Below, piece after piece: positions 1 to 64,000 of a stretch of DNA of 64,000 nt (positions within the stretch are counted from its first letter, which is position 1; each line of letters starts with the position of its first letter). The notes below the pieces were generated by a model. It saw only the letters and a list, made by a program, of their open reading frames with translations. It did no database searches and was not told the DNA's origin. Made by a program: the position numbers and the translations under genes. This stretch comes from Perkinsus olseni (lineage: Eukaryota; Perkinsozoa; Perkinsida; Perkinsidae), in NCBI GenBank assembly GCA_013115135.1, contig JABANP010000104.1, forward strand, positions 1-64,000, in the 5' to 3' direction.

Positions 1-30
1 GCGAGCGTGCGACCAGGAAAAGCGAACAGC

Positions 31-166
31 GGAGATGCACCCGCGTAGTGAAAAACGCTAGCGAAAAACACATCACGAATTTCACTTCGCGAGAAAAAGA
101 TAAATCGCGAAGTGAAATTCGTGATGTGTTTTTCGCTAGCGTTTTTCACTACGCGGGTGCATCTCC
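31..166. repeat. Perfect 62-bp inverted repeat (foldback element)
   Basis: Positions 31-92 and 105-166 are exact reverse complements over 62 bp, separated by a 12-base A-rich loop. The ends read GGAGATGCACCCG. A related end, TGGAGTTTCACCCG, recurs at 29268 and 39376, so this looks like a member of a MITE family rather than a chance hairpin. The small ORF at 48-242 lies mostly inside the palindrome and is not a gene. I see no clear target-site duplication. Confidence 0.9.
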
Positions 167-936
167 ATTGTACCAGTTACCGCTGTTCCGGCTGTCATCG
201 TCGGCGAGCGCTTCCATATCTGGACTAGTGGTTATTCAATGACTGTCATCGTTTAACACAATAGGCAGTTGAGTTGGATATAACAAAGATCATAACAATA
301 CTCAATGATTATCAAAATCTCTACTAGCGCGTATCCTGCGCAGCCAGTGGCTGCCAGCCACAGCTTATCTGGAGAGTATGATACTCTGAGTAACTGTGGA
401 GAGCGATGCATCAGCTATTATAGCTGAGCTATACCAACCATTTTTGTCGCTGTTCTTATCCCAGTCCTTGGTTGGATCGCCAAGGGTTAGCCCCGAAGCT
501 GTAGTAGTTTCCAGACCCGTTATCGTAGGAGGGATACCAATTGGCCTGGTAGTTAGAGCCAGGATACCAACCGCGATGTTTCTAGTCGTTGCAATAATTG
601 CAATTGCGACAATTGCAATGCAATTGTGAGAAGGGAGACACTGCTAGCGGTGATCTTGGTTTTGGCGGGAAGAAGAGAAGGGCATTCTTCCACACGGCTT
701 TATGATCGTGGTATTCACAAAACCAAGGAGGAACAATACAAAAAGACTGAGAAAGAAGAGGCGATAACACGTACTAGGGAAAGTTAAAAACCGCATAGAT
801 TAAAGCGTAAGGTAGGGCTCTCTTTGTCGAAAAACCAAGAGAATCAGTGCACTTAGGTAACTACCACTGGGCGTGATCATTCGCCGCCAGTGAACAGCCG
901 AGTTGTAGAGTAACTAAGTAGGGTTGGTGCGAAGCT
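167..936. other. No gene recognised
   Basis: Only short ORFs on both strands, none with a recognisable domain. There is a small AATTGCAATTGCGAC repeat tract near 595-625. I see no RNA gene. Confidence 0.5.
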
Positions 937-1030
937 AAGGAGCGTGCACTTTTCTTAAGAGAATCCGGAAAACGAACGTTTTTTCGTTCACAAAATGTTT
1001 TCGTTTTTTTCCGGATTTGCCCGAGAAGGC
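937..1030. repeat. Dispersed hairpin repeat, copy 1
   Basis: The block beginning AAGGAGCGTGCACTTTTC and running through AATCCGGAAAACGAACG and TTCGTTCACAAA is matched by a diverged copy at 29155-29220. Within this copy, AATCCGGAAAACGAA is followed by a near reverse complement ending TTTTCCGGATT, so it can fold into a hairpin. Confidence 0.65.
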
Positions 1031-2150
1031 TCCGAGTCGGAGCGTGCATCTGTTTGATTATTCCGTACGCGAAGTTCAGACACTCAATCGCAATAAATGG
1101 GAAGAAATGAGAAAAAAACGTGATGTGATATAATTTTATGGAAGGGTTTTGTTACAGAGCGTACCTGCGCAGAAACGCTGGAGAGTATCGCAGGGTTACG
1201 ACTTACCTTCGGCTATCTTATAATAGGCCTGAAATTCAGGCCCTGAATTCCACAGACTTATCCGAAGGGGATGACGAGTCGAAAATCTCGACTAATTACT
1301 CTCGATACCTCGGGAGTTTGGCTCCCAAATCTATCTTGTTATCGGAAGAAAACGGTCCTCCCGAAGGGCAGCCCTTCACGGGCTCCTTCGAGGATCGTAA
1401 TACAAGGATCGTAATAAGCAAATCGTTTGTGATGAAAGGAAACGGGCGAGTAGCATACTATATGGTGGTTATCGTTGTAGCTGTGGTCTAATAATGACTG
1501 TGTTCGGTGATTGGTAGGAGGGTCCTAGTAGGACTGTCTTATTAAATGCTGCTGGCGTCAGCAACAACATCGAGAGTCCGATCAGTACACCTTGATGGCG
1601 TACTGCAATGCTTTGGAGCCTTCTCGAACGCCTTATCACCCGATGTATATACGACCTTAGATACCCAAAAAATACGCCGGCCATCATCATCGCCACGGCG
1701 TGGAAAGCCGAGCGAGGAACCCGAATCATTCGGCCCGAATGGCTATTCTCGCTGCCAGGCCGGACACATTCGACCAGCAATTCGTACCCGAGCAGTGCCG
1801 GGACCCAGATTGAGGCCACTCGCCCAAAGGAAGGCAGCACGGCAAGGCAGTAGGTCTTCAGGGTCCTCCACGTCTCAAGGCCACTCTCTCCCACCTGGTA
1901 AAATACAGTGAGTTTAACAACCCTTAGATGGCCAGGCCACCGTGGCCTCACTGTTTTCATCACCGCTTTCTTTCTCTGCACATTCAAGGTTGCCACAAGG
2001 CTTACAGCTTTAGGGAAATCTTAGCACTGTGGAGGCGTCTTTCCACCACTCGAAAGCTTTTCTGTACTACTAGTACGAAAAAGTCATAAAATGCACGTAG
2101 TACTACGGTAGTACCCGTAGTACGCCGCTCTTCGGAGACTTCCCGACATA
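1031..2150. other. No gene recognised; many small local palindromes
   Basis: A 117-residue plus-strand ORF (1138-1491) has low-complexity character and no family resemblance. Positions 1200-1400 hold a series of short palindromes (for example CCTGAAATTCAGG and GAGTCGAAAATCTCGACT), which explains the odd composition. The larger minus-strand ORF at 1469-1996 has no recognisable domain and I do not call it. Confidence 0.4.
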
Positions 2151-2159
2151 AGCTTTTGG

Positions 2160-2420
2160 GAGGGCTCTCCGAGAGGGCAATGCTCAGGGAATATACAGGA
2201 AGCCGACTTGAAAAGGACCCATAACTCACAACTGTGGAGCGAACAAGTTGAGAGTTTTAACCGCACACCGATCGGGAGCTCTCGTCGAGCTCTACATAGC
2301 CCCGTTTTCAGCCACATTTTTATCCGCAGCTTTAACCCTCAAAATATAGAACCAAGCGGCGAAAAATGGCGAAAATCTGTTGGTGAAATCGCAGAAGTTA
2401 TGCCGACGCGCCTCCGACCA
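2160..2420 (+). mobile_element. Retroelement fragment, copy 1
   Basis: This stretch is clearly similar to 47840-48010. Both have GCCGACTT, then AACAAGTTGAGAGTT or its close variant, then CGCACACC followed by CGTC and AGCTCTACA, in the same order and spacing. The 47-kb copy sits directly downstream of a reverse-transcriptase-like segment, so I read both as decayed 3' pieces of one non-LTR retroelement. Neither keeps a long ORF. Confidence 0.5.
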
Positions 2421-3406
2421 TGATCGCTGGTCGTTTCAACCCGGCAAATAATCCCATAGTTTGGGAGAGGTGGTACGCGGGAGTGACGGTGGTAATACCT
2501 GAACCTTCACAATTTGTGAATCACAGATGCGTAACACGAAACCGGAGACCGGGCATTCATAATAGAGCAGCGTGAAACGACTCATAGAGCATTTCCATCA
2601 AATCGCTCGAGATGGTAGCAACATCACGACTGCCCGAGGAACGCGCAAAGTGCCATGACGTGCCAGTATCCGGTCTCCTCCCGGGTGGTAGAGGCCGGGC
2701 TCGATGATAAATAACATGTTAACCCTGCACAAAAAACCCCGCAGGTTAATTTACGTCAAGAGCCACTCCACCGTGGAGTCTCCACGTACCGCAGAAGCAC
2801 CTCTGCGCAGTGGCCTCCATTGACAGGTAAACTCAGTTCAACAACCATGTGGAGGAAACGTCATCGTCACTCGGCAGTCTCTGCTCCCAGATGAAGGAAG
2901 GACCCCTAAAAGAAGAAGACCTTAAGAATCACAGCGAACCCGTCCACGAGTCGAAATGAAAGGTCCCAGAAAGAGCCCCTCTCATCTCGCATGTAACTGT
3001 TTGTATTCCAATACGGTCAACACCACGGAAGGTCTCCCTCCTAAAGTAGAGAGCAAAGGCTCATTGAACTCACCTCCATACTAGACGCCAGCCACTCCCC
3101 TCTTGCCGAAGCCACGAGTATTCGATCAGCCGAAACGCTCCACTTGCTCCGCTTATTTGAGCCCATCTCAGTAACCTCAACATTGGCGTAGATTTTCACT
3201 GGGCATTTTTCGGGATCCGGAACCTACCACAGAAGTTGCGAAAAAGTTGGTATGCACGCATGCACATGAGCAGCCCGTACATGTCTCCAGGAAGCATCTT
3301 CCTCCGCCAGTAGCCTCTCCTCGTCTATCAACTCTCCCTCTATCTTAGACCATGCCTCGAACTACACAGGGACGAGCAAAGATGAATTCCCGAGGGAGTA
3401 GTTTGG
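2421..3406. other. No gene recognised
   Basis: Roughly 1 kb without a long ORF on either strand. It could be the untranslated or decayed continuation of the retroelement fragment to its left, but I found no second copy in the window to test this. Confidence 0.4.
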
Positions 3407-3697
3407 TCACTCGGTCACCTCCTTCCGTTCGAGCTCCTTCTGCCTCTCCTCCCTTTCGTGCTCCCTAGCCTCGGCTGCAGCCGCTCGCTGATGCTCTTCC
3501 GCCGAAGCCTTCTGGCCAGCCGCGGTCGCATGGACGAACTCGGCATCATCAAACTCGTCGGCGAAGTCGTCTTCATCATCATCGGACCCGTCCCCGCCTT
3601 GGCCGTCCTTCCCCGCCTCCTCGAGATCTATCCGCGGTCTCTTTACGTCTTCTTTTCCATTCTCGACCCTGATAGACATGCTGTGAGGAGAGCGCAT
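3407..3697 (-). CDS. Hypothetical acidic, charged protein
   Basis: An ATG-started 96-residue ORF. A basic/acidic N-terminal part is followed by a run rich in D and E (residues about 36-52), then an alanine-, glutamate- and arginine-rich helix that could form a coiled coil up to the end. Strong charge bias and a clean ATG favour a real gene or a last exon. I recognise no family. It is on the same strand as TSR1, about 950 bp downstream of its stop. Confidence 0.45.
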   Translation of the reverse strand: MRSPHSMSIRVENGKEDVKRPRIDLEEAGKDGQGGDGSDDDEDDFADEFDDAEFVHATAAGQKASAEEHQRAAAAEAREHEREERQKELERKEVTE

Positions 3698-4253
3698 CCT
3701 TCCCAGTGAACGACCATCTCCCGATAGCGAGTGCCCATCAGCCCAACAAGATTGGGCACGTAAGAAAGTACGATTCTACGTTGCATCATACACGCTTATA
3801 TAATTCATTCATACAGCCATGATATTACTATCAGTACGTCTCTCGCAGGCGGTCGAGAAACTCTTCGAAACGGGCGCGTTGTCTCACAGAAAGTGATGGG
3901 CATAACGGCCATATGGTTCACACTGTAGAACAGGATCAAGAACAAGACCCCTACCAAGACGTGTATAGAAAGCTCGAGCCCGCGACCTATTACCCTGCAC
4001 TCATCGGCCGCTTAAGACCGGCGGGCAGCTTCCCTGCATTCTTGTAGCACTCCTGTGTGAGATGCATCCACCGCGATTTGATGGCTCCGAGCACATCAGC
4101 ACCTGTAGAGAAGGTCCACCTCAAACGACTAAGGGCCGACAGCACTCACGTATAGCTCGGCCCCGGCCCTCCTCGTCCTCCCGCCTGAGTTCACTCTGGA
4201 ATCTACTGATCGCTCGATCGATGACTTTCGAATATACCGTGGTGACGGTGTCA

Positions 4254-4559
4254 TTAGGCAGGCTGTGCATCATCTCCAAACCCCGCAAACTCTGAGTTCA
4301 TCCCCATCAACCCCGTCCCTCCTTTCAGTCGCAGCGGAAACACGCTGAAACTGCTAAAGACTGGTACCCCAAGAACGGAGTAGATATCAAGCATCGGTGC
4401 CCCTAAGATGCACTGGCCATCGAGTGCTAGCAAGGCACATGCCCAGCTAACCTGTACCACAGTGAGCGCCGTTGATGCCGTTGAGTTTACATCTCTGACA
4501 GCATACCCGTACCGTCTATTGAAGACTTCGTCGATATTTGCTTCGCTCCGCTCACGCAT
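4254..4559 (-). CDS. Hypothetical protein with a hydrophobic middle
   Basis: An ATG-started 101-residue ORF, 87 bp downstream of the TSR1 stop on the same strand. Residues about 30-75 are hydrophobic and could span a membrane once or twice. An internal GT-AG pair would also allow a two-exon reading, so the exact product is uncertain. No known domain seen. The plus-strand ORF over the same bases looks like a shadow. Confidence 0.35.
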   Translation of the reverse strand: MRERSEANIDEVFNRRYGYAVRDVNSTASTALTVVQVSWACALLALDGQCILGAPMLDIYSVLGVPVFSSFSVFPLRLKGGTGLMGMNSEFAGFGDDAQPA

Positions 4560-4646
4560 AACCCAGAGTCACTACGAACCCAACCCTCCGACCTCAGTGA
4601 GAGAAGAAACATCGTTGGTAGTAGGAATATACAACAGCAGCAGCAG

Positions 4647-7600
4647 CTACTGGTCAGTGGGCTTGTACGTGTCCGCCATCCCCCAGGCCGGTGGGTACCA
4701 CTTAGGGAAGGCCCTCTTATATAGGGGCATCATGATGGTGTCGTCCTGCGTCACTTGACCGTTGAACCGGCACTTCATGTAACCGTGAGTTCCCAAGGCC
4801 TCAGTGATGTGCCCTCGGAGGCCCTTCTTTGACTGCAGCTCGACTGGCTTGAACCAATTGATATCATCAGGGTTGAAGAACATAAAGCGAACGACTGACC
4901 TGCTCTTGTGTGCGCGGTAGGGGTATCTAGCTCGCAACCTTGCAAGATACGAAAAAGGTCAAGTCGATGCTCACCCTGTGAGGACAATCCTCTTAATGAG
5001 GACCTTAGCTGGGAAGGAGCCCTCAATACTCCCCCAGGCGGTTAGACGTTGGCCATCTGGTGTATACATCAGGCATGGCGCAGGAGGGAACATCACTGGA
5101 GCGTAGAAACTAACAAGGCAAAAGAACAGGAATTTTGCGGCTCGCGTGAGTTGTACGGAGAGGACACTCCGGGACATCGATCAACGCCTTTCAAAGATTA
5201 TCGTCACCACGGCATCGACGAACCAACAGCGACGAATGCAAGATCAGAGAGTCGGTTCCTGCTTGCTCCCGATATAATTTCGTGGCGCGCGGGAAACCAC
5301 AACGCAATGCCAGAGGGACGACACTCGCTACTATTCTCGCGCCACGAGATCGCACAGTTTTCCCTCCTCTACACTAGATGAAAAACCCGCCTACTACTGC
5401 AATACAGCATTTTGTTCAACTCCCGAGAGACAACAGCCCGCCTCTCCCCGCTTACCACGCCAGAGTCGTGGACTTAGCATTAGGTTGGAAGAATCTGAGC
5501 ATCCTACCCTTCTCGTCTGCACCACCTCCAGGGCCACCAGAACCTCGGATATTCTGACAAACCATTGCCCTACTCCCCTTCCATGGCGATGATGTTAAAC
5601 TCACGCTGGCGTAGGTCGGCCTGGCGGGAAGACTTCGGAAGCCGCAGCGCAAGAGCACCAACTCCTTCGACTTGATAACAACATCGTCCGTCCTGCCAAC
5701 AGCAGCGTCACTCGCCACGAAATTAGTCAAAGTTGCTCTTACTCAGGCGTCCGACTAAGGCTGGCGTGCATGACGGTCACCCGGGTTTCATGGCGGAAGA
5801 GGGAGGAGACCACCAACGGCACTCGGTTGTCGAAGGAAAGTCCATCCATACCAGAAATGTGCAAAGTCACGTAACTGAGCACAATATTCACCGAGGTAAA
5901 TACTGAACTCCCATCAGCGTCACGCGCCACGAAATTGTCATTCCCTCCTTACTGCCCCGCCTTCGCCTCTGCCTTGATTCCGTTCTTATACTCGGTCTTA
6001 GCAGCCTTGGCCGTAGCTTGGAAGCTCTCGAATTCCCATATCCGACTGTACTCTGTGGGAAGGCTCTCATAAGGGTCCCATGCGCTGGTACGAAGGGACT
6101 GCATACCACGATACTTCTGGAACCTAGCACGAAGCGGTACGGAGAGCCTCACGCTGAAGGACACGGCGAGACAACAGATCACGAGAGAAGGCCTGCGGAG
6201 CGGAGAAGAAACCTCATGCAAGGTAAGGCGTTTTCAGGACTAAGTGGTCCTCAAGCGAGCATTCAGTCTTCGCTTCGCATGTCATAGCCCTTTGACGATT
6301 CACGGCCAAGAAACCATGCGAGCTTGTAATAGAGGTCCCCGGATCGATCCCTGCGCCCGACATCACCTCTGCCTAGCAGGTTTATCACAAGGCGTATCAA
6401 CCTCATCAGGGAAGTCCATCTCCTCCTTCGAGCGCATCTCCATCTCAATCGAATGCTTCGCTTCCACCTGCTGTTCGGCAGTCTTGCTATCCGCAGCCGC
6501 CGCGACCTGAGACCAACAACCGCAGTACTGTTGGCCACACGATATATATCAACCTCATCGGAATCTTCACGCCATCGGCGATAACGCTCACGGGAATACT
6601 GATACTACCACCACCACTACTCAGTCCGTCAAAAAGCGGTTATACCCATCACGGGACGTGCGCGCCTCGAATAACAACTCGAAAATTCATGCCACTGCGC
6701 TGTGTTTATAACATCCTTTCGAGCGCGCCTTCACCCATCAGGACCCTCGAAACCACTACCACCTCATTATCATCAACCATCATTTGGTCATCACCCTCCT
6801 CGTCAGCCTCCTCTCCCAGCCAGGCAAGCTCAAATTCGCTGATACCAGCATCTGACGAGAATAAAAATGAACCATCTAAGGATCGAACCCACGCCCTCCA
6901 GAAAGATGAACCAAACCCTTAACACCTTGAGGCATTTTAATCATTCTTCGGCTGGCTTCGTTGAGCTCCTCCTCTGTAGGCCAAGTCTGTTCCTCGTCGC
7001 TCGGGTCATAAGGTCTCAGCCTCTGAGCCACCTCATACAAACGCCGGTCAATCTGACATTCACAGCAATACCGAGAACATCTCAAGCTCATCTCATCCGT
7101 CACGCGCCACGAAATTCCCCATTACCAGCTCTCCCGCGCTGCCAGTGATGCCCTCCAGCGCCGCGTCCCCATAACCAGTGATGTGCACACAAGCCCCTTC
7201 ACCGTCCTCAGGAGTCTCCCCGTAGTTGCAGGCGAAACCCATCCCCTTCACCCATCCTGATACAGCCCAATGGCCACTGGGCTGACCCGCCTCTGGCTCG
7301 ATACGATCCACTATCATATAACCCTGGAATAATGATGAGACCAGGGTTCGAACTCGGGACCTCCCACAGATGTCCCTACCCTTTCCTCTCTCCACTTCAT
7401 ACCCTCATCATTCGTCCCCACACACGCTTGTAGTCCCTTCACAAACGTGTCCGAGTCCTTCGGAAGGTTATAAACCTTACCCTGCGCCCGAGGCAGCTCC
7501 GAACGAAGATACCTGCGACGAGGACAATCGCTACCATCAACCCGGCCAGTGTTAGCTATCTACGGCGCTGCGAGGCGTCCTAGTCATCGGGGAGCAGACG

Positions 7601-8395
7601 ATGAAATGAAGAGTTCTATTAGTATTACTTGTACTAGTTTTATCACTATTACTAGTATTTTATTTTGGTACTTCTCAGTTCCTCCGAGCGAATAAGCGAT
7701 ACCAAAACTTTCGTAACTTCATCACCTTTGAACGGTCTTGAGACTGAGATCGAGTTGCCTCCCAGAAAGTAAATCCTCTCCTGTATTCTTGGAAGGAGCC
7801 GTCACTCCAATCACTTCCCCAGGCATACCCTAATAATACACCCACCAGGATTCGAACCAGGGACCTTCCGATTACTCACATTCATTTTCAAATTGGTGAG
7901 GATGTCGTATCCCAGCTCATCAAAAGCACTATGCTCATGATCGCACAGCCTATCACCCACAAACACGCCCACCATTACATCACTGGCCAATACCGTGTCC
8001 AAACAGCTGTGTATCGTCCTCAAAGGAGAGGCAATAATCCTCACACCTCCAACGTCAGCTACATTAACTGCGTCCTCCTTCCATACCATCTCATTCGCAA
8101 AGCACCCCCAAACCCTACGCATATCCACATCACCATGGAACGCTATTAGCGCTACATTCAGCGGACCCTTCGCCCCCTCCTTCCCCTGAGCAACCCTCCT
8201 TTTCGCTATTATCGATTGCCTTCGGTTGTCCCTCAGCTGCCGGGCCTGGTTCCGCCTGTCCTGTTTACTAATATCTTTACTCCCGACCTTAGTGGCCTTC
8301 ACGGGAGTCCTTCGGCCCTTGTCCAGGACCTTCTTACTGCTATGCGGCTTGTTGGTCTGCCGTAAACCGGAGCTCGACTTGTGTTGATGCACCAT
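4647..8395 (-). CDS. TSR1: Pre-rRNA processing GTPase-like protein TSR1
   Basis: TSR1 is the Bms1-related, GTPase-inactive factor that binds pre-40S ribosomes in the nucleolus and cytoplasm. I solved thirteen exons: 8395-7880, 7829-7726, 7512-7380, 7323-7126, 7052-6926, 6851-6760, 6506-6367, 6123-5953, 5907-5743, 5692-5605, 5553-5456, 5109-4975, 4926-4647. They total 2247 nt (748 residues), close to the roughly 800 of animal TSR1. Every junction is GT-AG and keeps frame. Family hallmarks in order: the basic N-terminus with [47 protein letters not shown] with [23 protein letters not shown], and the C-terminal [20 protein letters not shown] with [13 protein letters not shown] and YKRAFPKW. I chose the start at MVHQHKSS because the earlier in-frame initiator is only a GTG. 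Introns are 45-74 nt except four of 213-346 nt, and they hold repeat families T, R and S. The only soft boundary is the donor near 6760. Confidence 0.95.
4927..4974 (-). repeat. TSR1 intron 12 with family R half-motif
   Basis: A 48-nt GT-AG intron containing GTATCTTGCAAGGTTG in the gene sense, one arm of the R inverted repeat seen elsewhere. Confidence 0.6.
5276..5350. repeat. Inverted pair of family S motifs in TSR1 intron 11
   Basis: AATTTCGTGGCGCG at 5276 faces CGCGCCACGAGAT at 5338. The two form a 75-bp unit with S-motif ends inside a 346-nt intron, the longest in TSR1. It resembles a tiny element with S as its terminal inverted repeat. Confidence 0.65.
5706..5724 (-). repeat. Family S motif in TSR1 intron 9
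   Basis: AATTTCGTGGCGAGTGACG in the gene sense, filling much of a 50-nt intron (5742-5693). Confidence 0.75.
5918..5936 (-). repeat. Family S motif in TSR1 intron 8
   Basis: AATTTCGTGGCGCGTGACG in the gene sense. It makes up the core of a 45-nt intron (5952-5908). Confidence 0.8.
6331..6355 (+). repeat. Family T motif, antisense, in TSR1 intron 7
   Basis: AGAGGTCCCCGGATCGATCC on the plus strand lies in a 243-nt intron (6366-6124) of the minus-strand gene, so the tRNA-like piece points against transcription. The ATCGAT core is palindromic, which makes the orientation call moderate. Confidence 0.55.
6878..6899 (-). repeat. Family T motif in TSR1 intron 5
   Basis: GGGCGTGGGTTCGATCC in the gene sense within a 74-nt intron (6925-6852). 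The T-loop core TTCGAT is intact; the downstream half of the stem is weak. Confidence 0.6.
7098..7117 (-). repeat. Family S motif in TSR1 intron 4
   Basis: GAATTTCGTGGCGCGTGACG in the gene sense, beginning 7 nt after the donor GTAATGG of a 73-nt intron (7125-7053). Confidence 0.8.
7341..7363 (-). repeat. Family T motif in TSR1 intron 3
   Basis: GAGGTCCCGAGTTCGAACCC in the gene sense, 16 nt after the donor of a 56-nt intron (7379-7324). It carries the tRNA-like variable-loop bases AGGTC, the T-loop TTCGAAC and most of the T-stem. Confidence 0.75.
7845..7869 (-). repeat. Family T motif in TSR1 intron 1
   Basis: GGAAGGTCCCTGGTTCGAAT in the gene sense begins 10 nt after the donor GTGAGTAATC. 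The motif occupies half of a 50-nt intron (7879-7830). Confidence 0.8.
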
Positions 8396-8595
8396 CGAGG
8401 ACAACGAGCCCAACTGCACCCCACGGGCGAAAACATCACCACGAATGAGTAAACGGCAAAAGCACAGCGAACGAAGAATCCGAATCCGCCCTTCCCTATG
8501 AGGGAGTTCTCCGACCCCCCACTCAGTTCACCGAAGTTACGAGTAGAAACGTAGTAAAGGTTAATGGACAACTATTGTTAACGTATTGAAGGGCT

Positions 8596-11020
8596 CTAGA
8601 AACCCCCTCGCCTCCCCTTTCCTTTTCCCTTCCCATTTCCCTTTCCTTTTCCCTTTCCCTTGCCCTTTCCTTTTCCCTTTCCTTTGCCCTTCCCTCTTGG
8701 CCTCTGCTCGCCATCGGCTGCCTCTCCCGTGGAGGAGAGAGCTTCTGTCGACATAACACCGGTTGGCGCGGGAGCATCATGGAGCGCCGCTTCCACTTCA
8801 TCTGCGAGAATATGTTGACCAATCAGCCATGAGAATACTCCAATTCGAACCCAATAGTACCTTCCCGTACTTCCTCAATCTCAAAGTCCTTGTTGCTGAA
8901 CAACTTAGCGAACCTATCATCCTCCAACACTTGCTTGGCCGACTCTGATGTAGCCTTCTCCAACAGACGCGCGTTAACCTAAGATTCCCCTGGGCACCGG
9001 AAGCCACACCACATTCTACCACTACCTTAGGTTTTGCCACTTGTTTCGGAGCAGGCCGGCGCATGGGTCGCTTCGCGTCAACTGCTTCCTGAATACGCTC
9101 CTTTTCATGCTCGGCCAGCGAGAACGTGGAAGAATCGGAGAGCTGAGACAGGGAAGAGTACATCAACCAGATCGACTAGGGTCGATTCCCGTGGAAAACG
9201 ACAGAGAAAGTGATGATGCCGATCAGTCGGCCCGAAAAAAAGCGACAAGAATGACAGGGGGAAAATACGTTCGACACTTGCTGCGCCTCGCGAAAATCTT
9301 TACAGTGAGGAACAGAGAGGATACTTCCCGCCCAATGAGCCCCTCTACGTAGCACAAGCGCGAGCGGGCAGAGATGGAAAAGTAGAAAAGGACGCCATGC
9401 CCCATGGGAACTGATAAAGTCACTCACTACTACCTTGACAAGCTTATCATGAAGACGTCTATCCATCCAGTAACCATGCATGTAGGCCTTGAGCAGGCTA
9501 GTGCCGATGAGGCTATCAGCCCCGCTGAGCTGTTGGAGATCCTTCTTAGTAACAAATACGTAATCGTCATAGACACTAGTGACGGCACCAGTGGTAGTCT
9601 CCTCCATCTCCTCAGTGAGACCGTCCAAGAATCCGCACCACTCAGGAGCCACTCCCAACTCCGGTACGAAATACGTCCCGATTCGGGGCTCGTCACGCGC
9701 CGCGAAAATAATACCCGACCCAGGCCACAGGGCGACGCTGTTGATAGCTGTCTTGGAGGGAATCGAAGTGACGATTTCCGATCGATGCGCGTCGGGCTTC
9801 CAGAAGGTGATCGTGCGTGAATCGGAAGAACATAAGACGCCCCTTGAGTGCCACTGCACCGTGTGTACTGGGACGCCATTCCGATGATCTCTCTCCGCTA
9901 GAGGCCGACTCGATCGGATGTCCCAAACCGTCACGCGCCCGGAAATGTCTCCAGCCGCCACTTGCAGGCAGTCAGGAAGGCTCCAGGCCACCGAGCGGAC
10001 CTCAGCGGGAGCTTGGACGCCGGAGGCGACGGCCGAGGGACCTTCCCGAGTGTCCATGATTTGGACTTGACCATCCGAGCCACCAAAGAGAAGGAGAGGC
10101 GCGCCATTAGGCGCCAATGCTGAGGCATCTGATAGAGTGATGATTTGGAGCGTATCTTAGGTCGATCCATGACTTACTCACGAAGTCCATGTTTCTGGCA
10201 AGCAAGGGTGCAGCAAAGATACCCTCCTCGAGGTCAAGTCGGTAGATCTCATTGGTCGACGATGTTACGTATAACAAACAGGTGTTCCGGTCGTACTGCA
10301 GGTTCCTGCCGAACTTGGGGATCTAAAGGGCTATACTACTCTAAGATGCAACTATGAACAAGTCATCGTTCCCCGAGCTGGCTGTCACCGCGACAGGAAA
10401 ACTTAGACTACTACTGGAAAAGCTCACGTCGCCCATTCGAATTCTCTACCACACGCCAAGACAGTAGAGCCATTAGAAATACACCGCTTGTCGAATTTTT
10501 CCGAGACTGTCCACCGAAGGCCGCGCGCAGATCCCAGTACTACCCTTAGCGTATGATGCTTGCCGTATTGAGCGTGGAATTCGATAGTCCTGTCCGATCC
10601 CAGAATGGCGAGCTTCTTGTAGTCACCCCCGAGGAAGATGGCGTCGATGGCCTCCTGGTCCAACCGCCGGGCACACTTTAATCCGAGCTCGGCTGTCTCA
10701 TACAGACGGATCTCGGGAGGGTATACACCAGTGGCCAATATGCATGATCCATCAGGCGACACACGGACTCTGAAAATGTCAACAACTTGACCTATTTTGT
10801 ATCTTGCATGGTCAGCCCAAGGATACTACGTGGTGCTCGTGGTAGGGAACTCGAAGTCCTGTAACAGTTCAAGCCTCCTCCTGTATTCACTATCATACCG
10901 CAGGGACTTGTTCGTTTTCCGGGCCTCCTCCATGAACTGCGGCGTCGACTTGCCCGCGGCCAAATCATACACGGCCACATCACTGTGGATGGACTTCACC
11001 AACCCAGTAGCAGCAGCCAT
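8596..11020 (-). CDS. NOL10: Nucleolar protein 10 / ENP2, WD40 ribosome biogenesis factor
   Basis: NOL10 (yeast Enp2) is a nucleolar WD40 protein of the small-subunit processome. Seven exons: 11020-10830, 10769-10544, 10322-10178, 10128-9434, 9142-9026, 8978-8861, 8801-8596. They total 1698 nt (565 residues), in frame at every GT-AG junction. Hallmarks: the N-terminal [54 protein letters not shown], then WD repeats including [14 protein letters not shown]. The family signature follows: [50 protein letters not shown]. The conserved [19 protein letters not shown] lies near the C-terminus. The tail is a run of about a dozen lysine-glycine dipeptides encoded by a C/T-rich tract, unlike animal NOL10. 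It sits 200 bp upstream of TSR1 on the same strand and 268 bp from divergent RPB6. Intron lengths are 60, 221, 49, 291, 47 and 59 nt. Confidence 0.95.
8841..8855 (-). repeat. Family T motif in NOL10 intron 6
   Basis: ATTGGGTTCGAATTG, only 5 nt after the donor GTACT of a 59-nt intron (8860-8802). The T-loop core is exact but the stem is short. Confidence 0.6.
10129..10177 (-). repeat. NOL10 intron 3 with family R motif
   Basis: In this 49-nt intron the gene sense reads CATGGATCGACCTAAGATAC shortly after the donor GTAAGT. This is the right half plus centre of the R inverted repeat. Confidence 0.7.
10799..10826 (-). repeat. Complete family R inverted repeat in NOL10 intron 1
   Basis: In the gene sense the 28-bp unit starts GTATCCTTGGGC and ends GACCATGCAAGATAC, 3 nt after the donor of a 60-nt intron (10829-10770). 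The ends are inverted and the centre is the GGNNTGACC-type core. Confidence 0.75.
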
Positions 11021-11288
11021 TAAAGCAATAACAACACGGCAGCAGTGGACGATGATCTCTGGTGAATTTGGCGAATTCATTCGGATGCGACGATCTCGCG
11101 TGCGCCCTGACGATCGATACGCGTTCGCAGTGACTTTGATGTCGTTCCTGTCAGAAACGTGGATGCACTCGAACTGCAATGACTTTTGAGTATTAGGCTG
11201 TGAAGAGGGACAGAGGAGCTTTATATTGGGTTGGCAGTTAATAGTGGAAGGGAGGAATGAGTTGCGGAAAAGTTGGTATTTGTTAGTA
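11021..11288. promoter_or_regulatory. Divergent intergenic region, NOL10 and RPB6
   Basis: The 268 bp between the two start codons must hold both promoters and 5' leaders. I see no TATA-like box at a convincing position. The bidirectional arrangement of a ribosome biogenesis gene and a shared RNA polymerase subunit could allow co-regulation, which is inference. Confidence 0.45.
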
Positions 11289-11801
11289 ATGGCAGATCTA
11301 GGCGGAGGCTCGCATCCCGAAGAGGATCTTGAGGTCGATGAGGACGACTTGATGCCGGACCTGAACGCCGATGAAGAAGTGGCAGGCGGCAGTGGAAGCG
11401 GTGATATCATTACCAGCGGCCGAGTGCCGACCCAACCAAAGGATGATGATTTCGTGGCGCGTGAAGCTGAGGGGCCTAGGAGAACCTCTCCTTATATGAC
11501 TAAGTAAATAGTGAGGACAACCCGTGAAGTGCCAGCTTCGACCTTAGATACGAACGTGCTCGAATAATCGGCACTAGAGCGCTGCAGATCTCTATGAACG
11601 CTCCCGTGATGGTGGACACTGAGGGCGAGACTGACCCCATGGCCATCGCCGAGAAGGAGCTGGTGGCCAAGGTCATCCCCTTCATCGTGCGGAGGTTCCT
11701 GCCTGACGGGACGTAGGAGTGCTCATCCCGAGGCCGCTGGTGATCCCTGCATGATCAGGTACGAGGATTGGAAGGTTGAGGAGTTGATGCAGGACCCTTG
11801 A
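11289..11801 (+). CDS. RPB6: DNA-directed RNA polymerases I, II and III subunit RPB6
   Basis: RPB6 (omega homologue) is shared by all three nuclear RNA polymerases and helps assemble the largest subunit. Three exons, 11289-11503, 11548-11712 and 11759-11801, give 423 nt and 140 residues; introns are 44 and 46 nt, both GT-AG. The N-terminal half is acidic, as in other RPB6. The conserved core is complete: [60 protein letters not shown] and [13 protein letters not shown] at the end. The first exon's linker contains the family S sequence (11448-11467) translated as DFVAREAEG, which may be an exonised element. Divergent from NOL10. Confidence 0.95.
11448..11467 (+). repeat. Family S motif inside RPB6 exon 1
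   Basis: GATTTCGTGGCGCGTGAAGC matches the intronic S family over 15 consecutive bases but here is read through as protein in a poorly conserved linker. Confidence 0.6.
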
Positions 11802-12241
11802 TTGCCGCTCTCTGCTGTTTCCCGAGCCCAATCGTTATACCACCACGTATCACTTCTCGAACACTCCCGGTGCCGCGTTGATGAAGTGGGACGTTTTCCC
11901 GGAGGCGGGCATGCCTTGTGGTCGTTTCCCTTGCGTCCGTGGCTGGGGACTCGCGGCGTTCGATGGAACTCTCCTTGATTTCAAGAACGCTGCCATAACT
12001 GCATTCGAAGCGTTTAGGACAGTTGGGGAAGCGTTCTTGCAATGACGGAGAGGCGTATAGGGCACTTGCACATATTCTGTGCCTCGGGATGGATGCCGCT
12101 ATTAGTGTACACTGGCAGTAATTTTCACGTGAGACTTAACGACCGTTACGCCGCTTTTTCTCGCCCGCCCGAGAGGCGGATCAGTAACGGTTAGATTCCT
12201 TCGTTCCCTTACTCGTCGAGCTGGCTTTAAGCTCTTTCTCA
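11802..12241. other. Intergenic, no gene recognised
   Basis: 440 bp between RPB6 and the secreted repeat protein, both on plus. Only short ORFs. It must contain the promoter of the downstream gene, and I see no unambiguous element. Confidence 0.5.
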
Positions 12242-13336
12242 ATGCGGAGTATCGCTTTCCTGCTTGTGGGCGTGGCTGGGCAAGATCCACCGTTTGCGAA
12301 CTCCCTGACACCACCGGAGAACATTCCCGAGTGGGACGACTACTGCAAGTACAAGAACGGTCCGGAGAGCTACTGCAAGTACGAGCTGGAGCCAATGCTT
12401 TGCCAAGGAGGTGATCAAGCCTGCGGTGATGGTCCTGTCCCTTCTGTCGGGGTCGAAGCCACTACTCTCACTCTCGAGTCCGTGCAGACTACGGTGTCAC
12501 CCACATCGATCAGTCCATTGTCTACCACAACCGCTGCTGCTACCACAACCGCTGCTGCTACCACCACTGTGACTACTGTCCCTGGCGCGAATGACATCCG
12601 ATATGCTTGCGATGCGTATTGTGAAACTGTCAACGGCGCCAACTCCTACTGCAAGTGGTGGTTCAAGGAGCCGGTGTGTAAGGGTGGTAATCAGCCGTGC
12701 GGGACTCTCGATCTCTGTACTAGCGACTCCCCCTTTTCGCCCACTACCCGCCCTAGTGATGAGACCGTTACGACACCGACGGTTGACGGCCTTCATCATC
12801 CTGAGTGTGATTACATGTGCAAGAGCATGAACAACATTCTATCGTACTGCAAGTGGTGGATGGACACTCCAGTTTGTCATGGCGGTGATCAACCATGTGG
12901 TGATGTAGGCGAGTGCAGGTCACAGGATTGGCCGGAGCCCAAGACGCCTACGCCGGCCCCTGGAGCGCACCCTGGCCCTTCTAGGGAGTGTGATGCCTAC
13001 TGTTCCGGTCTCAATGGTGATGGTTCGTATTGTAAGTGGTGGAAAGCCGTTGCTGTGTGTAAAGGCGGCGATCAGCCTTGCGGAGTCGGTGAGTGTGCTA
13101 CAACTACTGAGTATATATCGATTGAAACGCCATCAACGGTCTCCCCGGTCGATGGTGATCGCCATAGCGGCCCAAACGTCAGGTGTGATATGTATTGTGC
13201 TGACCAAAACCCCGCGTTGTCGGGTAATTTGCCTACTTACTGCAAGTGGTGGCTGACAGTGCCCGTGTGTAAGCATGGGAATCAACCGTGCAATCCAAGT
13301 ATATGTGATTATGCTCCGTTGGGCACCTACCGTTAA
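12242..13336 (+). CDS. Secreted protein with five Cys/Trp-rich YCKWW repeats
   Basis: An intronless 364-residue protein. Residues 1-13 form a short hydrophobic leader ending GVAG, probably a signal peptide. Five copies of one module follow, at about 32-62, 122-160, 188-225, 249-286 and 314-355. Consensus: C-D-x-Y-C, 7-13 residues, Y-C-K-W-W, five residues, V-C-x-G-G-D/N-Q-P-C-G, often with a final G-E-C. The first copy is the most diverged (YCKYE instead of YCKWW). The linkers are rich in Thr, Ser, Pro and Ala (for example residues 93-115) and look like mucin-type O-glycosylation stretches. Six to seven cysteines per module suggest disulphide-bonded domains joined by extended linkers, as in surface or wall proteins. 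I do not recognise the module as a named domain. Confidence 0.85.
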   Translation: MRSIAFLLVGVAGQDPPFANSLTPPENIPEWDDYCKYKNGPESYCKYELEPMLCQGGDQACGDGPVPSVGVEATTLTLESVQTTVSPTSISPLSTTTAAATTTAAATTTVTTVPGANDIRYACDAYCETVNGANSYCKWWFKEPVCKGGNQPCGTLDLCTSDSPFSPTTRPSDETVTTPTVDGLHHPECDYMCKSMNNILSYCKWWMDTPVCHGGDQPCGDVGECRSQDWPEPKTPTPAPGAHPGPSRECDAYCSGLNGDGSYCKWWKAVAVCKGGDQPCGVGECATTTEYISIETPSTVSPVDGDRHSGPNVRCDMYCADQNPALSGNLPTYCKWWLTVPVCKHGNQPCNPSICDYAPLGTYR

Positions 13337-13549
13337 GTTTGAAGTCTATCTACGTAGTCGACCCAATATCCATCGTAATGGCCGTAAAGTGCATGACAAT
13401 GGTCGTTTCATACGTCTCCGACATCTGTTAGTTCAGTGGTAGTGAGTGTGGTGCATGAGAATTGCACGAAGATCGGAATTGGGTAGGGAACGCGCAAAAA
13501 GGAATTTCCGACAATCTTTATCGCAGTGGCACTCCAAGCTAGCGAGAGT

Positions 13550-14666
13550 ATGCTGAGGTGGTCATGTCTCCTTACTTTCAATGCTGCCGTGGCTAATGCG
13601 ATGGGTGTGATAACCTTACCGTTGATGGATGGCGAATCACTTCTGTACGCTCGTCTCAACATCAGTGCGCAGATCGTGGATCTTGCGATCGACACTGGCA
13701 CCATCAGCTTCCATGGTGTTGGTCAAAACTTCTATGAAAAACGATGCCGAAGAACGTACTTCAAAGAGTGTTACAGACTTGGTCCGCAGGAACTCAGAGC
13801 GATGAAGAACGGGACGCTAGAAGATAAGGGTTATTCTAACTCGTTGATGAAACGTATCTACGCAGTCAGAGGTGATGTTTCCTTCACATCAGCCCCGCAG
13901 ACAGCTGTGAATATGAGGTTTGGGGTTGTTACTGATGCGTGGTACATCACACCGGGAGGTCTGCTTAAAGAGTCGAGGGGAGGATGTACACTCTTTGCTG
14001 GGCTTGGGCTTCCCTCGTCAAGGCTCAGACACTTTCCTGGAGCAACTTCTGGCGGCAAAGGTTATTAATAAGACTGGGTTTACCTTGACTGTTGAAAACG
14101 ATGATGGTGGTGAGCTGGTCATTGGCTCCTTGAAACCGCGGAGCCCCACAGAGACCGGCGCGCTGGTTTATCTGCCTCTAACAGGTATACCGTATAAATC
14201 ACAGAAGTGGTCCGTCTCAGTTGCTCGTGTGTTCATTCACGTGGTCGGTCGGTCTCCATACGACATCCGAGTGAGCTCGTCGGTTCTGATTGACTCCGGG
14301 TCTCCAGGTCTGATGGGGCCGCAGTCTTTCGTGGATAAACTCTTCTCAGTATTCACAAGAAACTGGAGAAAAGCAAACCGGGGGACTCCTGATCACAAGA
14401 GGAATGAATACGGCCTGTTGATTGACTGTGATGATGCCGAGTATGTGCCTGATCTGTCGGTCCGCTTTTATACAGGACGCGGTCGTACGATGCTCCTCAC
14501 CATCCCCAAGCGGCACCTTGTCGCTCCTGAAGAAGCTCCCTCGGGCCACACATGCCTTATCCCAGCGAGAGTCTGGCCAAGCTGGGTGTTTGGCATGCCG
14601 ATTTTTAGAGGCCGATCCATCCGCTTTGACGTCGATAACAAAGCCATTGGGTTCATCCTTAAATGA
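13550..14666 (+). pseudogene. Pepsin-like aspartic protease with a frameshift
   Basis: Pepsin-family (A1) proteases cut proteins in acidic compartments or outside the cell using two Asp residues. The ATG at 13550 gives a signal peptide (residues 1-18) and the first active-site motif, AIDTGT, at Asp48. The reading frame then switches near 13976-13990, at a run of G bases, to the frame that carries LLGLGFPRQGSDTF and the second motif, VLIDSGSPGLMGP. That frame ends after DVDNKAIGFILK at 14666. The combined length, about 370 residues, is typical of the family. No GT-AG intron explains the switch, so this is either a one-base sequence error or a real inactivating indel. The upstream frame runs to a stop at 14068. 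Both catalytic aspartates survive, which suggests a recent break or an assembly error. Confidence 0.8.
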
Positions 14667-14907
14667 GTTCTCGCTCGTGTTGTAACATGATGATGGCCGA
14701 TGTTGATGTTGCTGAAGTGCCACTGTTGCTTAGAGTTGAGTTAATTCTGTAAGCAATCGAATTCTGGTGTCTCCACTAAAGACCAGCAACACCATAATCT
14801 CCCCAAAATACTGGTAACTCAATTGAGCCAGCTACGTGAAAGATCTCATCTCAACATAAAAAAGTAGTTCAGTAGAGGTCTACTGTGAAGCCGCACTCAC
14901 TGCGAAG

Positions 14908-16356
14908 TCATAGCCTGGACACGTCGGCAACAAAACAATCATCAATCTTCCGAAAATGCTCCTCCAGAATTGCGTGTAACTCCTCCTCGCACTGCAGCAT
15001 GAGAGCATGCCCTGATTCGGGAAGCTCAACAACAGTCGTGAGCTCAGGTACAGCGCGACGAGCTATCCGTCTCGACGACTCAGGTGGTACCAACTTGTCC
15101 TTTCCACCGTAAATTATCAACATCGGCATCTGAGCATGTATCACTGACTAGGACGAAGGACCGAACAAGATACGCGAGCGGCGCGCTGAGCTGGCGGAGT
15201 CGAAACCACATTGATCAGATAGCTCAGAGTTCCCTGCCGCAAAAGAACGGAAACCCGTGGCGACCTCAACTGACCATACACGGAGGGTCTTGTGAAATTT
15301 CTCAATTCCATCTTCGCCAACTGAATGGTTGAGTAAGCCAATGATTTGCTTCAGAGCATCAGCCGGCGATGTCAATGGGACTTTCTTGTGCTCGCTCGAG
15401 ACATCGGGTGGCAGTTCCTCCCGGTCAACGCGAGCGAAGGCCTCGACGATCTCCTCCCTGGATTAAATGTCGTGACTGAATGGGTGAGTATTTGAGGTCA
15501 GTTCTACTTATTTTCGTGGCGCCATTTCTTCGGGAAGAGCAATCGCAACATCGGATGGTCGGCGTTGATTTCTCCCGTGGCTGGGTCCTTCAGAGGCCCC
15601 CCACCACGGGTAGCGATGATCGAGATAAGATCCGCCATTGCGGCCAGCGAAGGCATAGTTGACAAGCTCGATCGGCAGTGGGTCGTTATCAATACCAGAG
15701 ACTTGATACGCAGAGTAGCATGTCCCTGACAGAGGTTACTTAGTAACACTTGGGAGGGCCTCCGTAGCAAGCCCAGGGTAAGCCTTACCTCAGCCACCAT
15801 CAGTGCCAGCCTCTGGGAGATCATCCCACCCATACTGACACCAACGAGATGGACCTCAGACATTCCGCACTCCTGAATGCACGCCAATGCGTCTCGAGCC
15901 ATCGACGATATCGTATGGGGACGCCTGAGAGGACAAGACACAGCTGTACAACGTGGTCCACCGACAGTGGACAGTAACAGACAGTATACTATCACGGGTA
16001 AAATCTTGAAAGTTCGAACTGATGAGAAGACAGGTAAACCCTAATCGCTGGTGGAATGGGATAAAGGGCAAGAGGCGTTTACATAGAAAACCGCTCCGGG
16101 GTACTGAAGCCCACACCGCGATTATCGATGAGGAGGACCTTGTACCCGATTGAGGACAAAAAGGCCGTCTGAGGAGGAGGGATACCGGGAATCGAACCCA
16201 CGACCTTTCGCTTACTTGCGGGGCCCAACACACATGAGACATAGCAAGGCCCATTATCATTACTATATTGCCCTTGCCTGGCATCATGCTCGCATCAGCT
16301 GGCTCGACTACTCTGTAGTAAATGAGATGACCGTCTGGCCTGGCGACCCATGGCAT
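14908..16356 (-). CDS. Alpha/beta hydrolase fold protein
   Basis: A serine hydrolase of the alpha/beta fold; the substrate cannot be read from sequence. Seven exons: 16356-16216, 16168-16083, 15924-15789, 15725-15508, 15457-15280, 15233-15174, 15129-14908. They total 1041 nt (346 residues), in frame throughout with GT-AG introns of 47, 158, 63, 50, 46 and 44 nt. The order is as expected: the oxyanion region IVMIMGLAMSH, then YKVLLIDNRGVGFS, the nucleophile elbow HLVGVSMGGM with Ser106, MPMLIIYGGKDKLVPP with Asp284, and LPESGHALM with His314. All three catalytic residues are present, so it should be active. No signal peptide is visible. Intron 1 holds a T motif; intron 6 begins with the R motif at its donor. 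Confidence 0.93.
15130..15173 (-). repeat. Hydrolase intron 6 starting with family R
   Basis: The 44-nt intron begins exactly at GTATCTTGTTCGGTCC and has GTGATAC eleven bases before its acceptor side. The R element itself supplies the splice donor. Confidence 0.65.
16185..16208 (-). repeat. Family T motif in hydrolase intron 1
   Basis: AAAGGTCGTGGGTTCGATTC, then CCGG, 8 nt after the donor of a 47-nt intron (16215-16169). It is very close to the variable loop and T-arm of a tRNA. Confidence 0.8.
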
Positions 16357-17694
16357 TGCTAATGACGATGTACTAAAGGAGGCAGGCGGGTTTGGAGCAA
16401 GAGATCGACCACTATTCCAGCGGTCGTCAAGCTGTACCAATCATCCGATTTAACAATCAGTCACTTTCCGTTGATCGCCCCACCTCGTGCGGACTACTCG
16501 CTGCGTGCCGAGACAAGAACCCGTCGAGACCGCAGCTTGGGGTCCTCAAGTATCCTCCCTCGGTAGCAGCCGCGAACTTCCATAGAACGCAATGATCCCT
16601 TAAAGTCTGATGGCACTCAAGGCGTTCTCTTCCAACTCCGATCGATAGTCTTCTGATCAGGTCGTCGCTGATGCATCTCCAGCTAGGGATGAGAAACCAT
16701 CGGCTGTGAGGATGACCCCCATTCTTCCCCGGAAGATTGAGGATTCTTTCATCTTGGAATTTCCGCCGAGGAAAGGAGCATTCCTCTCCGACGACCCACC
16801 CTGGCTTATTCCTCACCCAGAGCGAATGGTCGTACACTGGTTCGTGCGCGAGAACTCTGGCAACCAATCGCGCGCTGGACAGCACTGGAATATAAAGCAA
16901 CTACGCCACACCCATGGGTTTCACTGGAAACTGCATAATCTTCCATCCTTTCTGAAACGAGGAGTGTGGCTTCTGAGCTATCTTAGAAACGCCTTGTGTA
17001 TCAAGTAGCCGAGTTTAGGCTGAGAAATTACTGATAGTGTTCGAGTGCCTCAGCCCTCGCGGAGAACAAGCAATGATACTCATAGTATTTATAGACTATC
17101 GTTATCATGATAGCTATGATGAGAGATAGCTAACTCAACCGCTAGAAGCAACATCAAGCCTCGTTTTTCACGTAAAAATATAAGTACTGTCTTCAACATA
17201 GTGGCAGAATATTGGCATCTGAAATGTACGGGTTCGTGGCGAAATTCGCCGCAGAAGTTGAGAGAAAACGAGAGTAGGCCTGTGCGAGCCGATGTACAGC
17301 TATGGCTGATTACTGCGAAAAGCTCCATTTCAGAGAGCACGAGAACTAATTGAAGAAAAGAAGGAATGGTAGCCAACCGAAGGGGAAAATCAACTTTGAC
17401 TGGCTGACTCGATTCGAGTCCTGGAGATTATGATTGTGGTCGTACACCAGGGCGGGGCTTGTGTGAAGGTCGTTGGGCTCAGGACGCGTAAGCGGATCCT
17501 CCCAGTAGGGAAGAAAACTCATCTGGTTGGAGTGCACCCCTGATCTTCGTTAACAGCGAAGCGACGACATCTTCTCGAACCCCGATTCCGTTCAACGTCG
17601 GATCTCGGTGGTGGCGTCCTCGTCGAGCCGCATCAAGGTGGAGCAGCTAGACTCGAACGCGATAGTCAAGGTTCACAACAACTAACAACATCCG
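16357..17694. other. No gene recognised with confidence
   Basis: There are ORFs on both strands at 16457-16900 (minus) and 16706-17008 (plus) covering the same bases. Neither shows a known domain or convincing splice structure. A palindromic GACTCGATTCGAGTC lies near 17411. Confidence 0.35.
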
Positions 17695-18200
17695 TCAACC
17701 AAAAGTCGTGTAATGAACATAAATTGGTCCGGGAGAGAGGTTCCCTTTGTCCGTCTTAACTGCATACCTCCCCGACGACACTCGAGAGTCATTCAAGAAC
17801 CTGCCAAGGTGCAGGTGCACAACCGCCATGAGGCCATCGATGCCATATCCTGGTCGAGTGGGGAGAGAAAGATTCCCCCTACCTCCTCGTCCTGGGGAAG
17901 CTGAACTTAGCGCTAGAAGGCACCTTGCTGGAATCGAACCCGCACGGATTGGTACTGCTACCTGCAAGCAGGAGGTCATCACGGTGGCTGCATTGACGAC
18001 TAACAACGGAGCGAGCACTCACTGAGAGCATCGCGCCACTGCAACTTCGCCTGTGGGCCGAATGCATCGGCGCCGCTCGGAGGGAAGCTGGCGAAGTACT
18101 CTGATGGAGCTGGTGCTGCTCGATTTCGGTACCGCAGACTGTCGGTCTGTAAACGCACAACCATGTAGGTCCAGTTGGATTATGTAAGATCGCTGTGACA
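17695..18200 (-). CDS. Hypothetical multi-exon gene, partial
   Basis: The last part reads through RPGYGIDGLMAVVHLHLGRF to the stop at 17695. Upstream, a GT-AG segment holding a family T motif (17926-17948) splits it from an exon near 18010-18120 with a serine- and proline-rich sequence. I cannot fix the start or the exact exon chain and recognise no family. Confidence 0.3.
17926..17948 (-). repeat. Family T motif
   Basis: CCGTGCGGGTTCGATTCCAG on the minus strand, following a GTAGCAGT donor-like sequence and followed by a polypyrimidine stretch and CCCCAG. It probably lies in an intron. Confidence 0.55.
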
Positions 18201-20777
18201 ATCACCCAAACCTTCATCTCTCTGTCGAGGGATCATTGGTAAATGCACTGAAGTTGTACCGGGCAAGATGAGTTCGGTATGGTGCGGTATGAGATTCCTA
18301 TTTTCGACACACCCTCACTAGTCTCACCTCTTCCTCCTTCGACTGCAACAGGTATCGATCTGCCCTCCCAAACGAGTAGCTCGCACACCTAGTGATGGTA
18401 GGGTGTATCTTCATATGAGTTCGAGCGACGCCAAGCGTCGTATCTGCCGCGCCCTAACCCGATAACCAACAACACAACCCCACCTTCATGTCTTCGCCAG
18501 GGGTGAGTGCTGCCAAGAAGCGAGCTTCCAACGCTCCTTATTCTGAGAACAATATCCCTGAGACATCTGCAGCTCCGCGTGGTCTCCTACCCCAATGGCA
18601 GTGTCTTGTCCAGTAAGTGCTGCCTCGTTCTCTCTACTGACGATTCTCGCTTGGCACGATGAGCTGGTACACCTCCCTGCAGCCTCATTGCCTGAGCGTT
18701 GGCCTGCACCATCACAGAGGAGGACAAGCCCTACAGTCCGCTGTCGCTGCTCTAAAGCCTCAGCTGTGATACCATCACGAGCCTTCTTCACAACGTGCTG
18801 TACCCGCCGGGGAACGCCTATCGTCGACTCCGACCCTGAACCAGCCAAAGCAGGCTTTCCGGAGAGACATATTGTTAACCGCGATGAACCATTTCGACTT
18901 GTCGTGGGTTCTCAGCAAAAAGAGTCTTACCATATCTTTTCTCGTCACTTCCATTCTGCAGCCACCCGGCTGTGCCCGCCACGCAAGTTGCCTGGTACCC
19001 ACTAGAATTGCTATTGTCGTGATTGAAGATCGTCATGCGAAGGGCCACAGAAACTCCCACCTAGGATCTCGACACCCAAAATGATGACAACGAAAAACTC
19101 ACGGTTGCTCAGATTCGAACTTGACGAATTCCAGAGGTCTTTCGAGTCACATTCTGATGATAAAATTGTAAAACATAATACACGCAGTTGAAATTGATGG
19201 CAATAATAATAACAGCAATGAATCTTCCGCTCATGTCCTCTCGCCTGCCGACAGCAGCCTGGTGGTCAGAGAACTGATACCGCGCACGGCCAGACCTGAA
19301 CCGACGACAACAGCAGAGGCATCACATCGCAAACGCGGGGCGGCGACGATGACAGCGACTGCATTTTTCGAAAGCATTCAAGCTTGAAAAGTTATTATAA
19401 TTTTCACCTGCGGTGGCCTGCAGCGCGCTGCCAAAGGCGCCGATTATTTCCCCCGCGACACTCCCGGGCTGATGCAAGAGACCCGTCCGACCCGCACGAA
19501 TAATACGATCCACGTCGTAGTGAACCGTACAGCTCAGGTCCTAACAACAGAGAATCTTGCTATCTTGTTCAATCCTGCATTTCCTCACCAGGACAAGATC
19601 TTTGTTCTCTCGGGTAGCTAGAATGATGCACAGCATTTCTCTTCTCCGTTCCGGCGAGGTATCGTCATTATTTTCATAGTCAACTTTCAATAAGGAGACG
19701 AGAAGCCTCAGCGATCTCCCCAAGCTCGACGTCCAACTGGACAGCAACCGTATCGCCCGCATGTACCTGAAGGATTAGACGTGAGCAGTGGAAACAACCG
19801 CTGGTCAAGGGGGTCACAGTCCAGCACAAAAGCCGAAATTATTGGCTTGTGCAAGGAGTCTCTGGCGATCGAAGACAGTGCCTCGCAGACACCCGATCGT
19901 TTGAGCTGGACTGCTTAACACGAGTGTACTATGAGGGTTCGACACTGAAGTCGGGAGTAATAAAAATCGTCCCGTAGCGGACACCAAGGGAGAATCCAAG
20001 ACTCCTGAAATCGTAGGCTGTACGATTGATGTCATATCTTTCACCATCGCTATTCACAAGGTTCGACCTACTGCACAATACAGTAATTTACTATTAGTCA
20101 ACTCTTAGTTAGTACTATTAGTAGAAGTAGTACTCCTAATCCTACCTACTATTAGTAAACCCACTCGTCACTATACCACACCGCGTCACCGAAGAACCCT
20201 TGGCCGAGAAAGGCTAGCGAGAATTTCTCAGATTAGCTCCCATACATAGATCGGTTTTCCCTGCCCTTACCCGGGAGTGGCCGGTGTGAAGTAGAGGACC
20301 ACATAGGAGCGTGCAAGGACACCCAAAGCTGACTTCGCCAAATCTGAGGTGTCCTCGATCAGGGCCTGACACTCAACATCGTGACACTGCATCGCCAACA
20401 ACCCTCACGAGCTCACCTGGAGAGTCGGTTCGACGTCAACAGCCTGGCACAGTCGTCCCCAGCGCTCAGTAGAGATCATCTCATCGGCATCCTCATTAGC
20501 CTGGGTAAACCCTCGGATACAGTCCGCACGGAGACGACTGGTGAGCAGCTTGCTCACTGCTTGCTGGCCTAAGGTCACATGCCATATCAGCACATCAGTC
20601 GAGCCTTCAGTAAGAGACCCTTCAAACCACACGAATAGCTTATCCAGGGAAGTATCACAATCACCAAAACAGATACTTCTCCAACTGCGCAATTTCAGCT
20701 GAGTTAAATCAGCTCTCCTGCAGCTGAGAGCTCCACCCACCGAGAAAAGTAGAAGCCCTAAAGCCTGATTGCAGCTC
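18201..20777. other. Region with scattered coding-like exons, no gene solved
   Basis: Minus-strand fragments with coding character occur near 18590-18800, 19430-19520, 19640-19760 and 19925-20047, the last containing LGFSLGVRYGTIFITPDF. A further one at 20405-20700 begins after an acceptor. I could not join them into a model or name them. Positions 20080-20165 are a TTAGTA/ACTATTAG-rich simple tract. Confidence 0.35.
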
Positions 20778-23024
20778 CTATTGGCGAAGACCGATAGCAG
20801 CGATGAGAACGATACCATTACCAATACAACGGAAATACACAAGCATTCCAATCACGTATAATAGACACCAACCTCTTGAAAACCGATCGCTCGTTCGAGT
20901 AAGATCTTCCGCAACACCAGCTCACCGTTAACGCTAGATGCGGAGTTCCTCCGTTCGTTAGGCTTCCCGCCGTTGGCACCCATGCAGGTGTAATGGGAGG
21001 GTCGCCATCGAGCGCCGCACATGTAACAGAACTCACCGCCACACTGACGGCACGTCATGTGATTACAGCCGTATGAACCTGATAGCGTATATCAATAAAT
21101 CGATCAAACGATCGATTTCGAGAAAGATTCCATCCCCCGCACCTCACAGGACGAAGGAAAGATGAGAGAATGAGCAAGCCCGCTTGAGAAAAAAGTCCAC
21201 GGATCCGACGACCAAGCCTGACCCTTCACCACGTCGCATGATTTGGGAAATTTATGGTATGAGAAACAGTACCCGCAGTAGAAAAAATGAAGCCCTCAAT
21301 GGCTTGAAGCAATCAATAGCCACGGCGACGGATATAAACTTCGTCGCACTGAGTAGCTTCTCTCCGACACCTTCTGCTACTGACGAAGCCATCTTACGAA
21401 GAATCGGAGCAGAGCAATCGATACACTTGGTCGTGTGACTTTCCACCCATCCCTCCGACTGTTGGTCCTCTGCCGTGTGCTGAGCCTTCACAGCCTTCTC
21501 GAATTCTTCAACTTGCCCGCCTGCTCACGTTGAGAAAAACCAAGTGGGAACAAGATGGCAAGATGAACCCCTGCTTACATTTAGCTGGCTCGTGAGGATC
21601 TTTCAAGCATGAAAAACAAAATTCATGTCCGCAAGTGCATCGCACCGTCGCCATTGGCGAGTCGGCAAGTTCCAATTTTACACTTCTACCACAGCCAGGA
21701 GCAGGGCACCACCGAACCTACCATCACGAAACTTACAACACGCGTACCACTCCATTGCGAACTCACACCGATCGATGATCTCAAGCATCAATCAGCAAGA
21801 AGGTTATCAAAGGGGCCGAAGTTGCCAATAATCGTTTGGGTGAAAAAATAACATTTATGCGCTAAAACGTTGGGTAGACGGCGCTGGAGGTTTTCGGTAG
21901 ATTTGAGAATCGGTCGATGCTTGACACTATCAGCTTACATCCTTTGACACGTCCACATAATTCTGCGCACGGACCTTCTCGCACTGCTCCGCCGTATGCT
22001 CATCCACGAGTAGCTTCACTACCTAACCATCACTTGCAATCTTGCACTTCCTCAACGCTACAGCCTCCCTACCTGATCGGGAATTCCTACGCGACACCCT
22101 TCCGCTGGGCACACTAGCAATCTTGCATCGCCTTCTTCGATGCGCACCTGAAGATACGACCATTCTGCGCACTGCATGCATCAACCTAAGATACCAACTT
22201 ACTTTAATATGGCAGGTCAAGCACTGGTCGCAAACAGGATGCTTGCACGGTAGTAACTTGTAGCACTTCGCGTTATCTTCCGTGAGGTCATCGAAACACA
22301 CTGGTCATCGGGACTGCGCTCGAGAGGGGGTATCTCAAGAAGGAAGCGTAGAAAGTGTGGTATGAAAAAATGAACAGTATCATAATGTCGCGAAGAGATG
22401 TTGATTTGACCAGAGAGCATCCAAGCTTACTAGATATCTTCCCTTCTTCAACCGACGTGTCCGTAGTTGGCGCTTCAACCGAAGATACTCCTACACAACA
22501 ACAACAAGTAAAAAGCCGTGCGTCCGAATACCACATTTCACGAGAATTCCCAGAGAGAATCTTTCTACCCATGTCAACCTTTCTACTCGGCAAGATACGC
22601 CAGCTACTAGCTCATCACCTGCCGTAAGATTCTTACCCGACTGTTGACCTCCCCTCTCCTTGGCCTCATCCAAAAGATACTTCGGTATCTTACTGACACC
22701 CGCATCTCGCAACGCCTTGATCGGATCCTCCTCGAACCTGGCGGGGAATTTCGTGGCGCGCGACATCAAATTTCACCTACGCTTTTCGTGGCCTCGTCGA
22801 TTTCATACCGATGATACTTCAAAAGGTTGTCCGCATCTGCGCTGCTCAAGCCACAGTACAAGGACAACTGTGAAACGGTAAGATACGTCCATCATGGTCA
22901 ATCACGGAAAGGTCGACCTCACCTCAGCCGTCAACCTCTGGACCTCCAGTATCCTATCATCATCATTCTCTTGTATAACGGCCGAGGACCCAGCACCCAT
23001 CGACCAGGACCCGAGATAAACCAT
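20778..23024 (-). CDS. RBR-type E3 ubiquitin ligase (RING1-IBR-RING2), Ariadne-like
   Basis: RBR ligases accept ubiquitin from an E2 onto a RING2 cysteine before passing it on. Exons solved: 23024-22923, 22867-22781, about 22730-22637, 22300-22203, 22147-22073, 22022-21939, 21717-21579, 21520-21398, 21078-20926, 20872-20778. An N-terminal UBA-like helix region (SSADADNLLKYHRYEIDEAT) precedes RING1 (CFDDLTEDNAKCYKLLPCKH, then CDQCLTCHIK and CPAEGC). The IBR is WCPAPGCGRSV, CTCGHEFCFSC and DPHEPAKC. RING2 is KCIDCSAPIL, CNHMTCRQCGGEFCYMCG, with the expected catalytic Cys in CNHMTCRQC. After RING2 the final exon encodes a hydrophobic stretch, WCLLYVIGMLVYFRC and IVLIAAIGL, a likely membrane anchor, as in RNF144-type RBRs. 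The exon that should hold the first RING1 cysteine, between 22637 and 22300, is not solved. Confidence 0.85.
21097..21118. repeat. Palindrome in a long RBR intron
   Basis: AAATCGATCAAACGATCGAT with TT following is a near-perfect palindrome near the 3' end of a 319-nt intron. A close relative, AATCGATCAAGTGATCGATT, is at 37167. Confidence 0.65.
22148..22202 (-). repeat. RBR intron with family R motif
   Basis: A 55-nt intron between the RING1 exon ending CHIK and the exon starting VRIEEGD. It contains GTATCTTAGGTTGATGCATG after the donor GTAAGTTG and ends GTATCTTCAG. The same 20-mer recurs at 36698-36720. Confidence 0.8.
22746..22763 (+). repeat. Family S motif, antisense, in RBR intron 2
   Basis: GAATTTCGTGGCGCGCGA on plus, inside a roughly 50-nt intron of the minus-strand gene. 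It is opposite in orientation to the TSR1 copies. Confidence 0.7.
22868..22922 (-). repeat. RBR intron 1 with diverged family R
   Basis: A 55-nt intron beginning GTGAGGTCGACCTTTCC and carrying GACCATGATGGACGTATCTT. The R core and one R end are recognisable in a different order. Confidence 0.5.
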
Positions 23025-23099
23025 CTTGCCTGAAGAGTTACGAATGGTGTGGTATCACTCCTTAGCCGCTAAGACAACCTCACCGATTTCGTATCTTCA

Positions 23100-23310
23100 A
23101 CCTCGACCTCAAAAAATATGATACCGTATCTTAGGTTGGCCCTCGCTTACGTCGGGATTTATCCTCCAGCTGCGAGTCCTGCTGCTGCTGCTGTTCAAGT
23201 GTATCGGCCACTCGGTCGAACTTCCGCCGAGTTTCGTCCAGGCCCGTGAGGTTCGTCCAGGACAGCAACCGTAACTGACATAAAACCGCAGTCGCCACGA
23301 AATTGCAAGA
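23100..23310 (-). CDS. Coiled-coil exon, gene not identified
   Basis: The frame containing LSWTNLTGLDETRRKFDRVA and LEQQQQQDSQLEDKSR is strongly coding and likely forms a coiled coil. It is bounded upstream by an intron with a family S motif ending ATGTCAG (near 23277) and downstream by the donor GTAAGCGAGGG followed by the R sequence CCAACCTAAGATAC. It may be the 5' part of the RBR gene or a separate gene. Confidence 0.4.
23291..23304 (-). repeat. Family S motif
   Basis: AATTTCGTGGCGAC in the sense of the minus-strand coiled-coil gene, about 13 nt before the acceptor ATGTCAG. Confidence 0.6.
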
Positions 23311-23566
23311 AATTCAAAAGACAATATTAAAATCACTAAAGCACTTTCGCGTCCTTAGCGCGCTCTACCACTATTTTCAGGAAAACGGTGATAATTTCAC
23401 AAAAAAATAACACAATTTCTTCAACAATACCATCCACTAATCCCATAGCAAAAAATAGCACTTTTCAGGTCTCCCGGGAAATTTCCGAATACACGCGGCG
23501 CCGTATGAAGCTGCCGATTTTTTTCGCAGAAACAGAAAATTTCGCAGATAAATTTGGCGAAGGCTG

Positions 23567-25040
23567 CTAAACCAGTCCAATGGGAAATAATTGACGTATC
23601 CCAAGACCTACACAGCTGAGATTGGGCATCTCCACCGCTAAGTCCACAGGCGTCTTGCCGTCTATGTTCCGCCGTCTCTGACCCCGACCGTCAGGCAACC
23701 GTTTCAACAACGCACGGAGGGTCTCCGGAAGCGCACAACTACAGCAGAGGTGCAGAGGAGTGTTCAGCGATGAATCCACGACCTGACGAGGGGTGAGAGA
23801 GGTGGTATCGGAAGCGGCAGGCCTTACCAGAAGATCCTCGTCATCTAGGAAGCCAGTGGCGAGTAAATAGAGTAAAACGCCCGCCTTCTGGGAATCGAAC
23901 CCGGGACTTCCGCATAGACAGTGAATTGGCAGAGAGAACTTCTCACCTCTGCAAACGACAATCGGATATTCAACGAACCATCTCGAAACAAATCCATCCT
24001 CTTCTGCGCAAAAGCCTACCGTAGGTGAGCGCATCGGTGCTGAGTCCCAATAGACTACCAACGGTGAGCTATAAGCTCACAAACACAGTTCCACTGAGTA
24101 GTACGACAAGTCAACGCGGAGGAAATTTCCCTCAGGAAATCTCGGAATTTTTCCTTGTCCCTCGAGCTTTCTGTTATTGGGGTATTCTGCGTGCTTCCTT
24201 CGTCCACGATCGGGAGTCCAATCGAGGCGGTACTACCGGCGTTGGACTATCAACTCACCAGCAAAACGCAACTCATGGGTCAACGGCGGAGAGATCTCGG
24301 GATTTTGTACACGTGGACCCATCGAGCAACTTATCATTCTAGTATTCCGTTTGCCTTCCAAGCCCACAATGGCTCAGAATTACACTTCCCGCTAGTATCA
24401 TCGTGCCAAGTTGCGAAGAATGAGACCGTCCAATACCAAAATTCCACCAATTCATACATTATATTATTTTGCAACCTAGTTCACCTGCGTATCACTTTCA
24501 AATATACTTGTCGCTCTGCCGTTCCCCTTTACAATACAGAACTAACCATTTCGAATTCGAGACACTTCGCGAATGTTCATACCAACTCATACTTCTCTAC
24601 TTCTTCGCTACTACTATCACCAGCAGAAGCTAATCGAGTTGGCCTCGACCGTCCGACGAAGCCCCCTAGCCCTTACCCCAGGAGATCCTGTTCGTCATAG
24701 ACAAAGTCCTTGGCGTTAGCTCCGACGCTCAACCATCGCTCATTATTTTTCTTAGCCCACGGAGTAAATACTTTATACCACTTCGCAGGTTTGGTGAAAG
24801 CTCGAGGTCGAACCTGAAAGATACGCCGAATATCTTTCAACCTCGTGCTTGTCACTGTTCAACCTCAAGATTCCCCATCCTACCCTACCTCTACGCATGC
24901 TTGCACTCCCTCCAAGTCACCTCTCTCAAGTGCATGCTTCAACCGTAGCTGCAAGTCACAGAGGACAGCATCCTCGCTGACCGACGTATGATGCCAAGGT
25001 AAATGGGGCGTCAGGAATCTCAAAGTCATTACTACTGGAG
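23567..25040 (-). CDS. Ankyrin-repeat-like gene, model incomplete
   Basis: The C-terminal exon reads NTPLHLCCSCALPETLRALL with NIDGKTPVDLAVE, a good ankyrin repeat, and stops near 23567. An intron with a family T motif (23887-23911) precedes it. Upstream on the same strand are coding exons at about 24050-23940, 24810-24680 (KWYKVFTPWAKKNNERWLSV) and 25030-24920 (LQLRLKHALERGDLEGVQAC, ankyrin-like helix). These may be one gene, but I could not close the frame between them. The long plus-strand ORF at 24155-24700 is probably a shadow. Confidence 0.45.
23887..23911 (-). repeat. Family T motif in ankyrin gene intron
   Basis: GCGGAAGTCCCGGGTTCGAT, then TCCCAG, on the minus strand, within an intron beginning GTGAGAAG. 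Confidence 0.75.
24822..24850 (-). repeat. Family R inverted repeat
   Basis: GGTTGAAAGATATTCGGCGT with ATCTTTCAG forms an AAGAT/ATCTT hairpin next to an acceptor on the minus strand. Confidence 0.45.
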
Positions 25041-25195
25041 TGACTACAGAGAGTTACCCGGGTATGTCAGTGATATAGCGGATATTTGGTATGAGATATA
25101 CGCCCGAATGGCAACTGGTAGTCAGTACCGTTTTCAAGAGGAGATGATAATGGCATACCCCAACCTCGTATTATCATGATTACTCGGGAGAGCTC

Positions 25196-25226
25196 TGCAT
25201 CATCATCATCATCATCATCATCATCG
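25196..25226. repeat. (ATC)n trinucleotide microsatellite
   Basis: About ten uninterrupted ATC/GAT units. The minus-strand ORF across it reads as poly-aspartate and is probably not a gene. Confidence 0.9.
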
Positions 25227-25793
25227 CCTGCCTCTGGATGGGAAGAATTAACCACAGTATTATTGGTAATAGTAACTCATGGCTCATCGCGACAATTTCC
25301 GCTATAGAAAAAGCAGCACCGCTCCGCTTGGTGTAGAGAACACAACAGACTGGAAGAAGGACACCTCGTTATCATGACCCAGATGGTGATGCAAGAATGG
25401 CAGGAACTTGGTAAGGGGCTGTGAGCTTCTCAACAAGATAGAGTTGTGGATCCAATCCAGCGGTCTCGATAGCTCTGAGAAGACGATAGGGGATGCCTAG
25501 CGCAGTAGTAGGCGAAACCTTCTTTCCGAATCGACAAGGGCGGCAACGGAGCTTCTGCCAGTGTCGAAATCACGACGTATAAAAAGGGAACTCGGAACTC
25601 AAGCGGTTTTTGCCCGATCAAACCACTCATTATCACAACCCGCGTCTTCCCTGCGACCCTACAGCACTTCCTCCGACCTAACCCGCAGCGACTCACCCAA
25701 GAACGTCTCCGCATCGATCGTCCCCACTCCAGTGTCTGCTATCACCAACTGCCATTAATATCCTCCGCTCTGACGGTGTAGTCAAAATAGATG

Positions 25794-26330
25794 TCTAAGA
25801 AAAATACCGTCACCGCGGATCGAACCAGGGTCGTACCTCAGACGGCCCCAACCTCTCGAGCAATCTATCCGTCAAATTCCCAACAGTCTCATCTTCGTCA
25901 CACTCAACACTATATTTTGTCCATCCACTCTTCACTTGTATCGCAATCGGAAGCGTCACCGTCCTGAGTCGACCCAAGCCAATCACCCGATGCCTTCCAT
26001 CAAGGGCAACCCACCGTCCGCTATTCGACAGGTTGACCTCAACAGCCTCCACAGGAGAAGTCCCAGCCGAGTCAGAACCGTCTTCATTTTTCCCACGGCC
26101 TCCTTCGGACGCATCAGCTGCCCCCCGACCCATCAGTCTCTCCAGCAGCTTCTTCCTATCATCCACAAACACAAAATACAGAAAACGACATGTGCCGGGA
26201 TCGAACCCGAGACCTTCCGGTTCTCACCTCTCCCTGACTCTAGCTCGGTAATCCTTCTCAACTTTCTCCCAGTATCTTATTCCACTCCTTAGATGATGCC
26301 TCTGCCACTTCTGCACATCCTCCAAGCACT
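25794..26330 (-). CDS. Gene with coiled-coil helix and ubiquitin-like segment, partial
   Basis: Two exons are firm: one ending at 26228 and 26155-25837, joined in frame across a 72-nt intron with a family T motif. The first carries EDVQKWQRHHLRSGIRYWEK and DYRARVRERKKLLERLMG. The second is acidic, then has VNLSNSGRWVALDGRHRVIG and VTLPIAIQVKSGWTKYSVEC with TVGNLTDRLLERLGPSE, reminiscent of a ubiquitin fold. A 42-nt intron with another T motif (25836-25795) leads to a further exon from 25794. Start and end are not resolved and the name is unknown. Confidence 0.6.
25815..25833 (-). repeat. Family T motif in a 42-nt intron
   Basis: CGACCCTGGTTCGATCCGC, 3 nt after the donor GTA of intron 25836-25795. 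Confidence 0.7.
26194..26220 (-). repeat. Family T motif in a 72-nt intron
   Basis: CCGGAAGGTCTCGGGTTCGA followed by TCCCGG, 7 nt after the donor GTGAGAA. This is one of the best tRNA-like copies, with five T-stem pairs. Confidence 0.85.
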
Positions 26331-26699
26331 TGTTGCCATCCTTGCCTGATCGACGCAAACTCAAGACGGCCTTCCACCCAAAGAACGGCACTGCTATAAC
26401 AAAGCGAGAGGGTCGCTGAATGAGTCGAGGACTGGGTATGGCGGAAATTAGGGTGAAAATTGTGGTACTCCTCTTCGACCAAGCCGACCGAGCTAAGCCA
26501 TTTATAAAACTACATTTATCGGCATAACACCAGCTTCAGCCCATCGCCCATCACTGTCTTAGGCCATGTGCGAGTTACTATTAAAAGCACACGATAAATC
26601 ATTCAAACTCATACCAGAATCAACAGAATTTTTCCTTATTTCAATTTCAGAGCTGCTCCGCTGCTTCCACCGCCGTTTACAAGATGCGAGTGACAGAAA

Positions 26700-27000
26700 A
26701 GAGCAGATCAACAAACCCTCTCACTTCTCCCATCAGGGCGCCGCCAAAAAGATTTCGCCTCGGCATCACCAGCGATGAAGTCCGGCATCGAGTAATCGTA
26801 GGTTCTATCAGGCGCAATGGCCAACTCGGCAAACCTCAGGCCTTTCAATTCGTCTTTAGAACCTACACCGAGAGGTCCCGGGTTCAATCCGCGCACTCGG
26901 CATTTTTACTGATAGATTCCTTGGCCATCTCCTTATCAAAGTAGTCCAACGCAAACGGCTGCGTGCTCCAAGGCGGCCGTGCTGTCTTGTCTACAACCCA
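26700..27000 (-). CDS. Conserved-looking exon pair, gene not identified
   Basis: Exon A encodes VDKTARPPWSTQPFALDYFD then KEMAKESI. Exon B encodes SKDELKGLRFAELAIAPDRT then YDYSMPDFIAGDAEAKSF. They join in frame across a 47-nt GT-AG intron (about 26908-26862) that carries a T motif in antisense. I recognise no domain. The donor after exon B lies near 26720. Confidence 0.5.
26871..26893 (+). repeat. Family T motif, antisense, in a 47-nt intron
   Basis: AGAGGTCCCGGGTTCAATCC on plus, within an intron of a minus-strand gene. The T-stem is good, and the T-loop has TTCAA instead of TTCGA. Confidence 0.7.
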
Positions 27001-28250
27001 AACGTCTCCTTCCGAGCCACCACGACCAGCAATCCTACTCGACCGTTTCTGGCGATCGCCACTTGGCCGACTATCATCACGTCCCGCGATGGGCTCATCC
27101 AGTCTCCCGATGTTAGTATCAAAATAACCACCATCATTGCCTTTGGCGGAGTAGGCGAATTCTGAGGGGAAAATCTCTGATCATAATTTTTTTCTGTGGA
27201 CCGCAAACCCTGTAACCACTTCGGATCAACAGCACCATAAAATAATCACTCATACAGATGGGAAAAACAGAGAAAATTATTATGTTTTCCGGTCAAACCA
27301 ATACCAACTTTTCCGTTGAAAAAGAATTTTCGCAACAGAAAAAATTTTTTCTCGAAAAAAACATTTTCTCCTTAACCAGGATTTTCAAAGGAATAAAATT
27401 AATGTTTTTCAGCCGACCATCCAGGCCAGCCCTCTTACCCTTTATGAACGGTTTTGATCGTCGACGTTCGTGTGGTGGAGGGACTCCCTTGGCACCGTAG
27501 ATCCCCATCCGCGATGGATTCTTCATGAAGTTGCCTGATGGCTCCGAGTTCACCTATCCAAAGATACTCCCTTCCAAGTGATGGCCTACAACCTACCAGC
27601 GCATCCGTGCCGATTCTGAAACCAGGGGCGTCCGCGTACGTCCACGGTGGGCGATTCTTCTGAAAATCCGACCAATTCTGCCAAGCGCACGGTGCAACCT
27701 CGGATACCCAGCAAACAAATCTCGAGGCAAGGAGACAAATACCCCTCCTCACCACCATCCAGTAGCCTCACGGAAATGACGACGACAGCCTACCGGTTTT
27801 CGCGCCCGAGCAATCGCTCTCTTCCTCAAAACCTCCGTCTTCAACTCAGCATAAGCCTTCCTTTTCGACTCCGCCAGGGCCGCGCGTCCCCGTTGTAAGG
27901 CTACATAATAATGACGAATATCTTACACGGGAATCTACTCAAAAGCGACCACCTTCGTGATCTTCATGGATCAACCTTCGATACTCTTCTAACGATGGAG
28001 ATGGCATAGCGGACACAGAAAATCAACTGGGAGCGATCGAACTTGAAAGGGATACTAAGTAGCGCCGCTGCGGTCCACAGTAGTGAAACGAAGACGTATC
28101 CAAAGGTTGCCCATGGGCTCATACAGATGAAAAGATACCAACACGACACCAGCTAACTAAAAAGATACGACGACTTCCACCGGCAGGATTGAACCAAAAG
28201 CGCCACAGTGAATTTCCATTAATAATGAATCGTTAAATATTATTATAAAA
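27001..28250. other. No complete gene solved
   Basis: It contains AT-rich intron-like DNA (27240-27420) and a minus-strand frame at 27590-27770 without a known domain. A minus-strand hydrophobic ORF at 27964-28149 could be a membrane exon of the gene ending at 28251. R-type sequences occur near 27958-27985 and 28090-28135. Confidence 0.35.
28181..28200 (-). repeat. Family T-like motif next to R-like motif
   Basis: CTTTTGGTTCAATCCTGCCG on the minus strand is followed 9 nt later by CGTATCTTTTTAG. Both families lie in the last part of what looks like one intron. Confidence 0.5.
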
Positions 28251-28980
28251 TCATACAAGGGACCAACCGCCCACCAACGCCCCTGCCAGATGAGAAGCAT
28301 CATCATCATCACCATCAGCTGGGGTATCCCTCCCCTCTGGCTTGGCCTTCCCCTCAGCCACCTCCTCATCATCATCGGAGCTGTCCACCGAGGCAGCCAG
28401 AGCCGCAACCGACGTCTTAAGGTAGCCCAACGACGACGAGGCGAAGCCCCAGGCAGACGACGAAGAGGGCGCTTCTTCTACCGTACCGCTCTCTTCCCTA
28501 CTCTCGTCACTAGAATCGTCTTCAACAGCCTGGGCAATCTCAGTCGCTGTTGCCTTAACACTCTCATATCCCCTCCGGAGCAGCCCTCCCACTGTCCCTA
28601 CACTTTCCTTCTTCTCTTCAGCTTCGCTAGTATCATCACTAACATCATCCTCCACCGCCTGCGCCAGCTCATCAACACTCGCCTTCAGATTCTGGAGGCC
28701 CTTATAAAACACCCCCGACAATCCAGAACTTGTTTCGTGATCAACAGCAGCTGTCGAATCCGCTGCTTCCGGCATAGTACCAGGCCCTTCCGACCGCGCC
28801 GAATCCTCTTTCGACTGTACATCTTCACTCTCGTCCCCTTCCTGAAACCACTAAAATGCGTTCCTCAATGAGCCCTACCACCACCCACCATGACAGCCTC
28901 CTTGATGGTCTCCCAAAGGCCCAGATCCGACTGGCTCTCCTCCGCAGAATCACCCCCCTTCCCCGATACACCTGTCGAGC
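28251..28980 (-). CDS. Acidic protein with repeated amphipathic helices
   Basis: The ORF of 28251-28775 continues upstream in frame to an acceptor near 28840. A short intron then gives an exon around 28880-28970 containing SDLGLWETIKEAVM. At least three copies of a roughly 20-residue helix are visible: GVFYKGLQNLKASVDELAQA, GGLLRRGYESVKATATEIAQ and ASSSLGYLKTSVAALAASV. They are separated by D/E/S-rich linkers. The pattern resembles amphipathic membrane-binding helices. The start is unresolved and there may be further 3' exons. Confidence 0.55.
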
Positions 28981-29154
28981 TCCAATCAACGATACTACCG
29001 TCTCATCCGTGAAACGCGAAGTACCGCTTTTCGCGAAGCGAATTTCACTCAGTAGAAATCCCGATCCACTCGTGTTTAAAATGTTTTCTTTCAAATAACG
29101 GATAGAGCTACCAAAAAGCTACTACCACGACCACCCACCATAGTGTGGTGATAT

Positions 29155-29220
29155 AAGGAGCGTGGACTTTTCTCAGACTAATCCGAAAAACGAAGGTTTT
29201 TCCGTTCACAAATAGCGTTT
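29155..29220. repeat. Dispersed hairpin repeat, copy 2
   Basis: AAGGAGCGTGGACTTTTCTC, AATCCGAAAAACGAAGG and CCGTTCACAAA align with 937-1000 in the same order. Confidence 0.65.
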
Positions 29221-29267
29221 GGATTCGAAAGTTGGATGGCATATACATTTTGAAGCGTGGAATTCAT

Positions 29268-29373
29268 TGGAGTTTCACCCGTAATACGTAAAGGGACGTG
29301 GTTCCACGTCACTAGTGATATTAGTGATTATTATATTTTCGCTAGTGTTTTTCATATCGCGGATGAAACTCCA
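29268..29373. mobile_element. MITE-like element, related to the foldback at 31-166
   Basis: A 106-bp unit with 13-bp terminal inverted repeats (TGGAGTTTCACCC; the right end gives TGGAGTTTCATCC). Internally TTCGCTAGTGTTTTTCAT resembles TTCGCTAGCGTTTTTCAC of the 31-166 element, so the two belong to one family at different stages of decay. Confidence 0.7.
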
Positions 29374-29449
29374 TTTTAACCGTTTCAAGCGACCTTAATA
29401 ATAACAGATTACGCTAAGAATCCATCAGAGTTACACTCGGAAAGAAATT

Positions 29450-29880
29450 ACCCATAATTCATACCACACCTTCCCTTATTACTATGAGAACTCAGAGGAG
29501 CGGCTGTCGCCTCGGTAGTTTCCTCAGCGGCGACCGAGCCTTTTTGAACCGCGTCGAGCTCTGGCGCCGACACACCGACAACCCGGAGCTGTTCAGTCCC
29601 TCTCATGAATCTCTCATCACAACGGATCTGAAGCTGCTACCATCCACCAAGCATCACGACCAGCTAAACTTACCCGATCCACTGCTATACCGTGGTCAGC
29701 GAGGCACTCCAAGGCGGTGATGATGGCGATGGACGGCGACGGCCCTGTGGAGAGCTTCTCCAACAAGGCCGCTACTATCGTCCTCGAGCTTCCCGTTTCA
29801 TCTTCCTTATTTATATGACACGACGTTATCAATTGTTCAGTAAGCATCCGTGCTAAAAGCAGCAAGGCAATAGTACCCTA
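29450..29880 (-). CDS. Two-exon helical protein, partial
   Basis: Exon A reads LLLARMLTEQLITSCHINKE, then AALLEKLSTGPSPSIAIITA and LECLADHGIAVDR. A 46-nt intron (donor GTAAGTTTAGC) joins it in frame to an exon with IRCDERFMRGTEQLRVVGV, running to a stop near 29455. The helical pattern is HEAT/ARM-like, but I cannot name the gene. The start lies upstream of 29880. Confidence 0.5.
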
Positions 29881-29899
29881 CCGCCCCCTCATTACAGCG

Positions 29900-30542
29900 A
29901 GGGTATTTCTGGCCTCAGGGATTTCATACTCACTAAAAATTACGATACGACTACGACTCTCTAATTTGGACTGAAATACGATCTGTAATCAGTAATTATA
30001 TACTGTACTGCAGATCGCACTACCCCTTCGACGGACAGTGAGCATGTGTGTTGAAGAGAACAACCCAGGAGTGGTGACCTACCGTCCGCTGACTACAGCC
30101 AGGTGATTACTCTGGCGTCATGGATTATAGCCAGTTAATAATAACGATACGACTACAACTCTGACTACGCATCGAGAATTGGTAATTTTAGGTCACAATG
30201 AAGACCGCACTACGCCGCCCGCCCCGTAGCAGCTCTCGCGTATCTTGCAAGCTTCAACCATGGATACGCCATAGAATCAAATTCCCACCGCGGAAACATG
30301 ACCACGGTATCTCACCCTTTGACGGATCTTCGCTCCGTGCGATCTCCTCTATTCGACCTTGGATACCCTCCCCACCTTCTACCTCTGCTGTCGTCCCAGA
30401 AGACATTACAATCATCACTATCACACTTTCCCCTCGCAACCCCGACACCGGCATCTGCCCAACACCAGTCTGCTATCTCAGAGAAGGATAGAAACATCAG
30501 AATCGTATCTTAACGCTCGTGTGAAACGGCGAATCTTTTCCG
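29900..30542. other. No gene recognised
   Basis: Short ORFs only. A glycine- and glutamate-rich minus-strand frame at 30254-30454 could be an exon but has no supporting splice sites that I trust. Confidence 0.35.
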
Positions 30543-33488
30543 CTATTGCTGTTGCTGTTCTTGCTCCGGGTTCTCCTCCTCGCCATTATCATCGTCACCT
30601 CCCGGAGCTTCTACGGTGAATCGATCCTCCTCTTGCGTGTTATAACTACCACAATTCCCACACTTCATACCCATGATATGAAAGGGCACCTTCGGCGTTA
30701 TTGATCTAAAAGTGCATCATGCCGGGGTCGAACCAGGGACCTTTCCCATGAGACTTACTCGCAGTCATTGCAGTGTAGCCTGACGAATGTTGTTCGATAT
30801 TCCTTCGGCATCCTCACTCGAGCAACCTCCTCGTCAATCACTCGCCATATACCCGACATATCTTCCTGCGTCGACTTGTTGCACAGAGGACACCTGCATG
30901 CGTGCTTATCATACCAAAATTCGCCCAAATCTTCTGCCTTACCGCATCGCCTGAACGATAGTCGGAGCATTCCTCTGCAACTCTCTCAGGCACGTCGAGT
31001 GAATACCATGGCCGCACCGGAGTACCACCGCCTAAGGTAACGTCAAACTGCGTACCACACCCCACCCGCTTCGAAGGATGCACACCCAACAAAGGAGCGT
31101 GTACAGGAGTCCTGTGAGAGGACTCCTAGTATCGGATCACCGACGGTCACATCCGTACTGATCCTCGAACTTCATCCTAATGCGAGGATTCGAAGAAAAC
31201 ACAAGTCAAGAGAGTCGATACACGAGGGTCGGGGACATGTGGATCGTCATCATCATCATCGGGCGAAACCAATGCCTAGGTCGAGCAAACTTCGCCAGAT
31301 GTGAGATGATCATCGAGCAAGCCTCTAGGAAGGAGATTCATGCCATCATTTGCATAGGGATCTCCCAGGCAAGAATCCATGACCATGTATAATAGTTGAC
31401 ACTCAATTGGCTCAGAGCAGCCCAAGCTGTTCCTTACACCTTGTCCGGTACCGCCTCGTCCAAATCCAACCCCACGCCCACACTATTTCACACGAGCAAT
31501 CTCATGTTCTCTAAGTTCGCGGCTGAGCTGTGGTGGTTGCACTTGAGATAGGAGATCAAGCCGGTGATGATCCGTCAGAAACCTTGCTCGGCTTTGTCAC
31601 CATCCATCAGAAACCTTGCTTTACCGCAGTCCCGCAGGCTGTTGCGTAGCATTGTACCCGCAATACCATGATAAAGTTCGCATGGGCCGCCTTCCCAGGA
31701 GTGTTATTGGACAACAGATAGCCCTCCGCGCCTAGGTGGCTTTTCTGAGGTAGAAGGCTCTGTCACTGACGACTTCCCTGAGGGAGCCAACATGAACATG
31801 AGTTTGCCGTGGAACTTCTAAAACGGATCTCGTCCTCTCGTCGGAGATCTGTAGCCAGATGACATCACGGGTAAAACGGTACTGACATCTCGTGAGTCTC
31901 CCGAACGCCATAAACTCCGCAATGCAGACCTCACGATCACGCTTCTGTTCTCGTTGCTCACTCGAGCGAGCCGAAGAGCGCGGACCCAGGTTACCTGGGC
32001 CAGGTACCCCTCCTAAAAGCTCCTGGATGTAGCTAGCCAACAAAATGGGCTGCAAAGAACTTTGTCATATCACGAACGGACTCAAGCATGGCTTTCTCCC
32101 TTTGGAGCTGTACGGCAGGCCGGGTACACTGTACCCCGGATTCTCGCCAACAGCGAGGCTTGCTGGGCAGTATCAAAAAAGACTATCATTCACGCACGCG
32201 CCCTATCGAACACAATTGGCCATCGCAGCCCCAACGGTGGAGTTCCCAAACCACATGAGTCGAATCTTCGTGAGCAAAACGATCAAGTTCAGACCAGGCG
32301 ACCTTGCACTTACTGGTATCGTCGACTCAAAAAGACTTGCTTGGCACACCGGGCAGACGTTCCTCATGGTCTCAGCGGAAAGGCAATGGTGATTCTCGAA
32401 GACTTCAGGAGGGTAACAGGCAGCACATCTAACGATAACAAAAACAACGTCACGAAATAGCGCTTCGGCAAGGAGAAAAATGACATCCGCAAACTCCCTG
32501 GCAGCTGAGGAGCTCAGAAAGAAAGCCTTCGGTAAGCTCAAAAAGGTATTGCTCCTATTTTAAGATCAATCAGCATACTATACGTCTCGTATCATCGCAA
32601 TTGTACAGCCCACAATCTTCCATTCATAGGAATTTTTGGAACAGAGAAATCCGTGATGAAGGAGGAAGACGAAAGAGCTCATTAAAACCTACCCATAACA
32701 GTGTTTGTAATTCTCTCGACCACCCACTCGGCAAATACCACAACCATCGCAATGGAAGGCACCTACGAAAAACGGCAAAAAATTACCGCTCATCATCATC
32801 AGCGCCAACACAACCTCACCTTTCTCAACTCCTTTATCGTCCCAAAATTTACACTTATCGCAGTAATATTCAGCAAACCGAATACCACACTTTTCGCAAA
32901 TCGCCGCCGGCTTCTGCCGATGAAAGCAACTCTCGCACTCAATCTCTTCGATCTTCGTCCGATCCAATTCGTGAGCCTTCTTATAATCCCGTTCATTCGC
33001 CATTCTGAAATCGCCAAAAAAATCTTCACGACTAAACCGGTGGTCAACCGTGCCCACTTGGCTTCATTGTGGCAGTGCCGACACCAAAACCATTCTCCAC
33101 AGCAGGGCGCCAGAATTTTGCACCGTCGCTTATAGTGCTCACAACCCTCATGCTCTCCCGCGGGTTGATTAACAGCTAAATTGTCACTCTTCGATGGCTC
33201 ATCTGATCACAAATCGATCAGCAGGGCGCGCGCTCTTCGTCAATCACCTTCTCCATCGTCAGACTCTGCATCGCTAAATCCGCTGTCAGCATCATCGTCT
33301 TCGTCAACTTCGTACCACTGAGAAGAAAATTTTACTTTTTCTATAAAAATTTCACATGAGCTTGAAACGGTTACATCATCTTCATTATCAACGGGTTCCT
33401 CCACACCCTCTCGCCTCGGCACCTCCTCTTGCCTATCTTGCTCATCTTGCACTTCCTCAACGTTCTCTGTATGATTCTCCCCAGTCAT
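30543..33488 (-). CDS. RCHY1: RCHY1/PIRH2-like E3 ubiquitin ligase (CHY, CTCHY and RING zinc fingers)
   Basis: This family links a CHY zinc finger, a CTCHY finger, a C3H2C3 RING and a zinc ribbon, and ubiquitinates nuclear or cytosolic targets. Eight exons: 33488-33248, 33202-33049, 33004-32820, 32762-32693, 32428-32314, 31031-30943, 30893-30759, 30705-30543. They total 1152 nt (383 residues) with every junction in frame. An acidic N-terminus of about 85 residues precedes the CHY finger ([54 protein letters not shown]). CTCHY follows ([31 protein letters not shown]), then RING ([35 protein letters not shown]). The tail has [22 protein letters not shown] and [16 protein letters not shown] and ends glutamine-rich. 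Intron 5 is 1282 nt, against 44-57 nt for most others. Confidence 0.94.
30722..30742 (-). repeat. Family T motif in RCHY1 intron 7
   Basis: AAAGGTCCCTGGTTCGACCC on minus, 15 nt after the donor GTAAGTCTC of a 53-nt intron (30758-30706). The acceptor is TTTTAG. Confidence 0.8.
31032..32313 (-). other. 1282-nt intron of RCHY1, probable insertion
   Basis: It lies between the first and second cysteine halves of the RING. Its content is unlike the small introns: a 107-residue minus-strand ORF at 31732-32055, another coding-like stretch near 32060-32110 ([13 protein letters not shown]), and GC-rich DNA. I see no terminal repeats. It may be a degraded mobile element or a nested gene. Confidence 0.6.
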
Positions 33489-33669
33489 CGTGCGGAACTT
33501 TGCTACGGTAAGGTAAACTACTGTTGCTACTACTAATACCACTACCGATTCACGAATCGGCGGTAGTCGGGGCAATTTACGGAAATACAGCCGAAAGTTT
33601 CGGCACGGAAAAATAAACCAACTGAATGACAACAGTTGCCTTGAACGTAATTATACTTATTCATGAGGC

Positions 33670-33712
33670 GTATCTTAGGTCGACCATAGCGCAAGACCGG
33701 AATGGAAGATAC
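33670..33712. repeat. Family R inverted repeat upstream of RCHY1
   Basis: GTATCTTAGGTCGACC at one end and GGAAGATAC at the other, 43 bp. It lies between the dynein light chain stop and the RCHY1 start, possibly in a 5' leader intron of RCHY1. Confidence 0.65.
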
Positions 33713-33768
33713 CCAGACCCTCAACTCTACTGCGCATAATAATCAACAGGCAATTATCATGATCATAA

Positions 33769-34431
33769 TCATGGTGTCTTCCAAATAGTGACTCCCATCT
33801 GGCCGATATAAAAATAACAGTAGCACTGTTTTTCATGTGTAACATATGTTGCAAAATGATGACCTGAAAAAATCAGCAACTTCAAAATTTTCCACCCTTC
33901 ACGCTAAATTCCCCGTGAGCATGCCCGGTAACAATTATGAATAAAACAGAGGTACAAGATTCCGAATTTTTAGTAAAAATTTACTGCAAATTAACGGTGT
34001 TAAAAAACTGACGAATCGCCAATGTCGTAAAAAATTATTACCATCACCAGGGACGATGGAAAAAAATTTTACCATTGTCAGCACCGAAAAAAGCGACGAT
34101 TTTTTCCGCTAAAATTCCACCCGCCTTCCGTTTTCTCACCAACAATAACGTGCCAAGTGCCATGGCCTCCCCCTTCCCCATAAGCCGTTTCCATCTCGGT
34201 CTTCAAAAAGTGCGCTATCTCCGACTCATTCATAAAATTCTCCTGCAGAAAAAAATCGTAAATTTCTCACAACAATAAAATTCCCACCTGAGCGTAAGCG
34301 GCCTTGGAAATAGCGAATTCGAGCATAGCTGGGTCCATTTCCTGCAGCTTCACCACCGGCCTTGCCACAGCGGCAGACCCGCCATTGGTAGCAGCCGCAG
34401 CAGCAGGATGATTGGCGTTGGGAATCGTCAT
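33769..34431 (-). CDS. LC8-type dynein light chain
   Basis: LC8 light chains are small dimeric hubs of the dynein motor and axoneme. Three exons: 34431-34288, 34242-34140 and 33863-33769; 342 nt, 113 residues, introns 45 and 276 nt. Family features: AISKAAYAQENFMNESEIAH and FLKTEMETAYG, then TWHVIVGHHFATYVTHEKQC and YCYFYIGQMGVTIWKTP at the C-terminus, which form the substrate-groove beta strands. The conserved TWH, VTHE and YFYIGQ elements are present. Departures: an alanine-rich N-terminal extension of about 30 residues and a glycine-rich insert (GEGGGHG) before TWH, so it is a divergent paralogue rather than canonical DYNLL. It lies about 280 bp upstream of RCHY1 on the same strand. Confidence 0.92.
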
Positions 34432-34879
34432 GAATATTATCACCACTACAGTGCTCCGAATTAATTTGAAATTTAGCCGAAAAAGTTAATTTCGCCTCCA
34501 CTACTGAGATTTTGAACTCAATCTGAGCCCCCTCACAAAATAATAAAACACGCAATATTCCTCTGATCTTTCCGATATTACTGCGACACAGGTCGTGAGA
34601 TTTCGTGTGTGAGGGTATCACTTATGAAGAAACAAGAAATATATCAAAGTCAAGTCAATACTCGCTCGCCCTAGTAAAATTTCTGAAACGGTTTTTTTTC
34701 ATTAACACGCTATTCGCAGCAGAGACATGAACAGACCTTCGAAAAACTTACGCCCTATTCGAAATTAATTTGGAGCACTGTATCATCAGCAACATACGCT
34801 GTAATTTACAAAGACGTGGTTCAAGTTTTAAGATATCTACAAGACACGCAGGTGTGCTTAACCGCACTCATAACGGTCG

Positions 34880-35220
34880 AAAAAATAGCGAGCTATTTTA
34901 CAGAACATAGACAACAACTATGCGGACGATTCGAGAAATTAGCGGCAATAATGTAAAGAAGGCCAACCCGTACCAAACCCAACACCAAGCACCTTCTGCG
35001 ATGAAACTCGGAAACTACACAAAAAATACAGCAATTATACTGATAGCATAACAAGATACATGGTGCGAAAATCTTTCACTGCGCCACGAAATTGGCTTCT
35101 CAGCCATCCTGGACCTCGCCCCACTTGCCGAAGGATATGGCAGTGCTGCTGCCTTCTAGCAACGCCACGGCTTTGCCTTCACCTTGCAGTCGCTGCTCTG
35201 AAAAAATTTAACCAAAACGT
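34880..35220 (-). CDS. C-terminal exons of a membrane protein, unidentified
   Basis: One exon (about 35200-35100) reads LQGEGKAVALLEGSSTAISF then GKWGEVQ. The next, after a GTAG acceptor near 35019, reads FPSFIAEGAWCWVWYGLAFF then TLLPLISRIVRIVVVYVL and stops, which is a transmembrane helix. The intron between contains a family S motif at 35081-35093. Confidence 0.45.
35081..35093 (-). repeat. Family S motif in an intron
   Basis: AATTTCGTGGCGC in the sense of the minus-strand membrane gene. Confidence 0.6.
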
Positions 35221-35249
35221 TCCCACAGAATACAACAGAAAGCCGATTT

Positions 35250-36148
35250 CTCCATAAAACCAAAAAACCACTTCACAGAATTGATAACGGAAAAATTCAT
35301 TAAAGAATTTCGAATATTCAAGAGAAAGTACGAAACAGACATTGTGCAGTTTTCAAATATAACTTTCTCGTTACTTGCCACCTGAACTTTTGCGCAGTGT
35401 AGACACGTGCATGTCTGACAGAATTTCCTAGTGAAACTGTGGAAGAAACCACAGTATCTCAGAATTGTGTCGAACGCGCGCGAAATGCCTTGTAGTTATC
35501 GAGATATTCCAGTTCACCCGCAAAACTTGCATGTCACAGTACAACCCCACACAAGAGGCTCGTGTTAGAGAGTCCTCAATTCACAGGTCGACGTGATTTT
35601 TGCAAATTATCTGTTCACGAGACAATAGGAAGCGTACGAAAATGGGGTTCACGAGGAAAAATCCCCGGGAAAAACTGGGAAAGTTACCGAGGCACATCAC
35701 AAAGAAAAATCAAGAACCAGCGAGGAGAATAAGATACTATCACGTTAACTGTGAAATTTCGAGAAGTGGCATAGCACAATCGAGAGATGGTCAAAAATAT
35801 AAGACGAAGCAGAACACGCCGGAATCCGCACCTTCCGAGAGAGTGTCCAGCAGAAGATGCCACACCGCAAATGGTTTGGTCATACCCGACATCAACAACG
35901 CAAAAATATATACCTGACAGGAATCTTTATCATCCTGAGCTCACACACGGAAGCTAAGCTCGGTAAAGATACCATGAATATAATGACGCCGTCGTCGGTT
36001 CGATTCACTGGCGGTCTAGGAAAGTAACGACGAGCTCTTCGTTACCACAATGATCTCACAATCTGAACTCCTACTGCAGTTACATCAGACAGTCTCACTC
36101 GATCCAGGCAAAATACATTCCTCAGCAGAGGGCCGGCCAACCGCTGCG
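35250..36148. other. No gene recognised
   Basis: AT-rich with a single plus-strand ORF (35600-35917) of basic, low-complexity character. A T-type TCGTCGGTTCGATTCACTGG lies at 35992-36014, directly downstream of GTAAAGATACCATG, so both T-like and R-like sequences are close together here. Confidence 0.35.
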
Positions 36149-37090
36149 CTACCCGGAGCACTCTAACGCCGCTTGACACGAAAATTCAGCTTCCGTTTTC
36201 GAGGAACTTATTCGCCAACTCACCGGCATAAGGTCATCCATATCAATTAACTCTTTCCTCCCCTCGCTAGCCTTTGCCGCTTCCTCCCTCAGCAGCGGTG
36301 CCACCGACAACAACTGCTCCATCGCCGTCGGATAAAAACCTGCCAACGCTCAGACTGAGACTATCTATCCTATTTTCCAGCTACACGATGCGTCGGTTCT
36401 GGCAGCGTTTCAATGCGTCTAGCGCTCCTGATTAGTCGAAAATTTCGTACCCTAATTTCGTATCTTTCATGGATCAACCAAAGATTCTCCCTTCCATTCC
36501 ACAAAAATATTCTCCGTGCGTGCACACTACCAAAAAACGTATCTTTCGGTGTTCACTATTTTTTAAAGATCGAACGGCTAAGCGACTTACCACCCCCCGC
36601 GGTCATCGCATCTTCAACTTCGCGCAATCGATTACTCCCAGCCACATAAAACTGTTGTAAATCAGATGATTCACCGGCTTGACCTGAACCCACCAAGTGC
36701 ATGCATCAACCTAAGATACCATTTTCCAAATTCCTACCTATAAAATCCTCCCTAACACCACACAGTACCGGCAAGCTTTCCACGGTATACCTCTCCCGCA
36801 ACCGGTCACATCGATTCACAAACTCCTTGTCGTCTCGCGAGTAATACCGACAGTATCTGTGAACTGTTCATGCTGATCATGAAACTGCACGACGAAAAAA
36901 ATCGTCGAAAAAATTCTCTCATTATTCTTCAATTTTTTCCAACAACGTAAAGAACACCGAACTGGGATACCACTGGTGGGCGTCATTAAAAATGAATCCC
37001 AACAATTCCGAAAGGGGCCCGTTCCGTCATTCTTTTCCCAGCAACTTCGTGAATACCGTAAATCCCACAACTCGTAGCCCTTCATTATAG
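36149..37090 (-). CDS. Multi-exon gene, unidentified
   Basis: Coding exons on minus include one near 37020-36950 (FIFNDAHQWYPSSVFFTLLE), one ending at 36738 (YYSRDDKEFVNRCDRLRERY, TVESLPVLCGVREDF), 36683-36591 (QAGESSDLQQFYVAGSNRLR) and one ending at 36224 (FYPTAMEQLLSVAPLLREEA). The 36738/36683 junction is solid: a 54-nt GT-AG intron in frame, filled by a family R motif. The protein is helical and charged. I do not recognise it. Confidence 0.5.
36460..36487. repeat. Complete family R inverted repeat
   Basis: GTATCTTTCATGGATCAACC followed by AAAGATTC. Both ends and the centre match the R consensus. Confidence 0.7.
36684..36737 (-). repeat. 54-nt intron with family R motif
   Basis: The gene sense contains GTATCTTAGGTTGATGCATG, identical over 20 bases to the RBR intron at 22148-22202, although the flanking exons are unrelated. 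Confidence 0.85.
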
Positions 37091-37166
37091 AAAGACAATC
37101 CGGGAAAATGTGTAGCAGATTTTTGACCGATATGACACGTTGATGACCGTCCGATTCGATTTCAAC

Positions 37167-37186
37167 AATCGATCAAGTGATCGATT
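37167..37186. repeat. Palindrome related to 21097
   Basis: AATCGATCAAGTGATCGATT, a palindrome with a four-base centre. Confidence 0.65.
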
Positions 37187-37189
37187 TTC

Positions 37190-37651
37190 AACTTACACAT
37201 CCCATAGGATCCCTCCAACCCTCCCATACAAATATCTTCGCACACAGCACGCTGCAGAAGGAAGATACTCCCGATACATCTGACACACAGCAACCTCCCA
37301 TGCATCATTCAAGAACTGCCATCAAGCGACGACACAGGAATTCACCACCGATCTACAATCACTCCCGCATACCACTCCAAACGAATAACATCGGCCGTCG
37401 CCTGGTGGCTGTTTATGTACAGTCGCTGGCATCAACGGCATCAGCTCACCGCCATACGTTGCACTTCCTCGTTATCATGATATAATTTACAAAGCGTAAA
37501 CAATCGTGATTCACGATTCGTGAACGCTAATTCTACATCAACTACATCATGTCGCTGGCGTCGTCGATGTTCTCTAATGCTTCCCTCCTGTGATAATATT
37601 TCTGCTTATATCATCTCCATAATCTTTCTCTATTAGTTCTACATTTCAAAC
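37190..37651. other. No gene recognised; palindrome at 37503-37526
   Basis: The plus-strand ORF at 37177-37485 is low complexity. ATCGTGATTCACGATTCGTG is a palindromic block that resembles GTGAATCACGAGTCGTGATT at 43151 inside the 42.9-kb DNA element. Confidence 0.4.
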
Positions 37652-37960
37652 CTATTCCATCAAAGACAAGGTTCCGATCGCCCTTTCGGTTTCAACTACG
37701 AATATTTCTTCCGTACCACACGCGCCGCGACTCAGTCCTTCTACCCTGGAAACCACAAAAACAGCACTCACCACATCCTGAGCCACCGAGAGCCCCTGCG
37801 CCAATATATTCTTCCTTATGGACGCTGTTATCCTCTCCGCTGCTTCCTCAACCTCTGTCGGCTCTGGAAGATGCGGGAGCGTCCAGGAGGGCTGAGAAGA
37901 AAACCGACAGTCATCCGGCGGGCAGCAGAACCCTCCACGATTCCCCGCATACTCTGGGAA
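37652..37960 (-). CDS. C-terminal exon of an unidentified protein
   Basis: Starts after the acceptor CCTTCCCAG near 37957 and reads EYAGNRGGFCCPPDDCRFSS, then helical TEVEEAAERITASIRKNILA and QGLSVAQDVVSAVFVVSRVE, to a stop at 37652. The upstream intron contains the R half CAACCTAAGATACTGG. No family recognised. Confidence 0.5.
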   Translation of the reverse strand, partial: FPEYAGNRGGFCCPPDDCRFSSQPSWTLPHLPEPTEVEEAAERITASIRKNILAQGLSVAQDVVSAVFVVSRVEGLSRGACGTEEIFVVETERAIGTLSLME

Positions 37961-38411
37961 GGCTACACCAATACCAGTATCTTAGGTTGAACCCTGCATT
38001 TCATAAGAATCATCCATTCTTCCAACACTCAGTACTGATTTTGAGTTATCATTGATAACTTATCAATTGCATCTGGCAGCTTTCGGGGGTCTCGTTTACG
38101 GACCAAACGACGCGGTTTCTCCCGGGTTACCTAGAGCTCATGCGGACCCGAAATTTCAGCTATGAGCTCTCCTAACATTGTTGTATTTCTTAAGCATGTC
38201 GCGGATCGAATTATCGAACAAAAAATTTTGGTCTATTTTCCACCCCGGGGCTCACTGTCAATCGTGGAAATATAACATAGCCCATCTACGTGCAATCCGA
38301 AAATACTTCAACCACTCCCAAATACTACCTCTTCCCGGGGTAAATATTTCCGCCGAAACTCCTCACAAAATGATGCTGCTTCGAGACCAACGCTGTAATT
38401 CATATTCTCGA

Positions 38412-38440
38412 GTATCTAAAGGTCGACCAAAGGAAGATAC
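38412..38440. repeat. Complete family R inverted repeat
   Basis: A 29-bp unit with ends GTATCT and AGATAC around the perfect centre GGTCGACC, the clearest R copy in the window. Confidence 0.8.
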
Positions 38441-38779
38441 AAAACTGGTCTACAACCATGCCCGTCAGGCGATAAACCGATCCCCTGTCGCCTGGCCTTT
38501 CACGGAGCATCGACCAAGAAAAGGCTTCGGCCAAAATTTTTGTTTCCGCATTTCTCCCAGCAAAAACCATCTTCAAAATTTTCTCCTCTTTCAAAATTTA
38601 TTGCTATTTTTTTGCAATATTTCTGCCACCGTCGAGCGCATCTTCAAATGATAAGATTCGACCTCTCTTCAAAAAAACACCATCACCGGCTCCCAACCAC
38701 AGCCGACCTTCCCCACGAATCCCCTTCATCAACCTAAGATTCTCGTCCACCAACAAATGCGCACAACACTTTCGACACG

Positions 38780-39240
38780 GTTCGCCGAAATTCAAACAAA
38801 AAAATTTTCCCAAAAATTTTAAGACAATCGATACCCACCCAAGCAGTACACCTCGGAAAAACTCGTACGCATCATCTGCCCCTCGTCCTGTACCATTCTC
38901 TTCAATAGCCCTGAGACACAAATCTTCCTCTCTTACGAATTCTTGCTCTTCCTCAACGTCTATTACCCATGCATCACACTCATCCAGTAGTGACTTAAGT
39001 CACCTAATTTTTCCTCCAGCTGATTCTCAACTCCCCGATTCGACGGGCTGTCGGATGCCGTGAAAACTAACATTTTGAACTCGCCGCTACCCTCTAGGGA
39101 CGACTTCTCATCTGCACTGCCGCTGCTGCTTTTCACAGTGCAGCGGCACACAGCCTGAATCAGTAAATCCAAGTGGTCGAAAAAATCCACAAAAAAGAGG
39201 CTCTCTACTCCCGCCAGAAGTAATACGTCCCTCCACAAGT
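38780..39240 (-). CDS. Unidentified gene, two or more exons
   Basis: The upstream exon contains LWRDVLLLAGVESLFFVDFF and LIQAVCRCTVKSSSGS. The downstream exon contains DECDAWVIDVEEEQEFVREE and DLCLRAIEENGTGRGADDAY, with a donor GTGGGTATCG near 38852. The exact joint near 39000 is unclear. No family recognised. Confidence 0.4.
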
Positions 39241-39375
39241 TGAAGTCAGGAGGAACATACCCCCCTGAGCTGCGGTACCGTCCTCGTTCAGGTAACAGCG
39301 CACGTGTTGAAAAAACGGATGCGCTGAGAATTTGGTTCGGGGTGTGCTGTTTTCGATGATCATGTACGACTACAA

Positions 39376-39436
39376 TGGAGTTTCACCCGTAATACGTGAA
39401 GTGAGGTTTTCCGCCAAGTGAAAAACGCGAAAATGA
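39376..39436. mobile_element. Truncated MITE copy
   Basis: TGGAGTTTCACCCGTAATAC is identical to the left end of the 29268 element, and GTGAAAAACGCG follows as in the 31-166 foldback. I see no right end. Confidence 0.6.
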
Positions 39437-39605
39437 TTTTCCTAGTCCGCCACCTACGGAGAAGTTCACCCTCGGATAAATACGCTTATATTATTCCACT
39501 CATCGCAGCGCTAAAATACGCAAAAAAATCGCGAAAATCATAAAAATTCTTCGCAAAAAAATCGTCATAGGAGTGCAAATTCACGCAAAATTTTTCCTGC
39601 GAATC

Positions 39606-39764
39606 TTAAGCCCACCCAGAAGTCTCCTTCTTGACAATAATAGGGAGAAAAATCCCCAACAGCCAGTCCCCTCCCCCGGACGCCCGTATTACCAAATTCT
39701 TAACCATATTCTGCGATCGGTTCCACACTGGTGTCACACATTTAAGGAGAGCTGGGGAGCCTGA
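39606..39764 (-). CDS. C-terminal exon, unidentified
   Basis: After the acceptor TTTTTTCAG near 39758 the frame reads SPALLKCVTPVWNRSQNMVK, NLVIRASGGGDWLLGIFLPI and stops at 39606. It is coding-like, with one hydrophobic segment. Confidence 0.35.
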   Translation of the reverse strand, partial: SGSPALLKCVTPVWNRSQNMVKNLVIRASGGGDWLLGIFLPIIVKKETSGWA

Positions 39765-39849
39765 AAAAATATCCTCTAACAGCGTACACCGACTCAACTT
39801 CGTCGTTCTATTGAATGAAATCCTCAAACAGCGGAAGCTAACCGACTAA

Positions 39850-40970
39850 TCGCTCAACCGAAAAGTAGCATATTTCTTTAGACCAAGTGATAGCCGATTA
39901 CAGAGGTCCTCGCATTGCTACCGCAAATAAGAACCTATCAATCCAGCACACCCTTAGGCTCTATCACGTGCTATAAGCTTCTCAAAAGGGTACTACTTAC
40001 TCAACGAGAGGTCCTTCAGCGCAGTAGTGGACGTAGATGCCTTCTCGTAAACCGTGTATCCGAGGGAAGCACAAACGTCGTCGAAAACCTGAGAGAACTT
40101 ATGCCGCACTTCCACGATTTTCGCCTGTGGACGCCCAATAGTGAACCCCGACGACCCCGCATCGACGACAGCCACAAGCATAGACACAGAGGTGGTCCAT
40201 CCCGACTTATACGAAATATAAAGACGTCTGCTTAGGCCACTGGTTCACCCAAAATGGTCGAGTTTTAGTCGCTTTGTCGTCGGGTTGTTTTCTGCCGCTA
40301 CAGTAGCCGTACTACTTCTCTCAAGGTGGAAGCATGCCCGTCGACGAGCAACTCGCGACAGATTTCGGAGTATTCGACCGTACAAGACAGCGGAAGGGTC
40401 CTACGAGGCCGTGAAGGGGCTGCCGAACGCACCCTCGCACTCTGAAAAATTTATAGTTGGGGTTGTTCCGAATCGCTGTCACAAATTGCATTTTACCCGC
40501 GATTTGGCACTTCCCTTGGGGAGAGTCTCCACGCGGATGGTCGTGGGTGAGAAAGCAAACTACTGCGATGTTTTGATTTACCGTTCCGCGACGACGGAGT
40601 CTCAAAACTCACGAAAAATTAATAAATTTTTTTTATTTGCTGCAGCTTAAAACTTCTAAAAATGAGGAACGTATTTCATCAGAGTTTCCGAGGATGATGA
40701 TTATCACCAACAGAAATCAAGGCCGCCTTTCCGATGTCATCAACTCATAAAAATTCGCTAAATTTGTCATGTCAATTTGACAAATTTCCAAATTCAACGT
40801 AAATTCAAAATACCGCTGTCCCCTTTTTCTGAGTGGAAACGAAATTCTACACATTTGGCATTGTAGAACATACGGAGCACACGTGAAAGCCCTAACCCCG
40901 ACCACTGCTACTACTACTACCTGTAATAAAAGGTCCTTACTGCAGGATGAGGGGAAGACTCGACTCATCT
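39850..40970. other. No complete gene solved
   Basis: A coding-like minus-strand frame at 39993-40187 (PQAKIVEVRHKFSQVFDDVC) ends at a donor-like GTAAGTAG. It may be an exon of the gene to its left. The rest shows only short ORFs. Confidence 0.35.
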
Positions 40971-41886
40971 CGATAATGCCAGACAGCTCGATCGCCTCCT
41001 CCAGCAGCTCGTCCGACGCGGATTGTTCAGACGCCTCTACCATGCCTTCAACAAAACTGCCACAGCAGCGCAGGATGAGAATCGCGCTGCAAAATCTTGG
41101 GGCGAGCGCTACTCACAGAGACACAGGTTCGATCCCCGGGTAGACCATTTCTCCCGTCATTTTTTCCTTGTTACTGTAGAGTGTATTGTCGGTTGTGTTG
41201 CGATGGACTACATCGCTCACATAGTCGCCCCCTACCTCCATCCACGTGACTGCCGTGCCTTGGTCGTGGCCTGGCCGAAGAATCATCGTGGTCACGAGGA
41301 CTTGACCCGCCGAGTTTACAACGACTTGATACTTCGAGTGGGCCTTCCTCGACCCTCCATCGGCTGTTCATCACAAGAAGCATACTACCATCTCGTCTAC
41401 GGCAAGTTCTGTGACTTCTGCTACCTCCCTCTAGAGCCTGCCAATTCGACCTCCTGCGCATCTTATTTTTTATGTAACGCATGCATCGACCTATGGATTC
41501 ACTTGGGCGATCGACTCAACGGCATCGACCACGACCTAGACGTCCTCCGTGCCATCTCGGACCCCCTTTCCGTGAAGCTGCAGCGCTTGCTCCACGGTTC
41601 CCTGTGGGTGCGAAAGAAGGAGCTTCTCGCGATGGTCGAGCCTCTAAAACGGTTAACCGAGCGTGAAGTTTACGTACACAAGTCGCGGCTTCTGTGGAAA
41701 TTCCGTGGCCAAGTTTACGAGAAGCGCGTTCACACTGTCTTCTCGGATGAGCTCCGTCGTTTCGGTCTTTCGAGCGTCTCTCTCGGCAACCTCGAGGAGG
41801 ACCCCATTGGTTGCGTATTCTCCTGTTCCGCCTTAATTCAAGCCTACACTGCAACTCAGGACATGCTGGAAGCCTTGGTCGCGTAA
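40971..41886 (+). CDS. F-box-like protein with zinc-binding segment, probable two exons
   Basis: The long exon reads MDYIAHIVAPYLHPRDCRAL, an F-box-like start. KFCDFCYLPLEPANSTSC and YFLCNACIDLW follow, a C-x2-C/C-x2-C pair that could bind zinc. The rest is helical, rich in Arg and Leu, to a stop at 41886. An upstream exon from the ATG at 40971 (serine-rich) can be joined in frame across a 53-nt intron, 41129-41181, that starts GTTCGATCCCCGGG and ends TTACTGTAG. The ATG at 41203 is the alternative start. If it is an F-box protein it would recruit substrates to an SCF ligase, which is inference. Confidence 0.55.
41126..41141 (+). repeat. Family T motif at a splice donor
   Basis: ACAGGTTCGATCCCCG on plus. 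The donor GT would fall inside the motif, between AG and TTCGA. Confidence 0.55.
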
Positions 41887-42874
41887 GTCGAACGATAATA
41901 CCATCTCTTGCGATATTCGTGTGCCATCAGGTTTGATAATATCCCTCAGCGAAGCATACGTGACATAGTGAGAATGCAGTTGCAAAGAAAGTCCATTACA
42001 GGCGAGGTGAGTCTCGTGAATGTGACCGATGTCGCCTAGTGATCCCCTTCAGGGTCCCTTACACGACCTAGCGGCATCACGACCCTGTTGGGAGGGTTCC
42101 TGTTCTGCGACCAGCTGCGTACTCGGAGCGAAAGTCTGTAAGTTCCCGCATGCAAGCCCTGTGGGGTGATCATTAGCTTTCTAAGGTACGCAAATGGCCA
42201 GCATGAGAGAGCAGCCCATACCAACGAACGCAGCCGTAGCGCCTAAACGATCGACCGAGCACCGAAGCTTGAAGGCAGCGAGACGGCGCAAACGGCTGAG
42301 GTGCGTTGCATAGGCCTTCACGGGCTGTTGTAAACGCTGAATTCACGACCAAGCTTTTATCAAGTATTCGGAAGCCCTCCTCTATGCATCCAGTCACTTG
42401 CTTGTACCACTTGTCGATGTTCCTATTATTAACGTGTTTCTGCGCATAGGAGGGTTCGTCTTGTTCACGCTGTGAATTGAGTAAAGAGGAGATGGTCGTT
42501 TGATGACAGGTGGGAGCGTCCCTTCTCGTTGAAGGCTGGCCATCCGCAATGATGCGCCACTTCTCAGTGAACGCGAGAATCTTCCCGAACGCTGTGGGTG
42601 AATCGCGGACAGTTTAAGATTTCGTGGAGAAAGCTTGCCCAGAAAACGACTTCAGAGTGGATCAAATAAGTGCGGAAATTTGTCGAACGGGAGTGGAAAA
42701 ATTATTTTTCAAAAAAATTTTCAAAAATATCGATCACCTGAAATTGAAATTGAAATTTGAAATTATTATGGCAAAGCGAGAAATCGATCGGGAAGTGGTG
42801 TAGAATAACCCGGGTTGTCGATATCAAGAAGACGTATGGGGGCATCCACTGAGTGGTCCCGCTGATCCGAGGAT
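41887..42874. other. No gene recognised
   Basis: About 1 kb of short ORFs. No repeats seen apart from the flanking DNA element. Confidence 0.4.
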
Positions 42875-43585
42875 ACTACACCTTTTCCCGAGCAAATAAA
42901 ATGTTTTTTCGTTCGGTTTAAACCATTTTGATAGCAATTTAGCGAGTGTCATTGGAATTAAAAAATTGTCAAACCAAATTCGTTTTGTCACCCAAATTAA
43001 TATTATGAGCAAATACGATTTAACCCGTGTCATTCTATTTAAATCTATTTTGATCCAATTTCGCTATCTAAATCATTCTGTTACTACGACCTCCTTCCTG
43101 CAACTCGAACACATACTCTAAGCTCATGAAACACGGTACAACACTAATGCTCGTGAATCACGAGTCGTGATTCTTGCCAACGGTAACCATACTTCAATGA
43201 TTCGATCCGGTGGAAGTTCCTCCGAGGACGCTGCCATGTGTGACATCATGTCACTGGCGTGATGTCACGGCTACTACTGTATATGAACTATGTGCCTTAG
43301 AAGTCCGACGCCATTGACGTTGATCATATTGAGATAGAAGCTACGGGATGAAAATTTCACGATGAGGCATGCAATGAACAACGAGGATGCGCGCGACTAA
43401 TTCGGCGACTACTGTAGAGCATTCTAAATTGCATGGAAAGTGAGATTTAATATGCGTGACACAAGTATTTTAAACTTGCTGAAGTATTTAAAGTGGATAA
43501 AAACTTTTTTAAAATAAAATTCGATTTTCCGTGCCCTTTGAAATCCAACGAAAAAACATTTTATTTGCTCGGGAAAAGGTGTAGT
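42875..43585. mobile_element. Non-autonomous DNA element with 39-bp terminal inverted repeats
   Basis: ACTACACCTTTTCCCGAGCA at 42875, continuing AAATAAAATGTTTTTTCGTT, is matched exactly in reverse complement at 43547-43585. The 711-bp interior is AT-rich, holds a GTGAATCACGAGTCGTGATT palindrome at 43151 and has no transposase ORF. No clear target-site duplication (flanks GGAT and TTAG). The first eight bases, ACTACACC, are shared with the element at 56186. Confidence 0.85.
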
Positions 43586-43589
43586 TTAG

Positions 43590-44370
43590 GCGTTCGTTTT
43601 AAAGTAGCCATCACATGATAACAGTTGGCCGAGAAATGGTGTTTAGTGACTTCAACCGCAATCTTGAGGCCGTGTCAAACAGAGCTTCGACGTGGCCTCG
43701 TGTCTGCGGCCATCGCCAGACTGCGGGAGCAGCGTTCTGGGAGTGTCTCTCGCTCGAGCTGCTAGCTACCGAGTATCTTACACCTCTTATCGCAGAGGAG
43801 GAAGAGCCTCTCTGTGCGAGGAGTTGCGAAAATGGTTGAACTTACGGTATTTGGACGGGTCGCAATTGACCAGCAAAACGCGGAGGTGCGGAAAAGCGGG
43901 AATCGTGCGAATCAAGCTCGACTATATCGATCACCTCAATGCATATGCGTATACAACGATGTGACTTCACATCGTGGAGCCAACAACATCCAAGGAAGTC
44001 TGTCAGCTACCCGTCGGTGTTAGACGAGATGTTAATATTTGGGACAATCCGAACGGGTCATACTTGAGGTCACAATACTACCCGGACAGCTAGCAAGGGT
44101 AGCACCAGCAGTCTTCTCACAAATCCTAGGCGGAAAGGATGAAGAAGAGCAGCACGAATCTGCACTGCCTAAGCCACGGCTTGTTGTCTTCAATGTGTCA
44201 GCAAAGAATCTGGTAATCGCCATACGCGAAGAGGGAACGATGAGTATAGATCAACAACTCTTCGTTGAACGTAAGTGGGACAGAATCATCATAATCATAT
44301 TTGAAGAAATAACTGGAGTTTTCGTCATCAGCATCATCCGCCATCACCCCGAGCCAGCGGCTCAGGCTCT
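43590..44370. other. No gene recognised
   Basis: Overlapping plus-strand ORFs (43615-43839, 43692-43964, 44039-44464) lack known domains. The last lies opposite the 3' end of the secreted protein gene. Confidence 0.4.
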
Positions 44371-44790
44371 TCAACAAGGACATGTCTGCATCGGCGGCAT
44401 TGGGCTCATAGTGATGGGTTCACCTCCGAGCTGGACGGTCAAAATCCGTGCCGGTGGCTCATAGTCGTACGTAAGAAGATCTCCTTCGCGAACATAGTGA
44501 GAGTCACAGGTGTGGTTGACCCTGAAGATCATACGGCGGTACTCCTCACTGCTCGGGGCGATTTGATATCGGTTTGGCCCAGTCTTGTTGAGATGAAAGT
44601 AGCCAAACGACAAACTTCCGTTACAATCGACCTCGACAGCCACATAGATAGGGCCTTTGAGCCATAGCACACCGACGCACTTAGCTGGCGGACGAGGCTT
44701 CTTGCAGTACTTAACTTGTGGGGGGTCAATTGGGTCGCCGGCTGGAGACGCTGCAGCCAGGAGAACCCAGAGGACGCAGGTGGCCCACAT
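44371..44790 (-). CDS. Small secreted protein, unknown family
   Basis: An intronless ATG-started ORF of 139 residues. Residues 1-17 form a clean signal peptide (MWATCVLWVLLAAASPA). The mature part has six cysteines, including the terminal CPC, and two N-glycosylation sequons (NGS and NKT). Composition and architecture match the other secreted single-exon genes in this third of the window. Function unknown. Confidence 0.7.
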   Translation of the reverse strand: MWATCVLWVLLAAASPAGDPIDPPQVKYCKKPRPPAKCVGVLWLKGPIYVAVEVDCNGSLSFGYFHLNKTGPNRYQIAPSSEEYRRMIFRVNHTCDSHYVREGDLLTYDYEPPARILTVQLGGEPITMSPMPPMQTCPC

Positions 44791-46154
44791 GTCACGAGAT
44801 AAGGCTGCCTTACCTACAAGAAGAAATCTCGAGTTGATCAGTCTGCGGAGTATGGGGCACTTTAATGTTCAGTCAAATCCGCAGGATTCGACGCGAGTAA
44901 AGCCACAGTGAGTGTTCCCTCAAGACTGGGCGACACAACAGCTGAGTGACCCGCCGCGGTACCCGCAGATCTCGCGCAAACAACTCAATGAGGGACACTC
45001 CCACCCGGACGGTATGTGTCTACGCTTGCACACCGTGACGCTGTGCCTTTCCGGGATCTCCATCGCCCAACTAACGGAGCGGTCGGGTCCTTTTGCGCCT
45101 CCGCGGCTGAGAACCCCCCGTGTGTCGAATTGCCTGAGGGTCTGCTGTTGAACCATTATGCCGGACGTAAGGTCGCAACTCACAGTCGCACCATGTGCGC
45201 GTGCGGTAGTTGGTCCGCCTGAGGACGAACCAACAACGGTGATTTCCTTAAGATTTTTTTGTGCGCTTTAGATAAGCCGCTGTGTCGTAGTGTACGGCGG
45301 CTGTGGTGAAGTCCTAGGATTTTATAGACCATATCCCGAAGGCGAATCGTTGTTGGGCGAAACTCCGGTTGCCTCTTTTGCGAGCATGCTACAGCCTTCT
45401 TGGAGCACAGATCGTGCAGACAGCGGGTGACGGTGTCACCACACACAGCGCTGGCGCTGCGGCAGACATGCTCGTTTATCGCATTAGACCAGAGTCGTGA
45501 CCTACCGAGAGTCGTGGAAGTTGAGTCAGGGCTCGAAGAACGTTTCTTTGAGATTAACTCGAAAACGAAATCACTTTTCTCCCTTCAGAGAAAAGAGAAG
45601 CGATCTCGTTTTCAGGTTATGAGGCATGCGTGTTCAATAGCGTGACGAGGAATGAACACACTTGCGAGGACGAACGAACGCACGTGCAGGCGCACAAAGA
45701 GCAAATACATGTAGCAACATCGAGACTAATGATACGAAGCAAGAATGAATGGAGTTATCGTCACTCATAGTGAGCGCTGCAGAAGCGCACGACAGTGACA
45801 CACTGCACTGCTGATTTTTGTGTGTGTGAGTTTCAGGTCCAATGCCGAGAACCGGCTTAGTCAGACTAGCAACGATGTATCTTGAATAAGCTCATTTTTG
45901 TGCGCAAGTGAATGGGCGACGTCCATCGCCGTGCGTCCAGTATAACTTCAACCAGTATAATTTAGCGCAGTTTGACAGTACCAAGCATGGTTTCGTCCGC
46001 CGTTACCATCTGTCCCCGGGAAAGCAGCACGTGTGTTTGGATTCCAAACTTTAGAATGAAGCTTATTCAGTAGACCCATGCACTCGAAGTACTGTTATGT
46101 TTGTAAGGCTCGCGGAGGCGAAGCTACTGCAACTTTAGACTTAAGTTAAACTGC
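44791..46154. other. No gene recognised; contains a repeat shared with 59230
   Basis: Several short ORFs without domains. Positions 45615-45800 share ordered blocks with 59235-59390 (see the repeat entry). Confidence 0.4.
45615..45800. repeat. Diverged dispersed repeat, copy 1
   Basis: TTCAATAGCGTGAC, GATACGAAGCAAGAATG and GTTATCGTCACT occur here; TTCAATAGCATGAC, GATACGAAGCAGCGATG and GTTGTCACT occur in the same order at 59248-59365. Both copies lie upstream of a minus-strand secreted protein gene. Confidence 0.5.
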
Positions 46155-46475
46155 ATGCAACCATTCTTGTATGAGTCATACAGTATGACGCCAGAGGCAT
46201 TGGTCCAGGGCTTCAACATGAAGGGCATCAGGTTTCAGTGGAACACACACGAGAATAGCCTCACACTTATCATTATTCGATGGGATAAGCTACGTGATAG
46301 GTACGACATTTACTGTTTTTTGAGAAATGCTGGAACGGCAGGTTTCAAACAGGTAGTCAAAATCCAGTTCGTGACAGAAGCGTATCTTGGACCAAGATTC
46401 TTGGTGATTGATGTGACCATATCACGACCGTTGCCCCCCTGGTTGTGCTATGATCTCCTAGGAAATTTCCGCTAA
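46155..46475 (+). CDS. Hypothetical protein, 106 residues
   Basis: A clean ATG and an ordinary amino-acid composition, for example MKGIRFQWNTHENSLTLIII and GFKQVVKIQFVTEAYLGP. No signal peptide or known domain. It may be a real small gene or an exon. Confidence 0.4.
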   Translation: MQPFLYESYSMTPEALVQGFNMKGIRFQWNTHENSLTLIIIRWDKLRDRYDIYCFLRNAGTAGFKQVVKIQFVTEAYLGPRFLVIDVTISRPLPPWLCYDLLGNFR

Positions 46476-46539
46476 TTGCCAATTGTACCTTGCTATCTGC
46501 TATCTCAATGAAGAGGATTCTGGATTTTGACAGTCAAAT

Positions 46540-47400
46540 TTGAGTATTGGCGCCGAGATCTTGGGGTGTCACGATGGTACAGTTGGAGTTGGTACACCGA
46601 CAATTCGTACACCACCAAAACTGGTACACTCATCCACAAGGAAACTGATACACTTTCAACTCGTGCACAGAAAGTTCGTGCACTGACATCCGGTTCACGG
46701 ATAACTTACGATACTTTCACGGTCGTACACTTTTCAGCCGAACAAGGCTCACACTGACCTTTGCACTCACCGACCTTTCCCGCCTTAAGTGAAACACTCT
46801 GTGGCGTCTCAGCCCCTTGATCAGTGATCAATGATCACTATCCGTACAAGGCTGTGTGACCCTCTTAACTATGGTGCTAGAGAGAAGTCTATACATTTAA
46901 GTTATATTATTTATCCTTTCTCAATCACGTCCGAGATCAATAAGAGTTCTAGTAGTCAATCGGGTGCTCAAACTGCCCTCAGAGTTTTCCCCGCGAAGAG
47001 CATCACTAAACTAAGTGACTCCACGCACCAAAATAATCTCTCCCGGGTTAGAATCTGGCTCTTGCTCGAGGTGAGACGAATCATATCAGGAAACACGACA
47101 GGCCCCGCCCGAAAACTTGCTCGTAGTTCGACGAAACATGCAACGACTGCAATGAATGGAGCCAATCATACTGACAGTTAAAACACTTTCTGACTCAGAA
47201 ATTCTGAGTGGAATCGTCTACGTCTGCGAGCTTCTTACGTAGCTCCGTTACATAGCTCCGTGAACTTATACCTGTCATTCAGGCAATGGATCAGACTAAG
47301 TCTTCGTTTTCGCATAAACGCGGGAGACAGCGAGAACCTACCGTGTGTCTAGTTTCCACTACTTCACTCTTGCCCCCGAGGATATGTTCCAAAGCGAAAA
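46540..47400. repeat. Segmental repeat A (degenerate copy)
   Basis: Matches 51240-52040 in order. It shares ACTTTCACGGTCGTACACT, ATATCAGGAAACACGACAGG, GAGCCAATCA with ACTGACAGTT, GGATCAGACTAAGTC and CGAGAACCTACCGTGTGTCT. The copy at 51.2-52.0 kb is the 3' end of a beta-propeller gene; here the coding frame is broken, so this is a degenerate duplicate of that gene end. Confidence 0.75.
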
Positions 47401-47630
47401 TATGAAGCGAACTATGACAGGGCAGTATTTCCCTTTCAAAACGGCAGCTCTCGAGCAACCCTGTTATTCTACGGGTCAGTATAGCGGTACATTCCCCTCA
47501 TTTTATCGTGTGCGAGAGGTTCCGTTGCCCCGACACAGTTGCGCGACACATTCTCGCAATACTGACACAGGTGCTGTTTTGAAAACAGTGTTTTCCTCAG
47601 CCCTCTGCCTATTGTGGTTGTGTGCTGCTG
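47401..47630. other. No gene recognised
   Basis: The plus-strand ORF here continues from repeat A and looks spurious. Confidence 0.4.
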
Positions 47631-47639
47631 TACGCTCAT

Positions 47640-48020
47640 CGGCGCGGTGTCAAACTTGGATTGGCACTTGTCAATCTCGCCCGTGTATTGTCAAACTCTG
47701 ACAACTCTATTCTCCAACGTACCCTCGATAAGCTCTCGGCAGCTCTGACTAGGTTCGGCATGGAAGTGCCCTTACCTAAGACAAAATGCATGATCTTATC
47801 AGAGGGATTCGGTGGCCCCAATCTGTGTGTGAAGATACAGGGTGCCGACTTAAAAAGGGCAAACCTCTCGTGAATTCTTCGTGCGAACGAGTTGAGAGTT
47901 ATAACGCACACCAATCGAAAGATTTCGTCAAGCTCTACACAACCTCGTTCTCAGCATCATCTCACTCGCAAGTTTCACCCTCGAAATATCGAACAAAACG
48001 CCAAAAAAACGCAAAGAATT
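47640..48020 (+). mobile_element. Decayed non-LTR retrotransposon (reverse transcriptase remnant)
   Basis: The frame 47622-47873 reads QRTLDKLSAALTRFGMEVPL then PKTKCMILSE and VKIQGADLKRA. This resembles the RT thumb-side region after the active site, where LINE proteins have a helix, FG, then SKTK and a short beta strand. The frame stops at once and the downstream 150 bp are shared with 2160-2420. No intact catalytic motif is visible. Confidence 0.55.
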
Positions 48021-48670
48021 CGTTGGCAGAACCACCGAGGCCATGCTGGCGCTGTGAAGTGCCCATGGAAGGGGCCGACGCCGAGTCACAGAAGATGCTC
48101 AAAATGACCTCCATCGACCTCCTCAACAAGCCTGAGCCTTCTTCTCCATCCTTCGCAAGCCTTCCTTATGGTTGCCAGTGGGATGGCATCCCAAGCCTCA
48201 CAGGCATCCCAAGACCGGTTGCAGCTCCACTCGTCACCAAGAGTTTCCTAGAGTGTTTCCGTCTGCAATTGCGCCATGTGGGCTGAGGATGCGTACCCGA
48301 GCACCCGGAGATGTTACCGTACCAGCCAACACACCAAGTCCGATATCGAGGAGATGGTCCTCTAATGTGGCAATACCGAAGTCTAAGAGGATCGTCGATC
48401 GTAAAAACAGCTCGTAGCTCCTTAGATCGAAGTTCGATCATCGAACCCACTATTCTTTCCGCGGCCTTGGGGAGCTCCTTTCTCAGTGTCGACTCGGGTG
48501 GTGTTACTCATTATGCGCCGATCATCTTGTGCATGCGTGCATAGCTGATACTCCAGCCCCCCGAACAGATCCAAGTAGAAGACTTTATACTCCTTCTCGC
48601 CTTGCGTTAAATATGAGCAACAACGGAGTAGCAACAGGTGGTGGCTGTGCCATTATAATAGGGGGCGACG
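48021..48670. other. No gene recognised
   Basis: Overlapping short ORFs on both strands. It probably belongs to the same decayed element or its flank. Confidence 0.35.
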
Positions 48671-48677
48671 AGCAGGA

Positions 48678-49276
48678 ATGGGTCAAAAGATGCCACCACT
48701 CAACATGAGTCCCCTTGAGGCTCATCTGTGGAGGCAGCTAGGAGTGGACGACTACCCAGAGTGGACTGTCGCTTGGTCAGATGTTGCTCCTGAAAAACTC
48801 CCTAGGAGTGGCTGGGGCTACTTCGATCATCACATTCAAGGGCCTCTCCTGCTCCAGCCCGTGAAAAAGCGCATTTACATCCTGACTATCTCGTGGAGGC
48901 GGAAGAATCGGACCTGGCCGAGCTGGCTGCATTTGAGGACCGAGAAGAAGCTACCATATCTCCCACTGATGATCTTCCAAAGCTGGATCCTGAGGGTGAC
49001 GATATCACAGACGAGTGGGGCCATGGGACGGGAACACCGGACGGTATGAACCTCGAGGATATGGAGTGGCTTCGAGGTGAGTTTCCGGCATCCGATGCTC
49101 GCAGAAAGAGGAACGTTCCGCGACTTCGATCCCTTCATGGTGACACACCCACCGTGGCGTGCGACTGTAATACGGCTATAATTCTGTCCCTAAACGAGAC
49201 AATCGAACCTCGATGGGGTTACCTCCCTAGGCCTGCCGCAGCTGAGTCGAAGCGTATTTCCAGTAGCCGATACTGA
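48678..49276 (+). pseudogene. Hypothetical ORF pair, possibly one frameshifted gene
   Basis: The first frame (48678-49049) reads LEAHLWRQLGVDDYPEWTVA and GWGYFDHHIQGPLLLQPVKK. The second (48893-49276) reads EAEESDLAELAAFEDREEAT and GTPDGMNLEDMEWLRGEFPA. Coding character passes from one to the other near 48895, with no convincing intron. It may be a broken gene or retroelement-derived ORF. Confidence 0.4.
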
Positions 49277-49792
49277 GCCTCTGCAGACGAGTTGACGGCT
49301 GTCCGGTTCTCTCGCTGCTGCTGAGCCGCCTGGCGAGTCTCAAGCGACTCTCGGAACTTATCCGAACTGACTGCCGTGGAGCGTCACTGTCGGGACGTCC
49401 CCCTCGCTGTCTCGACTTGGGACATCCCGACTCTCAGCCTTCGAGCATTCTGCCTCTCGTTTGCGGTATAATTGCATCAGCTGCGTTCATTTGGTACAAC
49501 GATTCCCAATGACACCGAGGTGAGTTCAGGCCATGTCAATGACTTCACGACATGATGTCATATCTTCATCAGAACCCTCATCAAATGTTGAGAGTTTGAG
49601 CTAGAGGCTAGCGTGCTGAATGATGGTCGTCTGTACGGCGTGCGAGGAGAATCTCAGATTTAAGCATTGCTTGAATCTGAGGTTCAGTGCTTATCGGCAG
49701 TGCTTAATAAGCAAACTCGCTGCAGCCTGGTTGTCACCGCAGTGCAGGCAGGATCTCTCTCAGCGCTGATTCTGAGATATCCCTTGTCGTCA
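49277..49792. other. Intergenic, no gene recognised
   Basis: Upstream region of the first secreted peptide gene. Short ORFs only. Confidence 0.4.
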
Positions 49793-49987
49793 ATGCGCTA
49801 CTTTGCTGGCCTCTTCCTCGCCGTGTACTGCTTCTTGCTGTGCTCGAGTATAAAAGAGGAGTTTTCTTTCAACGAGGTCCAGAACGACGAGCTGAAGCGC
49901 CCTGTGTGCCCTGAAACCTGCCACAGCCCGACCTGCCGCTGCTGCCCCGTGCCGTCAGGATGGTATATGTATTGTTGTGACTGCTAA
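49793..49987 (+). CDS. Small secreted cysteine-rich peptide 1
   Basis: 64 residues from the ATG at 49793. MRYFAGLFLAVYCFLLCSS is a signal peptide, an acidic propeptide-like stretch follows, and the C-terminus carries eight cysteines in C-x3-C-x5-C-x-C-C-x9-C-C-x-C spacing. A longer ORF reaches upstream, but the signal peptide and the alignment with the neighbour at 50448 support this start. Paralogue of 50448-50618, 460 bp away in tandem. Function unknown. Confidence 0.75.
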   Translation: MRYFAGLFLAVYCFLLCSSIKEEFSFNEVQNDELKRPVCPETCHSPTCRCCPVPSGWYMYCCDC

Positions 49988-50447
49988 GTGTAGGGCTGGA
50001 TAGCCATGTAGGGCAAGAACAGCGATACCCTGCTCTTACTTCTCCTCAATCAGGTACTCGTCTTCTTTCCACCTAGGGTCTAGCGCGACCAAACAAGAGG
50101 CTTTCGATTCACTCAGAGGTGTCCCCCAGGTCAACCATCAACAAGTCCATTTAGTAGAATCCGTTTAGTGTCGCCAAGTGGCACTTGGCCTTCGGCCTGC
50201 TATATTTTACTTCGTCGTCCGGACGTGTTGTGTAGTGAGGTTAGTTCGACTAAGTCGACCCTTCTGTGTGGTACTTCCTGCCATTCTTGGATGATCTTAA
50301 GTACTCCAATGCAGCTCTTGACGGTTTATTTCTGGCAAGCTATTCAGTATACTGTATAAACCATCCTGGGCGAAGTGGCAGGGGTGTGGTACCCCACCGG
50401 GCCGAGAAATGAAGAGGGAAGTGGTGCAGTGTAAATCACTTCCTTTA

Positions 50448-50618
50448 ATGCGTTACGTCGCCCTCCTCTCCATCGCCTTCCACTACGGGCTGCTCTCCTC
50501 GAACGAAGCTTGGGGGCTCGAACAGGACGCTACCGTCCTCTGCCCATTCCCGTGCTTGAAGCCGTCCTGTGAGTGTTGCAACACTCCCACGGGTTACATG
50601 TTCTGCTGCAACTGTTGA
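50448..50618 (+). CDS. Small secreted cysteine-rich peptide 2
   Basis: 56 residues from the ATG at 50448 (an earlier in-frame ATG at 50409 exists). MRYVALLSIAFHYGLLSS is a signal peptide. The C-terminus, CPFPCLKPSCECCNTPTGYM then FCCNC, matches paralogue 1 cysteine for cysteine, with the shared ending C-x-C-C, P-x-G-Y/W, M, C-C-x-C. The propeptide region has diverged far more than the cysteine core, as in secreted peptide families. Confidence 0.75.
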   Translation: MRYVALLSIAFHYGLLSSNEAWGLEQDATVLCPFPCLKPSCECCNTPTGYMFCCNC

Positions 50619-51603
50619 GCGAATTGTTGATGCTGCCCAAACTCCTGGAGGGACCGAAGTAATTTAGCTTCCATTTCGCGGGTCCTCCCGATTCTCAATC
50701 AGGTCCTCAGCCCCTTCTAGTTCGCCCAATCTGTGAGTTTCGGGGGTCGCCTTCTGCGTAGCCTCCAATGGAACCGTGAGTCGATCATTTCCCTCGGTCG
50801 CATACACTTCGTGACAATCGTGTAATATTTATATCGCTCACTTTATCTTGCTCTTATAAGAAGCTACGGTGAAGGCTTCAGCCTACATTGATGATCACAG
50901 AATAGATTTGATTCCGAATGGAAGAACGGGAGTGTTGGGTTCTCAATCAGCCAGTTCCATAACAAACGGACGATTAGGCTGTCAGCCCCGTGGTGATTTA
51001 CAATTTCTTTCCTTTCGCGACCTCTCGCGTCGCCAGTTAATTTTCCTGGAAGTAGAGCTGTGCGCTCACTGACCTCGCCAAGACGAGCTCAATCGGTGCG
51101 GCGGCAGGATGTGCTCGACTCGGACGCGTATTCGTTCTGTTCGTCCAACTTAATGGCAGTGAACAAGAACGGCACCATTCTTGATAGTGCAAGGGAGAGG
51201 CAAGATCTTAGGGAGAGGAAACTCGCCCACCGGAAAATCGATACAGTTTCAAGCGGAGAGTTTCAGCTCGTTCACATTGAGTTGGTACACTCATGACTCG
51301 TACACTAGCATCCGGCCCAAGGATGCTTCGTAAACTTTCACGGTCGTACACTCTTGTAGAGCCGATCGCGGCTAACACAGCGAAACACACTGTCCTGCCT
51401 CGACCACCCGCCCCACCAGAGCAGTCTCCTGCGGGGGAGATCACTGAAATGGGGTACTTCACGCCCCGAGACAAGCTCTCCCAGATTATAACCCGGGAGC
51501 TACTCGTGGTGGAACGAAGTATATCAGGAAACACGACAGGCTCCGCTTAAAAACTTGCTCGAAGATTCACAAAACATGCAAAGACTTGAATGAAGGGAGC
51601 CAA
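50619..51603. other. No gene recognised
   Basis: Short ORFs. From about 51240 this is the 3' flank of the beta-propeller gene and belongs to segmental repeat B. Confidence 0.4.
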
Positions 51604-52785
51604 TCACACTGACAGTTGGAACACCTTCTGGGTGGAATCTTCTACGCCGGTGATGATGAGAGCTCCGTTTGGTCGCGAGAACGCGACTGAGGTGAATTTA
51701 TACCTGTAATTCAGAGTATGGATCAGACTAAGTCCTCTCTTCCGATGAACGCGAGAGACGGCGAGAACCTACCGTGTGTCTAATTTCCACTGCTTCACTC
51801 TTGCTTCACGAGACTCAGGAGGTTCCTTTGAGGGTAAGCCCGGAGACCGCGTACGCCGGTGGTGATGATGAGAGCTCCGTTTGGTCGCGAGAACGCGACT
51901 GAGGTGAATTTATACCTGTAATTCAGAGTATGGATCAGACTAAGTCCTCTCTTCCGATGAACGCGAGAGACGGCGAGAACCTACCGTGTGTCTAATTTCC
52001 ACTGCTTCACTCTTGCCCCCGAGGATATGTCCCAAAGCAGCAAGGTCTCACAGTCCAGGAGGACTATCAGCCGTGGCGAGTCGATCGATACTGAAGCATC
52101 GGCGAGACCTATCACCGTACAAGGATGCCCGATGGTATACCTACTCAGAAAAATACGGTAGAACGTGCGCGGCGACAACATTACATCAGCTGCCCGAATC
52201 TCGTTGCTCCCTGATCTGGCGAGAATTCATAAACGCGTACTTGGCTGCTGGCGTCCGAAGCGAGAAATGCTCGGTCGCCAATCAGGGCCAGGGACGTAGC
52301 GCTACTGATGGGAGCTTCTGATACAATCGACGAATTTGATAGACGCCGTATCTGTCGATTTCCTTTCTGCACGAGATGTAACTGGTCATCGTTCACGAAC
52401 AATGTGGCGGTCTCATTCTGGAGCTGATCAACCTGATCAGGACAAGTTCATGATCAAGAGCCTCGACGAACCTTCGAGACCAGCCACGACCTCAGAGTTA
52501 CGAGTCCAAGACAAATGCGTGTTGCTTCTTATCACAGAGAATTCACTTCAGGAAGCTGAGCGATGTTGCGAGAACGGAGTGCTTCTGATGATGCAGCACT
52601 AGACCCCTGCAAACGAGGTACCACGGATAATGCGTTACCTTCTTGACCATCAGCTCATTCGTGGCACCATCCCATTCTATTTGCAACAGCCTGTAGGTCG
52701 ATAGGACGTATAAAGTATCAGCACCCACGAAAACGCCTGAAAGATACTACTATCACCTCATCGCTCATCGTGTTACCTCACTAGC
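51604..52785 (-). CDS. WD40/beta-propeller protein with duplicated 3' exons, start unresolved
   Basis: Exons solved: 52432-52185 (LQNETATLFVNDDQLHLVQK, LALIGDRAFLASDASSQVRV), 52140-51985 (RLIVLLDCETLLLWDISSGA, RVKQWKLDT) and one from 51915 (YKFTSVAFSRPNGALIITTG), with introns of 44 and 69 nt. The LLLWDISSG and TSVAFS pattern is WD40-like. A further exon near 52720-52640 reads GADTLYVLSTYRLLQIEWDG. Downstream, the block of part of exon, intron and exon is repeated at 51643-51805, where it ends VEDSTQKVFQLSV with a stop at 51604, probably the original C-terminus. The first copy (51855-52016) may stop early. The start and exon joints above 52432 are not resolved. Confidence 0.65.
51643..52016. 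repeat. Tandem duplication of about 162 bp
   Basis: 51643-51805 and 51855-52016 are nearly identical, from GCCGGTGATGATGAGAGCTC through GGATCAGACTAAGTCCTCTC to TTTCCACTGCTTCACTCTTG. The high identity suggests a recent event. A third, diverged copy is at 47230-47370. Confidence 0.85.
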
Positions 52786-54007
52786 GACTGACTCGAAGAA
52801 TGGCGGAAAACTTATTGGGATGGTTTGGAGTTTCGCGACGTCCGGTTCGGAGTCATTAACCGCTTCGAGAATAATATGCACCTGCAGGAGAATGCAGCCA
52901 ACGAGGCCGACCCATACGAGTTAGCTGAAGCCTACCAGTGTGGCAATGAATGTCGCTATAACGAGCATCCAGAGGATCCTATGGAAGTGGCGCATAGTAT
53001 ACCGCACCTAAGTCAGCACGCAGAGCAAATAAAGGGGGTTGGGGTGAATTAGCTACTCTCTGGGAATCTTCAGAACAGGGAGTTTCGGTGGGCACCAGTA
53101 TAGCAGAGACACCCGTCGCTTGGCTTTGCTAACACAGAACGACTCCCGCATTGCCGCAGCGATAGCGGTCTGCCTCACCAGGCGGGGGTAGGGTGAACCC
53201 CGCCGCTCTCCATCGCAGGACGCCCCATCTGTCAGAGACGACGCATCCCGAGGGGCTATCGAGACTCGACCCTCCTCTACGTCGGCGACCGAAGGATTGG
53301 CGAACATGGCCTGGCACGAGCATCGACGGAGCGGGATCGGCGGTCAACTCACAGGCGGGTAATCCTGCATTTGTTTCTCTTCCATTGCAACGTTCCTCCG
53401 CCGAGACGTCATCGGTGGAACCTGAGATACTGCCAGATCAACAATCACGCGACTTGAGTGTGTCTCACCGATGCTGCACAATTATCGAGAGGAAGGCAGC
53501 CCGCTCTGGGGTGGACTACACTTGAGTCGTCGTCGAAAATACTGTCACAGTCCTTCACATGGTGATCTTGACGCTGGCGGAAGCCTGCAGGCTCAGCAGT
53601 ATTCGAGGAACATGAGGACACTCCATTCAGGAAAAGCACTCTTGCTCGGATTCTACTAGCGGCCAGCCGCTGAGGAGCACCTTCAAAAACGCCTCCAAGG
53701 TCTCGGTCAACTGGCACATCATGTCGTTTGCTGTTGCCGGCTGTCGACTGAACAAGAGCTCCATCTGAGAGACAAGTCAGCATATGAGCACGACGCATCT
53801 GCTTCAGAGCACTGTGTAACGCTACTAAGGCCTACTGCATTCTGCTGCCAGATCTGCTGTATACGCCGTCCCGTCTCTGGCTTCACAAACGGATTCCAGA
53901 GACGACTTTGAGAGATCCTCCGCTACTTGGAGCGTTCTACCGCTGAACGGGGCTCGCGTAGAGCCTGCTGATGGTGGCTGCGAGGCCTGAGAAAATACGA
54001 GAAAAAC
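52786..54007. other. Coding-like fragments on both strands, no gene solved
   Basis: On plus, 52825-53052 reads like protein (NEADPYELAEAYQCGNECRY). On minus, the frame near 53760-53650 reads MELLFSRQPATANDMMCQLT then ETLEAFLKVLLSGWPLVES. Neither is recognisable or joinable. Confidence 0.35.
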
Positions 54008-54079
54008 GCTCCACGATGGGTTCGAACCATCGACCTTGTGGTTAACAGCCACACGCTCTGCCTACTGAGCTAGCGGAGC
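54008..54079 (-). tRNA. trnN-GTT: tRNA-Asn (GTT)
   Basis: A complete 72-nt cloverleaf without intron. The acceptor GCTCCGC pairs with GTGGAGC (one G-T wobble). The D-arm GCTCAGTAGGCAGAGC, anticodon arm TGTGGCTGTTAACCACA with anticodon GTT, variable loop AGGTC and T-arm GATGGTTCGAACCCATC are all paired. The CCA end is not encoded, as expected in a eukaryotic nucleus. Both internal promoter boxes are present. The variable loop and T-arm of this tRNA are the part that the intronic T family resembles. Confidence 0.97.
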
Positions 54080-54940
54080 TTGTGATGTTTATAGATGCAC
54101 TGACACGAGGGATGGTACTAATTGCTATCATCCTCACTTTCTCTTCCTCCTTCGTAACCAAGAGAGCTTTCTTGGCTTTCTTTTGATCACGTTTCGCACA
54201 TGAACCGAAAGGCGCTTTCAGCAGACCTCCGGCCGATCGAAAATGCCTCTTCGACCTCTCTTTCGTCAGAGTAACTGAAACTCGCTTTGATTGGACAAAA
54301 TGGAGTTTACTCGAAATCTCAAGAGAACACAATGCTCCATATACCTCCATACACGCACAGGAAAGTGCTACGAGCCGCAGAGCGCTACTAGCATCGAGAA
54401 GACTTGCACAAGTTGTGCACAACCGGCAAAGACGGGACGAATGGCATTCCAATGAGCCACCGCGCATACACTGCGAGAACAGTTCTTGAGTAGTGCCTCG
54501 ACAAGGCTTCTAGGATATGGGCTTTGATGGAAGTCCTCACATCCGTAGCAAGGGACGCTCACCATCCACATACCCGGTGGATACGGTTCGCACGGCGCAG
54601 CAATGCTGACTCAGCAATGCTGAGCCATGAGATACTAGGCCTACTTACCGAAATCGCCAAAGCTCGGGCGAGTTGAATCTGTTTCCCGCGCATGATAAAA
54701 CGCAGTTGCTGTGACCGAGAACAGAAGTGGCGCAGCGAAGACGCACAACATGAATCTGAAGCAAGCTAAGATGTCGTTCCCAGTCCCCCTGCATCCACTC
54801 ACACGTCAGCTCGGAACCATTCGGATGTATCGAGTCGTGAACCGAGCGTGCCTGAATGCAACATCTACGTAGAAGTCTGAGGGGAAGCTGTCATACAGAC
54901 GACTGCTGCTATGAGGGCAGTGCCGCCAGCTCTGAGGTAT
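54080..54940. other. No gene recognised
   Basis: The minus-strand ORF at 54042-54467 overlaps the tRNA at its end and has no domain, so I do not call it. Short ORFs only. Confidence 0.4.
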
Positions 54941-54943
54941 TTA

Positions 54944-55560
54944 TCAGAGAACTCCTTCAATGGGATGTACCTCGAGAGTTCCGAATTCTCCACTTCCCAC
55001 AACCAGACACGCCAACCTGTTTATCTGCTCCTTGAAGTGCTCGTTAATGTTAATTTGGGTTTCTGCATAAAATTCTTTCGTGTCGACTATTCGCCCTGTC
55101 GCATCGCCACCGGCGCCTCCTCTCGTATCAGGAGCGGAGCCGACCGCTTCGGAACCATCAATCGGAACGGCTTGCAATGCCTTCACTCTGAGCGGGCTTC
55201 CTGAATGACGCAGCGCTACCTTCCCTCCTCACCGGTCCCATAAAGATAGGCCGCCGGCATTCCTGATTTCGTTCTCTGAGGGCAGGTAAATTCTGTACTC
55301 CTCCAGAAGGAGAGCTCGGGCGAATTTTGATACGCAAACCTAACCTTTGAGTTAGCGCCCATCGAGCAACCTGCGACCGACCTGATAGACACTGGCCAGC
55401 CATATACTAAGGAAAGTGAGGCAGATGCTCCAGGCGATGTTAAACATCCATATGTCCGCCCAGGCCGAAATAGCATCAGGAGGGGGATAGCCCTCTGTAA
55501 ACCTACCCTCTCACTTGCTATGATGATTGATGGAGCTGTCACTCACACTGCGAAACAACA
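54944..55560 (-). CDS. Membrane protein exons, unidentified
   Basis: A minus-strand frame near 55490-55380 reads YPPPDAISAWADIWMFNIAW then SICLTFLSIWLASVYQVGRR, a clear transmembrane helix with basic flank. A later frame ending at 54944 reads ATGRIVDTKEFYAETQININ and EHFKEQINRLACLVVGSGEF. They are probably exons of one gene, but I could not fix the splice sites between 55350 and 55190. Confidence 0.45.
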
Positions 55561-55826
55561 GCCCAGCATTATCGATCCTACCGTCATCGAGGTGAGGACT
55601 GTCTCGACCTGACCATCAACAACAATCAACTTAATACCCTCTAGGGGAAGTACTAGATATCCACTAGATCTCAATTAGTAGCGGAACGGTGATCAATAGT
55701 AAATTGATTCAACTCTAGCCCTGAGGCATGACGAATGCCCCACGAACTCCTACATTCCTCCTAGACCCGCCGTTCAGTAAAGCAGGACCAGCAATACGTA
55801 GATATCGCATCCCTCGCTAGCTCACC

Positions 55827-56081
55827 TCAAGTTTCCTCAGATCCCGTATATCCTCCCTCAGCGCCATACTCCTCTGCAGCCTCACTGAATGGCCCTGTAT
55901 GTCTTGAGCAATCTACCGGAGCCCCTGGCAAAGACCAAGCTAACCGCTCCGACCTTACCTCTGCTTGATGCTGATCTGAATGCAGGGCAGCCCACGCCCC
56001 GAAGGTGCCTAATATACAATTCAAAATACCCAGACCCGCTTCCACTGGGGTGATGGGGGACTGCATGAACGCATCCCACAT
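55827..56081 (-). CDS. Small hypothetical membrane protein
   Basis: ATG-started, 84 residues. VEAGLGILNCILGTFGAWAA is a likely membrane segment, and the rest is polar and acidic. The stop is directly followed by a donor-like GTGAGC, so it might instead be the first exon of the gene at 55.5 kb. Confidence 0.4.
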   Translation of the reverse strand: MWDAFMQSPITPVEAGLGILNCILGTFGAWAALHSDQHQAEVRSERLAWSLPGAPVDCSRHTGPFSEAAEEYGAEGGYTGSEET

Positions 56082-56185
56082 TCGTCACCACCGAGGCCAG
56101 TTTCGAGTTCATAAACTAGTCGCCCTCCGGCCCTACCGCTGCAGTGCTGTTATACGACTGTAATTCTACCTTCAGCGCCTGATTA

Positions 56186-56851
56186 ACTACACCATTTCCA
56201 GACCTACTTAGTAAAACCCCAGAGCAAATTAGTAAAACCCCGGAGCAACTTAGTAAACCCCAGGCCAAATTAGTAAAACCCCAGAGCAATTCAATAAAGC
56301 CCTGACCAAATTAGTAAAACCCTAGAGCAATTTAGTCGGCACACGATCGGCATCCGGATCGTCCGGGACGATTCGTCCCTCCTCCCGGCCCGGGGACTCC
56401 GGCCATGAGTGGCGGAGACGCGGTGGAACGAAGACAGAGCGAAGGCAGAGTACCTCCTGCAGTGCTGTGGGAAGTTGCTTCAGAAAGGGGTTGAAGCGGT
56501 AACTACGCAACTCTGTATACGATGCTTCAATCACGCCCAAACATTGTACCCTCGTTGCTATGGAAGGCATGCCAGTCGGAGGCCCAATTCGAATGTTCAA
56601 CGATAACTTCAAAAACCTGCGATCTGTAGAATACCGAGTGCTTACTTCATGTAGGCCGATTGTGAGTTTTCCGTAATTTTAGTGATTTCTTGGGGGCTCT
56701 ACTAAATTGGTCTTTCATAAAATTAAATTGCTTTGGGATTTTACTAATTTGGTCTAGGCTTTATCAAATTGCTTTGGGGTTTTACTCATTTGCTCTGGGC
56801 TTTATCAAATTGCTCTGGGGTTTTGCTAAGTAGGCCTGGAAATGGTGTAGT
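56186..56851. mobile_element. Non-autonomous DNA element with long terminal and subterminal inverted repeats
   Basis: The left end ACTACACCATTTCCAGACCT, then ACTTAGTAAAACCCCAGAGC, is matched at the right end in reverse complement with two or three mismatches. Inside each end, units of the type CAAATTAGTAAAACCCC(A/G)GAG are repeated about six times (56205-56335) and again inverted (56740-56830). 666 bp, no transposase ORF. It shares ACTACACC(A/T)TTTCC with the element at 42875. Confidence 0.85.
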
Positions 56852-57317
56852 CCTACTCGAGCTCGAGCAACGAGACACATGCTACAATAACGTCGTTTTC
56901 CAAACACTCAAGCGAAGCTGTTGTTTCAAATCTAACTCTGAATTCACTTACCGCTGGCGACGTTCAATGTCGCTGTAGCGCCGTTAATTAGAGCGCCGAC
57001 CAGAGGGAATACCATAATAAACGAGGTAAAAGAAGGAGTGCGCAAATATCTCTGAAGAAGTCAGTAAGGTGGGTTATGTTGAAGTAGTTCGTAAATATGC
57101 AGCCCCAGTAGGGCGACCACCACGACTGTTGGACGATAGGAAAGCTTCCTGTTGTATGATATACTAAAGCGCAACAGTCCAGCTACCATGCAAGTAAAAA
57201 ATGTCAACAACGCGTCTACCAATGCTCTCAGACCACTTGCCGTAGCGATAACAGTTGCGAAGATTTAGGAGAGCCTCGTGAAAGCAATGTGGCGGATGTG
57301 GGGCGATGCTCTGTATC

Positions 57318-57800
57318 TTAGCAATATCGGGGACTGCCAACTTTCCTCACAGCCTCCCGATCAGCGGTCACGCAGATACGCATGAATGGGTATGCTAAGT
57401 CGTCACTGTCGGGTATAAAGTCTGCTTGAGGCTTACATGTGAGCTCTTGTGGTATAGCCCATATCGCAGTGTTGTCAGAAGAATTCCTTCTGGCATACAC
57501 CTCTGCCATCACAGCCGCCGATTCCGCATACTCTACGGCGTCTGGGCGCTCGATTGTCGTCAGGGCCGAGTCTAGCCTTCCCAAGCAGACAGCACTGGAT
57601 ACCAGAGAGCACCGTGGAGCACCATGCCGCCGCCATTGTGATTGAAAACCCGGTGTAGCTTGGAGCTCCCGAGTTGAACTCGCGAGCTTCGCGGCCGAGG
57701 GAGTTCTTCGAGCTCTTCCAGGTTCTGCCAGGTTCTTTCACGTAGGATCTTTGTTTTACTAAGGCTCCTATTTTGGAGTGGATGCTCAACGACAAGCTCA
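57318..57800 (-). CDS. Hypothetical protein, partial
   Basis: The C-terminal frame reads LDSALTTIERPDAVEYAESA, AVMAEVYARRNSSDNTAIWA and YPFMRICVTADREAVRKV, stopping at 57318. It is coding-like and may begin in a different frame further upstream (57600-57800) through an intron with donor GTATCCAG. No family recognised. Confidence 0.4.
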
Positions 57801-58303
57801 ATTAAAGCATAATAATTTTGCGTTTACTATCCGCTCAGTACTGAACTCATTGCCATCAGAGTCCCAACAAAGAACTAACTTGAATAGTGAGGGTGTGGAA
57901 GACCCAGCATGACTGGATCTACCCCGGGCCTCTAACGACCCATCAGCGAGTTGACTGACTAAGAACGGCCATAGCTCGGCCCGAGCAGGAGTACGAGAAC
58001 ACGCTGAGGGGCCCTCAAGGGGCAGAAAGCGAAGGACTAATTGGCCACCAGGACTGGCTGCAAAACCTCACTGAGCATAAATCAGGTGCGGTAGCGACAG
58101 CTCGCAGCGACCATCTGAGATGTAGTGATGACAATAATGACAATAATAATAATGGGCAAGGCCGAGTCGTAACCTCGTTGCAGAACCGGGCGGTTACCAA
58201 TGTCGAATACGGGATAGATTCTACGAGATTCCGCAAACGCCATCCTCAAGGTCTTTGACTTCTCAGAGATCGTGAGGTGAGTGGGCCTCGAAGTCGAACG
58301 CCT
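57801..58303. other. No gene recognised
   Basis: Contains a short CAATAATGA/AATAATAAT tract near 58129-58155. Short ORFs only. Confidence 0.45.
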
Positions 58304-59062
58304 CTACTCGACTTTTTTGAGAGTGAAGGTCCCCGATTGGTCCGCGTCCAGTTGCACGTAAAGTGTATTTGGCACTGGGGAGAAGACAAACAAGGTAGGA
58401 GACGCGCTCGTCGGCAGGTCAGGTCTTGAACAAGTTCCCACCACCTTGTGAATGAATCTTGCGTAAGCATCTTTGTCAGGTAAATACTGAATGTTGGTTC
58501 TCTGGTCGACCTTCACATTAGTGAACTCTTTCGCGTCAGTATTAGGTCCACACCTGATCTTCAGAGTTATGCTTGTAGAAGAGATTATCACGACCAAGGC
58601 GAAGCTTTTTTTTCCACCTTCGAGATAGGCGTATTTACCCGTTACCGGAGGTAGGGCCTTTCTAAGGAAGAGTAGCGATTCCCCGTCAAATGCAGCAGTG
58701 AAAGCCAACGCGCTGTACTTGCGCAGGTAGGTCAAGTCACCATCTTGCATCTTCACTGCCGAAAAAGCTGTATTGACTGAGTTCTTGAACTGGTCGAAGT
58801 CTTCATAGTCAACAGTGTAGTTTCTGTAAACTGGGTTCGTGTAATGACCAGGAACTTCTCTGAGAGGAGAGGGGCTCGGGCTCGAGACTTTTGACCCGGA
58901 AGGCGACTCGATCTTCCATGACACAAAGCCATCCTTTACAATAGCTCGCATGTCCAACAAGGACTTGGTACGTGTTGCCTCGTATTCTCCAACGAACTGA
59001 GCGGTCGTACTCACCAGAGATAGAGTGGCGATGACGGACCAAGTCGCGGGGGATTTCACCAT
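58304..59062 (-). CDS. Secreted protein, 252 residues, unknown family
   Basis: An intronless ORF from the ATG at 59062. Residues 1-22 are a signal peptide (MVKSPATWSVIATLSLVSTT, AQ). The mature protein has only two cysteines, one predicted N-glycosylation sequon (NYT) and a mixed alpha/beta composition ending in strands (TLYVQLDADQSGTFTLKKVE). Small single-exon secreted genes are typical of this part of the window. I do not recognise the family. Confidence 0.75.
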   Translation of the reverse strand: MVKSPATWSVIATLSLVSTTAQFVGEYEATRTKSLLDMRAIVKDGFVSWKIESPSGSKVSSPSPSPLREVPGHYTNPVYRNYTVDYEDFDQFKNSVNTAFSAVKMQDGDLTYLRKYSALAFTAAFDGESLLFLRKALPPVTGKYAYLEGGKKSFALVVIISSTSITLKIRCGPNTDAKEFTNVKVDQRTNIQYLPDKDAYARFIHKVVGTCSRPDLPTSASPTLFVFSPVPNTLYVQLDADQSGTFTLKKVE

Positions 59063-60119
59063 AGATAGAATAGAGTAGTTGTATGAAGAGTAGGTTCTAA
59101 AAACGAAGGAGCGCAGAGGCAGAAGCAGTTGGATCGTAAGAGGCTCTTATGTGTGCACTATAACTCGGTACAGTGTGGCTATTTGGAACAGGACTCAAAG
59201 TGTGGTAAACATGAGATAAACCTGTTGCAGAGTTAGGGTGAACGCACGTTCAATAGCATGACTATGAACGCACGCGTTCGCTGAGCCGAACGTACGTACC
59301 TCGGGTAAAGGCGCACGCCAAGAAAGGAGGATACGAAGCAGCGATGGAGGTAGTTGTCACTATAGTGCATGCCTCTCGGAGAAATCTGGGGGGAAAAGTT
59401 TGAAGATGCTTTTGATGTAATACACGATTCAACTCAGGTACTAGCCGATGCGCGGCTGAGGAACTACCTACCCAGTTTGGCCTGTTTTCCGCAGCTCAGT
59501 AGCTGATTGCGTCCCACTGTACGGGCTAATTCGCACGCAGACACTTGTACGCTACGCTTGGGAAGGGTCCCTCGAGTGATGCACACTGGTCGAATCATTT
59601 GGACGTCATAACTGTGCCAGTCCCAGTGTGAGTCAACATGAAACCTCTGACTGCGGGGACTGGGACAAAGGAACGATTATGGCACACCTTAACAGGGCAT
59701 GTGCCAGTACCACGGTTACACGTGCCCCCTCGCGTGCATGAGTGCGCGTTCTAGGCTAGAACTTGCGGTAGGGTAGATTACGCTATAGAATCTCATTATC
59801 GATCAACTTCCGAAGACTCACAACCCGGAGAACAGACGCCTTTGGGCACAGCGCAAAAAGCTTCTGCCGAACCACGTTGAGTGAAGGTGAAGAGAATCGG
59901 AGCTGTTCCGAGAGCAGCCACTGATTCTCTCCAAAAACTTTAGTTTGTACATGTTGACCAATCCTTGGTCACTTGCTCTCTTACTCTATTCCCCAACGCA
60001 CTCGAGCATGGAAACATGGTGGAATTACCTCCTCAGTGATCGCTTACCACGCCTTCTACCCTGTTGAGCATCAGTAATGGCACAGTACACTGTAGTGACT
60101 GCAGGTTAATATGAGCCGT
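59063..60119. other. Upstream region and repeat copy, no gene recognised
   Basis: No long ORF. It contains the second copy of the repeat seen at 45615 (59235-59390), lying in the promoter region of the secreted gene on its left. Confidence 0.45.
59235..59390. repeat. Diverged dispersed repeat, copy 2
   Basis: See 45615-45800. It sits 170-330 bp upstream of the start codon of the secreted gene at 59062. Confidence 0.5.
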
Positions 60120-60310
60120 TTTGTTGTGTATGAGCCTGCTGCCACCCTCCTCTGGCTCCCTAAGATTTCGTAATGCCCCCGTAAGATCATGTTCCCCTGC
60201 AGCCTAGCGGGGCGGAGCACGGTTCATGGGCTGCTTCACGCAACGACATGCCTTGCAGCGCGATTAAGAGCTGCGTGAATCTGCAAAGTTCCTCGAGTTG
60301 ACTTAGTCTA
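60120..60310. repeat. Direct repeat pair, copy 1
   Basis: ACCCTCCTCTGGCTC, CTTGCAGCGCGATT and AGCTGCGTGAATCTGCAAAG recur at 60815-61000 in the same order. Confidence 0.65.
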
Positions 60311-60787
60311 ATCGTATCCACCAAGTGGGTGTGCCCCTCAGCTTCCCTTGATCTTAGCGCAGAGCGATCGAATGCTGGCGCAATAATCGAAGGGCGAACT
60401 ACAAGTGGTCAGACGATAACGATGACAAGGGTAAGCGCGCAGGGCACGATCCCTACACCATGCTACGCGGCCATAATCGTTCGCGAAATACTCTGCTTGC
60501 CCAAATCGTAATACATCGCTCTCGTCTTTGGCGTACATTGTGGCTCGTTAATGCCTCCTCTCATGGAAGGTTAAGCGATGATAGGTCCCACACTACAGAT
60601 ATCTCAAGGCCTCCCGTATTACACCCAATTCGGGCGAACGCTTTTCCTTCTCGTGAAACTCCGCTCAACCCCCGAGCTCAAGGGCCTGAGAAAACTCGGT
60701 TTGGCCAAGAGAAATCGGACGGGCGGGGTAAGCCGCAGAGGAGTTCGATACTGCTCCCCCAACAGTGGAGGCGTCACGACAGGTCCA
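60311..60787. other. No gene recognised
   Basis: Short ORFs between the two repeat copies; a real product cannot be argued. Confidence 0.4.
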
Positions 60788-61010
60788 TATGAGCTGTGTT
60801 GTCGTAGAGGAGCCCGCGGCTACCCTCCAGGAGGGTCCTCCTCCTCCTCGAGCCTTCATACATCTCGTAATGTTCTCGTAAGGCCAAGTTCGTCTATAAC
60901 CTCCCCAGACCATCGCCTTCCAATGAAAAGCTTTCATGAGTTGTTACACGCAGAGACACGTCTTGCAGTGTCTCGATTGACAGCTGCGTGAATCTGCAAA
61001 ACTTATCGGC
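60788..61010. repeat. Direct repeat pair, copy 2
   Basis: ACCCTCCAGGAGGGTCC, CTTGCAGTGTCTCGATT and AGCTGCGTGAATCTGCAAAA match copy 1. The copies are diverged, so the duplication is old. Confidence 0.65.
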
Positions 61011-61142
61011 TGGACGTATCCCTGGATCACTCTAGTGGTAGTCACAATGGTGATCGATAGACGTTCATCATATTCGACCTTTACTCAAGCTCCTTGGGAG
61101 CAAATTACATCAACATCACGTCGTGAATCACCGTCATGGCGA

Positions 61143-61634
61143 CTACAAAAGGATTCGATGATTGGCCGAGATATCTTTCGACTCGATGAGAGGGATCAGA
61201 TTTTCAGCGGCCTCGAGCGCCATTAGGGCCTCCTCGCAAGCACGCTTAATCCCCTCCGGTAGTTCCAATGCAGTTTTCCCAGGAGGAGCGTTCATGCCAG
61301 TGCATTCGGGAGGAACCTTCAAGTTTGCCCGTGGCTCCAATCCAGTATCGGGACTGAGGCAAATCGACAACCTGATAATGGTATCAGAATTCTCCTCACC
61401 CTGTACCTCCCAATAGAAGGAGTCGGTGTATCTACTTCGGGGCGTATCTTGGCCTGAGCGAGAATACCGAAGGTGAATTGACCTGCTGGCCCCTTCGGAA
61501 GACGATGTCCATATTCTTACGGCTTGAGGGTCGTGTGAAGCGCCTGTGCGGATTCCATCCCCGAGAGGTATGTGAGATAGCATAGCAGCAACCGTCATAG
61601 CTGATGCTGCAATGACGATCTTCCAAGTCGGCAT
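61143..61634 (-). CDS. Secreted protein, 163 residues, unknown family
   Basis: From the ATG at 61634, MPTWKIVIAASAMTVAAMLS is a signal peptide. An in-frame ATG 39 nt upstream (61673) would bury it, so I prefer 61634. The mature part is polar with two cysteines close together and a helical C-terminus (GIKRACEEALMALEAAENLI). Intronless. No known domain. Confidence 0.65.
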   Translation of the reverse strand: MPTWKIVIAASAMTVAAMLSHIPLGDGIRTGASHDPQAVRIWTSSSEGASRSIHLRYSRSGQDTPRSRYTDSFYWEVQGEENSDTIIRLSICLSPDTGLEPRANLKVPPECTGMNAPPGKTALELPEGIKRACEEALMALEAAENLIPLIESKDISANHRILL

Positions 61635-61673
61635 GGCAAAGGGTAGTCGTAACAGCACTGTAGAAGGGACCAT

Positions 61674-63100
61674 TCAGGTCAGTCTGGCCGTATGGACCTC
61701 ACGAATCGTGTAAGATTTGGTAAGAGTGGAGGCCGCCCTGGTGACCAATTGAGAAGGTCATCAGTAGCGTCTCATGATACCACAAGAGACACGGAATCGT
61801 ATTCTCGTGCATGTGAAAAGAGCGCATCATAACGATCGATTATCGTCGTCGAAACTTGCCGGTTACACGGTTATAGTCCTTCGTTATGCCATCATGTCTC
61901 TGGGTAGGACCTATTGCGAGATCTTTGCCAAGCTCGCCTTTAGCCCGTCAATTCCGACAACTTGCTCATTCACAGACCTCCCGTCACCTCAATAATTCCG
62001 ACCTCTCCATGTTCCACAGCCAAACCCGATTATGGCAACTCGAATAACTCCAAGAGCTTTCTCGCATCAACCACAGAACTCCTCGAGGCAATACAGTACT
62101 CCGAAAAGGGTTGTAGCTCGTCCTTCATAAGAACACAATCTACTAACGCCGGCTAAGTCGACCAACACCTCCTCGGACACCCGTTTCTGATTAATCGCAA
62201 CTGCCAGTAGAATTCGCCGTAGAGAGAAACTGTTATCATGGTGACGATGATGAGAGCTGGCGTAACACAAAATGAAGGGTATGAAAAATGCTGATGTCAC
62301 CATCATCGGTGACCTCACTGCTGCTACCGTCATTATTATACCCGACTACGTCGTACGGAAATCTGAGGCAGATTGAACCTTATTCGCAACATTACGTTGA
62401 AGCACGCACCACAGACATTGTCACCGCTAAGTATAGAGATCAAACACTCGCCAACAGGCAGATACAGACGAATTGGATATGGTACGGTATGAAATATTAT
62501 CAGAATACAGTTTTGTCTTGGACGATTTACTAACGTGTCGAATAGTTTTCACCGAGTTGAACATGTCCAACCCTATGAAGTTAGAGACCCGAACAATGAA
62601 GATTGAGGGAATATAAAAAGTTTTAATTCAGCTTGACCAACCGCATCACGAGACGACCGTTTCATCACTCGGTGTGGCGGTCGCAGTAGCTTCGAAGATA
62701 CAAAAGTGGTATCCAGCCTTCACAGTGCAATGAAATGGAGTGTTACATACAGTGTGTTCGAGGTTGGACATCGTAAGGCCTTATAATAATTTTAAGGCCT
62801 TATTATAATATGATTACCATACGGGTATAGCTGGCATTGTAAACACCTTGCGATACCTTAATAACGGCACATCACATTGATTGCCTTAACTTTTCTATTC
62901 TATTTCATCATTGGTGTGGCTGCTTTTTTATTGTTTATTGCTTTTTTAGAATTTCGCTAACGAAAAGATACTTCCTACCATTTGCCCTCTATACCACCAA
63001 AATTTTTGGTCCAAAAAAACCTCACACTTATCGAAGGGCTTTTCCCCTTAAAATCAATCCGTTTGACACAGTTCGCTTCCAGCCCGCCGGCAGTCATTCT
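61674..63100. other. No gene recognised
   Basis: Short ORFs only. The GGCCTTATAATAATTTTAAG block near 62780-62812 is partly repeated in tandem (AAGGCCTTATTATAAT). Confidence 0.45.
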
Positions 63101-63541
63101 TCACAAAACTCCACCATCATCCCGCGTCCCCTGGCTGACCCTTACGGTTGTCCTGGAACATAATCGTCCAACTGCGGGCAATGCTTCTCCTTCCCGTCGA
63201 AATCCAACAGGCATTGACACTCGCAAGTCAGCAAACGAACCAACCATTGAAGCTTCCGGGTATCTGGAGTTGAGGAAATGCAAGTTGTCGCTAGATAGCA
63301 AGATTACACCTGGTGGTTTGAGTAGCTTGTAGACGGTGGCATCGATGACGATCCACCACGAGCTGCCTCCTGCCTTGGCCGCCTCGCCAGAAAAGACCAA
63401 GTCACGCATAACCGACGGTGCAGCTAAGCTGGTGCGATGGGCATGGGCGAAGACTGGTCCTAGATCCCAAGTTCTAGTCCCAGCCGAAGCATCGTTCTCA
63501 CTCACCATCATATGTAGCTTCCTTGACGATACCTCCATCAC
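63101..63541 (-). CDS. Hypothetical ORF, 146 residues
   Basis: ATG-started. The frame includes SSWWIVIDATVYKLLKPPGV then ILLSSDNLHFLNSRYPEASM. Overlapping plus-strand ORFs cover the same bases, and I have no homology, so its reality is uncertain. Confidence 0.3.
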   Translation of the reverse strand: MMEVSSRKLHMMVSENDASAGTRTWDLGPVFAHAHRTSLAAPSVMRDLVFSGEAAKAGGSSWWIVIDATVYKLLKPPGVILLSSDNLHFLNSRYPEASMVGSFADLRVSMPVGFRREGEALPAVGRLCSRTTVRVSQGTRDDGGVL

Positions 63542-63677
63542 AGTAAGACAGAACTGCCGAGTTTATGCAATGCCGCTCGTTCGGGGGTGGATTGTCGAAA
63601 CCCTGAAACTTGAAGCGATAGCCACCCTCGAAAGCGAAGGCACCACAGACAAGGTTAGCAATACGTTGGCATGTTAA

Positions 63678-64000
63678 ACAAGACGCGAGAGCTCGTAGGA
63701 AGAATAAGCGTCTAGCTTGTGAGAGGAAGTTGCCGCATTCAAGCTACTCCGATGACCATTGAAAGCGACCGGCTAGAAGAACACTCGACTTGAGAAATGA
63801 CGGGAAACGAGATGTCTAAAACAGGATGATTCGCCCTGAAGAGGTTTGATGACGTTGCAAGGACGACATCGATGAGAGCTCGGTCCCACTGTTGTTGTGC
63901 AAGTGCACAACTATGGCCCCTAAGCCTAGCCTGACGCTAGTTGATGACTTTATCAGTGTTATTATTGGCAGAAGCTCAGGATTCCACGAAACCATTGACT
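63678..64000. other. Window end, no gene recognised
   Basis: No ORF or repeat that I can support. Confidence 0.5.

Follow-up and report, generated by a model that had tools for sequence, protein, structure and literature searches.

Scraps of tRNA-like mobile DNA may have become short introns in Perkinsus olseni

The origin of introns is a long-standing question. Known introners mostly resemble DNA transposons, or are introns that copy themselves through reverse splicing. In a 64,000-nucleotide stretch of DNA from Perkinsus olseni, a species of a genus of shellfish parasites (the whole stretch analyzed is referred to here as the window), pieces resembling the T-arm of a tRNA had been noticed inside short introns of unrelated genes. 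The locus therefore raises the question of whether these pieces, here called family T, are a true repeated feature, what they derive from, and how they came to lie in introns.

We searched the window with a profile trained only with copies from outside it; a profile was used instead of a covariance model because the T-stem showed no covariation. Fifteen sites scored at least 16 bits, whereas 40 windows simulated with a Markov-1 model averaged 0.05 such sites each (maximum, 1). One of the 15 is a true tRNA-Asn and another, 26190+, is a palindromic echo of the copy at 26215, leaving 13 copies, so that the predicted recurrence of tRNA T-arm-like pieces held far above chance. In the genome, CCGGGTTCGAATCCCGG with at most two mismatches gave 822 matches versus 7 for a reversed control, and GGTTCGANYCC occurred 4071 times versus 284 when reversed, i.e., approximately 3,800 B-box sites above control. 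An AGGTC...CA pattern was found at 69 places versus 0 in the control; since these places had been selected on AGGTC, G65 and CA, those letters were not counted as evidence in that set. These data confirm that family T is a true repeated feature of the P. olseni sequence, beyond chance.

Spliced alignment of proteins placed many of the window copies (Table 1). Alignment of the P. olseni protein P0022 (719/739 residues identical) gave a TSR1 map of 12 introns and bore out all four copies expected there, in introns 1, 3, 5 and 7; the final two profile columns of the intron 7 copy extend past the donor. The sites at 25.8, 26.2 and 26.9 kb had been assigned to separate genes. Alignment of P. olseni P0142 (374/408 identical) confirmed that the copies are intronic but showed one gene rather than three, with 11 introns, three of which carry a copy. 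Across TSR1 and this gene, 7 of 23 mapped introns hold a copy (five sense, two antisense) and exons hold none. Two antisense copies, 26873+ and 6333+, were located inside introns by these alignments, and the intron around the former is spliced past, as in each of the deposited P. olseni proteins P0142, P0143 and P0144 the residues ...ISSKDELKG... continue over the site. The copy assigned to the hydrolase gene was likewise upheld, as it fits a 47-nt GT..AG intron, about 16215-16169, where the protein match breaks; on C340, which carries a paralogue, two matches cover the same 254 bases. The 23.9-kb copy is genuine but has ambiguous splice sites, and the site attributed to RCHY1 intron 7 is present but weak. 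However, a copy predicted near 9184 in NOL10 was unconfirmed, because the five introns mapped there with a distant homologue (P0001, 251/496 identical) contain no site of at least 11 bits. Elsewhere, the near-identical pairs that were noticed, such as L073/L075, have flanks that are alike too and look like paralogues, and no allelic copy of window positions 13000-31000 was reported.

Table 1. Positions of family T copies, and of the one complete tRNA, in the window
Feature	Position	Strand	Orientation	Intron	Score (bits)	Boundaries or remark
T copy, TSR1 intron 1	7831..7866	-	sense	7879-7830, 50 nt	39.2	P0022
T copy, TSR1 intron 3	7327..7362	-	sense	7379-7324, 56 nt	33.1	P0022
T copy, TSR1 intron 5	6862..6897	-	sense	6916-6852, 65 nt	28.1	P0022
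T copy, TSR1 intron 7 donor end	6333..6368	+	antisense	6366-6124, 243 nt	28.5	P0022
T copy	25799..25834	-	sense	25836-25795, 42 nt	33.1	P0142
T copy	26180..26215	-	sense	26227-26156, 72 nt	32.8	P0142
T copy	26873..26908	+	antisense	26909-26863, 47 nt	31.9	P0142; most of the intron (- strand gene)
T copy, alpha/beta-hydrolase-like gene (named by eye)	16171..16206	-	sense		26.4	
Weak T-like copy, region earlier called RCHY1	17913..17948	-			17.6	
T copy	23874..23909	-			27.5	intron direction ambiguous
T copy	30707..30742	-	sense	about 30758-30706, 53 nt	32.4	GT..AG
T copy	41118..41153	+			27.3	
Weak T-like copy	63462..63497	+			19.5	
True tRNA-Asn(GTT)	54007..54079	-				sole complete tRNA found in window; yardstick, not a copy; profile site 54036-

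Placement in introns was also analyzed genome-wide. An unselected sample (L119-L178) was taken from the list of GGTTCGANYCC places, beginning at C1 and ending at C6:12314, with three that were already in use left out; its 67 matches were reduced to 59 by removal of true tRNAs and palindromic echoes. Twenty-seven of these 59 sites were intronic at a score of at least 10 (14 sense and 13 antisense, in GT..AG introns of 43-123 nt), with the reading frame restored in 20 of the 27, and 32 had no confident intron placement. In a pooled set of 153 elements, which includes 6 rows from tRNA-bearing loci, 88 were assigned to introns (56 sense, 32 antisense) and 65 were not. When the intron was picked by splice score alone, the winning direction restored the frame best in 52/92 sense and 36/53 antisense copies, against a null of 1/3 (binomial p, 4e-6 and 3e-7), and the losing direction did so in 42/122. 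This test covered 145 nonredundant copies, being the pooled 153 minus the 6 rows from tRNA-bearing loci and two without a candidate; an earlier version in which some palindromic copies were double-counted (e.g., L005 and L019) gave 64/95 and 29/76. The presence of the unit in introns of unrelated genes and in both directions supports the view, already part of the original prediction, that the unit cannot be explained as a splicing signal alone.

The fit between unit and intron is tight. Introns of at most 60 nt account for 58 of the 88 assigned. The distance from donor to AGGTC in the 56 sense introns had a median of 9.5 nt (interquartile range, 6-20), close to the 3-16 nt expected, and the unit lay a median of 7 nt from the donor in antisense introns. 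As anticipated, the 30-nt unit makes up a large share of these introns, about half of their length (median, 0.55 in sense and 0.53 in antisense). These measurements bear on an explanation that we regard as unlikely, in which relics of a tRNA-derived element were inserted into existing introns and later deletions restored a length of approximately 50 nt, with no intron being born. The lack of a clear TSD agrees with this explanation: in the 88 introns, in-register repeats were at chance (run of at least 5 in 4 observed versus 3.9 expected). A set of 66 introns had given a hint (run of at least 6 in 3 versus 0.8, p = 0.035; run of at least 5, p = 0.087), and hints in the single introns L102, L100 and L055 were unsupported by the larger set. 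Some copies also lie in long introns, such as that of 243 nt in TSR1. However, chance shrinkage is unlikely to have produced repeatedly both the short length and the position near the donor in either direction.

The unit consists, in order, of AGGTC (variable loop), the B box (T-loop), seven bases ending in Y72 and A73, and then a T-run, which begins 8 nt past the T-stem and is Pol III terminator-like. Judged by these letters, the unit corresponds to the 3' part of a tRNA gene, terminator included, but has no anticodon arm or A box. It had been described as having no acceptor, but the 3' acceptor strand, the discriminator A and the terminator-like T-run are all present. The absence of upstream tRNA parts was borne out, since an A box was found in 1 of 152 upstream regions versus 1.9 in shuffles and no anticodon-stem pairing in register was found upstream of 152 copies. 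ARAGORN reported one complete tRNA in the window and none in L001-L008; the few cloverleaves over copies obtained with introns allowed were implausible and were read as false calls. In the 59 unselected sites, which had not been picked for these traits, the T-run started at position 9 or 10 in 21, C/T72 was present in approximately 89%, and A73 was present in approximately 66%. Antisense introns retained Y72 in 29/32 and A73 in 25/32, indicating that these letters are not splicing constraints only. T-run density was 3.70 of 5 in sense introns versus 2.66 in antisense introns, and part of the T-run conservation is thus splicing selection. End-to-end likeness between copies is absent, the common parts being AGGTC, the B box, Y72-A73 and the T-run only.

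The B box is the best kept of these parts. Among the matches listed in the CCGGGTTCGAATCCCGG search, 5 of 86 single mismatches, read by eye, fell in the nine core B-box positions. When the loop was masked from the search, 26 non-tRNA copies, also read by eye, had C56 in 26, A58 in 26, R57 in 25 and Y60 in 25; this count omits three non-tRNA matches at the tRNA-bearing loci L014, L019 and L031, whose loops also begin TTCGA. A core retained while T-stem letters drift, and a loop still conserved when masked, would be expected if the unit were a working DNA signal, a B box to which TFIIIC or a similar protein would bind and which selection maintains within introns, with any mobile past beside the point. 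Extra-TFIIIC sites consist of a B box only, and family T is like them in having a B box without an A box. However, such a signal leaves unexplained the AGGTC, Y72, A73 and T-run at tRNA spacing as well as the tight intron setting, and we consider it distinctly unlikely.

The description of the unit as a T-arm as such did not stand. T-stem pairing at 49:65, 50:64 and 51:63 was not above shuffles in the 59 unselected sites (p = 0.97, 0.17 and 0.44) and was at or below the shuffled value in the 153 pooled copies (p = 0.66, 0.73 and 0.95). A set of 103 copies had included 10 from tRNA-bearing loci; the pairing test was repeated both with those 10 removed, leaving 93, and with the 153 pooled copies. 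The absence of covariation indicates that the B-box sequence, and not a folded T-arm, was retained. This result has already weakened the suggestion that 3' fragments were captured separately from many tRNA genes, for example in double-strand-break repair. Separate capture would suit acceptor letters 66-71, which vary from copy to copy and are Ser-like in some (CCCGC-GCAGG), and it would suit the lack of a clear TSD. However, different tRNAs would bring paired T-stems, and this pairing is missing despite an intact B box, which implies little decay; separate capture is therefore very unlikely.

Folding of six window introns gave mixed results, with a predicted hairpin at the T-arm place in two; in five introns the fold did not surpass that of shuffled sequences (z, -0.76 to 1.22), and in the 47-nt antisense intron it did (z, -2.18); an RNA hairpin was rejected by the lack of T-stem covariation. 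A splicing signal or hairpin inside the intron whose likeness to a T-arm is only convergent, although compatible with these two hairpins, with proximity to the donor and with a T-run that forms the pyrimidine tract of sense copies, is scarcely credible given the near parity of antisense and sense introns in the unselected sample, the absence of T-stem covariation and the five introns that fold no better than shuffles.

We favor, with modest confidence, the explanation that family T is an old, short (approximately 35-45 bp) two-way introner-like family with its origin in the 3' end of a tRNA gene. Copies probably landed in exons and turned into introns, since two thirds of the introns assigned measure at most 60 nt and the unit takes up about half of their length. 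In the sense direction, the T-run lies within the pyrimidine tract that precedes the 3' splice site, and the donor is a short way upstream of AGGTC. In the antisense direction, the complement of the T-run could supply a purine-rich donor (such as GTAAAAATG), with the acceptor beyond the complement of AGGTC. More speculatively, the ancestor may have been a tRNA-derived element of Pol III type whose spread required the B box but no folded tRNA. The occurrence of copies in both directions argues against spread via reverse splicing. Against the introner-like explanation, neither a source element nor an empty site, intronless allele or sister-species gene was seen, a clear TSD is lacking, and many sites have no confident intron placement. 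In addition, B-box letters are far better conserved than the rest, which plain dead-element decay does not predict.

tRNA-derived SINEs contain an A box, a B box and a body, and TSDs usually flank them. Family T shares with them a B box, a T-run like a Pol III terminator, a copy number in the thousands and occurrence in both directions, but it has no A box, no visible body and no clear TSD. In the accessible part of Gozashti et al. 2022 (PMC9860276), introner families were detected by intron-end similarity, some of them have neither TSD nor TIR, the search provided for insertions in the opposite orientation, and the main text there makes no mention of tRNA, SINE or Perkinsus. As with those introners, short introns of family T recur in unrelated genes, the host is an aquatic protist, and one genome holds several families. 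Unlike them, its many similar introns share only a 30-nt inner core, a tRNA 3' end, and neither a clear TSD, as in DNA-type families, nor end-to-end similarity was found. The same part of that source describes ascomycete introners as thought to spread by reverse splicing; family T resembles these in lacking a clear TSD, but reverse splicing is expected to give sense copies only, whereas 32/88 assigned family T introns are antisense. In the family T copies inspected by eye, no TIR was noticed. Amoebophrya introner elements, in the accessible part of Farhat et al. 2021 (PMC7789003), have inverted repeats of 8-20 nt between intron ends, direct repeats of 3-5 nt and mostly noncanonical splice sites. 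They too are invasive intronic repeats in a dinozoan parasite, but the mapped family T introns are GT..AG and have no clear direct repeat. In the literature searched, as far as its accessible parts go, we found neither a tRNA-derived introner nor a Perkinsus introner.

A wider reading is possible but doubtful, namely, that a Pol III-type element pared down to a tRNA 3' end with a B box and a terminator, and without an A box, made thousands of Perkinsus spliceosomal introns in both directions, its T-run serving as the pyrimidine tract in sense and as the donor complement in antisense, and that this element and two or more further families with short cores may together represent a large share of the introns in this parasite. 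Searches based on intron-end similarity could miss old families that have only an inner core in common. These observations suggest that, in Perkinsus, fragments of mobile tRNA-like DNA were turned into introns. If true, an element without its own pair of splice sites can turn into an intron in either direction, and a two-way family from the tRNA 3' end, an orientation-independent intron maker of tRNA lineage, would be a third source of introns.

Introns of Perkinsus olseni, a parasite of molluscs, were mapped by spliced alignment of two P. olseni proteins to the window, P0022 (TSR1) and P0142, a protein of the gene at 25.8-26.9 kb. These alignments gave 12 introns in TSR1 and 11 in the P0142 gene. 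Copies of family T, a repeated unit resembling the 3' end of a tRNA gene, were present in 7 of the 23 mapped introns and in none of the exons. TSR1 assembled from the window exons matches 'tsr1 [Perkinsus olseni]', with 719/739 residues identical overall and 92.6-100% tblastn identity in six matches not crossing an intron. The alignment bore out a copy in each of the four TSR1 introns where one had been predicted. The copies previously assigned to three genes at 25.8, 26.2, and 26.9 kb do lie in introns, but of one gene. Three deposited P. olseni proteins (gene models) read ...ISSKDELKG... across its antisense 47-nt intron (GTAAAAATG...GTGTAG), skipping the intron. In contrast, the copy predicted in NOL10 was not confirmed, because no site of at least 11 bits was present in any of the five introns placed in NOL10 by alignment of a distant homologue; the NOL10 piece had no Perkinsus match (best identity, 48%), possibly owing to the length limits of the search. 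A hydrolase paralogue or allele (G000:C340:15851-16104, on another contig) has two exon matches spanning 254 bases, equal to the window hydrolase span that includes a 47-nt T intron.

A 36-column profile, trained on copies all from outside the window, detected 15 sites in the 64-kb window at a threshold of at least 16 bits, compared with a mean of 0.05 and a maximum of 1 in 40 Markov-1 simulated windows. One site is tRNA-Asn (54007-54079), no other complete tRNA having been found in the window, and another is a palindromic echo of the copy at 26215; 11 of the remaining 13 lie within 6.3-30.8 kb. These counts and the protein-mapped introns uphold the original prediction of T-arm-like pieces in short introns. 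The predicted copy at 23909 exists, but its splice sites are ambiguous; the match at 17948 is present but weak. Across the genome, CCGGGTTCGAATCCCGG with up to 2 mismatches gave 822 matches versus 7 for the reversed control, GGTTCGANYCC gave 4071 versus 284 reversed, and AGGTCNCNGGTTCGANTCCNNGNNNNNNCA gave 69 versus 0 in the control. Copies with sequence on both sides were subjected to a frame test, in which the best GT..AG pair was picked by splice score only and intron removal was scored as joining the flanks in frame better than two shifted joins (null, 1/3). Among 145 non-redundant copies, the join was in frame in 52/92 where the better-scoring direction was sense and in 36/53 where it was antisense, versus 42/122 in the losing direction. 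Among the 59 B-box sites of an unselected sample, 27 scored at least 10 as introns of 43-123 nt (14 sense, 13 antisense; frame restored in 20), and 32 were unplaced. A pooled set of 153 elements, in which the intron score also uses frame, gave 56 sense introns, 32 antisense introns, and 65 unplaced elements, a direction ratio less trustworthy than 14:13 because this set leans on pattern-chosen copies. Median pooled intron length was 55 nt (sense) and 56.5 nt (antisense), 58/88 were at most 60 nt, and the 30-nt unit took up 0.55 and 0.53 of the intron, respectively. Since two thirds of the introns are this short and the unit fills about half, the simplest account is insertion of a short element into coding sequence, with splicing removing it from the outset. 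Entry of the unit into already existing introns is an unlikely alternative reading of these same placements.

In tRNA numbering, the unit reads AGGTC (44-48), GG (52-53), TTCRA, a free position 59, Y60, and CC (61-62); these are followed by a seven-base stretch whose last letter is C/T72, by A73, and by a T-run. In the unselected sample (n = 59), Y72 occurred in ~89% and A73 in 66%; counting from the stem, the first T-rich stretch started at position 9 or 10 in 21/59 and was absent from the 30 nt scanned in 18/59. With the T-loop masked in the scan, loops of the non-tRNA matches examined showed C56 and A58 in 26/26 each and R57 and Y60 in 25/26 each. Single-mismatch matches to CCGGGTTCGAATCCCGG had the mismatch within the nine B-box core positions in 5/86, where an even spread gives ~45. 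Pairing at 49:65, 50:64, and 51:63 was not above shuffles in the unselected 59 (p = 0.97, 0.17, and 0.44), in 93 pattern-found copies (0.82, 0.87, and 0.82), or in the pooled 153 (0.66, 0.73, and 0.95), and a T-stem conserved as RNA was rejected. Among six window introns, predicted folding beat the shuffles in the antisense 47-nt intron (z, -2.18) but not in the other five (z, -0.76 to 1.22); a hairpin was predicted at the T-arm place in 2/6. Pairing at shuffle level and mostly ordinary folding therefore indicate that the constrained feature looks like B-box sequence, not T-arm. Thus, of the predicted tRNA T-arm element, the tRNA-like T-loop/B-box letters held, but a kept stem with covarying pairs did not. 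That such letters mark a selected TFIIIC-like site, with putative binding, appears rather improbable. Upstream of 152 copies, no anticodon stem was found in register, and an A box occurred in 1/152 regions versus 1.9 in shuffles. Capture of many separate tRNA fragments is a quite doubtful source of the copies. Y72 (29/32) and A73 (25/32) are kept in antisense introns, and therefore splicing constraints are not the only ones acting; that the unit is a splicing signal is highly implausible.

For an element landing in coding sequence, both directions may offer splice sites. Sense introns have the donor just 5' of AGGTC (median, 9.5 nt), and the T-run would fall in the pyrimidine tract; in antisense introns the median distance between donor and A73 is 7 nt, and the complement of the T-run could supply donors such as GTAAAAATG or GTAGGAATG. 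T-run density was 3.70/5 in sense versus 2.66/5 in antisense introns. Reverse splicing should yield copies in sense only, at odds with the antisense copies; a MITE would be expected to carry inverted repeats or leave target site duplications, and at introns with T copies no clear duplication was found and no inverted repeat was noticed. Introners have been found in 175/3,325 genomes (Gozashti et al. 2022, PMC9860276), in a report whose main text mentions neither tRNA, SINE, nor Perkinsus. Inverted-repeat introners have been described in Amoebophrya (Farhat et al. 2021, PMC7789003). Among the freely available journal papers listed by a literature search, no tRNA-derived introner appeared. We infer that a Pol III-type tRNA-derived element, in which the B box is needed but the fold is not, best fits the letters.

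Mapped introns carrying T copies or other repeated cores
Feature	Intron	Length or coordinates	Direction or strand	Source
T copy	TSR1 intron 1	50 nt	sense	P0022 spliced alignment
T copy	TSR1 intron 3	56 nt	sense	P0022 spliced alignment
T copy	TSR1 intron 5	65 nt	sense	P0022 spliced alignment
T copy	TSR1 intron 7	243 nt	antisense	P0022 spliced alignment
T copy	P0142 gene	42 nt	sense	P0142 spliced alignment
T copy	P0142 gene	72 nt	sense	P0142 spliced alignment
T copy	P0142 gene	47 nt	antisense	P0142 spliced alignment
Second core AATTTCGTGGCGCGTGAC	TSR1 introns 4, 8, 9	7125-7053, 5952-5875, 5742-5693	-	
Second core AATTTCGTGGCGCGTGAC, antisense	TSR1 intron 11	5276	+	
Third core GTATCTTAGGTYGA	NOL10	10829-10770, 10177-10129	-	

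The dinozoan spliced-leader exon gave 185 genome matches with up to 2 mismatches versus 0 for the reversed control. Copies at three loci (L179-L181) lack a GT donor after the exon and run into a common sequence, resembling spliced transcripts copied back into genomic DNA. Spliced leaders of Perkinsozoa are covered in PMC9399869. Tandem tRNA gene arrays, including Arg-TCT and Ile-TAT, were seen at L022-L027 (contig C823) and L038 (contig C778), and dispersed repeats at window positions 17280-17543 and about 29150-29375 have relatives elsewhere in the genome at 67-95% identity. The second core, found in four TSR1 introns, also forms a 27-bp tandem array (locus L008, about 370-451). A 17-letter subset of this core with up to 1 mismatch gave 1056 genome matches versus 0 in the control, and the third core occurs with its complement, as the inverted repeat GTATCTTAGGTYGA...AAGATAC, in two NOL10 introns. 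Family T is one of several short intron core families in this genome.
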